Shown here one piece after another: positions 1 to 64,000 of a stretch of 64,000 nt of DNA (positions are counted from its first letter, which is position 1; every line of letters starts with the position of its first letter). The notes below the pieces were generated by a model, which saw nothing but the letters and a program-made list of their open reading frames with translations, made no database searches and was not told where the DNA came from. This DNA is from Tribonema minus (taxonomy: Eukaryota > Sar > Xanthophyceae > Tribonematales > Tribonemataceae): contig JAFCMP010000149.1 in the NCBI GenBank assembly GCA_017506865.1, positions 98,690-162,689 of the forward strand. Direction: 5' to 3'. A program made the position numbers and the translations under genes.

Positions 1-1870
1 ACGGCTGCGATGCTGGCGGCGGCGGACGAGGACCCGTGGTCGTACCCCTCGCTGCCGACGCAGCCAGGGCAGCAGGCGCGCTTTGGTAACATGAAGATCA
101 AGGTGAGGCGACGTGGGTAAGCGGGGGGCGGTGGTTCGCGCTGCTGCGGACGTTGCACAAGGCCACGTGGGGAAGCGGGACGGGGAGAGGGGGGGGGGCT
201 GTTGCAGACTTTTTACGCGGCTCTGGTGTGCGCTCGCACGACTCTGCACAGCTGCGCACACGCACTTGAGGAGCGCATTTTAGCGCAGAGGGAGAGTCGA
301 CGGAGTGCGTTGGCGGCAGTTGCATGCCGATTGACAGCAATGCCAGTGTTTGCCGGCATGAGCACTGCTGAGCACTGCTGAGCCGTTCGTGGTCCGCACT
401 CGCCGTGCACGCTCCGCGCACGCGGTTTTGACCACTCTGCGCGCTCGGCCTTTGGGTGCTCGGGCGCCTGCGCACTTTGCGGGTGCACGACGCTGGCTGA
501 CGAGGCTCACCGCCCTGACCCTAACCCTAACATGCGCGCACCGCACACTTGCCATGTGAATGCTGCAGGTGGAGAAGCCCAAGAAAAAGAAGGGCGGCGG
601 CGGCGGCGGCCTCACGAGCCCCATCCCGCATGCCTCCCAACAGCAGCTGCAGCAGCAGCAGCAGCGGCGAGAAGCGCCAGCGCAGCAGCACCAGCCGGCA
701 GCGCCGCCGCCGCCGGTAGCGCTGTCGCCGCCGCCAGACCCCGGCGAGGTGCTCGCCTGCCTGCGCGCGGCGCTCGGCGATGAGGGCTTCGACGCGCTGA
801 AAGCGCTGTCCGCGCAGTACCGCACGCGTGCCATCTCCGCGGAGCGCTACGTCGCCACGGCGAGCGCCATGATGCCGCCGCCGGCGCCGTTCGTCGAGCT
901 GTTCGCGCCGCTCGTCGCCATGCTGCCGGACGCGGACCTGCGCGACGCGCTCGTGCCGCTCATCGAGGCCGACAGGCGCGGCCGCGCGATCTTCGCGCCC
1001 GCGCCCGCTGCCGCCGCCGCTGCCGCGCCGCCGCCGCCGCTGCCGCGCGCTGCTGCGCCGCAAGCGGCGCCTATGCGCCCCCCGCCCATGCAGTACGCGC
1101 CGCCGCCACCATCAGTGACCGCGTCGCCGCCGCCGCCGCCTGCGGAGTCAGCGCCACTGTCACTTAATTGGGCCAATGGCGGCGGCAGCAGCAGCAGCGG
1201 CGGCGGCGGCGGCGGTGGCGGCGGCGGGGCTCGCAGGGGGCCCGCCGTGAGCTCCGAGGAATTTCCGGGGCTGTCGTCTGGCGCCGCCAATGGCAGCAAG
1301 AAGGCGCCGCCGCAGCAGCAGCAGCGCAAGGCGCAGCAGCGGCCGGCGGCGGCGGGCGCCGGCGGCTGGGGCGCGGCGCTGGGGTCCGTGGGCGTCGCGC
1401 CGCGCGCGCGCGGCATTGGCCTCGGCATGGTGCGCCTCAGCGGCGACGCCGCGGCGGCGGCGAACGCCAAGCTGACAGTGGGGCCCGCCAAGGCGTCGAC
1501 CGGCGGCGGCAGCGGCGGCGGCGGCGGCGCACAGCGGCGCGAGCCTCCACCCGCAGCTGCGGCAGCGGCGGCGACGGCGCCGCCCGCTGGCTACGTGCAG
1601 CGGCGGCGAGACGCTGAGGGTTGGGGGGCAGGCGGCGGCGGCGGCGGCGGCAGCGCAGCTGCCTCGGACTTCAATACTGGCGCACAGGATTTCCCTGGAC
1701 TACCTGCACCTTCAGGACCGCGGCCGGGGATGGCGCCGGTGGAGTGGGGGGAAGGGGGAGGGGAGGGGGGCGGCGGCGGCGGGGGGGGCGCGGGGAGGGG
1801 GGCGAAGAAGAAGGCCTCCAAGAAGGGCAACAGCGGCGACTTGAAAGAGCTGGCGATGCTCTTCAAATGA
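1..1870 (+). CDS. ZNF598/Hel2-like E3 ubiquitin ligase, 3' part
   Basis: Two exons are visible: 1-102 (cut by the window edge) and 569-1870, joined in phase 0 across a GT-AG intron. The protein has a block reading LRAALGDEGFDALKAL, then ISAERY, then FVELFAPLVAMLPDADLRD. This resembles the C-terminal domain of ZNF598/Hel2, the ligase that ubiquitinates 40S proteins on collided ribosomes. Two EEFPGL/DFPGL-type short motifs sit in long Gly/Ala/Pro/Gln-rich linkers, as in that family, and the end is basic (KKKASKKGNSGDLKELAMLFK region). The RING and zinc fingers would lie upstream of the window, so they cannot be checked. The linkers are low-complexity GGC/GCC repeats, which produce many false overlapping frames. 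The family call rests on remembered motifs, so another protein with EFPxL motifs is possible. Confidence 0.6.
103..568 (+). other. Intron of the ZNF598-like gene
   Basis: GTGAGG donor at 103 and CTGCAG acceptor ending at 568. A short telomere-like CCCTAA tract lies at about 519-531, some 40 bases upstream of the acceptor. A G-rich run is present near 190. No coding segment is recognised. Confidence 0.6.
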
Positions 1871-2991
1871 TGCTCAACGCGTTGCCGCCTGTGTTCCTCC
1901 GGCGATGTAGGTTACCCGCCGTTGTGCCATTTGCAACAGCTTTCAGTAGCCGCGCGTACCCAAGGCAGTGCTCCTGTCGGTTTCCTTTCACAATCTGAAC
2001 ATTACGCGCCTGCACTGTGACTGCCTGCCCCCGTGTTCTTGGTGTTTGCTGCAAGCATCTGTTTTTCTAAGCTGCAAAAGATGTACCTCAGCAGTATCTG
2101 TCATGACTTTTCGGTCCATCAGCGTCAGATGAGGTTCACAGCCAATTCTGGTACTCGGATGTAACTTGGCCAGTGCCTCAATCAATCAGTGCAGCAGCAC
2201 TTTGAGCTGATGCCTTCAAATGTGACAGATGACCATTGCATCTCCCGATGGCTCTGAAACTCCAGCAGGCTACTGTTGCTTGATGGCGCAGGCATGACTA
2301 CACTGCAGTACACTCCGACACTTCCAGTCCATTTATGCATGTACGCAACCCTCTGCACGGCGTCAACATAATGTGTCATCGGACTTTGAGGTCCCATACT
2401 CTGGCTTGTCATACACTGTGGCACGTGCGCTTGCAGTGCTAGCAGCTGCCAAGTATCATGGTGGAGCATGCGACCAGGCAGCCACTGGCATGCAGTGTGC
2501 GTTTTGGCACCAAGCTTATGCGGATGGTGAGCTGCGCTGGTACATTATTTGTTGCACGGTTGAACGTTGGTGCACTATTGAAGATTTCTGCAAACAACTT
2601 CAAGTATTGTGCTTCGCGCCCAAACCAACAAGAGATCTCTCCGGCAATGACAGCGAATGCAATGGACTCCAAGGCTCTCATCAATCTATTGCATGGGCAG
2701 ATGCATCGTCTGGTGCAGAGCCATGCGTGGCTGGCGCGTCCTTTGACAAAGGGTACATGAAAGCATTGAGTGCTGCTGGACCCGGTGCCCTTGATGAGCT
2801 CTGGCGTTGTTACCGCTCCTTGCGTTGTCATTTGCCCAGCAAGTAGCTGCTCTATAACTTTGCGATACATGCTGCTCTGCGCTGTTGCGCCACCAAAATA
2901 CCGACTTTCCTCGATGCTGCTTGGCGCCTTCGCAAACTAACGAAAAGTTTCGTCTAACCACGGGTTCACTGCCCACTCTTTGCACGCGCAG
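1871..2991. other. Intergenic or unresolved 5' region, no gene recognised
   Basis: Base composition is more AT-rich than the flanking exons. An open frame at 2373-2846 has no recognisable motif and no GC-rich coding character. A first exon of the downstream F-box-like gene could be hidden here, because the exon starting at 2992 needs an upstream exon ending in phase 1. I could not identify it. Confidence 0.4.
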
Positions 2992-4615
2992 ACATCGTAA
3001 CGTGTGTCCCAGAGGAATGCCTACCAGTGCTAAAAGCTGAGGTGGCGGCTCTAAGGGCTGCGGCCGGCGTGCTATGCCCAGACTGCGGTGGGCTCACCAG
3101 TCTGCAAATGGCCATCACACTGGCGGAGCAGCGCGTTGCCAGCGTCGAGGGGGTGCTCCAGAGCGCTTCTGCTGCTGCAGAGCCCCTGGCGCAGCGCCCG
3201 TGCAACACAATCACGCGGGGCACGAGCTGCCCCGAAGCTAGGGTGCTCAGCACGCCCCACTTGTGTGAGCACGTGCTCAGCTATGTCGGCGTCGGCGAAT
3301 GGGCGTTCATCGCAGCCATCAGCAAGACAATGAAGGCAGCGTACAGGTCGCAACAGTCACAGCGGCTCGTGCGTACGCTGAGCGCTACGGCCTCCAACTG
3401 TTGCAGCCGGCGCTCTTCAGGACTGAGGTCGCCGCGGCGGTAACGTCGGCCACACGCCTGCAGTACGCCTTGGCTTCCAACCTTGCAGAAAGCGCCAAGG
3501 AGGATGACATGCTGCTCAGCTACGAAGTGTGCGTCGCCGCCGGTGCCACGGGGGACATGCGCGTCATCGCGCGCGCGCACGAGGCGGGCATGCCAATCGA
3601 CGAGGACGTGCTGCTCGGCGCCGCGTCCACTGCTGATGTGGGCGTGCTTGCCGAGCTGCAGCGCCGCTTGGCTGAGGCAGGGGAGGACGTGTCTTCAAAC
3701 ACGTGGCTAGAGGTGGGGCTCGCCGCGGTGAAAGGCGACCCGCACGCCTGCGCTGAGACGCTGTCATGGCTGTCGCAGCTTGCGCGCCACCAAGACACTT
3801 CGCTGTCCGAGTGCTGGACGTGGCCGAGGTGGTACGTGCTGGCGCTCTGCTGCACGGCTGTCAAGCGCGGCAAGATCGCGACGCTCACGTGGCTGCTGAG
3901 CAAGGGCGCCGCGGTGTTCGGCCAGCGGGCCTTTCGCGCTGATGGCACTCCTGCCGTGCTAGCAAGCGCCCAGGACAACGCAGAGCGCGAGTTGTTGCTG
4001 GCGGCAGTACTGATGACCACAGGTGATCTGAGCGGCCACGTGCACACCTTGCTCGATCAGGCCGTCGGCTACGGTCGCCGCGCGGTCGTGGAGCACCTGT
4101 GCAGCCTGCCTGGGACGCCGTACAAGTTCACGCGATACACGCTGGCGCTGGCGGCGCGCCGCGGACACGTGCCGCTGCTGCGGTGGCTGCGGAAGCGGGG
4201 CGCCCCCGTCTACGTCCAGATGATCGCGCGCGGCGCCATGCACACCAAGAACGCCCTGCCGGTCCTCGAGTGGCTCAGCGGCAACCGCATGCTGACCGAG
4301 CGCCTGCTGAGCGGCGACCTTGGCGTGTCGCTGCTGCTCATGGCTCTCAAGAGTGCCAGGCTGGACGCGGCTGCGTGGCTGCTGCACCGGGGCGCGCAGT
4401 GGAAGGGCGACCTCGGGGAGTGCGCCGCGAGCCGCAGCCTGCCGGCGCCCGCTGTGGTGTGGGCCGCGGAGCACAACTTGCCGTGGGGTCAGTGGACGGC
4501 CGCGTCATGCGAGCGGATCGGGCGCCACGGGGCGAGCGCGCTGGCGAAGCTTCATCGGCTGGGTGCGCCGTGTTCGTGCGCGAAGGTGGCTGCCGCTGAG
4601 GGCGAAAACAGCTAG
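2992..4615 (+). CDS. F-box-like / ankyrin-like repeat protein, apparent frameshift
   Basis: The first part (2992 to about 3350) reads ECLPVLKAEVAALRAAAG, then an F-box-like segment with LCEHVLSYVGVGEWAF and AAISKTMKAAY. The second part (about 3341-4615, different frame) continues with a helix that precedes ankyrin arrays in such proteins (TEVAAAVTSATRLQYAL). It then has degenerate ankyrin-like units such as AARRGHVPLLRWLRKRGAP and LLHRGAQW. F-box-like plus ankyrin-like proteins form large families in several algal and protist genomes and are presumed substrate adaptors for ubiquitin ligases. The two halves need a +1/-2 shift near 3345-3365. No GT-AG intron I tried there rescues the frame, so it is a sequence error or a real lesion. 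A GCGCAG acceptor at 2985-2991 suggests an upstream exon. The 3' part is confidently coding; the function is inferred. Confidence 0.6.
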
Positions 4616-6978
4616 CCTGCGCTGAGGTGAGCGGGAGCGATGCTGGCGGCGGGGAACGAGGAGCCGGTCATTCGTCGGCAGCGCTCAGCAGCGCTCACCA
4701 CGACTCCCGCGCCGGCGTGGTGGTACTGCGCGGTGGGCTGCTCGCCGCGCGCGATGGCGTCGTTGCCCAGCACGCGCGCGCCGCCTTTCCTCAGTCCTCC
4801 GTCAGCGGGCAACGAGGAGAAAAATCATGGTGAGGCATAGCTCAAGAGCAACTACTAGATAACTGAGAGGTGCATGTGCTCATTATGGTACGACATAGTG
4901 TTCAGATAGGCAGATTGGCCAATGGCGGCATGCAGTCTGCTTTCAAGGTTGTGACGATCAACCCACCCTCGCCTTGCTTGATGAACGCCTTTTCAGATTT
5001 TGAGCCGCACACATCAGTGAGCGCGTGTCCCAGGACAGCTGCACGTCAGCGTCAAATCAATGTACTTCAGCATTTCTTGCACACTATGTCTGTTATCGCA
5101 CTTGAAGTTGTTCCGCATTTTGACATTTTAAGTGTGGCACTCTTGCAGGCACTGTCGAAGTTGTTTGCGGCCTGGCAACAGCCTTGTATGTCGACGCGCA
5201 CCGATGACTGCCTGTGGTGTGCAAATAGAGTGTACATGATGTAAACAGTGTTGTCGGTTTGCACACGAACATGGATTGTCACAGTGTGTCGAGATGATGA
5301 AAGCAGCACACTGTTGTACTTGTTTGTCGCCTGGCAATCCCGTTGCATGTCAGTGCGAACTACTCTTTGCCAGAAATGTACCTAGCAATGGCACATGATG
5401 TGTGCGGAGTGTCGGTGTATTGCACACCATAATGATGTGTAGACCACACTTTGCCTGCTTTGTGGCCACATGGCATGTTCTGGCTTGTCCTGCCTGACTG
5501 CATGCATTTGTACATGCCTTGCATGCTGCGATGCCATGCAGCCTTTCTGGATGAATATCGTTTCGCTGCAAGTGCCTGCCCGAATGTCACAATTCTCTTA
5601 GTCGCTGCATTCGTGTTATAGATGTGCATGCATATGAGGTGTCAGCAAGGCAAGGTCTGCAAGTGCAAAACTCAAAGCATTGGCGATGCAGCTGACTGTG
5701 AAACTGTATCCTGCACAGCACAGTGCACAGCGGCGCAGCATCTGTGGCAGCAGGCTTCAATGGTGCAGAGATCAGTGTCTTGGCTGCATATGCATTTGAC
5801 GAGGCCGTACTGAATGCAGGCGAGTGTTTTGCTGCATGCAGTGACCTTCAGCGGAGAATCCTTCAGGGCCAACCGCTGTGACACTGAAACACTGTGTGTC
5901 AAACACATGCAAGTCGGGCAGCTACCTGACAATCTCCATGGACCCGTCAGGAGGTGGCGCTGAATGCGGCGAACAGACGGAACATGACGGCGACAACTGT
6001 CAAGCAGACACAGCAACGGTTGATGAGCGGTGACATACTGAAACCGAAAGGAGTGATGTCATCTACTTCGAAGTACAAATTAAGACATGTTGTCAACCGG
6101 TGTCCGTGGAGTCTGATGGCAAGCTTTACATAGATCATCTGAGCTTGTTCGCAGCCTGAGGCGAGAACTGTTCAACAGTGAAAGAAAGCATGCCAGGCCC
6201 TTCACACCGATACTGCAGGCCCTTGTGCACCTGTGCGATGTACTGTCAAACCTGGAACGCCTCGCAGCCTGCCAGTACGTAGAGATGACAGGTTGACATA
6301 CACAGCGCCTTGCCGCGCGCAATACTGCCGAGCACTGAGCACGGTTAGTTGGACGCATGCGCAATGTACCATGATTGTTGACGCTCACGCATCCATGTCA
6401 GCATGCCAATGTCACGTCCTCTTGCTGAGGCTCTCAGCAAGTGGCGGATGAGTTTGGAGCCCCCCCCGCCGACACAACAAGTGATGAAACAGCGCTCGAC
6501 ACCGGCATGCGCCCCCTGACCCGCGGGGGGGCGGTCAGCAAGGCACCAGACAAATGGAGGGTTCAAGAGCGATGCGGCAGGTAGGGTTCAATGCGCGTGA
6601 CAGAGCCAAAACTTGAAGTTTATTGTAAAACAGCGCGCTGCCGGTTGCGCGCTGTAGGGGGGGTGTCATGGGGCGGTCTACTAATGGTACGGCCCCGACA
6701 GAGGGCGGCTTACGCCTGCCTGCCTGCCACATTGGCCCTAAGGCCAGCAAAACGCACAAATCGTGCCAGCACCGGCTGCACTTAGTGATGTAAGAGACCA
6801 CTGCAACTTCTTTACGCTGTGTAGGTGCAAAACGTGTCGGCAATTGTTTCACTCTGCGGTGCCTCCAACCCTCCCCCCCGCTGTCAGCTGCGTGCCCCGG
6901 ATCGGCTCAAAATTGGGGCCACAAGCAGCTGACTTTTGGAGATTGGGGGGGGAGGGGGGAGGGGGGGGGTTGGGGGGC
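4616..6978. other. Intergenic region, no gene recognised
   Basis: About 2.4 kb, AT-richer than the exons. At about 4637-4662 a stretch resembles the start of the window (ATGCTGGCGGCGG followed by GACGAG/AACGAG), possibly a decayed copy of an exon of the ZNF598-like gene. A G-rich run lies at about 6947-6976, next to the stop codon of the minus-strand phosphoglycerate mutase. The open frames here have no recognisable motif. Confidence 0.4.
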
Positions 6979-9900
6979 TTAAACCCTCGCACGCGCTGCG
7001 TCTTCGTGGCTCTTGTAGATGAACAGGGGGGTCTCCTCTATGTCGCTCTCGCGGCAGTTGAGCTCGTCTAGGCCACCTGCGCGCAGCGGGCAGCGGCGCA
7101 TTGACAGTGTCAGCAGCGCCTAGAAACGAAGGTGGCACACGCGCAGGGTTAGCGCACTCGCAGTACCGGTCATAAACGAGAATTCAGACTGCGCACCACC
7201 ACCGCGCGCGCGTGCACACACCTGGGCTGCCCAGTCCCGCCTCGTCGTCATCCTCCCCGCCGCGCTCGCGGAACGCGTCATCGGTGAGCTCGCACAGCTG
7301 CAGGAGGCTGCGTAGTGCAGCGCGTCGCTCTGTGACGTGACCTGTCCTGTTCTAATGCGAGTCTCAAGTAGCCGTGTGATTAGAATGAGCATCGCCGTCC
7401 GTGAGCTCGCACGGCTGCAGGACGTCGTCAAGCTTGGCCGTGTAGTGCGGCGCGTCGTTCTGTAACGTGACCTGTCCTGTTCTTACACGTTTCTCGGGTA
7501 GCCGTATGGTTAAACTGAGCATCGGCACCACCGCGTGCGCGCTTACCTGGGCTGCCCAGTCCCACCTCGTCGTCATTATCAATGCTCCAACGGCCTTAAC
7601 ACCGCGCCGTGCGCTACTTATTTATGAGACGATCAGAATCCAGCAGCAGTTGCGCATGGACGAACTGCGCATCACCCATAGTGCGAGAGCTCACCTACCT
7701 CGGCTGGCCAGTACTGCCTCTCACCCTCCCCCAGCGTCAATGCTCTTGACGCCGAAATCGTCACATGTGAGTATCAAGGCAGCCATTGAGCATGAATAGA
7801 GTGCGCGCGCACACGTGCCTGGGCTGCCCAGTCCCGCCTCGTCATCGTCGCCGTCACCGCGCTCCCCGAACGCGTCGTCCGTGAGCTCGCACGGCTGCAG
7901 CAGGTCGTCGAGCTTCGCCGCGTAGTGCGGGACGTCGCTCTCCTCCAGGTTGCTCTCGACGCTCAGGTCGTAGACGTTGGCGAGGTCGCGCGCCATGATG
8001 GCCGCAATCTCCTCCGCATCGCCGATGTAGCGCCCGTTGAGGTGCGGCGCGGCGCCCTCCAGCCTTATGGGTTTGAAGTTCTGCGCGCGAGGCGGCGGCG
8101 GCGGCAGCGGCGGCGGCGGCGGCGGGGGCGGCAGCAGAAGGCGGCAGCGGAGGTGAGAGGGGTGGCGGTGATGGATGCATGGTCAGCGTGTGTGCTTCAG
8201 TGCCCGTTGAGGTGCGGCGCGGCGCCCTCCAGCCTTATGGGCTTGAAGTTCTGCGACAGCGGCGCGGCAGCGGCGGCGGCAGCGGAGATGAGAGGGAGGG
8301 CAAGATGATGGATATGCGTGAGTTCAGCCTGTTGCGCCCCGTGCTATTTGATTTCATGGGGTGGCAGTCCTGCGCCGGCTGCAGCGGCGGCAGCAAAAGC
8401 GGCAGCGGCAGCGATGAGCGGAGGAGAAGTGCGGCAGCATTCACAGCAGTGTCACACCTGGCGTGCCACGATATCACTGATGGGAGAGCTGTGCGGCAGC
8501 ATTCACAGCAGTGTCATGCCTGGCGTGCCACGATATCACTGATGGGGGAGCGGGGGGGCCTCACCTTCTCTAAGCGGTACAATCAGTATCGGGAGGGGGG
8601 GGGGCTCGCCTGCTCTGAGTGGTACATGAGTATGTGAGGGGGGAGGGGGAGGGTGTCACCTCATCTGAATGGCACACTTTGCGGCATCATTTTGCAGGGG
8701 GGGGTTGAGGGGGGGGAGGGGGGGAGCTCACCTCATTGAAGTAGTATATATGGGGGGGCGGGGGGAAAGCTCACCTCATCTAAGTGGTATATGAGGGGGA
8801 CGGCGCGTGGCAGCTCCACGTGTCGGATGTCATCGTCGCTCACGCCGTCCAGGTGCTTGAGGAGGCTCCTCACTGTGGCACAAGTTTCAAGCACCGGAGG
8901 GGGAAGGGGGGGGGGGAGGGGGCGGAATAGCGTGTGTGAGGGGGGCACATCTCACAGGCACTACGCAGTGGCAGGTAAGTGAGTATTCTGCAGTGTGCCT
9001 GAGCGGTGGCAGCAGTGGGGCTGAGGTGAGGAGGCTCCTCACTGAGGCACGAATTTCAGGCAGCACGTGTGCGCGCGGGCAGGTAAGGGTGTGTGCTAGG
9101 AGCGAGCGTGTGGCATTCGGCAAAACAGGGTGCCCAGCGGCGGCAACAGTGAGGTTGAGATGTGCGCTGCTATGCTGACCCTGACCCTGGAGCCAGGCAC
9201 AGCAACGCGGCGGTGTGCAAATGTGGCTCGAAGCATGTAATTGTGATGAACGACGCACACGGACCAGGCGCTTACGATGCACTATCTACTGAGCAATGAC
9301 AGCAGGACCGTCACGACAGCGTGGTCTGGGGAGCAGTGCTGCATCGATCACGCCGCTCAGACCGCATACAAAAACATATGCGTGCAGGACCGGACCGCCG
9401 GCTTCCGCGCCCGTTCAGGTGAGTCTCTATTCCTGAGCACTGAGCACACGACTGCCGCTACTAAGTCGTCCAAGCTCACCGGTGATGTGCAGATGCCGCC
9501 GGCGACATTGCTAAGCGGTGCTGTGGCGCAGCTCCTGTTACCACGCGATCACGTTTTGTCAACCCTAGCTCTAATTTGAAACTTGCGGTTGATCTCTGTG
9601 GCCGCACACGCAAGTGCGATGTGTGAACCCTAGCCTAACCCTAAGCCCCCAACCCCAACTTCAAACTTACAGTTGTTCTCGTGGCAGCACACGCATACGC
9701 GCTTGCCGGAGCGGATCATGGGCACGATGGTGTTGTCCCAGCAGTCATACTGCTACATAGTGTCCCAAACTTCAAACGTACAGTTGCAGCCATATGTAAT
9801 CCTTCTGTCCCAAACTTCAAACTTACAGTTGTTCTCGTGGCCGCACACGCACACGCGCTTGCCGGAGCGGATCGTCGGCACGATGGTGTTGTCCCAGCAG

Positions 9901-12900
9901 TCCACGCTGCGCGCCTGCGTGTCCTGCAGGCTCTCCGTGCGCGGTATCAGCGCGCGCTCCAGGAAGTCGTACTTGCGGTTGTTCCCCGGCCACAGGCTCG
10001 AGTCCTCGCTGTAAAGGGAGGAAGGGGGGGGGGGCAAGGCGGAATCAGCAGCCGCTCGGTAGATAAACGAGGGGAGGGGGGGGGGGGGGGGGGGACGGAG
10101 GCAAGGCTGAAGCAATAGCGCTGCAACTTCAAGCTGTTGTTGAAGTGATGAGTGCGCGCTCCAGGAAGTCGTACTTGCGGTTGTTGCCCGGCCGCAGGCT
10201 TGAGTCCTCGCTGTAAAGGGGGGGGGGGGGGGGGGGGGCAAGGCGGAATCAGCAGCCGCTCGGTAGATAAACGAGGGGGAGGGGAGGGGGGGGGGGCACG
10301 GAGGCAAGGCAGAAGCAACAGCGCTGCAACTTCAAGCTGTAGTTGAAGTGATCAGCGCGCGCTCCAGGAAGTCGTACTTGCGGTTGTTGCCCGGCCACAG
10401 GCTTGAGTCCGCGCTGACAGGGGAGGGGGGGGGGAGGCAGGGGCAACGGGGGGTCAGCAGCTGTACGGTGGCGATACATGAGCAAGCAAGTGAGCAAGTG
10501 AGTAAGTGGGTAGGCAAAGCCACAGCGCGCGCCTCACCTGATGGGCGGCGGCCGCACGTCGAACGAGCGGCGCCACAGCTTGCCTTGAGTCCTCGCCATA
10601 CCAGTCAGTGAGTGAGTAAGTGAGCAAGTGAGTAGGCGGAAGCGACAGCGCGCGCCTCACCTGATGGACGGCAGCCGCGCGTCGAACGAGCGGCGACACG
10701 GCTTGACCTGAGTCCTTGCCGCATGACCAAGTAGGTGAGTGAGTAATTGAGTAAGCGCTAACATAAAAAGCCTCACCTGATGGGCGGCGGCCGCACGTCG
10801 AACGAGCGGCGCCACAGCTTGACCTGGTCCTCGCCGTACACGCGCACGCACTCCTTCTTGTTGCGCCCCACCAGCGCGCCATAGCAGCGCTCATTCAGCC
10901 GCCAGTCCGTCACCACAGGCACGTGGTGCAGCCCCAGCTCATCCATCACGACCTTGAGATAAGGTGAGAGTTACACAGAGTGCGGGGTTAAAGTTGAGAG
11001 CAGGGTCACGTTCATCACGTCGTTAGGGTTAGGGCTGGATTTGCACAGATTGCGGGGTCACCAAGACCTTGGGCATACGGTTAGAGTTACACAGGTGCGG
11101 GGTTAGAGATGAAATGAAGGTTACGTCCATCATGACCCTACGCTTAGGGTTGAAGTTTCACAGGTGCAGGATCATCATCAATCACGATAAGAAGTACACA
11201 GGTGCGTGATTAGAGGTGGGGATAGGGTTGCGTCCATCACGACCTTGGAGTTCTACTTGGCGTTACTCAGGGTGCGAGGTCAGAGTTGGGATGAGGGTTG
11301 CGTGCGCACACGACAGCACAGAGGCCGCTGCTTTCACAACAAGCGTCCCGCTTCCCGGAGTAACAAGTGCAGCTGCGCACGGCCTGCTTTTGAAGTTCTG
11401 CACCCAGCTTCCTGTGACTCTCCCATTACTACCAGCACGGCAGCGCTGAGCCAGTTCAGGACCGCCCCCGGTTGAGAAGCCTTTCCTTCCCCGCAAGCAT
11501 GCATGGCTGCGGCTGTGCACGCCCCCCTCTTGAGGTTAGGGCCCCAACTTCCTCCGGTGACGCTCGTCCAATGCGGCCCTGGATGGAGTGCGCACCACCA
11601 GCACAGTGCTCTTCCCTGTCCACAGACATCAACGCGGCTGTAAACAGGGCTCCTCTTGTGAGGTTGACCGCAGCTTTGTTCCCGGGACGCTCGCTACAAG
11701 AACCTCACCAGCTCCGGGGCTGCAGCTCACACCGCCGTTGGCGCATGGCCGGCCCTCAATCCAGCCATCGAGTGCGCGCTGCTAGCTGCTTACGAGAGTC
11801 AGAGCGCCGCCTTCGACGCGCGCAGGCACGGCTGTCGGCAGCGCGCATCAGCGCTCAGCAGCCGAGATCCGCGCGCCGCCGGCCGTTGACGCACCAGAGC
11901 AACGCGCACGCATGCGCTACGTACGGCAACCAGCGCATGCTGACGCTCAACGCGTTGCGGCGCGCGCTGCCCACGAACCCCCTACCCCGTGCTGCAGCGC
12001 TCAGGGGGCTCCGTCCGCGCAGCTCCGATCGGCGTGTGCGCTGACAGCTATTTGGCCTTCGTTTCCGCGAAACCACTTTTGGCAGCCGTCTAAATTGGAA
12101 CTGTCGGAACTCGTCTGAACTCACTTGCGGGCAAAGGGGCTCCAACGAGGGTGTTTGACTCCATTGGGTACATGTACATTTGCACACACCACGCTCTAAG
12201 CTGTGATCACAACTTCAAGCTGTAATGATGGTAGTTTGACAATTGCTGTCAGTACCTACTACCTAGTCGCCACACCTCGTTTCCACTCCTCCTCCGCCCT
12301 CCCCCTACCCCCTAGCCCTGGCCCTCACCCTGACCCTTTTGAGCATCAGCCTGTCAGGTCACCAGGATGTGACACCAAAGCCCCAAGAAGCCATAATACC
12401 ACAGCTCCAAGAAGCAGTAACACCTCCGCAACGCTCACGCTGGCTATGACTGGGATTGCAGATACAAACTGCATGCCATACCTCAACACACGCAGCCTCA
12501 CGGGCGTCGCTGGTATGACGCCCCCCCTGTGTTTGCTGCGCCCCTTCATCCCCCCCGCGAAACCACCGTCATCCGTGCATCAGCGCTCAGCAACCGGCAT
12601 CAGCGCGCGCGCGCACAGCAGCGTCACTCACCCACGCCGTTTTGATGGAGCGCTTCAGCAGGCTTGTGTATATAATGTCAAACTCATAGCCCGCCGCCAG
12701 CAGCACCTGCCCCGCCACTCGCGCCTCCAGCTCCCCCGTTTTTGTCAGGTTGGGATCCGTCCAGCCGATAAACCGATTTGCCTGCCACGCAGAGCGTGTT
12801 GAAGATGGTGTGTGTAAGTGAAGTGCGCAGGAGGGGTGGCGGGCTAAGTGGGAGTGAATTCGGCTGCGGTGATGTACACATGAATGGTGTCTGCTGTGGG

Positions 12901-13564
12901 TACATGCCATCAGAGAGGCCGAGTCTGCCACGTGTATGGTGCTGACAATGACAGGTGCAGGCACACAGGCAATGTCGTGGTGCAAGAGAAAGCAGTAGCG
13001 TTGCAACGGCAGCTGCCAATGGCTCCTGGGGATCATGTCAGAGGTCCTTAAAGTACGCTTGCGGTAAAGACCAGGCGAGATGGCCACTTGCCTTGTTCCA
13101 TGTGCTCTGTCCATGCCTGCAGGCACAGGAACAGGAATGCGAGGGCATGGCGGCGTCAGATGCATCGCACTGGCGAGATGCACCCCTGAGTGAAACATGA
13201 CACCTCGGGCAAGCCGCCGTTCAATGCAGTTGCTGTTGACGAGACAGACAGCCTTCAACGTGCAAGCGGCATTTAGCATCACGAGCGCAAATGATTGAAG
13301 TCCGCTGCGCAATCAGCAGCAATCAGACGGCGTTGACCACACACCCTGAAGGCACTTGCAGCGACTGCCCTCTCACCTCACGAAAATGACTTTGTAGGCT
13401 GGCTCTTGTTCGCTGACCATACGCAGTCCGGCAGCGCTGCTAGCCCGTGCAGAGCCATGTAACCGAGCAACGCCTATCCCTCCAGTCCTTGCGCCCTGCA
13501 GCAGCCCCCATGTGAGAGCACAACAGTGGAGGAGGGCCAGGCAGACAACCTGTGCAGATCGCAT
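6979..13564 (-). CDS. Cofactor-dependent phosphoglycerate mutase, plastid-type N-terminus, acidic C-terminal tail
   Basis: Interconverts 3- and 2-phosphoglycerate in glycolysis/gluconeogenesis. Exons on the minus strand: 13377-13564, 13092-13116, 12632-12781, 10777-10952, 9827-10008, 8775-8872, 7819-8080, 6979-7076; together 392 residues with all phases consistent. Residues 1-20 are a signal peptide and about 21-52 a transit-like stretch, suggesting import into a complex plastid. The catalytic HGQSTWN (residues 64-70) comes from a 25-nt microexon. [28 protein letters not shown] (138-146), VKLWRRSFD and [12 protein letters not shown] all match the family. The second histidine lies in GHENNLR (usual form HGNSLR), so two residues of that motif differ. 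After about residue 295 the chain runs roughly 95 residues beyond the normal end and is acidic. Introns 2 and 7 have GC donors. Several introns hold junction echoes. Confidence 0.93.
7077..7818 (-). repeat. Junction-echo array in phosphoglycerate mutase intron 7
   Basis: At least four imperfect copies of the 3' end of exon 7 and its donor lie downstream of that exon: about 7690-7725, 7540-7565, 7380-7460 and 7220-7335. The recurring core on the + strand is a stretch like GGGCTGCCCAGTCCC next to CTCGTCGTC, then GTGAGCTCGCACGGCTGCAG. The functional copy has a GC donor, while at least three echoes show GT at the same place (GTAGGT, GTAAGC, GTGTGT). Confidence 0.75.
8081..8774 (-). repeat. Junction-echo array in phosphoglycerate mutase intron 6
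   Basis: Near the exon 7 side, about 8203-8262 repeats the acceptor side of exon 7 (GCGCCCTCCAGCCTTATGGG). Near the exon 6 side, copies of the exon 6 donor junction (TCACCTCATCTAAGTGGTA on the + strand) recur at about 8560, 8605, 8656 and 8728. In between, a segment of about 50 bp (CATTCACAGCAGTGTCA...) is present twice in tandem at about 8439-8485 and 8499-8545. Confidence 0.7.
8873..9826 (-). repeat. Phosphoglycerate mutase intron 5 with junction echoes
   Basis: A copy of the exon 6 acceptor junction (GGAGGCTCCTCACTGAGGCA on the + strand) lies at about 9030-9055. A long copy of the exon 5 3' end and donor lies at about 9655-9755 (CACACGCATACGCGCTTGCC, then GGCACGATGGTGTTGTCCCA). A shorter donor fragment is at about 9766-9790. 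Short telomere-like CCTAACCCTAA occurs near 9632. Confidence 0.7.
10009..10776 (-). repeat. Double junction-echo array in phosphoglycerate mutase intron 4
   Basis: Two copies of the exon 5 acceptor side, including GCGCTCCAGGAAGTCGTACT and the following bases, lie at about 10147-10215 and 10353-10415. G-run spacers containing CGGTAGATAAACGAGG lie between. Two copies of the exon 4 donor side (CCTCACCTGATGG, then ACGTCGAACGAGCGGC) lie at about 10535-10592 and 10655-10712, before the functional junction at 10771-10830. Spacing of the exon 4 copies is about 120 bp. Confidence 0.85.
10953..12631 (-). other. Phosphoglycerate mutase intron 3 (1.7 kb)
   Basis: Acceptor-side echoes of exon 4 (CATCACGACCTTG) recur near 11012, 11057, 11132 and 11235, each followed by GGTTAGAGTTACACAGGTGCGGG-like sequence in shortened forms. 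From about 11290 to 12120 there is GC-rich sequence with AGCGCTCAGC motifs but no convincing exon. Telomere-like TTAGGG units occur near 11021-11034. Confidence 0.5.
13092..13116 (-). other. 25-nt microexon encoding the catalytic motif of phosphoglycerate mutase
   Basis: On the minus strand, CCTGCAG precedes this segment and AAG|GCAAGT follows it. It supplies one base to complete Arg63 and then eight codons, HGQSTWNK. Without it the enzyme would lack its phosphorylated histidine, and the flanking exons would not join in frame. The GCAAGT donor is the classic GC-AG form. HGQS instead of HGES is known in some bacterial enzymes of the family. Confidence 0.9.
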
Positions 13565-14502
13565 GTTTTAGCCCTGCGCGAGCAGAAAGCAGCGCAAGAG
13601 CTCCGCCGAGCCGGCGGTGTCGGCTCTACTTAACGCTTGCCATCATTCGATGCAGCCCTCACTGCTGCTGGTGCTCTTGAACACTGCAATAGGTCACCCA
13701 GGGATCTGTGCTGGTGCTGATCCCCGACGAGATGTGAGTGGGGCTCTTAATAAGTGGGTTTTGGAGGGCTGTTTTCACCTCTTTGAAGGAGGAGGTTTTG
13801 GAAGCGTGGTTCAGGCAATCAGGCACATGATGCTTTCACAATCTGACTGACTGTGGAAGCCTTGAACCTGACACAATTACTGTGCCTGGTGGCTTCAGGC
13901 TCATCATAGGATGAGTAGAATACGCGCCGCTAGCGTGTTTGTCTCGTCCTGCTTGACAGCTGCACCTACAACGCCAGCAGGTGGTGCAGTCCAAGCAATG
14001 TAGCCATGTGTGCGCAGTCTACAATGGAGCCCTGACGCAGTGGCTTGGCATCTGCGAAGGTGGCAAGACGCTTTTGTCCAACGCTGCTCAATCAGCACCA
14101 ATAGAGGTCAAATCGTGTACACAGGTCTGCGCGTTGTGTGACAGCACCGCATGCAAGGATATTGCCTGCAGCAATGAGGAGCATTCTGGCAGCACTAGAA
14201 GTCTGTTTAACGCCCACGGCCCGGCGTTGCTCCCATGCGTGGTGCATGTGTGGGGCTTGACATGTGTATTCCCATTTAAAACAGCAAGAGTATGAATACT
14301 GTGGCAAGTGGTGCTTGAAGGCGATTACGGCCATGGAATAGGCAATTTGGTGTCCTGTTTGATTTTGTGTGTTTGTCAGCTTCTTCAACTTCAACTTCTG
14401 ATGTAAACTTGAATTCAAATTTGGCGCGCTCCGCTCGCCGCGAAAAACGCTGAGATCACTTTCCTTGACAACTTGTGTGCGTCTTGGGTCGTCGTGGCAG
14501 TC
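13565..14502. promoter_or_regulatory. Divergent intergenic region between phosphoglycerate mutase and the kelch gene
   Basis: About 940 bp separate the two start codons, which point away from each other, so both promoters and 5' untranslated regions should lie here. No TATA box or other defined element could be assigned. The open frames inside have no recognisable motif. Confidence 0.4.
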
Positions 14503-17500
14503 ATGATGGGCTCGCATGGAGGACCGCACATCAGCTTTCAGGGTATCACGCTGGATCTCAGCGCGTTTGATGGCTTGCAGTTTGACTTTGTGGACAACCA
14601 GTTGGTGGTGCAATTTGCCAGCTTCACGGGCAAGCTGGTGCTGCAGCGGAACGCTACACTGCCACAGCTCAAGCAACCAGAGGTGAGTCTGCAGCCCCCC
14701 CAGCTCCTGGAGCCGCAGCGGTGCCAGCTCGGCAGCGAGCTGCTGCAGTTGGATGCAGCAGAACACGATCTGTCAATGCCGTTCTCACAGTTGGAGCAGC
14801 CCTCGGACTACGAGCCCGACAGGGATGACGCCAGCAGCGAGGCCGCAGCCTCCCGCAGCAAGCCGCAGCTCACCACCACCCTGCCTGGCAGCAGCACCAA
14901 GGATAAGAGCAGCGGCAGCCTGCTGTCGCGGCTGCCCAGGCAGGAGGCAGATATGGACGTCGATGAGAATGCGTGCAGTCCCACCCAGTCCACGGGCTCG
15001 TGCCCGCCGTCCCAGTTCAGCGTCGTGGAGCAGCAACACAGCAAGAAGGTTGCTCTGGTGTCCCCGCAGCCCTATGCGGCTCGCACCAGCCCCCAGCTTG
15101 CAGAGGCAGTTGCCCGAGTCGACGGAGCGGAGGCGCCCGTCACTGAGGCACCAGCAAAGAGGAAGCAGCAGCAGCAGCAGGGCAAGAAGCGCGGGCAGAA
15201 GGCGGCCGCGCACCGCGCCGCGGAGGACGGTGGTGCCGGCGCTTCCGATGCCGCAGCTGCACAGCAGCAGCAGTCGGCCAAGCGCGCTCGCAAGGCCAAA
15301 GCCGCCAAGCCCGCCCCCCCCTTCACCCTCGCGAACTTCGCGACCCCCTCGCCGGTGCGCCACGACGCCAAGAAGAAGACCAAGGGAGCTGCGGCGGCGG
15401 CAGCAGCGGCGGCGGCGGAAAATGATGCTACAGAAGACACCGAGGCCGCTGCTGCTGCCGCCGCAGCCGCGGCGCACGCCGCCGCTGCGCCGCCCTTCCA
15501 GCTGCCCACCGCCGCCGCCGCAGCGGCAGCGGCAGCGCCCGCGCATGCGGCCGCCGCTGACCAGTCAGCAGCAGCAGCAGCATCAGCGGCGGAGGCGGCG
15601 GCATCGGAGCAACAGCAGCTGGCGGCAGCGGCGGCGGGGGAGCGCGCTGCGCCAGTGACGGCGCTGCTGGCGCCGCTGCCCACGGGCACGAGCGCACGGC
15701 CGCTGGGGCGGTGGGGGCACGCGGCGGCGACGATCGGTGCGGGGCGCATCGTCATGTATGGAGGGCAGGGTGACGACGAGACGGAGCAGGTGACGTGCCG
15801 TGCTTGGGGTTAGGATTAGGGTTAGTACCATATACCTTTGTGTTGGGCTGCCGGCTGGAGCTGGCCTACCGAACATGTGAGACCTTTCCAATACTGAACA
15901 CCCATGCCTCGAACGCGAAAAGCTTGCACACAGAATTCTCTTTGGCTGGTGGATACGGTGGTACTGTTTGACTCGTGGCCAATTGCTGCAGCAGCGGCGA
16001 CCACGGTTATTGGTGGAAGGCACTTGCGGCTAACCATCCCTTGTCACCTAGAGCTCTACGTCTTTTGATTCATTTTCATTATGGTGTTAGGGTTAGGGTT
16101 AGAGTTAGGGTGTAGGCCGTGCTGCGCCTCTCGTGCTCGTTGCCCGCCGCCGATGTGATGCGCGCCACTGTGAGCATTCATACGCTGTAAATGCGGTGTT
16201 ATGACGCAGGACGCGAAGGCTCCCGTGTCAAGTCGCAGCACATCCGTCGCATCTAGCGCCGCTGCCGCCGCCGCCTGCGCAGGCTGCATTTGGCGGCCTG
16301 CACGGGTCACGCTCGTGTCGCGCGCATGCTCGCGGTGACTGGCAGCATCGCTTGCTCTTGACTGATGAGCAACAAACACAGTGCCGAGAAGCACCGCGCA
16401 CCCGCCATGCGGACGCTGTCGACGCCACAGTTGTGACGCTCTGACCTCACCTCGCGTCGTAGGCTGCATTCGGCGACCTGCGAGTCTGCGCGCTCGATGG
16501 CGGCGGCGGTGGGGACGTCGCTCGACAACCCAAACCCTAATTCCAGTTATAATCTTGATAATCAACGCATGTCCATCGCGTGGCGCGCTGCCGCCACCCG
16601 CGCAGGCCACGTTCGGCGACTTGCACGTGTGCACGCTCGCGCCGGGTGCGGCGGCGGCGGCGTGGACATCGCTCGACCCAAACCCTAACCCCAGTTACAA
16701 TCTTCACATTCAGCGCATCCCCATCGCATCTCGCGCTATCGCCGCCTACGCAGGCCACGTTTGGCGATCAGCACGTCTGCGCGCTGCGTCGGGCGCGACG
16801 CTACTTCGCCCGTCACTTCAAACCCGAACCCCAATCATGTTCCCTGATGTTCACCGCACATCAATCGCGCCGCCGCCACAGGGCACGTTCGGCGACCTCC
16901 ACGTCTGCACGCTTGCGCCGGGCGCGGCGGCGGCTGCGTGGACGTCGCCCGTCACCTCAAACCCTAACCCCAATTATCAACTCAATCATGAGCACTTGAT
17001 TTTAACCGCACGTCCATCGCGTCTGACGCCTCCGCCACCGCCCGCGCAGGCAACATTCGGTGACCTGCACGTCTGCACGCTCGCGCCGGGCGCGGCGGCG
17101 GCGGCGTGGACGTCGCCTGTGAACTGCGCCGCGCAGCCGCGCGCGTGGGAGGCGTCGTGCTTTCTCGCCGACAAGAACCTGCTCGTCACATTCGGCGGCG
17201 AGCGCGGCAGCGACGGCGACATTGAGGTGCGCCGCGCCGTCGCAATGAGTATTCGCGTGGCACGTTGGCAGCAACTTCAAGACTTTGATTGGGAACTCTG
17301 CTGCTATCCTAACCCGATCTTAAGATTATTACAGAAGTGTTAATAGTTTTTCTCGTCATGTTCGGCGGCGAGCGCGGCAACGACGGCGACATCGAGGCAC
17401 GGCGTGCCGCGAGGACGCGTAGGGGGTCATGAATGCTCTGCTTCAGCAACTTTAAGACTTTGCGCGGGGACTCTGCTGCTACTTTATCGGACGGGCAGCA

Positions 17501-18093
17501 TAGTAAGGGGTACTCTCAATTTAAGTTGCTGCGTCACGTTCGGCGCCGAGCGCGGCAGCGGCGGCGACATTGAGGTGCTGCGCCGCTGGGATAGGGACGT
17601 GGGGGCAGCCAGTACTCGCGTGCCACTTTGTTAGGTAGCATCTTCAACATCAACTGTTTGTGCGGCAGCGACGGCGAAATTGAGGTGCGCCGCGCCGCCG
17701 GGACGCGATACATGGGGGTAGTGCATGCCTTTTTAGTAGCAACTTCAACTTTCCGCTTCATGCGCCCCTCCTCACCCCCCTCTGCCGCCCCCCGCTGCGT
17801 GCGCTGCTGCCGCCGCTGCAGTGCCTGGATGACATCATGGTGCTGGACACGGAGATTTTCCTGTTCTACCCGCCCGCCACCAGCGGCAAGCCTCCCAGCG
17901 CGCGCTCCGGGCACACTGCCGCTATTCTCGGCAAGGTCAGTCACTGCGGGTTGTGAAGCAACTTAAAGGCTCATCTTGGCGATGCTGGACCGCGCGTTGT
18001 CGCCAGATTCACAGCCGATTCGAGCGCGCTGTGGCCACCCTGCCGCCATTTTTGGCAAGGTCAGTCACTGGCGTTTTTGGAGCTCAGGTCAGC

Positions 18094-18128
<35 letters not shown>

Positions 18129-21100
18129 CACAATCAGCCAGCACCATCTGTCCTTACTGAGCGCGCTCCGGCCGCCATCCTCAGCAAGGTCAGTCACTAC
18201 TTCTTAAGGCTTCACTAGGGTTGTGCAGTGCTCAACCGCGTCGTCGCCAGATTCAATCGCCGCATTTTCTTGGGCTTTGAGGCTCCTGCCATGCCCAATT
18301 ATTGTGTTGACGTCGGTCAGGTCTTTGAAGCTGAGGTTGGTTTGTGCGTGTGGGTGGTGGGGTGTGGGGGGTTGTTCACACACAGCAGTACCGCTTGTCC
18401 TCGATCCTCGGAAAGGCCATATCTTGGCGTCTTGGAGCTGGTTACCACGTGCAGCAGGGTCAGCGCTCCGCACTCACCCTGCCGATTAGACCAGAGTGCT
18501 GGGCTTACGCCCCCCTCCCCCCCCCCCCGCCCCCCAGCCCCCCCTCCCCCCCCCCCCCCCCCGGTCGTCATTGTGTTGGAATTGGGGTTCGATCGTTGTG
18601 GAGCGCTGATGCATACATACCCACCTCCCCCCCAAACGCCGCCCCCTCCTGGCCGCGCAGGACGTGGTGGTCTTCGGCGGCGCGCGCGGCAGCAACTGGC
18701 AGTTGTGGAGCACTGACGTGTACCCCCCCCCCCCCCCCCCGGCCCATGATCAGGACGGATGCCAGTGTTGCGGTCAAGCGTTCCCACCAGCTCGGATTGC
18801 ATGTTGCGGCGCTGTTGCGGAGCACTGATGCAGACCACCCTCCCTTATCTTACATATATACCCTTACCTTACGTACTGCCTGCGCAGGACGTGGTGGTAT
18901 TCGGCGGCGCGCGCGGCAGCGCTCCGCACTCACCCCATCGATCAGACCAGAGTGTTAGAATTACGCCCCCCCCCTCCCCCCCCCCCCCCGTCGTCGTCGT
19001 TGTGATATAATTGGGGTACGGCTATTGTGGAGCGCTGATGCATACCCCCCCCCCCCCCCCGCCGCCTTTACGCCGCGCAGGACGTGGTGGTCTTTGGCGG
19101 CGCGCGCGGCAGCAAGTGGCAGAACAACCTGTACGCGCTGGACACGGACCGCTGGCAGTGGCGCTGCCCGCCGACCGAGGGCGGCGCCCCCAAGCCGCGC
19201 TCGTACCACAGGTGAGCCATGATGCACTGCTCGCAACGCTCGTACCACAGGTGAGCCATTCCGCATGCCTGCGAGAGCAGCTGGCCCTTCGGGTTAGGGA
19301 TAGGTTTAGGCCGCCGCCTACTGCACTGCCGCCGATCACGACGCACAGCGCCCCACATACCTGACTTGCAGAGCCAACGCTGCCGCTCGTATTGGTGCCA
19401 CAACTGCCACTTTAAGGTGCATCACGCATAGCAAATCATCCGAGATCACTTCTCATCAAGCTTACGTCCCCCCCCCCCCCCCCTTGCAGCGCAACGGCGA
19501 TAGGACCCGACCGCACCGCGGGGCCCGGCAGCGGCCCGCGCATGCTGGTGTTCGGCGGCAACAGCGAGGGGGAGGTGCGTGCCGCCGCAGCAGCGCTCAG
19601 ATGATGTGCACGCTGAATTCAGTAAGTGCTCAGGGCCACTTGAAAGTAGAGGTGCGCCTGTGCACAATCGGACCCCAATCTGGCGGCATCCGGCGGCGAC
19701 GGCGACGGCGGCGGCGGCGGGGCGTGTCTGCGTGCATGTGGCGATGACGGCGGCAGCAATGCACACGGGTCATGTCATGCCACCGCCGGGTGCCGCCATA
19801 TATCTGGCCCGTGCGCTTCGTCTGTCCCCGCGTGCCCACCGCGTGCACGCGCCGCAGGCATACTAAGACGTTTGGAGCGTAGAAAAGGTTGAGTACAGGT
19901 TTGACCCGACCGCGCAGCTGCTCCGGGCCCGCAGCGCCGCAGCGCGGTCCTGAACAAAGCGGACTCCAACCCTCACCTCGTCCCTGACCTCCCTCGCTCA
20001 CTCGCGCGCATGCATGATCCATTCCTGCGTGCCAAACGCGCGCGCACGCCGCAGGCGTTCAACGACGTCGTCGTGCTCGAGGCGCGCGCGGGGCGGCGCT
20101 GGCGCTGGTAACGACTACTCCTAACCCTAACCCTCCCCCGCTCACGTGCCATGCGTCCCCGTGTGCCGAACGCATGTGCCGCAGGCCTTTAACGACGTTG
20201 TCGTGCTCGAGGCGCGCGCGGGGCGGCGCTGGCGCTGGCAACGACTACATACTCCCAACCCTAACCCTGCCCCATTCACGTGCCATGCGTCCCCGCTTGC
20301 CGAACGCATGTGCCGCAGGCCTTCAACGACGTTGTCGTGCTCGAGGCGTGCGCGGGGCGGCGCTGGCGCTGGTCGCGCCCCATGGTCATGGGCGACGCGC
20401 CCGCGCCGCGCACAGGGCACGCCGCCGCGCTGCTGCCCGACGGCCGCAGCGTGCTCGTCTCCGGCGGCTGGGACCCGGACGTGGGCGGCGTGAAGTGCTT
20501 CGAGGACGCGTTCGGTGAGTGTCGGGCGCGCGCGCGTATGTCGTCAGTACGACGCACATCGGTACCCGGACGAGTGTCAACACGAGGAGTATCGGTTCCT
20601 GTGCCACGCATCTCTGTAGCTGTATGAGTGTCGTACAGGCACCGAGATGCGTGTATGCGTGGCACCGAGTATCGCGCAGGTACCAAGATGCGTGGCACAG
20701 GTACCGAGGTGCATCGTATCGACAACAGTGTCGTGCAGGTACCGAGATGCGTGCGTTGTGTCTACGACACGTGGGGGCGCACAGTGTCGACATTGTGGCG
20801 CGCCGCTCTGCGCTGCGCTGCGTCGGTATGCGCTGCGTCGGTATGACGGGGTCGCCGGTAGCAGCACGCCGCCGCGATGCGCGCGTAGGCGAACTGCAAG
20901 CATGCGGCATCGAGTGCTGTTTTGAGGGCATACTTCAACATGAGAATTACGCTGTGACCACACGCATACGCGCTCACACACACACACGCTCATGCTGCGC
21001 AGAGTGCGCAGACGCTCGTGACGCCTGGCTGTGCAGTCGTGCCTCCCGTGCCCTATGCATGGCTGCGGTGCCATATTCACTTGCCCTCCCCCGCCCACCC

Positions 21101-21509
21101 CCCCCACACACACACACAATCACCGCTGCGAGCACAACCCGCCCACCTGCCCCACTCCACTTTGTCCTCACTCACTCACTCACTCCCTTGCTACACCCCC
21201 CCCCCTTATGCATCCGCATCAGTGCTCGACACGGAGCTCTGGGAGTGGCGCCCGGCCAAGACGCGCGTGCCCGCAGGCGTCGGCCAGACTTGCTGTGTCG
21301 CTGCTGTCGCGCCCGCCACGCTGCCGACCAGCGCCGCCGCCGACGCTGGCGCTGCCGCCGCCGATGACGAGCAGGAGACGCAGCTGCCGGCCGCGGCGGC
21401 GGCGCGCGCTGCCGCCGCCGCGCAGCACATGCTCGTCTTCATTGGCGGCCAGGACAGCAACGGCGTGCGCGGCAACGACGTGTTTGCGGTCGCCGCGGAC
21501 GCCGTCTGA
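14503..21509 (+). CDS. Kelch-repeat beta-propeller protein, probably nuclear
   Basis: Exons 14503-15789, 17050-17226, 17822-17935, 19081-19211, 19490-19574, 20319-20514 and 21223-21509 join in consistent phase to give 758 residues. The N-terminus (1-65) is an unrecognised conserved-looking domain (ITLDLSAFDGLQFDFVDNQL). Residues about 66-400 are low-complexity Ala/Gln/Pro sequence with basic patches near 219-232 and 258-270 that look like nuclear localisation signals. From 403 on come about six kelch units with the usual GG and spaced aromatic pattern: RWGHAAATIG...MYGGQ, LLVTFGGERG, RSGHTAAILGKDVVVFGGARG, SYHSATAIG...MLVFGGN, RTGHAAALL...VLVSGGWD and MLVFIGGQDSNG. Together they should make a six-bladed propeller, a protein-binding platform. 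The partner is unknown. Introns 1, 2, 3 and 5 carry junction echoes. Confidence 0.88.
15885..16055 (+). repeat. Dispersed repeat, copy 1 (kelch intron 1)
   Basis: Shares several blocks in the same order with 33645-33815, in the sphingomyelinase-like gene. These are CCATGCCTCGAA, AAGCTTGCACACA, CTCGTGGCCAATTGCTGCAG, AGCGGCGACC, GGAAGGCACT and CCTTGTCACCT. Sense relative to the kelch gene. No terminal inverted repeats or coding capacity were seen. Confidence 0.8.
16084..16110. repeat. Interstitial telomere-like tract
   Basis: Four TTAGGG-type units (one GTTAGAG variant) in kelch intron 1, immediately before the junction-echo array. Opposite strand orientation to the CCCTAA units scattered in the same array. 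Confidence 0.85.
16200..17049 (+). repeat. Acceptor junction-echo array, kelch intron 1
   Basis: The functional exon 2 start at 17050 (CAG then GCAACATTCGGTGACCTGCA) is preceded by five imperfect copies beginning at about 16272, 16462, 16608, 16751 and 16878. The better copies extend 70-80 bases into the exon, including the GGCGGCGTGGAC part. Each is followed by CAAACCCTAACCCCA-like telomeric-looking sequence and a CATCGCGTC-like block, so the unit is about 130-160 bp. The copies keep an upstream CAG but lack the rest of the exon. Confidence 0.88.
17227..17821 (+). repeat. Donor junction-echo array, kelch intron 2
   Basis: Three copies of the exon 2 3' end (TTCGGCGGCGAGCGCGGCA, then GACGGCGACATTGAG and GTGCGCCGCGCC) lie at about 17358-17415, 17538-17595 and 17660-17715. 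Each is followed by GGGACGCG-type sequence and a CAACTTCAA block. Spacing is about 120-180 bp. Confidence 0.85.
17936..19080 (+). repeat. Kelch intron 3 with echoes of both neighbouring exons
   Basis: Donor-side copies of exon 3 (GCAAGGTCAGTCACT with its upstream bases) occur at about 18025-18070 and 18157-18200. Acceptor-side copies of exon 4 (GCGCAGGACGTGGTGGT, then GGCGGCGCGCGCGGCAGC) occur at about 18655-18700 and 18885-18922, before the functional one at 19075. A 31-base G run is at 18096-18126 and long C runs are near 18520-18560, 18722-18740 and 18966-18988. Confidence 0.85.
19575..20318 (+). repeat. Acceptor junction-echo array, kelch intron 5
   Basis: Two nearly intact copies of the first 60 bases of exon 6 with its CGCAG acceptor begin at about 20056 and 20188. 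They precede the functional exon at 20319, giving a repeat period of about 131 bp. The copies diverge just after GGCGCTGGCGCTGG, where the functional exon continues with TCGCGCCCC and the copies continue with AACGACTAC and telomere-like CCCTAACCCT. Confidence 0.9.
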
Positions 21510-23276
21510 GCCGTGCGCGGTGCGGTGCGGTGGCGGCATAAGTGAGCTGCGCCACGCCGCTGCTGCTGCTGCGCGCGCTGCGCCATCGCGCTGCCGCTGC
21601 TGCCGGCAGCGCTTTTGGCGGCGCCGTCAGATTGGGCGGATGCTGCTTGACAGGCACTGGGTGTGCGACTGTCCTATAGCCCTGGAAGTGGCTTTCCGCA
21701 CGCACAATGAGCGAATTCTTCGTAGCTTTCCAAGCAGCTGTGCCATAGGGCATGGTGGTGGCTCTCCCGCGCGCAAGGGGCTATTCGGTAGCTTTCAGAG
21801 CGGCAGTGCCATGGCGGCATTCGCCATGTGCAGTGGCTCGACCGACAGAGCTGCGCGGATAGTTGATTGCGGATGAGTTTTAGGTGCAAAAGAGGGGGGG
21901 GGGACAGCAGAACAGGTGGGAGGGGGGGGGGGGGGAGGGGGGCGTCACACGCGCGCTGGCTGCGCTGCCTTTCTTGACTCGTGCTTGGCACAAAGAGGTT
22001 ATTTCCACAAAGCCCTGTTTTGGGGGACCGTTTGTGCCAGGGCACTGATCGTTTGCGGTCTCCAACCTTCACAAAAGTAAGTACATAATAGTGATGGACG
22101 TTGCGATCAACAGACTTATGTTGCAAAGGAGACCTTGTGCTGCATGCAGAATCACTCATACTCATGGCTTGGCCTAAAAGAGTATTATGTTTGCCTGTGC
22201 ATGCACCTGGTCATCCCAGCTGTGCTCTCTGACTGCCAGAAAATGCCAGAACCATGCAATCGTCTGCGCGATTATGCTATCTGTACCACAGTAAGTTTCG
22301 CGAACATGGTGGCTGCTGATTGCCGCAAAATGAGTCTCATGAGATGGACATGTGTACACCATGCTTCTACAACACAACATGCATGTACAATGGCCCCTGC
22401 GACGACCAGTAATAACAAAGCTTGCTGTATTCCAAAGCCAACATCTTGTGGGCAGCGCCAGTCCCAAGAAAACCCAGGCATGTTAGCCACCGTAGCACAG
22501 GTGACTGAAGCAACATTCCACTTGGCAAGTAGGCAACATTCCACTTGGCAAGTAGGCCCGATGTACAGTGACAGAGTGAGACAGCCCGTCTGATTGAATG
22601 GGCATGCAAGAGCCACCGCACGCAAACACAGAAAACCACGAGAGGAGCGTCGCACACACCGTTGTAAGGCTACATTGCTCATGGCCTGTTCTGACATTCC
22701 GCACATGGAACAGGCGGCACCCACGTTCACACCAACACGCGTGCCGGAAAGCGCCCTAAAGTAGTGGAGGCGCTGCCTGCCCCCTGACCGATCCTGTCTG
22801 CGCAAAAATGCAAACAAGATGGCGCGGCCTGCAGCTAGCAGCAGCGCTCCAGTGCAGCAGGCAGCCTCCCCCTGAACACCCCCCCGCACCATGACCCCCC
22901 CCCTCTTAATCCCGTCGCGTGAAATTCAAAACGTGTGCGCGCCGCAGACGTCGTGCCCCCACGATGAATGGTACAGCGTTTCTTTCTCTGTGGGAGGGCA
23001 AATAACGTGCGCGCGCGCGCTCGCACAAGCGCGCCATCGGTGCCGAGACCAACCTCCTGACGTGACATGATGCAACAACAAACAGGCGCGCATGGCGCGC
23101 CGCCGCCTCTGCGCAACGAGCGATGCGCGCGATTGAGTGCGTTCAGGGGCACGCAGCCCCCCATCTTCCCCCCCAATCCCCCCACCCCCCTCCGCCGTCA
23201 CCTCGCGGCGGCTCCCCCTGCTGCGCACCGCCGGCGGCGACGCTCCTCTGCGCAGGGGGTTGAAAGGGGGTTTAAA

Positions 23277-23309
<33 letters not shown>

Positions 23310-23469
23310 GCGCGTTGTGTCGGCGCGCTGGGCAGCGACGCGCTGAGCAGCGCTGCATGACTGGACGGGCAGGGGTCTTCATGAAACGGCGCTTCTTGTG
23401 CGCCCTGCCGGCCGCTTGTTTGCGGCATCGGTGGCGGCGCGGCGGCAGCGCGGCGGCAGCGCCGCCGCA
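21510..23469. other. Region 3' of the kelch gene, no gene recognised
   Basis: Convergent interval between the kelch stop codon and a minus-strand terminal exon. It holds G-rich runs near 21893-21940 and a 31-base G run at 23277-23307. CATTCCACTTGGCAAGTAGG is repeated in tandem at about 22512-22555. Nothing coding is supported. Confidence 0.4.
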
Positions 23470-23557
23470 TCAGGCAAAGTAGTCGTTGCCGCTGGAGCGT
23501 CCCGCGTCGCCGAAGACAATGCTATCGTGCTTGAGGTTGAGCACCCAGTAGTTGTAA
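23470..23557 (-). CDS. Orphan terminal exon, unassigned
   Basis: On the minus strand a CCCCCACAG acceptor is followed by a frame reading YNYWVLNLKHDSIVFGDAG, then RSSGNDYFA and a TGA stop; GC content and codon use look like real coding sequence. It must follow an exon ending in phase 2. It may be the last exon of the unrecognised gene upstream (25455-27825), whose last assigned exon ends in phase 0, so at least one linking exon is missing. It could also belong to a separate gene. No family was recognised. Confidence 0.45.
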
Positions 23558-25109
23558 CTGTGGGGGTAAAAGCGTGCAAGATAGCGGCATGGAGAAGCGC
23601 GTATTAGCAAGAAGCATCAGGATGTCTTCCTTACAGTAACGGTTATAACTGACATGATATGAGTGGGGCCAACGGCCAACTGGCGTCAGCAAGATGTGCA
23701 AACTGACGCTTCGCGTCCAAAAAAGCACGCAGCTATCATTTTTGTTGTGAACGCAGCTAGCATTTTGTTGTGAAGCCATGTTGTTGCAAGTAGTGCAAGC
23801 TGATGGCAAGCAACATCGAGCACACAAAGTCTGCACGCTGGCTTAAGCGAGATGTGCAAACAGGCATCTGGAAAGCTGCGCTGCGGCCGGTGTGTTGCAC
23901 TGTGGAAGTTCACGGTGTGGACAACTAGGTCTAGGGTTACCCTACAGACCTCCATCGTACCTTGGGTTAGGAGTAGGGTTGGGGTCAGCAAGTAACTCTT
24001 TCATACCCTCACCCAAACTCTGCCCTTGAACCTTGCGCATTTCAGACGCGACACACCCGCAAAGTGTCAAGAATGACCCAGTGCTCAGGCAAGCTCGTCA
24101 TCAACTGACGGATACAAAAACCTTCGCCTTCAAAAAAGCACGCAGCTACCATTCATGTTCCGCAGACATGGTGCTGAAGTGCAAGCCGAAGTGACGCGCC
24201 TTCGGGCAAGCATGGCCGGCACGCGACCATGTTACAGCTGACGTATGTATTGCTGATGTACTGCTCATGTACTGTTGATGTACTCACAGAAGAAGGTACG
24301 ACTCCAGGAGCTGCTCCCAGCTCCTCCCCATTACCAGGTAAGCCTGCGCAGGAGTGTGCAACAAGTGCAGACACTTGTTAGCAAGGAGGTATCGTTGGTG
24401 CAAAGTGAGACTGCTGCCGCGGCAATGAAACTGCCACTGCCGTGGTCGACAACGAAATACATTGGCATATGCGTGCAGAAACAGGGGCTCACGAGCAGTA
24501 CAGCAGATAACGCAGCTACTGTGTGAAGTATTGGACCAAGCATGTCGAGTCAAAGGTACTTTGGCGTGAAAGCACTCATGAGTGGTATGGCAGGAGATGA
24601 TATACTTTCGTCTTTACTCGTTGAGAGCAGCAGATACAACTACAATGACATGTTCACTCGAAACTCGACATGCTCTCGAAACTTGACATACATGAGCCCG
24701 CTGTTCACTTGTTCTACTATAGACTGGCACGGCGCCTCCGCTGGCGCCCACAGAACAACCACAGCGGTGAAAACTTCAATTCGCAGGTCACCCTCAAGTT
24801 CAACTTGCCAGTTGCCTGCCAATCGCATTCCCAAGTTCAACTTGCAGGTCGCCTGGTGCGAATCAAATTTCACTCCAGAAAGGCAAAACGGCAATCTCTT
24901 CTCAACATCAGTTGGCTCATACAGCGTGAAAGCACTAGGATTAGCCACAACACAATATGGCGCCAAGCAGAGCGCAAACTGCCACATGGCATAGCATTAG
25001 CGGCAAGCTGCTGTGTGTGAGATGTTTGTACATACGGCTGCCAAGCCGCTTGCTTCATGCACGTTGCTGAGCCCTGCTGCAAATGAAGCGGCAGTCACCA
25101 ACAAACGTT

Positions 25110-25140
25110 GCCCCCCACGCACTGTCAGGTGCGTGGGGGC
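25110..25140. repeat. GC-rich hairpin
   Basis: CCCCCACGCAC and GTGCGTGGGGG are perfect reverse complements around the six-base loop TGTCAG. It lies about 40 bases from a second perfect hairpin. Possible roles are an RNA 3'-end structure for the minus-strand gene or a footprint of a mobile element; neither is shown. Confidence 0.8.
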
Positions 25141-25177
25141 ACCAGCCATCTGCCAAAGGAGTGAATCACTCACTTGT

Positions 25178-25202
25178 GATGACTCACTCTAAGTGAGTCA
25201 TC
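25178..25202. repeat. Perfect 11-bp stem hairpin
   Basis: GATGACTCACT and AGTGAGTCATC are exact reverse complements with a three-base loop (CTA). ATGAGTCATCAC repeats immediately to the right. TGAGTCA is also the palindromic core recognised by AP-1/bZIP proteins, which may be coincidence. Confidence 0.8.
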
Positions 25203-25454
25203 ATGAGTCATCACACCTCACGCACTCCTGCAAAATGAGCAGCGCGCTGCGACCCTCCCTCAGGGCTAACCTCCCAAAGGTCACCCTTTTTTCTTTTTAT
25301 AGTTGAAGTTGAGAAGAAAGCATGCTCTATTGAAAATCAACAAATGCATGAACTGAAAGACATCAAAGTTTTGACTGTTGAACGCGCGTGCGCAACGCCA
25401 GGGAGAATCATACTTTTTTGAAGTCAGAAAGGAAAAGATGTCCGCATGACTCAC

Positions 25455-27825
25455 ATTGCTCTCCTGCAGCGTGAGCAGTTCAGAGTGCGCCTTCTCCCAC
25501 CCCTCCAGGTTCACCGCAGCCACCTGCATACGTACATGCGCATACGTAGCAGATAGTTCATTAAACACCGTCCATATACATGTATAAATATAACATGTAT
25601 GCACCACAGCAGTCACCTGCAGGCATGCACGCACGGCCAGAGTTGCATCTCAGGTGTAGGCATACTACACTGGCCTGCCTCACCGCGTTACCCTCCGACA
25701 CACGTGCAATTGAAATGGGGGTTCAGTGAGACGATGCATGCAACGATAAGGCCATGTCCATGCCGCGGCAGCAGCGACGTGCAGCACCCTCATCACCGAT
25801 ATATACCTCATACATACTGATGCCGCCAAACTCAGGCGAACATTGGCAGCAGCGCCCCAATAGGACGCCAGGCAAGGGGATGGTAGGTATAGCACACTAC
25901 TTAGGGTTAGGGCTACGATTAGGTTTAGCACGGGCGAAAGCGCGCGAAGCAGCTTGTGGTGAGGCACACCAGTCAAGGGATGGCAGGTATGGCATCTGCG
26001 GAATGCGGCAGCAGCGGGCGCGCCGACTGACTGACGCACCTCTTTGGTGGTGAACAGCTGCCGCAGGGTCTCCACGCGCTGCGTGAGGTGCAGGTTGACC
26101 TGCGTGCGCGCCGAGTTGGTGCGCTTCATCTCGTTCACGATCTGCATCTGGCGGGGGGGGGGGGGGGGCACGAGAGCAAGACAAAGGGAGTGAGGCGCTG
26201 ATGAAGGCAGTAGCCGGCGGCAGCAGGGTGGTATCAGAGCAGCAGTGGCTACATGCTAGCATGAGAGGCAGCATCTCGCCGATGTTTGCGTTCGCAACTC
26301 AGTTTTGTGCAGCTTCCACACAGCTGCCAGCGAGCGCCTCCCCCCCCCCCCCCCGAGCAAACCTGATAGCAGGCTTGTTGTAGCATGGATGCTGCGACGC
26401 ATCTCACGCGCCTGCATCGCTGCTCACCTGGAACTTCTGTATGTTTAGCCTGTGCAAGTCTGCAAACGACCGCTCGGCTTCCACAAAGCTGCCAGCGAGC
26501 GCCACCCTGAGCAAACCTGAATACTCGGGCATACAACATGAGTGGTGCAACACATCGCACACGTCTGCGGCGCCGCTCACCTGGAACTTCTGTATTTTTA
26601 GCCTGTGCGACTCCGCAAAAGACTGCTCGTTCGCCGGCAGACACAGGTCGCACCAGCTGAACAGCTTATCCAGTAGCTCGCGGAACTCTGCAGGACGCAC
26701 ATGAGAACACAGCCAACATAGGGAGCATCTCATTCAGCAACGAGCTGCTATTGGGGCACCATGAGCAGAATGGAAAGTTGGTGAGGCAAGCAGCTGGCAA
26801 GCTCGCGGAATTCAACAGTGCACACAGCACAGCCACCAACAGAAAAACACCTCATTAACAATAGCGCGCTGGAGTTGCGGCGCCATGTGCAGAATTGCAA
26901 GCTGAGGCAACAGCAACTGGCAAAAATGACAGCGCACACACAACAACCACCAACATGCACTGCCTGTTGGGGGTGCACCAAAACAAGAAGAATGGCATTT
27001 TCAGGTCCGAAAGCAAATACACCACCGCGCAGCGAATCTAAGACCAACTACAGTAGGGCGCAATGGGCGCCAGGTGTGTCCAAGGCAGCGCCGCTGATAA
27101 TTCGAGTTCAAATGCCGCAAGGAAGGGGAAGGCAATGAGCAAATGAATGACTGCGCTGCGCTCTCTCACCGTCTATGAACACCAGCACCTCGTGCGTGAC
27201 CTCGTACACGGTGCCCGTCTGGAAGCTGTTGACGCGCGAGATGTTGTCCCTGAAGTGCTCAAAGACCTTCTGGCGCCTCTCCCGGGCATGGTCCTTCTCG
27301 CTGATGAGTTTGAAGACCTTGTACATCTCCTCCTTGCGGGACTGCCGCAGATCCAAAAACTTGGTCATGGTCTGGTGTATGTTCTTTTCGTACACCTGTG
27401 GAGCAGCAGGAATGACCAAGGGTTGCGCACAGGGACAGGCGAGCGTGTGAGGAGTTGCTTAGTTACTACACTCTGCACGCCTGATGCCGTGTGCAGCCTT
27501 GCTTCGGAAAAACTATGCCGGGGGCATAGATCGCTCAGATATGCTTTCGGCATGTAGGCAATATGAGCGGTGGTTATATGTGGGTGTTTGCTGTCTTCAG
27601 CTCCACAAACGGTACCAGTCAAAGCACCATTGACAGAGAAACGGGCGTCGTCAAAAACACGAAAAGCGCAGCAGCACCAGCAGCAGCGAACCATACCTTT
27701 GCATCAGCCTCGTCGCTGACGAGGCGTTGTAAGTGAGGCAGCTCCTCGGGATCGCAAACCAGGATGGGACTGCTGAGGGCAGCCAGGGCCGCGACAGCAG
27801 GCGGTGCTTGAGCGTCCATGTCCAT
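25455..27825 (-). CDS. Unrecognised helical, coiled-coil-like protein (3' end unresolved)
   Basis: Five minus-strand exons join in consistent phase: 27697-27825, 27170-27395, 26581-26687, 26040-26147 and 25455-25523, giving about 210 residues so far. The start is the ATG at 27823-27825 (MDMDAQAPP). The chain is rich in Lys, Glu, Gln and Leu with heptad-like spacing: FLDLRQSRKEEMYKVFKLI, ARERRQKVFEHFRDNISRV, EFRELLDKLFSWCDLCL and LTQRVETLRQLFTTKEV. It therefore looks helical and scaffold-like. No signal peptide or membrane segment is seen, and I recognise no family or catalytic motif. Strong coding character and clean splice borders make the exons believable. The C-terminus is uncertain: a very short exon at 25201-25227, or further exons leading to 23470-23557. 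Confidence 0.7.
26148..26580 (-). repeat. Junction echo in the unrecognised minus-strand gene
   Basis: A copy of the exon 26581-26687 3' end with its donor lies at about 26424-26515. It shares CACCTGGAACTTCTGTAT, TTTAGCCTGTGC, and the block for ERSFADLHRLNIQKFQ in place of EQSFAESHRLKIQKFQ. A GCAAACCTGATA/GCAAACCTGAAT block is also repeated (about 26358 and 26511), as are two CCACACAGCTGCCAGCGAG/CCACAAAGCTGCCAGCGAG segments (26318, 26480). The array unit is about 155 bp. Confidence 0.85.
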
Positions 27826-29018
27826 GACTGCTGCTGGTGAGAGTGGGGTTGCAGGTATGCCTTGCTGCTGTGCGAGATCAATTTTGTGTAGCAGAGGCTT
27901 TTGTGCTACAGTGTCGGGGTCAGGTTTGGTTCCTGCTGCTGTGGTTGCTCGGCAGGCTGAAAGTTTTTGGATGGGCAACGGGTTGAGGCCGCGACAAGAA
28001 TCGATCAAGTGCCGGCCAGAACCGACTGCAATCGTTAGGAAACAGAAGGGGGGGCGCGGGCGCGGGGCGGGACGGCGGCCGGTGAGGGCCAGATGCCAGA
28101 AGTAGCACTGCACTTGAGCATCAATGATTGACATGTGAGCGCGCAGATCCTTACGTTGCAGTTCCAGGATGCACAGCAGCACATTTAGTCACGAAGAGAA
28201 CAGCATGAGCTGAGCAAGCACACCGGCCAGCAAACCACCAGAACAAATGTACATCAACCAGACGTGCACACACACACAACGACAACGCACACCAGCGGCA
28301 ACCTGCCGCAAGATTCGTGCGAGGGCAGCCGCCATGCAGCATGCACAGTGCCATACAGTAGGACGCCACCAGTAGCAGCGCGCATACTAGAAATCTACAT
28401 AAACGTTGCACCTACACGCGCACATCGGGCTCTAAGACGTCTGTTGGTCGCGATGGGGCGCGTCAGCGCTGTAGCCTCATAAACACCCGTCACAATGAAA
28501 CACAGACAGTGCGGCAGTAAGCTGCCGCCTGGCATGCGCACTGCGCGCAATGGCAGCACGACTGCGTGCACACGCCTCAACCAGCAGATGGACCATAAGA
28601 GGCTGTTTCAATGCTGGCCGCCTTGGCAGCCGACACGACGGCGACATCAAATGAAGGCAACGCAAGGGCAGCGGCAGCGGTAGCGGCGGCATGCGGCGGC
28701 GGCGCGACGCAGCGATGGCGGCGATGGCATGTCACGCGCCGCCGCTTGCCCCCTGCACCGATCTAAGCGGCTCAGCGCACCCTTTCCATTGACGTGCAGG
28801 CAGAGTTGCGTCGACGACGCATGCCTCCTCCCGCTTGAATTACCGTCGCCTGTCCAAATCTTCGATGGCTCAACGCGCCAGACAGCCGCTGTCGCGTGCG
28901 GGCGCAGCGCCGTGCGCCGCACGCCCGCGCACAGCGGCATCGCCGCCCCCTTCATCTACTCCACAAGCAGAGTACTCACTTCCGATACTTCAAGTCATGC
29001 GCAGCGCTCTTCACGCAG
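27826..29018. other. Intergenic region, no gene recognised
   Basis: Lies upstream of the unrecognised gene and downstream of the sphingomyelinase-like gene, so it should hold the promoter of the first and the 3' untranslated region of the second. A CACAACGACA/CACACA run occurs near 28265-28285. No coding segment is supported. Confidence 0.4.
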
Positions 29019-29152
29019 CTACGGCGTCACGAGCGGCGTCGGCGTCTCCGGGCGCGGCCCGCGGTATGGCTGGCACCCCGGCGTCGCGTCGAAGCGGCAG
29101 CGCCGCTGCAGGCACGCGCGCTCGGCGTCCACGCCCGCGCTGCTGCCGCCGC

Positions 29153-29183
<31 letters not shown>

Positions 29184-32100
29184 GCCACCGCTGCCGCCGC
29201 CCGTTCGCGCAGCAGCGTCGTCATCGCCGCTGCTGCCGCCGCCACCGCCGCCGCCGCTGCTGCCGCCGCCGTGCGCAGCAGCGTCGTCGCCACTGTCGCA
29301 GCCGACGGCGTCGAAGCTCGGCGGCGTGTGGAAGCCGCGCGCGACCTCGCGGTACGCGGCGCCGTAGCGCGAGTCCGTGGCGACGCGGCGCGCGGCGGCG
29401 CGCAGCGAGCGCGGCGTGACGTCGGGCACGCCGTAGAGCTCCTGGGGAACAGGGTGGGGGTGGGGGGTGGGGGGGGGGGGGGTGGGGGGTGGGGGAAGAG
29501 GGAGGGGGGGGGGGGGGGGGGGGGTCAGGCATGCGCATGGCTCGTTGTTGCTGCACGCGGTCTCAGGGGCCCGTACAGGCGACTGTGGGAGTGTTGCGTC
29601 GCATGGCAGGTAACGACTTCAGTACGGCGGCAATGCTGATATACCTACTTTGAAGTATGCGCATGTTGTTTGGAGGCCTCAGCGGACCGCAAGCCTCGGC
29701 TTTTGCACAATTCACCCGTACTTACTCTAGCGGCACACTACTGTACTGTCCTGCTCTCTCCTGGAGCATCTGTCGGTTGCACCAGAGTTGCTTAACATGA
29801 TATGCCTCTCCTGCACGTTGTGGGCTTACTGTTCAGGAACAAGCGATGCTGCCGTGCACACCTCAAGCTCAGCCTGACTGGTCAAGGAACAAGCTCGGGT
29901 GGTGCTGATGCATGCGCCACACTCAAGCTGGCGCTGACAGAGGTCACCGAACACACTCGAGAAAGCTCACTGCCATCGGTTTGTGCCAAACACCGCTGCA
30001 GCAACCGACCCGTTCGAGACAACTGAACGTGCCCGACACAGTGCCCGCTAATGACCAAGCTAACCCCAGATCGCCAACTAGCGCGCCCCGTTATTCACCG
30101 TGAAGCTGTACATCTGGCGCCACTGCCGCAGCAGGCACGCGTGACGCAGCAGCAGGTCCACACCGCTCAGCAGCTGCGCGGGCGCGTCGCCGCACTCCCC
30201 ATCCGCGTACGCGACGCGCTCGAGGTCCAGGTACTGCGTGCGCACATCCACCACCTGCGCGCAGCACCGCGCACCGTCAGTTGGCCGAAAAGGGGTGGAA
30301 CAGCGCACAGAAGGGGAGGGGCGTCAGCGGCAAATCTTGTCAATAGTGCAGACAGGGCCAAGCTGGGCTCGCTGCGGCCGCTGCCGCTGTCTGCAGTCGC
30401 GGAAAGCGCGCCGCGCTGCCCTCGCGCGCGTGCATGGTGACTTGGCCAACAAGAAGTGGAGATGCGACTGGGAGGGCCGCGCACGCGGCGACTGCAGTGA
30501 CAGCACGGCTCAACCCCTGTTGTGACCCTAACCTCGCCTCACACACCGGAACACAGGCCTGCTTCCGTTGCAGGCCTGATCCCGCTGCTGTCATGAGCGC
30601 AATACAGGCGTTGTGACGACATGATGCATATTATTCAGCGCCCTCATCCTAACCCTAACCCTGACCCTAACCACATGATCAGGGCCTGCAGGCTCACGCT
30701 TAAAGTCACCTCACGCACAAAACACAGGCCTGGTTCCGGTGTTGTGATTGCCACCATACAGCGTGGGCAGCGTAATACAGGCATTGTGAGTACCGTGAGC
30801 ACGACGTGCAGGACCCTAGCCCGAACCCTAACTACACGCTCGGGCTTACGCGGCCAGCAACTGCTCCTCCTTCTCTGCCCCCCTCGTCTAGCGCCACCCC
30901 TGGAGGCACGGGAGATTGCTCGCAATTCACGCCAGAGCACTGCGTGGACGTGACACTCAACTTGAAGTTCCGCGTCTCGTGCAGCGACGTGCCGTCACCG
31001 TGCAAGCGGCGATGTGTGAAGGGCGCGAGACGGTGCTGAGGCACGGCTGCATGCCGTACATGCATAGTGCGTGTCGTGTGCCGCAGCAGCGCCGCTGAGA
31101 GCCGACGTACTTCAAGTACTTGAAGTGCGAAGCGATCGATGACCCTAACCCTAACCCTAACCCTAATCCTAACCCTAAGCCGACGTACTGCAAGTGCTTG
31201 AAGTGCTCACCTTGCGCAGGCGCGTGTCCCACAGGATGTGCGCGAAGCCCGGGTTCACGGGCTCCCGCGGCTGCGGCGTTGCGGAGGACGGCGAGGAGAA
31301 TGCGAGATGAGCACTTTGAAATTATTTCAACAAGCCAGACAGAGGAAGCTTCCAACGCAAAGCACTGCCACTCATGCATTGTGTGGTCGGCCAGCAGGCA
31401 GCACAAAGTTGGGGCATGCGCGGTGACGGGCGGCGCGTGGCCTTTTGCGCGCCCTAACCCTAACCCTAACCCTGACCCTAACCCTAACCCGAACCCTAAC
31501 CTGACACGCGCTGGACGCCATTGCGAACCAGCTGCGGGTACGCTACCGCGATCCCCTGAGGCGTCGCATGCCTCCCGCATCAGGGCCGTCGAGCATCGCG
31601 CACTGGGCGCAAGACCGCGCACAAGTTTCAATCCCTTATTTTAACCCTAACCCTTACCGAAGGTACAATCAGCGTGCGCGCCGTCGTCGGCCGACGAACT
31701 GGGGGTTCACTAGGCGCACCCGGGGGGGTGGCACCGGGGGTGGCAGTTGGGCGAGGCTGAGTTCGGTTTGCGGTTGGCCTGAACCTATGGCTAAGTTACA
31801 GTTAGAGTTGCGTAAATACGGTTTGTTCCCACCTTGCCAACAGTGGTCTTGAGGCCGCATCCGCCGCTGAGCGTCATGCCTACGCTCAGGAGGCCTTGTG
31901 GTCATGGGGCTCACCTTGCGCAGCCGGACCTCTCGACGGTCGGTGAATCGGGGAATCTATGCGCGCCCGGGGATCAAGAATCACCCGGCGGTAAACGCCG
32001 GGTAAGCCTGAGTTAGAGTTGGGGTTAGCCTTAGGCTAGGTACTACAGTACAGTACTATACTGTACTCCAGTAGTCCTGCACTGTACTACAGACAGTAGG

Positions 32101-35100
32101 GCAAGCCTGGGCCTAGGGTTACGGGCGCTCACCTTGCCAATCGTGGTCTTGAGGCCGCGTCCGCCTGAGGCTAGGGCTAGGTTACGGTTGAGGCTGCGGA
32201 GTCCACGTCTGTCTGAGGCTAGGGCTAGGTTAGGGCTAGGGTTGCGTATTGGTTGTTGGTTCTCACCTTGCCAACGGTAGTCTTGAGGCCGCGTCCGCCG
32301 CTGGGCGTCATGCCCACGCTGATGAGCGCCCCCACGTTGTGCGAGAAGCTCTTGATGAGCTCTGGGTAGATAATGGGGGGGGGGCGGGGGGCGGGGGGGT
32401 TGAGCGTAGAAAAGTTGAGCTTTGGGGGGCATGGAGCATGCGGAAGCGGACTTGCCGACAACTCATGAGGGCTTTGATATTCACGATTGGGACTGATCAG
32501 CTGTGCGAGAAGCTCTTGATGAGCTCTGGTGCAGGGGGGTAGTGGGCAGACAGCGGCGAGGGGTGTGTGTGTGCGTGTGTGTGTGGGCAGAAGTTGAGCT
32601 TTGCGGGGGTGTCGGGCACGCGGAATGTGGGCATGCTGACACTTCATGACAGCCTTGGGCAAGCGTGAGGCTGATTAGCTCTGCAGCAGCAGCAGCAGCA
32701 GCAGCAGCACCGGCAGTGGAGCAGCAGAAGGCTCTGGTTCAGGTCCTGACTGAACCAAGATGCCTAATCTCAACCCTCATCAAACCCTAACTTCAACACC
32801 AAAACGCAGCCTACATGCGCCTCACCCTTGCTGTGGTGGCCAAACATCTGGAGGCCGATGGTGGCGTGGTGCCTCTCGCACACCTCGCGGTACTGGCTAT
32901 AGTACGGCTCCAACCAGTCCTCCTGGGGGGGGGGGGGCAGGCAGGCAGCAGTGCTCAGCAACGACCACTTCGACGCATCCTTCCGCGCATGCAGGCATCG
33001 CATTCTGTCCGCTACTGTACAAGGGCACGTTACCCATTGGACTTCTGAGTTCTCGCTGACACGTGCGGCACTCGCATAGAATGGCACGCCAACCACTGAA
33101 ATTCTCCCTGTCGATTGCGGCGCTCACACGTAGAATGGCACGTGTAATACCCATGATAGTTCGTGCATCTGCGGCGCAGCACCTGCTGTGACCGGTGCAA
33201 CCACACTGCCTAACGCTCACATAGAATGGCACGTCACCCACTGAAGTTCATGCATCTGCGGCACAGCGCCTGTGCCACGTGCATCCATGATGCCATTCAG
33301 TCAGAAGCCACTCACGTTGCCGATGAAAGTCCCGGGGGGAATGTGTCCGATGGGGGACCAGGCATAGAACGGGTACCCTGTGCAAGCCCCCGGGGGAAGT
33401 TGGCAGTGTGCCAAATCACACCTCGTATTGACAGGCAGCCAACGAGTATTGGGCACAGCTGCAGTAGAGGCTATAGCTTGTAGGCACAGTTGCAAGAATG
33501 CTGCCAATCAGTCAGAAGCCACTCACGTTGCCGATGAAGGTCCCGGGGGGGATGTGGCCGATGATGAAGACGCTATCGCCCCTGCCTTCAGCATCGCTCA
33601 GCTGTTGGTCCAGCCACACCACCTGACAAACATGACCGACAGCATCAGGTACCGACATACACTGAGCATCCATGCCTCGAATGCTAAGAAGCTTGCACAC
33701 ATAAGTCTTGGGTGGCACTGTTTGGCTCGTGGCCAATTGCTGCAGCAGCGGCGACCGCGGTTCTTGGGGGAAGGCACTGATGGCTAATCACACCTTGTCA
33801 CCTGAAGCTCTACGATCGTTCAGTCATGGTGCCACCCACTTGACCTTGATTTCTGCACAAAATACTCCAATTACTTTGAAATTACTGCAGCAGTGAGCAA
33901 TTGTGATTGGGGTGGCCATCTCTGACTCGTGCTTCGACGCCCACAGCTGCGTATCGAGCGCCGCCCTGGTGACTACTTCAATTTCAACTTCAACAAACCG
34001 CACCTCGGCCGCGAGCACGTCGACGTCCGCCATCTCCGACTCGCGCTTCGACGCCCACGGCTGCGTGTTGAGCGAAGCCACGGTGACTACTTCACTTTCA
34101 AGCTCCGCGCACCTGCTCCGCCGCCAGCGCGTCGACGTCCGCCATCTCCGACTCGCGCTTCGACGTCCACAGTGTGTGTTGAGCGCTGCCACAGTGACTG
34201 CTTCAACTACTACTTCAACACCGCGCACCTGCTCGGCCGCGAGCGCGTCGACGTCCGCCATCTCCGACTCGCGCTTCGAGGCCCACAGCTGCGTGTTGAG
34301 CGCCGCCACGGTGACGCGCGCCGCCGCGACGCGCCGCGCATAGTAGCCGCCGCGCACGAGCGTCGCCGCGCCGTCGGCGGTGTCGGGCGCGACGTTGGCG
34401 TAGTCCATGCGCAGCTTTGCGAGGCGCGCGAGGGACGCCTCAGACACCACCTGCATATGCGGTGTACGCGCGTAGCACCAGCAGCGGAGGGGGGAAGGGG
34501 AAGCAGTGGAGGCGGTGAGCAGTCAGGTCGTTGCATCACGTGCAGGGGGACTGCGGTTAGGGGGGGGAGTCTGGGGTGTGTGTATGGAGCAACGCGCCTC
34601 CGTCACGGAATGCGCCTCTGCACATGAGACGCAGCGAAATGCATGCGCGCACGAGTTGCGTCCGCAGAACGAGCGGAGCGGAGCTCCATCAGGGCCCGCG
34701 CGCAGACCGACTGACCTCGTCGGGCACGAACTTCGTCACAGCATGTGCCCCTGCGCATGAAGCAAAAAATGCATGCACGCATGCGTCGCATTCGCCGTCC
34801 GAGCGGAGCGCTGCCACACCCTCGCGCTTCTGACCAACCTATGAAGACAAATCGTCTGATAGGTTGCTGAAGCTAGTTGTTCTGTACTCTTCGCATTGTG
34901 CGTCCCGTAGGAATTGCACTCGTGTTCAAGGCCTTGTCAGCCCCACAAGTGATCAGTTTGAATCACTCGGCTGTCAGACTGACCTCGTCCGGCACAAACT
35001 CGTTGTTGCTGAGCGCAAAGGTGACGGGTGTGTATACGGGGGGCGCGCCTCCGTCACAGCATGCGCCCCTGCGCTGAAGCAAGAAAATGCATGCACGAAT

Positions 35101-36522
35101 GTGTCGCGTTCGCTGTCCGAGCGGAGCACTGCCACGACACCCACCCGCGCTTCGACTTCGACGCGCTGCACTCACTCACTGACCTCGTCCGGCACGAACT
35201 CGTTGTTGCCGAGCGCGAAGGCGACGGGGGCGCGCGGGAACGCGCGCGCAACAGCGCTCAGCGCCGCGCGCTGCGCCGCGGCGACCGCCGCCGGCGCATC
35301 GAGGTAGTGCGCGGGCAAGTCACCGCCGAGAAGTATCGCCGCAGGCGCAGCGTCGACGCGCGCCGCGTGCGCGAGCGCCGACTGCAGGAGGGTGATGGGG
35401 GGGTCGCAGCCGAGGAGGGGGGCGGGCGCGGCGGCGGACTGTGCCGCGAGGTCGATGGCGACGGTTGCGGTGGCGGCGGCGGCGGCGAGTGCGGTGGTGC
35501 AGGCGGGGTCGTTCCTCGTGGGGTCGCTGCATGGGGCAGTGTCGCGGCACATGCCTTTTGGGGGGACGCGGGGGGGGGGGGAGGAGGGTTGGAGCGCATT
35601 GGGGGCGGCGTGGCTGCGCACAGAAGTGCGTTTACGAACAAAGAAACGCGTCAGACCCGCTGACGACTCATGAGTCATAAGCGTGTACGACATTGACAAC
35701 CACGTCTGCGCATTAGAAGCTAGCCTTGGAGCGTGCAGCAGCCAGCAGGCGTTTAGGACGGAGACTTCAATCCTGCAGCACTGGTGTGTTGTGCCCCCAC
35801 TTGTGGTGAATGCTGGGACGCCAAGGGAATGGCATATCATCACTCAGCGCGTTGGTCAAGGCAGCGCAAGGGTTTTGCATGATGTGCTCCGCAGTCAGGC
35901 AGCTATCCACTGCACCCGAGGCTGCGCAGGCAGTGCTGCCAGAGATATTTTGCAAGTCACTCGAAAGCTTGGCTGTCACAGAAAGACTTGTAGCTAACAT
36001 CGCTTGCTGCTGTCTGGGGCACATACCCGGCCTCTCAAGTCAAGGGGGGTACTTTCATGTCTCTTGCAATACGTGTGATGCCCGTCTTAGCACGTCAAGT
36101 CTTAGTGCCACAAGAACCTCCACTGCCAGCGCACATTGTGTAAAGCCATGGGGATGCCAACGACCAAAAATCACTATGCAGTGTACAAAGCGCAGCAGCA
36201 GCGGAGCAGCTCTGCACCGACGCGCACGCGCGGCCGCAGACCCCCACACGACACCACATCTCAAACCGCGCACCCGCGCGCACCTGTCGCGCTATCATAC
36301 GCATGCGGGTTGAACAGCGGGTCGAGGTGGATGTCGGTGATGAAGAAGAACGAAACTGTCGACGGCGGCGCATCGGACCGCGCCCAGCTCCAGAGGCCGG
36401 CGGCACGGCCGCTGCTGAGCCGCTGCTGCAGCGGCGCCGCCGCGCCGCGCCGCACGCAGAGCGCGCCTGCTGTCACGACTGCCGCCGCTGCTGCGGCCAG
36501 TGCTGCGGCTCGTCTTCTCCGC
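29019..36522 (-). CDS. Acid-sphingomyelinase-like phosphodiesterase (calcineurin-like metallophosphatase)
   Basis: Expected to hydrolyse phosphodiester head groups such as those of sphingolipids or nucleotide derivatives outside the cytosol. Minus-strand exons: 36284 to about 36522, 35184-35554, 34229-34450, 33527-33622, 32826-32922, 32267-32361, 31211-31270, 30099-30254, 29019-29441, with consistent phases from the first listed exon on. An Arg-rich stretch followed by AAALAAAAAVVTAGALCV is a likely signal anchor. Motifs in order: FFITDIHLDP, LLGGDLPAHYLD, FALGNNEFVPDE, GGYYARRV with ALNTQLWASK, IIGHIPPG, LQMFGHHSK, NPGFAHILWDT, TQYLDLE, and GVPDVTPRSL near the end. This is the order of the sphingomyelinase-like family. 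The usual GHTH is GHHS here, so one metal-ligand histidine seems changed. The 5' end is unresolved: exon 1 has no in-frame ATG and needs an upstream exon ending in phase 2. A Gly/Ser-rich region precedes the C-terminus. Confidence 0.85.
30255..31210 (-). repeat. Sphingomyelinase-like gene intron with telomere-like tracts and a duplicated segment
   Basis: Two related segments containing ACACAGGCCTG and CAATACAGGCGTTGTGA/TAATACAGGCATTGTGA lie at about 30530-30616 and 30708-30790. Telomere-like CCCTAA tracts lie at 30647-30675 and 31143-31179; the second starts about 30 bases inside the intron from the donor. Confidence 0.7.
31143..31179. repeat. Interstitial telomere-like tract
   Basis: Six CCCTAA/CCTAA units in a row with one variant (AATCCT), inside an intron of the sphingomyelinase-like gene. 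On the sense (minus) strand it reads TTAGGG and begins about 30 bases after the donor. Confidence 0.9.
31271..32266 (-). repeat. Donor junction-echo array next to exon 32267-32361
   Basis: Copies of the exon 3' end and donor (CACCTTGCCAACGGTAGTCT, then TGAGGCCGCGTCCGCC) recur at about 31829-31890 and 32130-32170. A shorter GGGGCTCACCTTGCGCAG copy is at about 31906. The copy at 31829 keeps the GAGCGTCATGCC part further inside the exon. Telomere-like CCCTAA repeats fill 31452-31500, and a palindrome-rich CAGTACAGTACTATACTGTA block lies at 32041-32095. Confidence 0.8.
31452..31500. repeat. Interstitial telomere-like tract
   Basis: About eight CCCTAA-type units (some CCCTGA or CCCGAA) in the intron between exons 31211-31270 and 32267-32361 of the sphingomyelinase-like gene. 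The longest telomere-like tract in the window. Confidence 0.9.
33295..33370 (-). repeat. Donor junction echo of exon 33527-33622
   Basis: CAGTCAGAAGCCACTCACGT, then GCCGATGAAAGTCCCGGGGG and ATGTGTCCGATG, closely repeats the functional junction at 33508-33565. The echo keeps the GTGAGT donor in the same position. Spacing between copies is about 212 bp. Confidence 0.88.
33645..33815 (+). repeat. Dispersed repeat, copy 2 (sphingomyelinase-like intron)
   Basis: Same ordered blocks as 15885-16055: CCATGCCTCGAA, AAGCTTGCACACA, CTCGTGGCCAATTGCTGCAG, AGCGGCGACC, GGAAGGCACT and CCTTGTCACCT. Here it is antisense to the host gene, so the repeat is not tied to splicing orientation. The similarity fades gradually at both ends. 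Confidence 0.8.
33900..34228 (-). repeat. Donor junction-echo array of exon 34229-34450
   Basis: Three copies of the exon 3' end occur at about 33908-33985, 34023-34100 and 34138-34215. The shared core on the + strand is CGACGTCCGCCATCTCCGAC, then TCGCGCTTCGACGCCCAC and TGCGTGTTGAGCG. The functional copy is at 34247-34310. The period is about 115 bp, and CTACTTCAA separates the units. Confidence 0.92.
34700..35183 (-). repeat. Donor junction-echo array of exon 35184-35554
   Basis: Copies of CTGACCTCGTCCGGCACGAA (functional at about 35179) recur at about 34979 and, more diverged, 34709. Each is followed by blocks containing GCATGCGCCCCTGCGC and AAAATGCATGCACG (about 34742-34780 and 35058-35098). 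The unit is therefore longer than the junction alone, roughly 200-300 bp. Confidence 0.8.
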
Positions 36523-38021
36523 CTGGCGACGACGGGGGCGGGAGGGGGACGCGCATGTCAGGCGCAGCCGCGCGCGCAGCGGCGGCGTGGGCATGTAGGC
36601 AAATGGGTTTACTATGCGCCTCAGGCATGGCTGCGTGTGGCGGCGGCATGGCTGCGGACGCGAGTGCCGACGGTGGCGGCCGTGCGCGTGTTGGGGCCGC
36701 GCTGAGCACTGGTCCTTACCCTCACCCTGACCCTAGCCCTAATCCGAACCCTGAGTGGCTTTCTGCATGTGCTGCTTGCTGCCTCTCCTTCGCGCGCATG
36801 CCGTCATGGTCGGCGGAAGCGTCCACGCGTCCAGCAAGCGGCTGATCCGTTGCAGTGAACCGTACTATAGCGCATCGCTCTGTAGACAATGCTGCGCGCT
36901 GCGCTGCGGCGGAAGGGGCCACAGCTGCTGACACGCCACTGTACTGTAACTGTACCGCCGCGTATTGCCGGCACCCTGCCAGTTGCAGCAGCCGCACGAG
37001 CGCGCCTGCCCTTACTCTTGAATGGATACCTGGGAGTGTTTTGTGGACTTGGGTTCCAAATTCTGCATCATCGGCTGCGCTGGTGCTGGCAGAGCACATG
37101 AAATCAGGTGCGATGCCATGTTATTGTGTGTTGCGGTTCTACATTGACCTGTCGGTATTTGCCTCATTGGCGTTGGGGTCATGTCAAAACATGATGTGAG
37201 AAACTATTGTCAGATGCTTGAGAGCGCCAATGGTTATGGCACATCGTGCTAATGGGTAGAATTGGTTGCAGGAGGCGCAAGTAGAAGCCAGCACTGCTTG
37301 ATGGGTTATGAGCTCTGCAGTTGTCGTAGCCGCACGAGCCGAAGAATTGCGTGCATGCAGCACCTCTAAATGGTCAGCACATGACGCACTGTGTACACCT
37401 GAAAATTCACTACTGTAGCACCTGGTCAGCTCAGTCACGGTGTGCACTTGAAACTTCACTGACGTGAGTGGTGCCACATTTGCACATGCAATTGCTGTGA
37501 AAGGCTGTCCGCTGTGCCAACAAGGATGAGTCATGTAGAGTGGCTATGCATTGGCAGCTATCTTCAGTGCGAGAGGGTGCGTGACATGTTGTAGTCACAG
37601 CAGAGCAAGTGCCCTAACCCTGATCAAACCTCTGTTACGTAACAGTCAGCTCAACGAATGTGTCCTAGAGTAAGGTTCGCAGAAGCTGGAGTTTGTTGCT
37701 GGTTTGCCGCAAGCAAGTACAGACCTGCTCGGGTGAGTAGTGACAGCACTGCTGTTGGCTTGTGTCAGATTGCTGCTGCTAAATGCTCCCTCCTCGTCCC
37801 AGTTCACCGCACCGTAAGCAGGTGCATCAGGATGCATCACGCGCGCCGCTTGCTGTAGACCTGTTGGCGCCGCAAATTTGCCTGGCCAGGAGGCTCGCCA
37901 GAACAAGGTCAAAATCGTATCAACGGCAAACTTCCCGACTTGAAGTCTGCAGCTCATGCACGGCAGCACAACTCGAGCTACAGTTTGCCAAGAGGAGAAC
38001 GAAGTCAGGCGCAGCGGAGCC
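36523..38021. promoter_or_regulatory. Divergent region between the sphingomyelinase-like and fibrillin genes
   Basis: Holds the missing first exon of the minus-strand gene (a GC-rich part up to about 36710 is the likeliest place) and the promoter of the fibrillin gene. Telomere-like CCCTGACCCTAGCCCTAA-type sequence lies at 36719-36750. AGTGACAGCACTGCTG and similar short sequence precede the fibrillin ATG. No core promoter element could be assigned. Confidence 0.4.
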
Positions 38022-41000
38022 ATGTTGTCCGGAACAAGGACATTGCTGGCGGTGCTGGTGCTGCTGCCTCTTAGCTACAGCTTTGTAGTGCCAGCTGCAC
38101 CTCTTGCCGGGAGGAGGTCATGTGCACTTCGGAGCACTTCAGAGTGGTCATACCCCTCTGACAGCGAGTACGAGGTTAGTGAATGCTTTCAGTAGTCTAT
38201 TTCGCTGGCCACTTGTGTGCACGCCAAGTTGTAGGATTGCTACTACTGAGCGTTGGTCGGTAGTCAGAGTCAGCAATTTGCCTCCAACATGATGCATTGA
38301 AGTCGCGTTTTCAAGAAGCTGCATTCTTCCACCGCCGCAGCCAATAAAGCACACGCCCCATTGTAATTGCCGAACAACGCCAATTTCAAACGAAGTTGAT
38401 TATTCAGCGCTGTGTGTCATACGGCGGTCAATGAACTCTTGCATGCTGCTCTGCACATACTTTGCTTGGCGAGCAGGTGGTTGACAGGCAGACACCCAAT
38501 GCGCAGGCCGACAACCCGGCGTTGCGCGATAGCATAAAGAAGGTCAGTGCATGCATCGTCCGAAAACTGGCGTCATCGAATTCGCCTGACTTATGTACGT
38601 GTATCATACTATGGCGCCGATCACGCCAAGCGCGTGATTAGGGGAGGGCGACACTCCCGCAAGCGCCGCGCATTGCGACCACTTGCGCACGCTAATGGCT
38701 GCATCGTCACGCTTTATCTCTGCTGCACCTCAAGTGAGACACACAGTCAGCTCACAAAGCTCGGCGGGCATTGCACTGAATGGCACACACTTGATACCCG
38801 CCGCATTGCCTGAGCAGCAATGTCGCTCTCATTTGGCACTTCCAGAGAGTTACTATTATCTGCGCACATGAGCAAGCGACGTGATGTGAAGCGCTGAGCC
38901 CTGCAGCTGCTGATGTGCAACTGCCGTGGTATGACATGTGTCTTGGCGGCAGCAGCGCTCAGCCATCGGGCACCGTGCTTACGCGCGCTTGCAATACCGA
39001 TCGCGTCTTGGCCCACAGGAAATCATGCTGCTGGCGGCGACGACCAACAGGGGGCAGCTGGCGAGCGACGATGAGAAGAGCACCGTGTCCGATCTGGTCT
39101 ACCAGTTGGAGGGTGAGCGCTGGCGCAATGTTGAACTTTCATCATTCTTCAAGAAGTATTCCACTGGGTCGTGGCTGTGAGAAGCTACATTAGATTGGTT
39201 GATGGCGCAACTCAAACCCTTCACAATTCAATTCATGATGCAGCAAGCAACCCTAACCCTACGTACGCCCCTGTGTCCAGCCATTGAAGAACTGGCTGGA
39301 TGTTTTTTTTATTGATTCTCGCTACAAGGCGTGGAACAGTGCACATGATTGATGTCAAGCTTACTACCATAGTCTACATGTATCTTGTGACAACTTGAAA
39401 GTGTCTCAATGCGCATCGACGATCACTTCTGAACAACATCGCCAAGACGGCAACTGTTCCCCCAATATGATGGATGTACTTTACTTGGGTGCACTTCAAC
39501 TAGACAACTTCAACCCATTTTTTTCTCTGTCTGCGGCTCATGCAGCGCTCAACCCGACGCTTGCTACGAGCTTCAAGTGTTTTGTCGCAAAACTGGATAT
39601 ATGCATGTAGTTTGCGGTCACATTGCCTTGAAGCCAGACTCGTGGCCATCAACATGCCCGCAACCCGGCTAGAATGCTTACTTCGATCAACGTACATTTG
39701 TGATTGGACGACTCTAACGCATGCCCTCCCTGTCTACCTTGCGTGCACAGCGCTCAACCCGACGCCCGTGACGAATGTCCCCCCCAATACATTATGGATG
39801 AACATTACTTGGATGTACTCCGACCAGACGCCTTTAACCTACTTTTTCTCTCCGTCTACGGCGCATGCAGCGCTCAACCCGCCGCTTGTAACAAGTTGAG
39901 TGTACTGTTGTAAAACTGGATAACTGTAGTTTGCAGTCTCATTGCCTTGAAGCCAGGCTCATGGCCTTCAGCATATGCGCGACCCGGCTAGGATGCTCAG
40001 CGTTCAATGCTGACTTCGACTGACGTGCACTCGTGCGACGATGCTAACGCATGTTCTCCCCGTCTAACTCGCATGCAGCGCCCGGCCGTGACCAATGCCC
40101 CCTCAGTACATGGTGGATGTACTTTACTTGGATGTACTTCAACCAGACGACTTTAACCCGTTGTTTCTCTCTGTCTGCGGCGCATGCAGCGCTCAACCCA
40201 ACGCTTGTTACAAGTCGCGTGTTGTGCCGCAAAGCTGGATAATTGTAGTTTGCGGTCACATTGCCTTGAAGCCAGACTCATGGCCAATCAACGCACACGC
40301 AAACTGGCGATACTCATCACCCATTTCATCACGTGGGACGATTTCAACGCATTCAATTCCTGTCAGCCTCGCAATGCAGCGCTCAACCCGACACCCATGA
40401 CCAATGCCCCCCCAATACATGATGGATGCACTTTCCTTGCATGTACTTCAGCCAGACAACTTTAACCCTTTTTTCTCTCTCTCTGCGGCGCGTGCGCAGC
40501 TCTCAACCCGACACCCGTGACCAACGACGACATCGCCATCGGCGGCACGTGGGAGCTCATCTTCAGCGACGTGCAGCCCTTCCGCTCTAGCCCGTTCTTC
40601 ATGGCCGTCGGGGAGCTCTTCCAAGACGTGAGCGCTGCCATGCTGACGTTTTGAGTGCATGTTATTCATGGCATTCTCGCCTTTGGAAAGCAAAGTCACA
40701 AAACCAGAGTCGTCCCTTCTTCATGGCTGTCTGGGAGCTCTTCCAAGTCGCGAGCACTGCCATTCTGGCCTGCATCTGCATGTTGTTGCACTTGGTGACC
40801 CAGTATTATTGCCACTGGCACCACAACCGGGCACAGTCTGTTGGTCTGATGGTCAAAGTCAGGGCAAGCATTACTGGTGTGCTTCGCAATTCACCTCAGT
40901 GCCAGAGACTCTGCCAGAGGTGTAGGTAGACGTGGTGACGCGCTCACAATTTGTGTTGCAGGTGAGGAACTGGCATTTTTGTCTAAGGTTGCGCTCGGAG

Positions 41001-41339
41001 TTAGGGCCAAGGCTGAGGTCATTCGTGTTGTGGCTGTGCAGCTCACCTCAGGCAAGGGGCTCCAGCGGACGTAGACGCTGCAGATTTGGCCCCATGCAGA
41101 GGCTCTGTGCATCATTGCAGCATCGGTATCATGTCTCTGGATTGCGGCCTCATCAAGAGGTGGCGCGGTCGTCCTGCACGCTGAAAAACCTTATCGCTGA
41201 CCGCAACACAGCTCGGTATAACGCAGCATCGACAGCTGCTCACTCATGACAATGGCATGTGCGCGCGGTGACGCAGCTGCTGTGCAGCCTCAATTGAACT
41301 CCATCTGACAATATGGTCACACCACCTGCTGCTGCCGCC

Positions 41340-41370
<31 letters not shown>

Positions 41371-43827
41371 CTGCTGCTGGTGCTGCCGCCGCTGCTGCCA
41401 TTGCTGGTGCCACTGCTGCTGCGCCACTGCCGCTGCAGGACCGGTCACGCGGCGAGACCGCGTTTGCGCTTCACCGCGCGGCTACCGCCAATGGCGAGGT
41501 GAGACGATGTCATTTACTGTGCCCTGTGTAGGATCTGATGCCCCTGTTGCATTGCTGAGTCGGGAACAAGTCATATTGCACCCCCACTGCAGGAATTTGC
41601 GTTGCTACTGCTGGTGGCAGCTGAGACCAAGTCGCAGGCTTGCGCCATCGCGATGTTCAATGTGCGCGGAAAGGTGCCTCCTGTGCAGCAGTGGACTCCT
41701 TTTTGTCATTACCTGCTTCCCGCCTCAGTTAGGGTTGGGGTTACGTCAGTGGACACGTGCTGGCAGAGCATGAAGCAAAAACAGCCCCAACCCACTGAGT
41801 CAACCTGATTTCACATTCTTCAAAGTCATGATTGTCATACTTGTATGCACGCAGCGCTGACACTTCCCGCACTTTGCCCCTGCCCGGCTGACCACAGATT
41901 GGCAGGGTGCGGCAGATGATCAGCGGCTCGGAGCTCACGTCAGAGGTTGACCTCCGCGTCGGCCTGCTCTCCGGGGTCCCCTTCTCCCTCTCCGGGACTG
42001 TTGTCAGTCGCGCCAAGGTGAGAGTTTTGTTCTGACTCTGAAGCTCAGTCGCCACAGGAGTGACATCAGTGCTTAGTTGTCAGTCGTGCCAAGGTGAGCA
42101 TTTCATTTCTGGACGTGCATTCGCGAGCCTGCTTCTTTCAAACACCGCAGCAGCGGGACTCCTGCTGGCGGCGCGCACCAAGGCCTGAGCACTGCTGCTG
42201 CTTTCCATCTGGCACGGCTCAGCATTTGGTCTGACTCTGAGTCTCAGTCGCCACAGGCGTGACATCAGCGCTCAAACACGTGGTACATGCCTGCTTTCTG
42301 CTGCTTGTTTGCCGCCAGTGCACTTGCCCAATGATGCGCAACGCTGCCTGCGTGTGCTGGTATCAGAGCCTGGCTTTTTTGGAGTCTCATGATCACAGCG
42401 CACGCGTCGTTGGGCAGAGAAACGCCGCCGTTGCCGGCACACCGTCTGCCGACATCACTGCGACTTGTGCGCACTGCAGCGCCTCAGCCCCCTCGCCTCC
42501 ATGATGTGGAAGATGGTGATTAATTTTCTGCATGGCCAAATTGGTAGACCCGAGGGCCTGGCATGCGTGGTTATCAACATGTTGCTCCCTGATCATGAGC
42601 GATGGCAGCACAGCACAAGTGCCCCAACGTCTAAGTCAGAGAGCTGTACGCAGTGCATTTGATCCATTGACACCTCGTGGTGCGATGACACAATGGGATC
42701 AATCATCAGATGCTGTATGTACCGGCCAACCATTTCACGCCATGCCACTGCCTGGACAGGACCACTGGCATCCACTTTGCTCGGTCCATCCTGTGACACC
42801 CACAGCACGCTGTTCTGCGATTGCCACTGCCAGGTCAACGCCCTGGACGGCGCGTAAATGCTTGCGACTCAGCCCGCCGCAAATAGCATTCACTGACGGC
42901 GTCAGCGCTCAACCCCTGTGCGCGCTGCAGATCACCCCTATGGACACGGACAGCTTCGGAGTTGTGGCCACCACGACCACCATGAAGAACAGCAACGTGC
43001 TGCCGTTCTTGAACGAGGCCGTCGACGTGCCCGTTGAGCAGGTGCGTACTGCGCTGTCAGTACACTGTGCTACACTGTCAGTACACTGTACTACACTGTC
43101 AGTACAACTGTACTCAACTTTGGTGACAGTACACTGCGCCACCGCATCCTCGTGCGCATTATTATCTGCTGCGCCACGCTCCGATTGACGCCGTTGGCGT
43201 GCCTGTTGAGCACGTTGCGTTCGCATCAATCACCCCCCCTCATGTGTAGCTTTGCGCATCAGGTGTGGTCAATGCGATTGCATGCACCTCAGCACCTCCA
43301 TGGAGAGATGCGGGCAGTGTATGGAGAGTCACGTGGAGCGCAGTTCAGATACCGCGATGCACGCAAGTACAGTAATTGTACTGGTACATCCGCGCTCGCC
43401 CTCTGATGTCTACATCACCAATGGCCCCATGGTCCCTGATCCCCCGCTACCATATGGGCGCGAGAGAGCCCTGTTCTGCTAGAATGTCACCCTCTGCTTG
43501 CGCCTTACACATCCCTGCCCTGCCTGATTGCGTGCTCGCTTGTGCCAAGCGCAGGCGTTCACGTGCCCGCCCTGTGCTCGGTACTTCAACAATTCGCCTC
43601 ATGGTCTTTAATCCCCCTGCTCGATAAGGGCACAAGAGACCCTGCTGCTCGCGCGCCTGACACATCCCTGCCCTGCCGCATTGCGTACGTGTGCGCGCCA
43701 TGTGCAGGCATTCACGGCGATCCGCGGCTCCGCCCCGGAGGTGCGGCTAAGCACCTACTATCTGGACTCCGACTTCAGGGTCAGCCGCACGCCCGACGAG
43801 CACTACTTCATCTACACGCGCGCATAA
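38022..43827 (+). CDS. Plastid lipid-associated protein (PAP/fibrillin)
   Basis: Fibrillins are plastid lipid-binding structural proteins associated with thylakoids, plastoglobules and carotenoid storage. Exons 38022-38174, 38477-38542, 39019-39112, 40500-40627, 41439-41498, 41898-42017, 42931-43041 and 43708-43827 join in frame to 283 residues. Residues 1-20 form a signal peptide; the following FVVPAAPLAGRRS is typical of transit peptides that start with Phe in algae with complex plastids. The mature domain has the family pattern: IMLLAATTNRGQLASDDEK, LVYQLEALNPTPVT, GTWELIFSDVQPFRSSPFF, TANGEIGRVRQMISGSEL, LRVGLLSGVPFSLSGTVV and APEVRLSTYYLDSDFRVSR. The domain looks complete, so the protein is probably active in lipid binding. 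Six of seven introns are in phase 0. Intron 3 is a striking junction-echo array. Confidence 0.92.
39113..40499 (+). repeat. Higher-order junction-echo array in fibrillin intron 3
   Basis: The functional acceptor (GCGCAG then CTCTCAACCCGACACCCGTG) is preceded by six copies. They have cores like GCAGCGCTCAACCCGACG at about 39541, 39747, 39868, 40075, 40188 and 40378. They alternate between two subtypes with different flanks, giving a unit of about 325 bp repeated nearly three times. Shared blocks include TTGCCTTGAAGCCAGACTC (about 39627, 39944, 40261), TACTTGGATGTACT (39809, 40127) and GTAGTTTGCGGTCACATTG. Confidence 0.93.
40628..41438 (+). repeat. Fibrillin intron 4 with donor echo
   Basis: The exon 4 3' end (CTTCATGGCCGTCGGGGAGC, then TCTTCCAAGAC) is repeated at about 40720-40765 as CTTCATGGCTGTCTGGGAGC, then TCTTCCAAGTC, followed by GAGCACTGCC in place of GAGCGCTGCC. 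The echo has lost the GT donor. A CTG/GCC trinucleotide tract at 41328-41400 lies just before the next acceptor. Confidence 0.85.
42018..42930 (+). repeat. Fibrillin intron 6 with donor echo
   Basis: GTTGTCAGTCGCGCCAAGGT at the functional junction (about 42000-42019) is repeated as GTTGTCAGTCGTGCCAAGGT at about 42076-42095. CTGACTCTGAAGCTCAGTCG and CACAGGAGTGACATCAG (about 42032) recur at about 42231 with CACAGGCGTGACATCAG. Confidence 0.85.
43060..43130 (+). repeat. Short tandem repeat in fibrillin intron 7
   Basis: About three copies of a unit of roughly 22 bp built from TGTCAGTACACTG and TACTACAC/GCTACAC immediately follow the donor at 43042. The copies are nearly identical, so this is a young array or one kept uniform. 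Confidence 0.85.
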
Positions 43828-44952
43828 CGGCGCAGTTTTGCTTCTAAATCATAGGCTTTGCGACAATCTAACACATTGGTATTATAATGTTACGTGATTT
43901 TGGTTGCCGTTTCACATCATCTGGCGAGGGGGCCCCCATTCTGCACTTGCAAGGGGCACCGCCTGTAGGCGTCTCTGGTGGCCCTCCCATCAATGCACAC
44001 GTTAGTAAACACACCATGTTGCGCGTATTGCGCACGTGACCACTTTTCCAGCGTCACTTGCAAGGGTCCGTGCCCTGGCCGCCAGACACAGTCTGCCTTT
44101 GACATGCTGTATATGTATGGAGTAACTGTACATATCTATGGATATGAGGTTGACGCACATGTGTGCATGCTAGAGGGCCCTTCGACATCCTCTGCACAGA
44201 GGGCCTGCAATGGGGGAGGGGGCTTGACCGCCAACGTCAGTGCGCCTTTGCCACGCTGCATGTGTAGGGGCGCGCAGTCGTGCCGTGTGCCTTTGCGATG
44301 CTGTGCCACATGCGCAGGGGTACACAAAACAGTTCAGAATCACCATGCATGCATGTTCTTCACCTCCAGACGCAGCAGTGCGCAGTGCGGTCGTGCTGCA
44401 AAAGTATGTGTGCATCAGGCGTAGTGGCATTGATGTCCTAACATCAACATTGGCAGGGAGATCAGCACGAATGCAGCAGGATGTGATGACGCTGACATCT
44501 CAAGTCGTGGTGACTGACACTGTCTGAACCGGTTCACACCTGAGCCCTATCAACCCTGTTCTCTAGCATTGTGCTCTGCCTATTTGTGGTAGCAGATGAT
44601 ACAGGAACTGTCAATGTATACAGATACTTCCGACCGACGCGGCTGCTCACAGGGGCGCCTCGCGTTCGCTTACATAGTGTCATAAACACTCCAGCCTCAT
44701 GTGCCCCTTCCCCTGCCGGGGGGGATATTGCCGCCCTGATCTGCATACACGAAAAATCAATCGCACCACGGTTTTGCCACCGACAAGGACCACCTGACAA
44801 GAATCCAAGCAACAACGCGTCGCGAGCCGCTAGCCTCTGCCTCCCCCTTCAGAAGTAACGTGTACGGTAAAAGGCCGTGACAAAAAAGGTTTGCCAAAAC
44901 TGAGAGGCTCCAGCCCTTGGGCGGGGTTGGTGAGCCAAGGCATGGCATGATG
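43828..44952. other. Convergent intergenic region, no gene recognised
   Basis: Lies between the stop codons of the fibrillin gene and the minus-strand deacetylase. GCACTTGCAAGGGGCACCGC-type sequence and several short frames are present, but nothing with coding character or a recognised motif. Confidence 0.4.
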
Positions 44953-47900
44953 CTAAGCCTGCGCGGCGGCAGTGGCAGTAGCAGTGCCGCCCCGCCCCCC
45001 CAGCCCCGGCCAAAACGGCTCGTGCGCCAGAATCGTGGCGCTGATGCTGCGCAGCGCCGCCGCGCTGACTTGCGCGTTGGCGCCACCACCAGTGCTGCTG
45101 CTGCAGTTGGCGCAGGCGCGCGCGGCGCTCGCGCCGGCGCACAGGCCGGCGGCATGTGCTTGCTGCGTAGTCGACGCAGGGCCAGCCAGCGCAGCAGCGG
45201 TCGTTTCAAAGGTCGCCGCCGCCGTCAGGTGCTCCTCCTCTGTCGCTTCCCCCAGCAAAGCCTGTTGTCACAGGCAGGCAATGGAGGGGGGTCAGCGGGT
45301 TACTGCATGCGGTCATGGCGACTGCTCGGGAGGACTTCTGATTGCTCAGGCATTTCTGAAGTACCCTCGAGCATTCATTGAAACAAGCCATCAGCTTCGG
45401 CAAACAACGATGCATGATGCATGGCTGGCTGAGCCTCTTGCCTGCATCAACCTCAGGAACAGGGCATGTGTGATTGCACGACGGTTGTGACGGACCTCCA
45501 AGTATACCCTTGAACCCATTGCATGCTTCACAAGGTAGACAACAACTAAGTATGTGTGAGCCATGCACCAATTGTTTCCTCAAGATCCACATGAAACTAC
45601 CTACAACAAAGTTGACTGGTGTGCCTGTCGTAACCGTCAACCCCACCCCTTCCACCCACCCACCCACCCGCTCTTGCATCATATCTAAAAGTTGGCATCA
45701 GCGCGTTCAAGTTGCATTATATCATAATCATCGCGGCACGCACACGCACCTTGCAGCACGCCGCGACGCATCTGCCGAGGCTCCGCAGCGAGTAGCCCCC
45801 CTCCAAAGCCAGCACCACCTGCCCACCCGCCAGCGGCATCAGCATGCGCGTCATGGCCGCAAAGCCCCCTGGCGTCACCCGACAGCCCCCCATCGCCGCG
45901 TCCCCCGCGCACGCATCGAAGCCGGCGCTGACCAGCACCAGCTGCAGCGGGGTGGCGAGGGGCAATAGATGCAGGTTGCGTCAGCAGTGGCGGCAGCGCT
46001 GCGTGATTGCACCAGCATATAACTGTGTGGCTGTTCTCGGTATCGGTCCATTGTAAATCAAGGAATAAACGCAGCAGTATGCGGCCTTCCTGTAGATGAG
46101 TGGCTGCAGCATGGCACGTGGGCACCAAATCTGATCTTCACATGCCTTGGGAGTAGACAATGGCCACGTGCTGGGCTCTGGGTGCTTTGTAGCGCCTGAC
46201 ATGGTCCTTCAACTGCCACGATGCACTCAAAGGATGACATGCGCATAGACGATTGCGAGAGAGACTCTGCGAGGTCCCCGCATGGTATTGCTGAGGAAAG
46301 CGTTGTATACTGTCAGTGATGACGTATCACAATAACACAATGACAGACTCAAAGCTTTACCTTGCCTGTCAAATCATCAACTTCAAGTTGTGAAGTTTGG
46401 GCGTCGTACCTGCGGCTGAAAGCGCTGCGCGATCGGCAGGACCACGCGCCGCATCGCCTCCAGGTACTCCGCGTCCCCCGCCCCCGCCCCCTCCCACGCG
46501 ACGTTGACCGTGTAGCCCGCCCCCGCTCCGGCGCCAACGCTGCGGTGACTGCCGCGGCAGGGACCAAAGCAGTGCAGAGATCAGCGTGGCACGGTGCAGC
46601 AGGCTAATGACATGCGCAGGCTGCGCAGTGCAGGGGGCAGCGTGGCGCAGAACAGGGCGCAGCAAGGCGCGTAGTACAGGGCTCGACACGGCGCACAGCG
46701 GCACCCGACCATGTGCAGAGCGGGCGGCTGCAGGTCACGACAGAATCAGAGCACACGCGCTGCTCACTGCTGGAGACTTAGTATAGCCGGGGCAGGCAAC
46801 ACTGGCAGTCCGCCGCAGAGGAGCGCATTTAGCACCACAACATTTCTGGAGTCGGTTATGAAGGTGCTGACACAGCAAAGCACAGGTGCCCAGAGGGGGG
46901 GGGGGGGGGGGGGGGCTCGAGGGGGGCAAAAAGCTTTGTCAACATTCCATATGGGGGGGGGTGAGTGACCGAGAGGGCTTGCGGAGGCGGCCGCGAACGC
47001 TCACAAAGCCGGTGAAGCCACGCGCACACTCGCTGGGATGTGTAATGCGCACATGTCCCCTCAAGCGCCGTTGTGTGGGATGGAGGATGCGCACTGGGGG
47101 GGGCGCACTGAAAGGTTGAAGTTGAAGTTGAGGCAAGCGCACGCTCGCGCTGAACTTCTGTCAGACCGCCGGTGTTTGTGGTAGGCATTCGAGATGCGGT
47201 AGGGCCACGATGGTTGGCGAATTGAACTTGAAGTGGAGCTGATTTCTTGAATGCTCGCTTCATGGTGCACATCAACTGCCGTAGGCGCACCTGCCGTCGG
47301 AGCCCCCCGGGAAAAACCGCCCCCTGTCGTGCCTGTGGAGGCTGCAGTACATGACCGTCGCGTCCGACAAAAATGCGCGCTGCGTGCCGTTGCCGTGGTG
47401 TACCTGGCGCGCATGTCAAGTTCAACAGGCAGGACGTCAGTGAATCTCGCATGAAAATGAGTGCTTGAGCGTGGTCATCAGAGTTATACGGGGCACAGGA
47501 ACAGACACAAGAGTCCGTGGCAGCGGTGGGCGCAGCTGTGACAGGCATCGCAACGTTCGCTCTCAGCATCTGAGGCATAGGCACCGGCACAAGTGTTGAT
47601 GGCAGCGATGGGCGCAGCGGCAACGGATCTGCAACGCTCGGTGGCAGTATCTGAAGCCTGCGGTACTTTCTAACGAACGGAACTTAGCCGGCGGCGGCGA
47701 GATGCACAGCAGCCACAGGAGTTGCAAAGTTCGATTCGGTCTCAGCGACATACATGTCAGTCGACGATGAGAGTGCAGGCTACGCGTTGCACGCACTTGG
47801 AGAACGCTTACATTCCTCACGTTGACTCTGGCTCTATCACTGAGCCGACCGCTTGTGCACAGTTTGCGAGTAGCCTTCGGGTATCACGTCACCTCACTGA

Positions 47901-50493
47901 GTGAATCAGGCTGTGACGTGCGAATTACATCCCAGTCGACGACGAAATCGCACGCAACGCCCTACGACTCTGGCTCTACTGCTGAGCCGGCAGCTTTGTA
48001 CACGCTTTGCGAGTAGCCTACCCTCATTGGGGTCACATTTTTCGTCTTGAACAAGGCTGTGGCCTGCGACTCACATCCCAGTCGACGATGAGAACGCGCG
48101 CGACGCCCTGCAACTGCGCAGTTTTGTCACACTTTGCAAGTAGCCTTGCCTTGTCAAAGTAGCCTTGCCTTATGTTAAAGTTGCCTTATAAAAGTAGCCT
48201 TGCCTTATATTCAAGTCTCAAATTACCACTTGAAGAAGGCTGCGACCTGCGACTTACATCCCAGTCGACGATGAGAACGCGCGCGACGCCCTGCGACCGC
48301 GCCCACGCCGCCGCGGTCGCCACGTTGTTGAGCAAACAGAACCCTGCGCACAAAGCAGCAAAAAAGAGTGGTGCACGGCGCGGTGAGCAGAATACGCCAA
48401 ATGGCCAGATCCGCACAATGCGCGGACACACGCAGCTCGCTGCGGTGTCAGCATACAAGCCCTGCCACGGTGTATGTGTGCAGACCATGTGCGAACGGCC
48501 TGAGCAGCGCCACGCCGCTGCGCGCGGTGCCCTGAGCACTGCCGCGGTCAGCGGCGTGACCTCAGCTGCGGGGCATGTATGTATGCAACACTATTCATGT
48601 ATGTATGCTCACTCTTTGAGCCGTACGGCTCCGCATGGTGGCCGGGCGGCCTGATCAGCGCCACGCTGCTGCGCACGGCGCCCTCAGGCACTGCCGCGGT
48701 CAGCCATGTGACGAGCACTGCTGCAGTCAGCGGTTTAAGCCCCGCCGCGTACTCATGTACGCAAGTATGGCCTGAACAGCGTCACGCCGCTGCAAGTGCC
48801 CCTGAGCACTGCCGCGGTCAGCGGTGCGAGCCCAGCCGCGGGGTACGTAAGTATGCATGTGGGTGTGTTCACTGATTGCGCCGTGCGGCTTCGCATGGTA
48901 ACTCAGCAGCCTGATCAGCGCCACGCCGCTACTGACATACACAGCGCCCTTGACATTACCGCGGCGAGCGACACCACCCATCCCCGCTGCAGCGCATGCA
49001 CACATCGCTCACCTTTAGCGCCGTGTGGCTCCGCGTGGTGGCCGGGCGGCCTGATCAGCGCCACGCCGCTGCGCACGGTGCCCCTGAGCACTGCTGCAGT
49101 CAGCGATATGAGCCCCGCCGCGGCGCGCCGTGCGCAGTCCACGCTGTGCTCATTCATGAACACCGAGTCGTACTGCTGCGCCTCCTCTGCGCGCGCCACA
49201 TGCGGCATTGGCAGCGGGGGGGGGGGAGGCGGTCACTTATGGTGGCGTGTAGGTGCAGTCATCACTGCCAAGCAACCAGGTTTTATGACTGACCATGCGG
49301 TGCTGGTGATAAGTGCAGTCGTCATTGCCGAGCAACCGAATTCGAGGACTGACCATGGCTCAGGATGAAGCAGTTGCAGGTTTCATCAAAGGCCCCAAAT
49401 TCGGAGCACGCATGTGCAACTGCACTGGCGGGCTTGCCCAGCATAGCCAGGAGGCGGCCCAGATATTGCTAATCCATACATACCTACAAAGCCTCGCGAT
49501 TACCTACATACCGCAATACATGCATGCATGCATATCGCAGGACACGTTGGGGATTTGCGGTGTTGGCGACCTACCTGCAACAGCGCTCGCTGGCTTGCCC
49601 AGCACGGCCTGGAGGCGGCCTAGGTAGTGCTCGCTGTGCACCCGGTTGAGCGCTGATGTATGAACAAGAACAAGGAAGTGCATTCATGAAACCGTGTCAG
49701 GAAAAAGGCAGGCTGTTGAGGTGATTGTTGAAGTTAGTACTGAATTGGTGCATCGTGCACAGGGGGTGGTGCACAGCCACATGTAGAACGCCATCTGCCA
49801 CCGGCGTAGGGTACAATCAAGCAAGGCCTCCAAGATGAAGACACTGACGAAGCCGATGAGTGCAAAGTGTACAGCCTCAGTTCCGCCCTGCCTTGTACTG
49901 CACCACGGCTGCTGCGGCGAGCTGCCCGTAGGCATTTCAGCCGCAGCTGACATTGGTGGTTGACGGCGTTGCCTCTGGTTTTTACAACAACTGCCATTCT
50001 TCCAGGCACATGTGTGCAATACACAGCTAGTCCGTTGGTGAGAAGCAAAGAGTGTGTACGTAGGTGACTTGCTGAGGTTGCTGTCAGGGGGAGGATTGGC
50101 TTCCAAGTCGCTGACAAAGTGGTGGTTTGCGAGTGAAAACCGCCCCGATCAAGGGAGCCTATGCAAAGCATTCCTGGTCTACAGACCAATCAGAGAAATA
50201 TTTACGGAGAGCAGAGACAGCGCTCACCCCCTTCCTCCAGCGACTCCGTGGCGACCATCGTGCACCTCTGCAGCACGCCCTGGCTCGTGAGCTCCTGCAT
50301 GATGGCAAGTATGCGCTCCGGGCTCTCCGGGTGCTTGCGCGCAGGGTGCTTGTGCAGCAGCAGCTCAACATCGTGCACCAGCCCCACTGAATGTTTGCTG
50401 CTGCTGCTGCTGCTGCTGCTGTTGTGTATGGCCGCAGAGTCGGCTATGATGGCGGGTCCCGGGCCGTTCGCCTTAGAGACTGCTCGAGGAGAG
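44953..50493 (-). CDS. Class II histone deacetylase (5' end unresolved)
   Basis: Zn-dependent removal of acetyl groups from lysines of histones or other proteins. Minus-strand exons: 50228-50493, 49575-49652, 49013-49186, 48258-48343, 47291-47403, 46410-46548, 45750-45941 and 44953-45261, giving 451 residues in consistent phase. Family motifs in order: [158 protein letters not shown] and [11 protein letters not shown]. The catalytic His pair, the Zn ligands in DVH and GFDA, and the GGY tyrosine are all present, so it should be active. The pattern fits the HDAC6/10-like (class II) group. No in-frame ATG precedes the first motif, so at least one upstream exon ending in phase 2 is missing. Introns 3 and 4 are junction-echo arrays. 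Confidence 0.93.
47404..48257 (-). repeat. Donor junction-echo array, deacetylase intron 4
   Basis: The functional junction (+ strand GACTTACATCCCAGTCGACG, then ATGAGAACGCGCGCGACGCC) is echoed at about 48068-48110, 47924-47966 and, more diverged, 47747-47795. AGTAGCCTTG/GAGTAGCCTTC blocks separate the units, which are about 145-190 bp. Confidence 0.92.
48344..49012 (-). repeat. Donor junction-echo array, deacetylase intron 3
   Basis: Copies of the exon 3 segment GGCCTGATCAGCGCCACGCC, then GCTGCGCACGGTGCCC and ACTGCTGCAGTCAGCG, lie at about 48498-48570, 48625-48745, 48770-48842 and 48890-48975. The functional exon is at 49013-49186. One copy (48625) also keeps the GGCTCCGCATGGTGGCCGGG part, so whole blocks of the exon were duplicated. 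Confidence 0.93.
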
Positions 50494-51339
50494 CTGGCAC
50501 AAGAAGAGAGTAGACAAAAATCAGCAAAATGCAGCGGTCTAGCCAGCAAGTGTGCTTCGGTACTGCGTGCTTGTACTATATACAAACGGTCTCTGTGTTT
50601 GTGTTGGGAACAATGGGCAGGCTAGCTTGCTTGCAGCCGACACACTTATCATGGCCCTATTGTTGGCTGGCTTGCCTTCGTGTGATGTCCCTACAGAGGC
50701 CAGGCAACACAAACAAAATGTCCGCTGTGCGAACGTCGCCTCTCTTGCAATTCGCACCTGACTGCAGCGACCCTGGCCCCTGCCCCTGCTCGCTGCGCAT
50801 GTCGCGTTGCGACTTGTACAACTGGTGCATGTAAACGATGCCGACTGCTAGATGCCACCACCTCCCCGCCAATGGTCCCCGCTGGGCCAAGCCTGTGTCG
50901 CTTTGCTGCGGAGACAAACGAACGTCGGAGCAGCAACAGTGGCAGAGCAGGCGCTTACATTGGCGGAGCGCGACAAAGCGGCAAGAGCTGCAGATCAGGG
51001 GCACACAAGTACAGCACTGCACAGCTGCTGCTGCTGCACACACACACGCAGGGCACCTGCAGGTTGTTTCACAAAGTCCGACAAGCCCCGAACCAGGCTC
51101 GTGCGGTCCAGTGCACAGGCGCAGGTGCACGCAGCGGCGATGTCTTCATCTGGCAACACCGCACTGGTGCTCCCACTCATGGGTGTTTCACCAGCTTCAG
51201 AGTGTCTGCACGCGGCGTGCGAACTTCGAAAAAACACGCACGTGTTTGAAGTTTGCGGAAGTTGGAAGTCGAGGGCTTGTTTTGGTGTGGTGAACACCAG
51301 CAGGAGAAGCAGAGGTGGAGGCGGGTATCGGACGCGGCT
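50494..51339. promoter_or_regulatory. Divergent region between the deacetylase and DIM1
   Basis: Contains the missing first exon of the deacetylase and the DIM1 promoter. A minus-strand frame at about 50760-50830 (MHQLYKSQRDMRSEQG) ends at a GT donor but in the wrong phase for the next exon, so I did not join it. No core promoter element was assigned. Confidence 0.4.
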
Positions 51340-53918
51340 ATGGCGTACTTGCTGGCTCATTTGACCAGCGGCTGGGCAGTGGATCAGGCCATCCTCAAGG
51401 AGGAGGAGAGGGCAGTAGTCATCCGGTTTGGCCACGACTATGACCCCACCTGCATGCAAATGGATGAAGTGTTATCAGGTGAGCCATGAATATAATCTAG
51501 GGTCTGCTAGTAGTGCTGCGTGCAGCGTTGTCATGCAGAGTTTGCGCTTCACCAACGGAACTGAGATAATTGGGATAGCGAGACGCAACCGATTTTTGTG
51601 TGCTGTTGCCAGCATATCGTGATCATCAGACGAGACTCTGCATTTTAATTAAAAGGACACGCGATGGGCCGAAATATTGGGTCTGCAGTTATTGCTCACA
51701 ACCGCAGGTGCAGTTGTTGCTCACAATCCAGGTGCTTGGCTGCTGATTAGGGTCAGTGCAGGCGGTGTGCTGCACTTCAGTAATATGACGCCAACTGCCC
51801 CGCAACTGGCCAACCTGGCGTACTGTTTCAAAAGGCGTGTCACGTTTTCACATATGTTGGGCTCTTGGGAAGGTGCTCAGACCGAATCAGACTAGCGTTG
51901 CATGTCTCTCGACTTTTCCAGAACGTTTAGTACACCACTAGGGCAAGCCTTGTCAGGTAATGTGCTTGCTGTGGCGTGTCATGAATGATGGGAATGATCA
52001 CTGACATGCTCTACACGATATTGCTTGAACGTCGCTGTTGCTGTGCCGAACGTCGAGCAGCATCACAACTGCCACCAAAATTGCTCATCCTCTCATGACA
52101 CATGGCTTATAGAGAGAGCACGCTGCTGAGCTCGTGGAGTCACAACAGCCGTCACTGTGCAAAACAACGCCAGTAATTGATGACTGCACAAGAAGAGAGC
52201 TGCAAGAGCAGAGCTGTAGCTGCATCAACTGCACTTCTCTGCTCAAGCTGCTGTTCGTGCTGCTGCACACCCCGGACCTCTGCAGCACATCTGCTTGCCT
52301 GAAAGGGTGTAAGGTATTACAAGTACTGCAACAGCAGCAGTGCGCACGCGCGTGCTGCGGCGGACATGCAGCACTGATCGCTTGGCACTGCCTACAGAGA
52401 ACACAATCAGGACTGATGCTGCGTCCATGTCATCGTACTTCCATCACAATAGCTTGCATATACTTCAAGGAGGTGCATGAGCGCAATATCGATCGATGCC
52501 AGCTGGGCTCACATCGTCATGCATCCGCCATCGCTTGCAGGCATCGCCGAGGACGTCAAGAACTTTGCGGTCATCTACGTTGTAGACATCTCACAGGTCC
52601 CAGACTTCAACGACATGTACGAGCTGTACGACCCGTGCACCGTCATGTTCTTCTTCCGGAACAAGCACATCATGATCGACTTGGGGACGGGCAACAACAA
52701 CAAGGTGCGCGCCGCACGCGTGCGCTGCCTTTGCATGCATGAAGCACAGATGACAAACACACCTTGAAGTACCACTTCTATACCGTCATGTGCCTATTTA
52801 GGCCGACCGGACCAACATTTCGAGCGTTCAGGGCAGCGATCCTAATTGTGCCTGGGTGTTTTTTTGGGCATTCCCAATTAGGCCTGGTGGCACAATTTGC
52901 GTGTTGACCTTATTGTTGCCTGGCCCGATCGTGGGCTCGCGCAGTCAAGTAAATGAACCGGAACGCCATAGCAGGCAAGCAGATGGCGACTGCCATGCTC
53001 ACGAGTGTCCTGACACTGGTGCACAGACTATTTGCAGCCGCACACTGATGGCCTTCCCCGTTGACCAACACACCGTTTCTCGTTTCGCAGACCAACTTCA
53101 CCTGGAAGTTGAATTTTGTGCCGAAACTGTTGCAGTGAAGACATCGCGCTCACGGATGGTCTTTGTATGCTCATTTGGGGTGCTGCTGATGCTCTGTCCT
53201 AAATAGGCCTGGTGCTTTTTTCGTGTGATCCTAAAGAAGTGTCCGAGTGCTTTATTTGACGATTCTTAATATTGGTCCGGTCGGCCTAATTAGACACATG
53301 ACGGTACATGATGGACATGATGCGGTCAAGCAAGGGCGTTGTCCATGTACACAATAAGTATTGATATGGATTGGTTGAGAAGCGAGGGGGTTGATTGTCT
53401 ACATGCTTTGCCAGCCAAAACACCTTGCGCGTGCTGCCATGCCCTGTACTTCATGTACGTCATGTGGTGAGTTAAGTCGGCAATGCAATTGAGAGCAGAG
53501 CCCATTGTCACATGTGGTCAAAAGCTGGTCGCTGCGCATGACCAGGGATGCGTGTCGCGCTTGTGAGTCATGATCTGCTGAACAGTCAATATACACGAGC
53601 CGTGTGCGAGTCATGCACGAGTATATGCTTCAAAGAGCGATGCAATGGCTGGCGGCTCCGTGCCAACTCGCAAAACTCCCTAGCGAGTGGCGATGGTGTG
53701 ATGGCGATACTCTGTGTCACATCAACCGCCCACTGGCTCAATTCTGCAACTTCAACTGCTGCTATTCTGCTACGTGCTTGTGCCGCGCGCAGATCAACTG
53801 GGCCTTCAACAACAAGCAAGAAATGATTGACATCATCGAGGTAGTGTACAGGGGGGCGCGCAAGGGGCGCGGGCTGGTCGTCAGTCCAAAGGATTATTCA
53901 ACCAAATACCGTTACTAG
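51340..53918 (+). CDS. TXNL4A/DIM1: U5 snRNP protein DIM1 / thioredoxin-like 4A
   Basis: Core U5 snRNP component of the U4/U6.U5 tri-snRNP, needed for pre-mRNA splicing in the nucleus. Exons 51340-51478, 52541-52704 and 53793-53918 give 142 residues, the typical length of the animal protein as I recall it. Segments VIRFGHDYDPTCMQMDEVL, VKNFAVIYVVDISQVPDFN, MYELYDPCTVMFFFRNKHI, MIDLGTGNNNKINWAF, KQEMIDIIEVVYRGARKGR and GLVVSPKDYSTKYRY are close to invariant across eukaryotes. The fold is thioredoxin-like without the CXXC active site, as in the family. Splice phases are 1 and 0. Intron 2 carries a MITE. It is the most confidently identified protein in the window and a good anchor for checking the splice rules. 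Confidence 0.98.
51479..52540 (+). other. DIM1 intron 1
   Basis: GTGAGC donor, TTGCAG acceptor. AT-richer than the exons. No junction echo was noticed, in contrast with most long introns in the window. No coding segment or mobile element is recognised. Confidence 0.6.
52783..53304. mobile_element. MITE with terminal inverted repeats in DIM1 intron 2
   Basis: The left end CCGTCATGTGCCTATTTAGG, then CCGACCGGACCAACATT, is matched on the right by the inverse complement. The right-end inward reading is CCGTCATGTGTCTAATTAGG, then CCGACCGGACCAATATT. That is about 37 bases with 3 mismatches. The dinucleotide TA flanks both ends (52781-52782 and 53305-53306), the target duplication expected of Tc1/mariner-like elements. 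Inside are subterminal blocks AATTAGGCCTGGTG (about 52877) and AAATAGGCCTGGTG (about 53201). The 522-bp length and lack of a transposase frame make it non-autonomous. Confidence 0.9.
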
Positions 53919-54212
53919 GGGCCGTATATCGTCAGGAGCAGCTTCCGCCACACTGCACGCAATGCGCCAGTGTGGCACGGGGGGGGGCATTACGCAACGC
54001 AGCAGTGCACAACACTCCCGCTGTACATACCAAAGTATTTCGTTGTACGCGTGTCCCAGGCACACGCGCCTGCTTTCTTGCTTTCATTGATGTGACGTGC
54101 CATGCATTCGCGGCACTGAGCTTTGTTTCAGTGCATGAGCCACTGGCAAGCGCGCAGCACTGGGGACAGCACAAACGTGGACAAGAGAGCTATGCTTGAA
54201 TGTGGTGCAGCA
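53919..54212. other. Short convergent intergenic region
   Basis: Only 294 bp separate the DIM1 stop codon from the stop codon of the minus-strand proteasome chaperone gene, so both 3' ends lie here. No terminator or polyadenylation signal could be assigned. Confidence 0.5.
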
Positions 54213-55879
54213 TTACATGTACATATTTTCGGTTCGCCGCAGGAACTCGGCTTCAAGCGTGCTCTCTGAAGAACCTGATGGCGTCGGCGCTAATTGAACG
54301 CCAGATCCCAGGAACTCCTGCAGTGCCTGTTCGCAATACAAACAGTGGCAACATACACATGCTTTAGTTTCGTTCATGCATAGAAGTTTCTTTCACATGC
54401 TACTGCCGCCAATTTCACTGTGGTCGCTGATTCTATATGATGTTGTGGCGTCTTTGCCATGAGATGCCAAGGGTTGCAAACCGGCCGCCAGCGGAGGTTT
54501 TCATCTCCGTTTGGGTACCCCAATCGATGCGCACGCTCCGTGCGTGCACCACAAGCATCCAAGGCGGGCCCTAACTGCAATAATGCTGGCTGCACATGTG
54601 CATCTTGTGCTCAGACTGCGTGCGTAAAGACCGCCAGTGGTCTTCAGCAGCTGCAAGGACATTCTGGGTTGCCTGCTTCAATGATTCATTGACCAGCTTG
54701 GGACGCGTCAGCAAGCATGGCACACAGAAGACCGCACACGAGCACAGCATCAGACCACAGCGAACCTGCACAAAATCACTGAAAACTCACCGGCAGAGTC
54801 TCCGCCAGCACGCCCGATATTGTGCGCCCCTCGCTGATGCGCAGCGCGCCAAGCAGCGCCACCGCCGGCACCCCTCGCCGCTGCGCGTGGCTGATGAGCG
54901 CTGCTGCTGCGCCAGCGAGCAGCGTCGGCGCGCTCAGCTCCTCAAACTTCTGCGCCAGCGCCGCTGCACCTGCGGCACTGTCGCCGCCACCGCCTAAACT
55001 CGAATCAGGCGCCCCGGTATCGCCAAGCGCCGCAGCTGATGTCGCCACTACGCGTATGCTGCTGCTGCCGCTGCTGCCCCTACCCCCTGCCAACGCGTCC
55101 GCGCCGGCGGCGCCTACGAGAGCGTCCACGACGACCACCGCGGCGGCCTGAATGTAAGAGAAGAGGCCGCTGGCCCAGCGGTGCGCGCGCGCCTCGGGCA
55201 CCGCAGCGCCAGCGCTCAGCGCCAACAGCGCATCGCCGCCGATATCAAACACATCAAAGCGGCAAGCGCTCGCGGCAGCTCCGTTGGACAATGGCGGCGG
55301 CGGCGGCGGCGCGTCCACTGCCTCCGCGTCGAAATTGTGTTCCACGGGCAGGTCTAAGTGGCCGACTGGGGTCTTGGAGGCGGTGGAGAAGTGCGTGGCG
55401 GCGAATTTGGCTGCAGGCTGCAGTGCCACCAAGAGGATTTGGCACTTGTAGGGGGAGTGTGTGTCTGGGGAGGTCCACCTGCTCACGACAAGGCCGGGGC
55501 AAGGACGTGAGTGGTGAGGTGACAGGACGCAAGTTAGAGGAGTTCTTGAGAAGTTCGTGAGCAGGCCTTCATGATGCAGGCAGCAGCGGTCAGTGGACAG
55601 CTGGGCGATTGCCGGGAGGCAACCATGATGGCTTTGATCATTCATTGTAGTCTGTCTAAAGCAAAGCAACGATCACAAGGCAGGCGGGCAGACACAAGGT
55701 TTCCAAGCTTTATCGTAATTGCATGCCTTCAAAGGTGTTCACTGATCGACTCACCGTAAGATTGGATCTGCTTTGAGACCAGCTGCAGAACGCTTTAGCA
55801 CAGCAGCTCTCGCCGCCTCATACTCCTCGTCATCTTCGAAATTGCGAGAGAACGCAGGATACACCTGGGCGGCAATCAT
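54213..55879 (-). CDS. Probable proteasome assembly chaperone 1 (PSMG1/PAC1-like)
   Basis: PAC1 pairs with PAC2 to build the 20S proteasome alpha ring. Exons 55755-55879, 54791-55478 and 54213-54326 (minus strand) give 308 residues; the animal protein is about 290. An acidic N-terminus (NFEDDEEYEAARAAVLKR) leads to CQILLVALQPAAKFAATHF, similar in place and pattern to the early strand of PAC1. A later block, LSAPTLLAGAAAALISHAQR, then RGVPAVALLGALRISEG, matches the PAC1 segment ending in a strand before the C-terminal helix. The end (LEAEFLRRTENMYM) resembles the conserved tail that inserts into the alpha ring. The middle is Ala/Gly/Ser-rich and poorly conserved. The call is by pattern, not alignment. 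Splicing at 54790 avoids a stop that would follow eight-residue read-through. Confidence 0.6.
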
Positions 55880-56172
55880 CCTTGGTTGGTGACAGGTCGG
55901 CGAGGACAGGGCTAGGCGTGGTGGTCAGCGGCGCAAACGCTACACCCCATTGAAAGATAGGATCTGAAGCCCGGCGCCCGTTTGGTGACTTCTTTTGGCA
56001 GGGGGAACTTCAAGACACACACTTGAACTCTGTGTTCAAACTTGCAGAGAGACGCAAACTCAGGGCATTGCACCGCGCCAGCCTGTTTCTAGGCTTCGGG
56101 TGCACACGTCTTTTTCGATCTTCATCCCGCAGGAGCGGAGGACTTGCTTGTGCGCGCAAATACGGAGCCTCC
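55880..56172. promoter_or_regulatory. 293-bp bidirectional promoter region
   Basis: The start codons of the proteasome chaperone (minus) and CAND1 (plus) are 293 bp apart and point away from each other. Both promoters and 5' leaders must share this interval. Both products act in the ubiquitin-proteasome system, which makes co-regulation plausible. No specific element is assigned. Confidence 0.55.
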
Positions 56173-59100
56173 ATGGTGCTGAGCACAGCACAGCAGATCC
56201 ACAGTTTGCTCGAGAAGACCAGCGACTGGGACAAGGTGAGAGCTGCAAGGCACGGACGATCTTGCATCGCCAGATAGACCCCACCTGGGTCATCTGAACT
56301 CCTCGTCGCGACCAGCTCCGCTGCGGATCCAACATCGTTCGAGCTTTAAGTTCCCGTGCGAGCCTAGTTCACAGTTGCCGGGCCGACGCTAATGCGCCTA
56401 TGTGTAATGTGAAGCAGATCGTTTGCAGTCCGACTCTCCATCGTCAGCCTCCTTCTCGACTCTGACATCACAAGTTGAACATGCCAGCACTTTACACTCA
56501 CCAGAGAACGCCAAGCCGCGCCGTGGAGAAACCGGGCTTAGGTGGGCAGCCTCACCCCATCAAATTCTTTGGTCAAGATAGTAAGGCATATATGTCCATT
56601 GAATTTTGTATCATTTGCAGCACGTGTGACCTGTACATATATGCACTTTTCATTTATAAAACTCTCCGATGATGGCCCATGACCCATGCAGATTGCACGT
56701 GTCTTGCCACTGGCACACCAGCAGACATTCCTTGCTGCAAGTGCTGCGCGTGAAGCTGCAGGTTACGCCGCGTGGCAACGTTGCCATATGACATCAACTT
56801 TCCATTGACCACATTGCAGCCTGATTGAGAGGAGGTTATGTTGCGCGACCGCGCCCCACATTTTGCAGTGCGAGGGTGCCTATGTAGGTCACATGCAGCT
56901 AGAGCCAGACTGCGTCGGCAATGCGGCAGGATGTCACGTACCCCCCAAAGTCCATAATTTCTGTAGACACAGCAATCGGAGCTGGCCGCCACTCAAGGCA
57001 CTCGCCAGCAAGAAGCTGGGTAGAAGGTTTCGCAGTGCAGCGACAGTGACCAGCATGCCCGCCCGCGCGTACATCAAGCACCGCGCCACAAGCCAGTGGC
57101 TGTACACTGCTGCGTCTCGTACCACTCAAAGTCCATCGGTGCTGGGGTGTACAGGAAGCAGACTTGGAGCTGTGGCCGCCGTCTCTAGGCTAGGCGCTCG
57201 CCATCAAGAGACTGGGTGGAACGTTTCGCAGTGCAGCGACAGCAGCATGCCTGCCCGCTCTGCCATCAAGCGTCGCCCGCGAGCCTGCGGCTGAGCGCTG
57301 CTGCGTCGCCTCCACGCCACCGCCGCCGCCGCCACGCAGGATGAGCGGTACATGGCGACGTCCGACCTGTGCACGGAGCTGCAGAAGGACGTGAAGATTG
57401 AGCCGCAGCTGGAGCGCCGCGTGTGCGCGGCGGTGCTCAAGCAGCTTGACGACTCATCCAACGACGTCCAGGGCATCGCCGTCAAGTGCCTCGGCATCCT
57501 GCTCAAGAAGGTGCAGGAGGCGCAGGTAAGGAGGCCTAACTTCAACTTCATCTTCAACTGTGGTTTCGATGATTTTTCCCGGTGTGCCGAAATGTGTGGC
57601 GTGACGAGACTGGCTGTGGAGGCGGGTGTGAAGCGGTAATGGTTCCGCGGCAGCGATATGCCTGTCCCTTCATTCGGGAGCGTCTTTCGTTGTGCTTCAG
57701 AATTGGGTCCACGTCCCCCTGCCCCAGCCTGCCCGCCATGCTAGTGCTCACCCCGCCGGCGCACTCATTTTGCCCAGACGCGCATCGCGCGCCCAATCAG
57801 AGTAGCTGACACCGCCCTCACGCCGCAACTAACACGTACCCCCCCCCCCCCCCCCCCCCAAAATACCCCTCACACACAGCACCGCATGCGCGCCGCACCA
57901 CCCACCCTCAGCTCTTTAACTTAAACCATGTACCTCAACTCCGCCCCCAAGGTGGGCGAGATCTGCGACAAGCTCTGCACGCTCATCCTGGAGGGCAAGC
58001 CGGAGCTGCGCGACATCTACTCCATAGGCCTCAAGACGCTCATATCGGACGTGCCGGACGCGACGGGGCCGTCTGTGGCGAAGCGGCTCACGGCGCGCCT
58101 GCTCGGCGGCGTGCAGAAGGAGGAGGCCAAGCTGGAGTGCCTCGACAACCTGACGGATCTCATGCGGCGCTTCGGGCACGAGGTGCGCGAGCAATCAACC
58201 TTGAACCTACTGATTTGAACACCTAGCGGCTTGTTGAGCACTGTGATGGAGTGCCTGGACAACCTCACGGGTCTGATGCGGCGCTTCGGGCACGATGTGA
58301 GCGGGGCTTTGGCCGGGGTTGTGGTTAGCTGACTCTAGACCTAACTTCAATACTCTGCCGCTTGTCGAGCGCCTGCGACTGGAATGCCTCCAGGGACAGA
58401 CTGACACATCTGATGCGGCGCTTCAGGCAGGAGGGGAAAGCGGCAGCGCCTGTGCCTAGGCCGCGTCGCTGAGCACTGTTCTGGTGGCGCCTCGGGCACG
58501 CAGTGAAGGGCCGGCGGCATAAACTTGAGGGTTAGCCAATCTAAATTATGACCCTTGTCCTCGACGGGCCGTTGGGCACTGCGATTGCGGGGGCGTCCAG
58601 ACAGCGTCACATGGGGATGCCACAGCAAGCCGCGTACGAGGGGCGGCGGCGCCTCCCTTGTGCGGTATCGTGCTGCTGGTGGCGCTTTGGGCACGACCGG
58701 AATTGCCGGCGCAAGGCTTGTGGATAGCTGAGTACCCCAGCCGTGTGCTTGTGAAAGCGCCCACATGAGAGACCGCCTCCGGAAGCCGCGCGGCGCCGTC
58801 GGCGCTGAGCGCTGCTGTTCTTGTGTTGAGCGCTGCTCTTGCGCGGGCAGCCGGCTGGCCGGGGGCGGGGTGGGCGCTGCGGGTATGCGGCGCGGGAGTG
58901 ACAGCTGTCGGTGCAGCAGGCGGAGCGCTGGCGCGCTACGTGCATCCGGAGGCGGCTGCTGATGGCCCAGCGCGGCCTTGCGCAGCGGAGCCGAGTGCTG
59001 CGCTGCGGGGCAGGGTTCAGGGCCCCGACAACGTACTCGAGCACTCTCTGTGCATGCCCCTATAAGGTGTGCACGTAGGCTGTGGTGCTGAAGCTTTTGC

Positions 59101-62100
59101 CGCCAATGCCACCTGCATCTGGGCCGTGCTCTGCGCCAATGCCTTCTTCGACATCAGGACTGCAGCGTGTGGCGTGGCGCCGTGGCGGTGGAGGCATGCC
59201 AGCGATGGCCGTCCACGTGGCGCCGCAGCTCCACTCGCCAGGTGGAGCCCGAGCACAACAGTGCCACACCTTGACTCACAAGAAGCACCGCATTTGCAGG
59301 CCTCATGTGCAAGCTTCCCCCACCTCAACAGAATGACTTTCCTCTTACCTGAACGACAACGCCGCTGCCGCTGCCGTCGCCGCTGCCGCTGACGTCGCCG
59401 CTGCTGCCACCGCTGCCGCCGCTCTGCGCGCCAGGTGGAGCCCGAGCACAACAGGGTCATCGAGGCCCTGCTGGTGCAGCTGGGGCAAGAGCGTGCCGTC
59501 GTGCGCAAGCGCGCGACGGCGTGCCTCGGCTCCATCGCGGTGGTCCTCTCGGACGCGCTGCTCAACAAGCTCGTCGTCCACCTGCTCGCGCAGATCAAGG
59601 GCAGCGACCGCGCGGACATCGTGCGCACGCTCATCCAGGTGGGGGCGCGGGAACGCGCGTGAGCGCTGCCGCAGCTGCTGCCGTAGCTGTTGCGCCGTGT
59701 GCGTGTTTTTTGGGCAGCGCGTCGTGTGTCGTGCTTTCCTGAGTGCGTGGTTCTGGGCGCGCGTGCGCTGCTGTCGCCGCCGCCGCTCGCGCCGCGTACC
59801 GCGGTTGCCTGCGCGTCGCATCGTGGTCCTGATACACACACACACACACCATCTCCCCTAACATACCCTCGCCCCCCATCCTGCCATGAACTCTTGCGTG
59901 TGAGCAGGCTGTCGGCACGATGAGCCGCACCACACGGTTTCAGCTTGAGATACATACCCCCTCCTTTCCACTCATACGTCCCCCTCCCCCCCCTCCCCCG
60001 CAAACACACACCCCGCCTCCCCTGCCCACTCCTGCGCGTGCGCGCAGGCCATCGGCACGATCAGCCGCACCGTGGGGTTCCGCCTGGGGCGCCACCTGGA
60101 TGCCATTGTGCCGCTGTTCCTCAAGTTCATCGGCGACATGGACGACGAGGACATGCACACGGAAGCCGCCAGCGAGCTGCGCGACAACTGCTTCCAGGGG
60201 TTTGAGTCGTTCGTCCTGCGCTGCCCGCGCGAGGTGACGCCGGTGAGTCGCCGCTTGCTTGAAGTCGTCTGGTGAAGTTCATCCCGCATCCTGAAGTTCA
60301 CTGTCGTGTGATGTTGCGCACGGAGGCCGCCAGCGAGCTGCGCGACAACTGCTTCCAGGGGTTTGAGTCGTTCGTCCTGCGCTGCCCGCGCGAGGTGACG
60401 CCGGTGAGTCGCCGCTTGAAGTTGTCTGGTGAAGTTGATGTTGTCCGGTGACGCGCCAGCAGAGGGGACGTAGAGACGAAATGACGCCGGTGTGTCACCC
60501 CTTGAAGTTGTCTGGTGAAGTTCATTCCGCATCTTGAAGTTCATTGTCGTGTGATGTTGCGCGTTTCCTGCGGGCTTCGGCGGCATTGTTACTGCGGCGC
60601 TCGATCTTACGGGAAGACTCACACTGTACGCTACTCAAGCACGTTACGTCGATGACGCATTCGGCGATGCATCGCTTGCGCAGTGCACTCACTGACAGCT
60701 GCCATTCTCCACGGCGATGGCTGCGTGTTTTTTCCCTCTCACAGGCGGACACTGGTTTGAGTAGGGTTAGCTCACTTAAGCTATATATATACGCATACTC
60801 ATCCCCTGCGATGTGTGCTTGGTGACGAGCGCGCAGCACCTGGACAAGATCCTGGAGGTGGTACTGCGCTTTGCGCGCGACGACTACAGCTATGACAGCG
60901 ACGGCATCGACGCGTATGAGGGCGCACACTGGTCTGTGTAGGTTTAGGTGACTACAGCTACATTCATGTGTTCACTTGCTTAACCCCTGCGACGTATGCT
61001 CGATCGCAACGCCAAACAGCACCTGGACAAGATCCTGGACGTGGTGCTGCGGTTCGCGCGCTACGACCCCAACTACAGCTACGACAGCGACGACGTGGAC
61101 GCGGAGGTGGGCGGCGGCCAGCAGGAGGAGGAGGAGGACTTCATGGAGGACGATTTTGGGGGCGGCTCTGACGATGACGACACCAGCTGGAAGGTAATAC
61201 TTCAACTAGTACTTCAACAGTCTACGTGAGGCATGTATGTGTGTATATTGGCAAGGAGGAGGAGGAGGAGGTCTTGGTGGAGGTCGATTTTGGGGGCGGC
61301 TCGGATGATGATGACACCAGCTGGAAGGTAATACTTCTAACACTAAGTATACGCGGGATATGTATGTGTATAGTCTAAGCGACTTCAACACTATACGTGG
61401 GGTCTGTGTGTATAAGAGGGGGACGAGGGGCACTTTATAGAGGACGACTTTGGGGGTGGCTCGGATGATGACGACACCAGCTGGAAGGTAATATTTCAAA
61501 TAATACTTCAACAGTCTACGTGGGGTATATTTGTGTACAGGCGACTCAACAATATACGTGGAAATGTATGTGTAAAGGCGGGGAGGAGGAGGAGGACGAC
61601 TTTATGGAGGACGATTTTGGGGGCGGCTCGGATGATGACGACACCAGCTGGAAGGTGATGCGATCTTTTGATTCATTTCCGTGGTACTTCAACTAATACT
61701 TTAATCGTATAAGTGGGGTATGTGTATATTGGCGAGGAGGAGAAGGAGGAGGAGGAGGACTTCATGGGGGGGGACGACTTTGGGGGCGGCTCTGATGATG
61801 ACGACACCAGCTGGAAGGTGATAATTTAACCAATACTTCAACGGTATACGTGAGGCATGTATGTGTGTATATTGGCAAGGAGGAGGAGGAGGAGGACTTT
61901 ATGGAGGTGTTTTTGGGGGCGGCTCTGACCAGCTGGAAGGTGTTACTTCAGCTTATACTTCAACATCTATGTGGGGTATGTGTGTGTATCATACAGGCAA
62001 CTTCAACACTGTATGTGGGGAATGCATATGTATAGGCGGGGAGGAGGAGGAGGAGGAGTTTACGGAGGACGATTTTGGGGGAAGCTCTGATGATGACGGC

Positions 62101-64000
62101 ACCAGCTGGAAGGTACTGCTTCAACTAATACTTCAACATTGTACATGTATCTGTCACCAAAGCACAAACAAGTATCAATTGGTTGCTGGTTCTTATGTAC
62201 CTTGAGGTATCGTAGCAACAAATAACTCGAAGTAGTACTGGCATTATAAATACAGCTTTGGAGGAGGACGAGGGGGACTTCATGAGGGATGAGGTTGGGG
62301 GCGACTCAGATGATGACGACAACAGCTGGAAGATACCACTGACATAACAAGTATGCAATGCTGCTCATCACTCTGTGGTACTTCAAGTATACCACTCCTG
62401 AATGAGTGTTGTGTATTCGGTTTGACCCACTGACCCTGACCTCCTTTTTGCTGCGCCGCCGCCGCCGTAGGTGCGCCGCAGCGCGCTGCGCGTCGTGCGC
62501 GCGATCGTGACAACGCGCACGGAGCGGCTGGAGTGGCTGTGCGGCTCGTGTTGCGACGTGCTCGTCTCCAGGTTCAAGGTCGGTGACGTGCCTGGTGCAA
62601 CTTGAAGTTTGTTTAGGATCGTCCTGGCGTGTTTTGGCAGACCGACTGCGCCATTGTGACGATGCTGCTCGTATTGTATGTGAGTCATGATTATGTATGC
62701 GCACACAGGCTGCATGCGTTGACTCTTGCGGAGCCGGCACTCAGTAACTCCCGCTCTGCGGGAGTTGCTGCTCCTCCCCATGTCTTGCGGGCAAGATGCC
62801 CATAATTCGCGCATCGTTTGTGCATCAGCAGTTGCCTCGCATGAGTTTGTTCAAAGGAAAATGCCGGGCGGCTTGACCCCCAGCAGCGTAGGTGCATGCA
62901 CAGTTTCGCTGCTGCTGTTGCCGCTGCTGCTGCGCAGCTCGCCAACGCTGTCCGCTACCACATGCGGCAGCACTCAAGCGCCTGAACTATGCTCCAGTCG
63001 CAACTTCAACAGCCCTACAAACGCGTAGTCTGCATCATCCGCTGATGTTTGGCATGATTGGCCTGCAAGCGTCGAGTGTCCACGCTGACCCACTCGCCAA
63101 CGTGCCTGCGTGCACACGCATCCTCTGTCCGCTTTGACACTGGTCACTGTGCGCTGCGTGCACAAGCGTCCATTGTCACTGCTGACACTTGTCAACGTGG
63201 TTGCTTGCGAGCGCAGGAGCGTGAGGAGAACGTGCGCGTGGACGTCTTTGGCTGCTTCACCAGCCTGCTGGAGGCAGCCGGCGCGCAGGATGCGCGGCAG
63301 CGGCAGGCGGTGCGTCACCTTTGGTGTTATGGTGCCCCGTGTGCGCTTGTGCGCGCGCAGTAGTGCCCTCGCGGCGCACCGTCACGAGCGCTTGCAGTCC
63401 TATGGCGCATGAGGGGACTCACGCGCACGGGCATCAGCGAGCGGAGCGCCGCGCTGAGCACTGCTTTCGTGGCGTGTTGCGATGCGTGGGCGCGGTGCTG
63501 AGCGCGTCGCGCGTTTGCAAGGGGGGCTGCGTAGCATGCGCGCGCCAGCACCAGCTCTCAGCTTGTGCTGGATTGCGCAGAGACAGTGCTGCCGCTGTGT
63601 CTCGAATGCGCGCCTGTGCTGGACACTGCTTGCGCGAACGCATGCGCGCCGCAGTACCACGTGCCACATGCACGCGCACACACGCACACGGGCGCGCAGC
63701 GGCAGCTACTGCAAGCCCTTCTCTTGCGTCATGCGACATCCCCCTACGCGCTCCAGCTCTTCCGAGAGATCCCAGCCTCGCTGTTGCGCGCGCTAACCCT
63801 AACCCTAACCCTAGGAGTGGCAGTGCTTGCGTGTGCGACAAGGTGCGCCAATGCCTTCATGCCGCAGGCTCCGCGGTCATTTGCAGCAGCTACAGCTCGG
63901 TCATGTAGCAGCTACACAGGACAGCGCCGCCACATGTCTGACGGGGGCGGCGAAGGCGAGGCGGCGCATAATTGTTGCTCATCGCAATGGTGTTGCCTAA
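56173..64000 (+). CDS. CAND1: CAND1, cullin-associated NEDD8-dissociated protein, 5' part
   Basis: CAND1 is a HEAT-repeat solenoid that wraps unneddylated cullins and exchanges their substrate receptors. Exons 56173-56235, 57340-57525, 57952-58182, 59435-59638, 60048-60242, 61020-61193, 62471-62578 and 63217-63309 all join in phase 0 for 418 codons; the gene runs off the window. Matches in order: [131 protein letters not shown], an acidic loop ([27 protein letters not shown]) and [16 protein letters not shown]. These follow the animal protein in order and spacing, so the model is sound. The remaining two thirds are missing; 63310-64000 shows no certain exon. Confidence 0.93.
56236..57339 (+). 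repeat. CAND1 intron 1 with a tandem duplicated segment
   Basis: Two copies of a segment of about 90 bp lie at about 56997-57080 and 57187-57275, spacing about 190 bp. They share GGTTTCGCAGTGCAGCGACA/ACGTTTCGCAGTGCAGCGACA and AGCATGCC(C/T)GCCCGC followed by ATCAAGC. These do not match the flanking exons, so they are a plain tandem duplication rather than an echo. Confidence 0.75.
58183..59434 (+). repeat. CAND1 intron 3 with echoes of both neighbouring exons
   Basis: Donor-side copies of exon 3 (GAGTGCCTGGACAACCTCAC, then TGATGCGGCGCTTCGGGCAC) lie at about 58245-58300 and 58383-58440, with shorter remnants near 58487 and 58679. On the other side, CCAGGTGGAGCCCGAGCACA at about 59239 repeats the exon 4 acceptor junction at 59431. 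One copy at 58245-58298 is almost perfect. Confidence 0.9.
59639..60047 (+). repeat. CAND1 intron 4 with acceptor echo
   Basis: GAGCAGGCTGTCGGCACGAT, then GAGCCGCACCACACGGTTTC, at about 59904-59942 repeats the exon 5 start (GCGCAGGCCATCGGCACGAT, then CAGCCGCACCGTGGGGTTCC) at 60042. Spacing is about 138 bp. A CACACA run and C-rich stretch lie between. Confidence 0.88.
60243..61019 (+). repeat. CAND1 intron 5 with echoes of both neighbouring exons
   Basis: A virtually exact copy of the last 80 bases of exon 5 plus the donor and 20 intron bases lies at about 60318-60425 (functional 60161-60265). A third donor fragment is near 60482. A copy of the first 100 bases of exon 6, diverged by several substitutions and with its own GCGCAG acceptor, lies at about 60830-60935 (functional 61014-61100). 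Confidence 0.93.
61194..62470 (+). repeat. Seven-fold echo of the CAND1 acidic-loop exon end
   Basis: Copies of the exon 6 3' end (GAGGAGGACTT, ATGGAGGACGATTTTGGGGG, CGGCTC, GATGACGACACCAGCTGGAA, then GGT) end at about 61327, 61485, 61654, 61817, 61939, 62112 and 62332. The functional one ends at 61193. Spacing is 122-220 bp. All but the last keep the AAG|GT donor, and most keep the acidic reading frame over the final 15-20 codons. Intervening sequence is built of TACTTCAAC and ATACGTGGGGTATGT units. Confidence 0.95.
63310..64000 (+). other. CAND1 intron 8 or unresolved sequence to window end
   Basis: Begins with a GTGCGT donor. Contains GCGCTGAGCACTGC-type motifs, a CGCACACACGCACACGGGCG stretch and a telomere-like CCCTAA tract at 63792-63814. 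A GCCGCAG acceptor-like site lies near 63867, but the following frame soon stops and no CAND1 motif is recognised. Confidence 0.4.
63792..63814. repeat. Interstitial telomere-like tract
   Basis: Four CTAACC units downstream of the last assigned CAND1 exon. Similar two- to four-unit tracts occur near 519, 20122, 20257, 30647 and 36719. Confidence 0.85.

What the first reader, a model, noticed from the sequence alone, without database searches (positions are those of the whole stretch)
7077..62470. Introns built from tandem copies of their own exon-intron junctions (junction echoes)
In at least seven genes, introns contain 1-7 imperfect copies of the adjacent splice junction with 20-100 bases of exon sequence. 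Copies of the donor side always lie just downstream of the true exon, and copies of the acceptor side just upstream, with periods of about 115-325 bp. They span both exon and intron bases, so they are local DNA duplications, not retroposed cDNA. They are present on both strands and in genes with unrelated function. Divergence is graded: some are nearly perfect (60318-60425), others barely visible. Tandem duplication of an AGGT-containing segment is a recognised model of intron gain. Here it looks like a continuing process that also enlarges existing introns. I know of no described genome where most long introns carry such arrays.
Basis: partly seen in the sequence, partly recalled or inferred. 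Interest (0 to 1): 0.9.

Follow-up and report, generated by a model that had tools for sequence, protein, structure and literature searches.

The report
Decaying local copies of exon edges
Introns of some genes in this eukaryotic genome hold worn-out copies of the neighbouring exon edge; they look like leftovers of short local DNA duplications that were tolerated because the real exon stayed intact, so they are a record of how introns grow rather than a new kind of genetic element.

Summary
The window holds 117 local direct-repeat pairs in 41 clusters (none in three shuffles); 37 clusters lie in seven genes. Copies decay like neutral DNA, which argues against alternative exons and assembly error. 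None of 37 introns shows the AGGT intron-gain signature. 'Most long introns' is not borne out: 21 of 98 coding-like segments in random loci have a copy. Best reading: recurrent short local duplication, filtered by selection, with exon-anchored copies visible longer. Unexplained: hot versus cold genes; window introns 28-39% covered against 1.6% of intergenic DNA; and 15 of 24 well-preserved isolated pairs match over less than 60% of their spacing, so simple tandem copying may not be the whole story. No other eukaryotic genome was compared.

The parts
7188..7941 (-). copies downstream of the phosphoglycerate mutase exon at 7814-8080 (its own donor was not modelled)
   Evidence: cluster of 5 pairs; exon anchor
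8029..8313 (-). acceptor-side copies upstream of exon 7814-8080
8424..8799 (-). donor-side copies downstream of exon 8775-8872, with a 62-bp intronic tandem repeat in the same cluster
8858..9062 (-). acceptor-side copy upstream of exon 8775-8872
9653..9902 (-). donor-side copy of exon 9827-10008, 94.7% identical
9946..10469 (-). two acceptor-side copies upstream of exon 9827-10008
10487..10839 (-). two donor-side copies of exon 10777-10958
10944..11282 (-). repeats at the upstream edge of exon 10777-10958 (its acceptor was not modelled)
16238..20373 (+). five clusters in the Kelch gene region
   Evidence: Kelch exons; splice sites not modelled
26312..26923 (-). two clusters in a coiled-coil-like gene
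   Evidence: gene named from recall
31779..35228 (-). six clusters in a phosphodiesterase-like gene
   Evidence: gene named from recall, no family hit
39459..43716 (+). four clusters in a PAP/fibrillin-like gene
   Evidence: weak family hits
47745..48302 (-). three donor-side copies of HDAC6-like exon 48258-48343
48496..49126 (-). donor-side copies of HDAC6-like exon 49013-49186 (five hits)
58133..58444 (+). donor-side copies of CAND1 exon 57952-58182
59222..59459 (+). acceptor-side copy upstream of CAND1 exon 59435-59638
59896..60071 (+). acceptor-side copy upstream of CAND1 exon 60048-60242
60154..60562 (+). donor-side copies of CAND1 exon 60048-60242, the first 93.8% identical
60744..61113 (+). 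acceptor-side copy upstream of CAND1 exon 61020-61193
61116..62340 (+). array of seven exon-bearing donor-side copies of CAND1 exon 61020-61193, filling most of the intron
   Evidence: 17 pairs; eight hits, seven with exon sequence

Best explanation
The copies are neutral leftovers of recurrent local duplication of roughly 40-350 bp. A duplication that spans a donor leaves the first copy as the working exon and puts an exon tail plus GT into the intron downstream; one that spans an acceptor leaves the last copy working and puts AG plus an exon head upstream. Duplications that break exons are removed by selection. The copies then decay without constraint. Because the true exon hardly decays, exon-anchored copies stay recognisable about twice as long as intron-only ones, so exon edges look like the target. 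The rate differs strongly between genes and in hot genes is far above that of nearby intergenic DNA. Shown: local direct duplication, geometry, near-neutral decay, patchiness. Inferred: the molecular cause; my first guess is error-prone repair of DNA breaks (patch or fill-in) acting mostly in the bodies of some genes.
For: Near, direct and not inverted or distant; gene-specific (0 of 2432 swaps); geometry 71 of 72, donor and acceptor edges about equal (17 and 15). 64 copies: exon part 89.3% identical, intron part 80.9%; differences at codon positions 1, 2, 3 are 109 of 1106, 83 of 1116, 168 of 1116; GT kept in 31 of 36 and AG in 18 of 18, where plain decay predicts about 45 of 54. A uniform-rate simulation with selection gives junction clusters as 0.49-0.78 of all. 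In unselected loci most of the junction excess goes once longer visibility is allowed for: 28 of 86 against 19.5 (11.5 without), single-pair clusters 13 of 48 against 10.1, P 0.19. Unit lengths near and far from coding do not differ significantly.
Against: A uniform rate fails: in the window ten intergenic stretches are covered over 284 of 17,750 bases, introns of verified genes over 28-39%, while the simulation covers both alike. Clusters at coding edges are larger, 2.97 against 1.40 pairs; homology-driven growth did not reproduce this. Of 24 isolated pairs at 85% identity or more only 7 match over at least 95% of their offset and 15 over less than 60%, so many look spaced rather than tandem; young copies can lack the expected intron match. 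Intron parts are somewhat more diverged than simulated (21 of 43 at or below 0.64 identity against 30-40% simulated; for exon parts of 0.88 or more, 12 of 29 against 18-27%).
Confidence: 0.6

Rival explanations
1. Junction-targeted duplication: in some genes a property of exon-intron junctions or of splicing and transcription (pausing, R-loops, chromatin at exon edges) makes them duplication hot spots.
For: 12 of 28 window junctions spanned while intron interiors are 28-39% covered; the simulation with interior cover near 0.35 spans only about 0.2 of junctions. All 6 modelled junctions of phosphoglycerate mutase are spanned. Residual excess in unselected loci, P 0.016, and larger clusters at coding edges.
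Confidence: 0.2
2. Spaced templated copying: break repair or template switching pastes a short stretch of the nearby exon edge into the intron some 100-200 bp away, rather than doubling a segment head to tail.
For: 15 of 24 isolated pairs of 85% identity or more match over less than 60% of their offset; full tandem matches are rarer among coding-touching clusters (0.30) than others (0.56-0.58); the phosphoglycerate mutase copy at 9653-9746 is 94.7% identical over 76 exon bases but its intron match ends soon after the donor.
Against: Many copies carry 30-60 matched intron bases, and CAND1 and TCP arrays are head-to-tail; faster decay and indels in intron parts would shorten matches too.
Confidence: 0.12
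3. Intron gain by tandem duplication of an AGGT-containing exon segment.
For: Exon ends often read AG and exon starts G, as the model assumes.
Against: 0 of 37 introns show its signature: intron head against next exon head at most 10, tail against previous exon tail at most 11, controls up to 16 and 17. Copies lie inside introns with their own intact outer splice sites.
Confidence: 0.02
4. The copies are working alternative exons or alternative splice sites.
For: Copies score as coding and keep GT in 31 of 36 and AG in 18 of 18, a little above the plain-decay expectation.
Against: First and second codon positions change at 9.9% and 7.4% against 15.1% at the third, as free decay of the copy plus silent change of the true exon would give; some copies are broken.
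Confidence: 0.03
5. Assembly artefact.
For: No reads were available; the assembly has 554 contigs.
Against: Copies are diverged with a codon-position pattern of real evolution, and their position respects exon ends.
Confidence: 0.02

Closest known systems
Tandem duplication crossing an intron-exon boundary in the potato RdRp gene (PMC4974935; abstract and passages seen)
   Same: A local duplication that spans an acceptor, with intron tail and exon head.
   Different: One event that created a new spliced intron; here many events in many genes, whose copies lie inside existing introns.
Rogers-type AGGT tandem genomic duplication (PMC3443670, passages seen)
   Same: Tandem duplication near AGGT-like junctions.
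   Different: Needs an exonic segment and yields a new intron; signature absent in 37 of 37 introns.
Small tandem duplications from error-prone break repair (listing and abstract start of PMC8355091; a reference-list passage naming rice natural insertions)
   Same: Short local direct duplications with little overlap at the joint.
   Different: The repair pathway here is not known, and the restriction to some genes is not part of that picture.
Introners (listing and abstract start of PMC9860276)
   Same: Repeated sequence with splice sites in introns of many genes.
   Different: Introners are one element copied between genes; here each copy matches its own gene only.

Membership tests
Local tandem duplication with neutral decay | near, direct-orientation copies | tested here: met
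   77 near direct, 1 distant direct, 2 inverted
Local tandem duplication with neutral decay | copies free of coding constraint | tested here: met
   codon positions and splice sites
Local tandem duplication with neutral decay | match extends over the whole offset in young copies | tested here: inconclusive
   7 of 24 isolated pairs of 85% identity or more do, 15 of 24 match over less than 60%
Local tandem duplication with neutral decay | same rate in introns and intergenic DNA | tested here: not met
[quoted passage not shown]
   0 of 37
[quoted passage not shown]
   no relatives held
Introner | same element in introns of different genes | tested here: not met
   0 of 2432 swaps at score 22; exon edges only were compared
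Alternative or mutually exclusive exons | coding constraint on the copies | tested here: not met
Alternative or mutually exclusive exons | presence in mRNA | not testable with these tools
   no RNA data
Break-repair duplication (patch or fill-in) | little or no homology at the joint | tested here: inconclusive
   the seven isolated full-tandem pairs of 85% identity or more overrun their offset by 1-4 bp; dependence on a repair pathway not testable

The most novel reading that the evidence does not exclude
In this lineage some genes are in a state of continuing, gene-body-limited duplication that adds and renews intron sequence from exon edges at several times the intergenic rate, while other genes, some of the same families, are silent; what sets the two states apart is an unknown local property (high GC at third codon positions is a lead, not replicated in random loci).
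Probability: 0.3. Interest if true: 0.68.

Novelty: new variant of a known kind. Interest (0 to 1): 0.45.

Why it matters
Exon edges serve here as nearly undecaying reference copies, so the birth, ageing and loss of ordinary local duplications inside introns can be followed one by one. That makes the duplication part of intron growth measurable, and the contrast between hot and cold genes gives a testable question about what sets the local duplication rate. It also warns annotators: the copies carry splice sites and look coding, and my own coding score flagged several as exons.

Tried and rejected
Retroposed cDNA or a shared mobile element: rejected; copies span introns and match only their own gene. 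Working exons: rejected by codon positions. AGGT intron gain: 0 of 37. Telomeric repeats as repair filler at duplication joints: suggested by two copies, but not enriched in duplication spans (random loci 6 against 8.7 expected; window 8 against 4.7, 50 of 500 rotations as high; six gene loci 3 against 2.6). Homology-driven array growth: simulated, did not raise the junction share. Gene conversion from exon to copies: intron parts are somewhat too diverged, but the simulation comes near, so not claimed. A special unit length at coding edges: not significant. GC at third codon positions: correlates with cover in verified genes (rho 0.86 in 10 unselected genes outside the window, 0.79 in 14, 0.51 in all 17) but not in 17 random loci (rho -0.22); post hoc. 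Earlier touch tests (29 of 69 against 19.7; 38 of 86 against 11.5 or 19.5) were replaced by the fairer, which lowers the excess. The six-gene cold set understated the spread: four further HDAC-hit loci that I had not modelled hold 2-5 clusters each. A first simulation used few replicates and was superseded.

Full report
SETTING. The window is bases 98690-162689 of contig 149 of a genome of 158,181,000 bases in 554 contigs. It is eukaryotic: DIM1, HDAC6-like, CAND1, Kelch and phosphoglycerate mutase exons are interrupted by introns that fit GT-AG. The 18S looks stramenopile to me from memory; this was not tested and plays no part below.

OBSERVATION. Self-comparison of the window gives 77 direct pairs within 2 kb, 1 beyond and 2 inverted at E<1e-6. 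At E<1e-4 there are 117 pairs within 1.5 kb in 41 clusters and none in three shuffles; 37 clusters fall in seven genes and 4 between genes (gene limits drawn by me). I built splice models for 13 genes from homology anchors; of 48 candidate introns 11 were dropped for weak or missing splice models, leaving 37 introns of 12 genes. The last or first 80 exon bases matched the adjacent intron at a Smith-Waterman score of 22 or more in 14 of 37 introns; 0 of 2432 swaps with introns of other genes and 0 of 74 reverse-complement comparisons did. Of 72 exon-touching pairs in the 13 models 71 have donor-edge copies downstream or acceptor-edge copies upstream. In the protein-profile tables, which use no DNA comparison, I counted by eye seven partial repeats of a neighbouring exon among 226 matches, all with this geometry.

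HOW WIDESPREAD. By group: 8 of 14 window introns, 5 of 7 in two genes chosen because their tables showed copies, 1 of 16 in six others. Of seven HDAC genes found by profile, four loci hold 2-5 clusters in 3.3 kb and three genes have none. In 20 random 10-kb loci 21 of 98 coding-like segments have a local copy, and clusters per locus are overdispersed (69 clusters, P 1e-4, counts). The pattern is common and patchy; it is not shown for most long introns.

WHAT THE COPIES ARE. In 64 copies from gene models (44 donor, 20 acceptor) exon parts are 89.3% and intron parts 80.9% identical to the original; differences by codon position are 109 of 1106, 83 of 1116 and 168 of 1116. Read simply, a copy changes by about 8.6% at every position, the true exon adds about 6.5% of silent change at third positions, and in the intron part both sides change, which predicts about 17% against 19% seen. 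GT is kept in 31 of 36 and AG in 18 of 18, together 49 of 54 against about 45 expected. The copies behave as passengers, and the silent changes show real time since duplication, which an assembly error would not give. These figures come from local alignments, which favour similar stretches in all classes. A stricter look at 50 intron bases beyond the splice signal gives a median identity of 0.66 beside 0.90 for the exon edge (43 copies); simulated neutral copies give 0.68-0.72 beside 0.82-0.86, so real intron parts are a little more diverged than plain decay predicts.

IS THE JUNCTION SPECIAL? A simulation with a uniform rate and this filter gives junction clusters as 0.49 to 0.78 of all, rising with rate. 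In unselected loci (20 random, 7 HDAC-hit) the tightest pair of 28 of 86 clusters touches a coding edge; 11.5 are expected from random compatible placement and 19.5 if exon-anchored copies stay visible twice as long (P 0.016). For single-pair clusters it is 13 of 48 against 10.1 (P 0.19), for larger ones 15 of 38 against 9.3 (P 0.02). So most, not all, of the junction bias is explained. Unit lengths at coding edges, near and far are not significantly different (medians 138, 93.5 and 108).

WHAT IS LEFT. First, the rate is not uniform. Non-coding DNA within 600 bp of coding-like segments is 12-14% covered, beyond 1 kb 4-5% (ratio 2.85; within-locus rotations mean 1.5, 0 of 300 as high). In the window, introns of the four verified genes are 28-39% covered but ten intergenic stretches only 284 of 17,750 bases, whereas the simulation covers both alike. 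Second, clusters at coding edges are larger (2.97 against 1.40 pairs). Third, genes are hot or cold as wholes: all 6 modelled junctions of phosphoglycerate mutase are spanned, 0 of 38 in six other genes (one of those six still has a weaker copy). Intron lengths of hot and cold genes overlap. Homology-driven duplication in the simulation did not reproduce this. GC at third codon positions separates many hot from cold genes but not random loci. Fourth, of 24 isolated pairs at 85% identity or more only 7 match over at least 95% of their offset and 15 match over less than 60%; faster decay of intron parts may be the cause, but spaced copying is not excluded.

MECHANISM. Shown: local direct duplication of tens to a few hundred bases, recurrent, selection-filtered, decaying nearly neutrally. 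Inferred: break repair that copies a nearby patch, acting mainly in the bodies of some genes. The seven isolated full-tandem pairs of 85% identity or more overrun their offset by only 1-4 bp, which fits end joining or fill-in better than exchange between long repeats for the first step; the sample is small.

RELATION TO KNOWN WORK. A potato duplication crossing an intron-exon boundary and the AGGT model are the nearest published cases I saw (PMC4974935 and PMC3443670, passages). My searches on intron growth and junction duplication showed no title or abstract start reporting this genome-wide; they used narrow terms, listings were capped, and the library lacks most subscription papers. No other eukaryotic genome could be run as a yardstick, so whether the overall rate is unusual is open.

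Noticed in passing
20 random loci (L006-L023, L034, L035); window e.g. 31142-31178 and 31452-31501: Short interstitial telomeric repeats (TTAGGG type, 10 bp or more) are common: 42 in 200 kb against 1 in a shuffle, 17 in the window (window examples). Not tied to the duplications.
   Followed up: partly
random loci and window: Dispersed short motifs far above Markov expectation: CAGCGCTCA / CAGTGCTCA (73 and 48 counts against 19 and 13) and AACTTCAAC / ACTTCAACT (62 and 47 against 21 and 15).
   Followed up: no
L020 (contig 120, 100001-110000): Unusual locus with 38 inverted and 7 distant direct repeat pairs in 10 kb, unlike the other random loci.
   Followed up: no
13 gene models and 4 HDAC-hit loci: Exon GC at third codon positions tracks how many duplications a gene holds (rho 0.51 in 17, 0.86 in 10 unselected outside the window), but not in random loci.
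   Followed up: partly
window 61247-62323: The CAND1 copies score as coding and would probably be called as false exons by a codon-based gene finder.
   Followed up: no
L005 (contig 259, 28800-30806): The 18S gene found by pattern lies at the end of a short contig; a second match lies at the start of contig 270.
   Followed up: no
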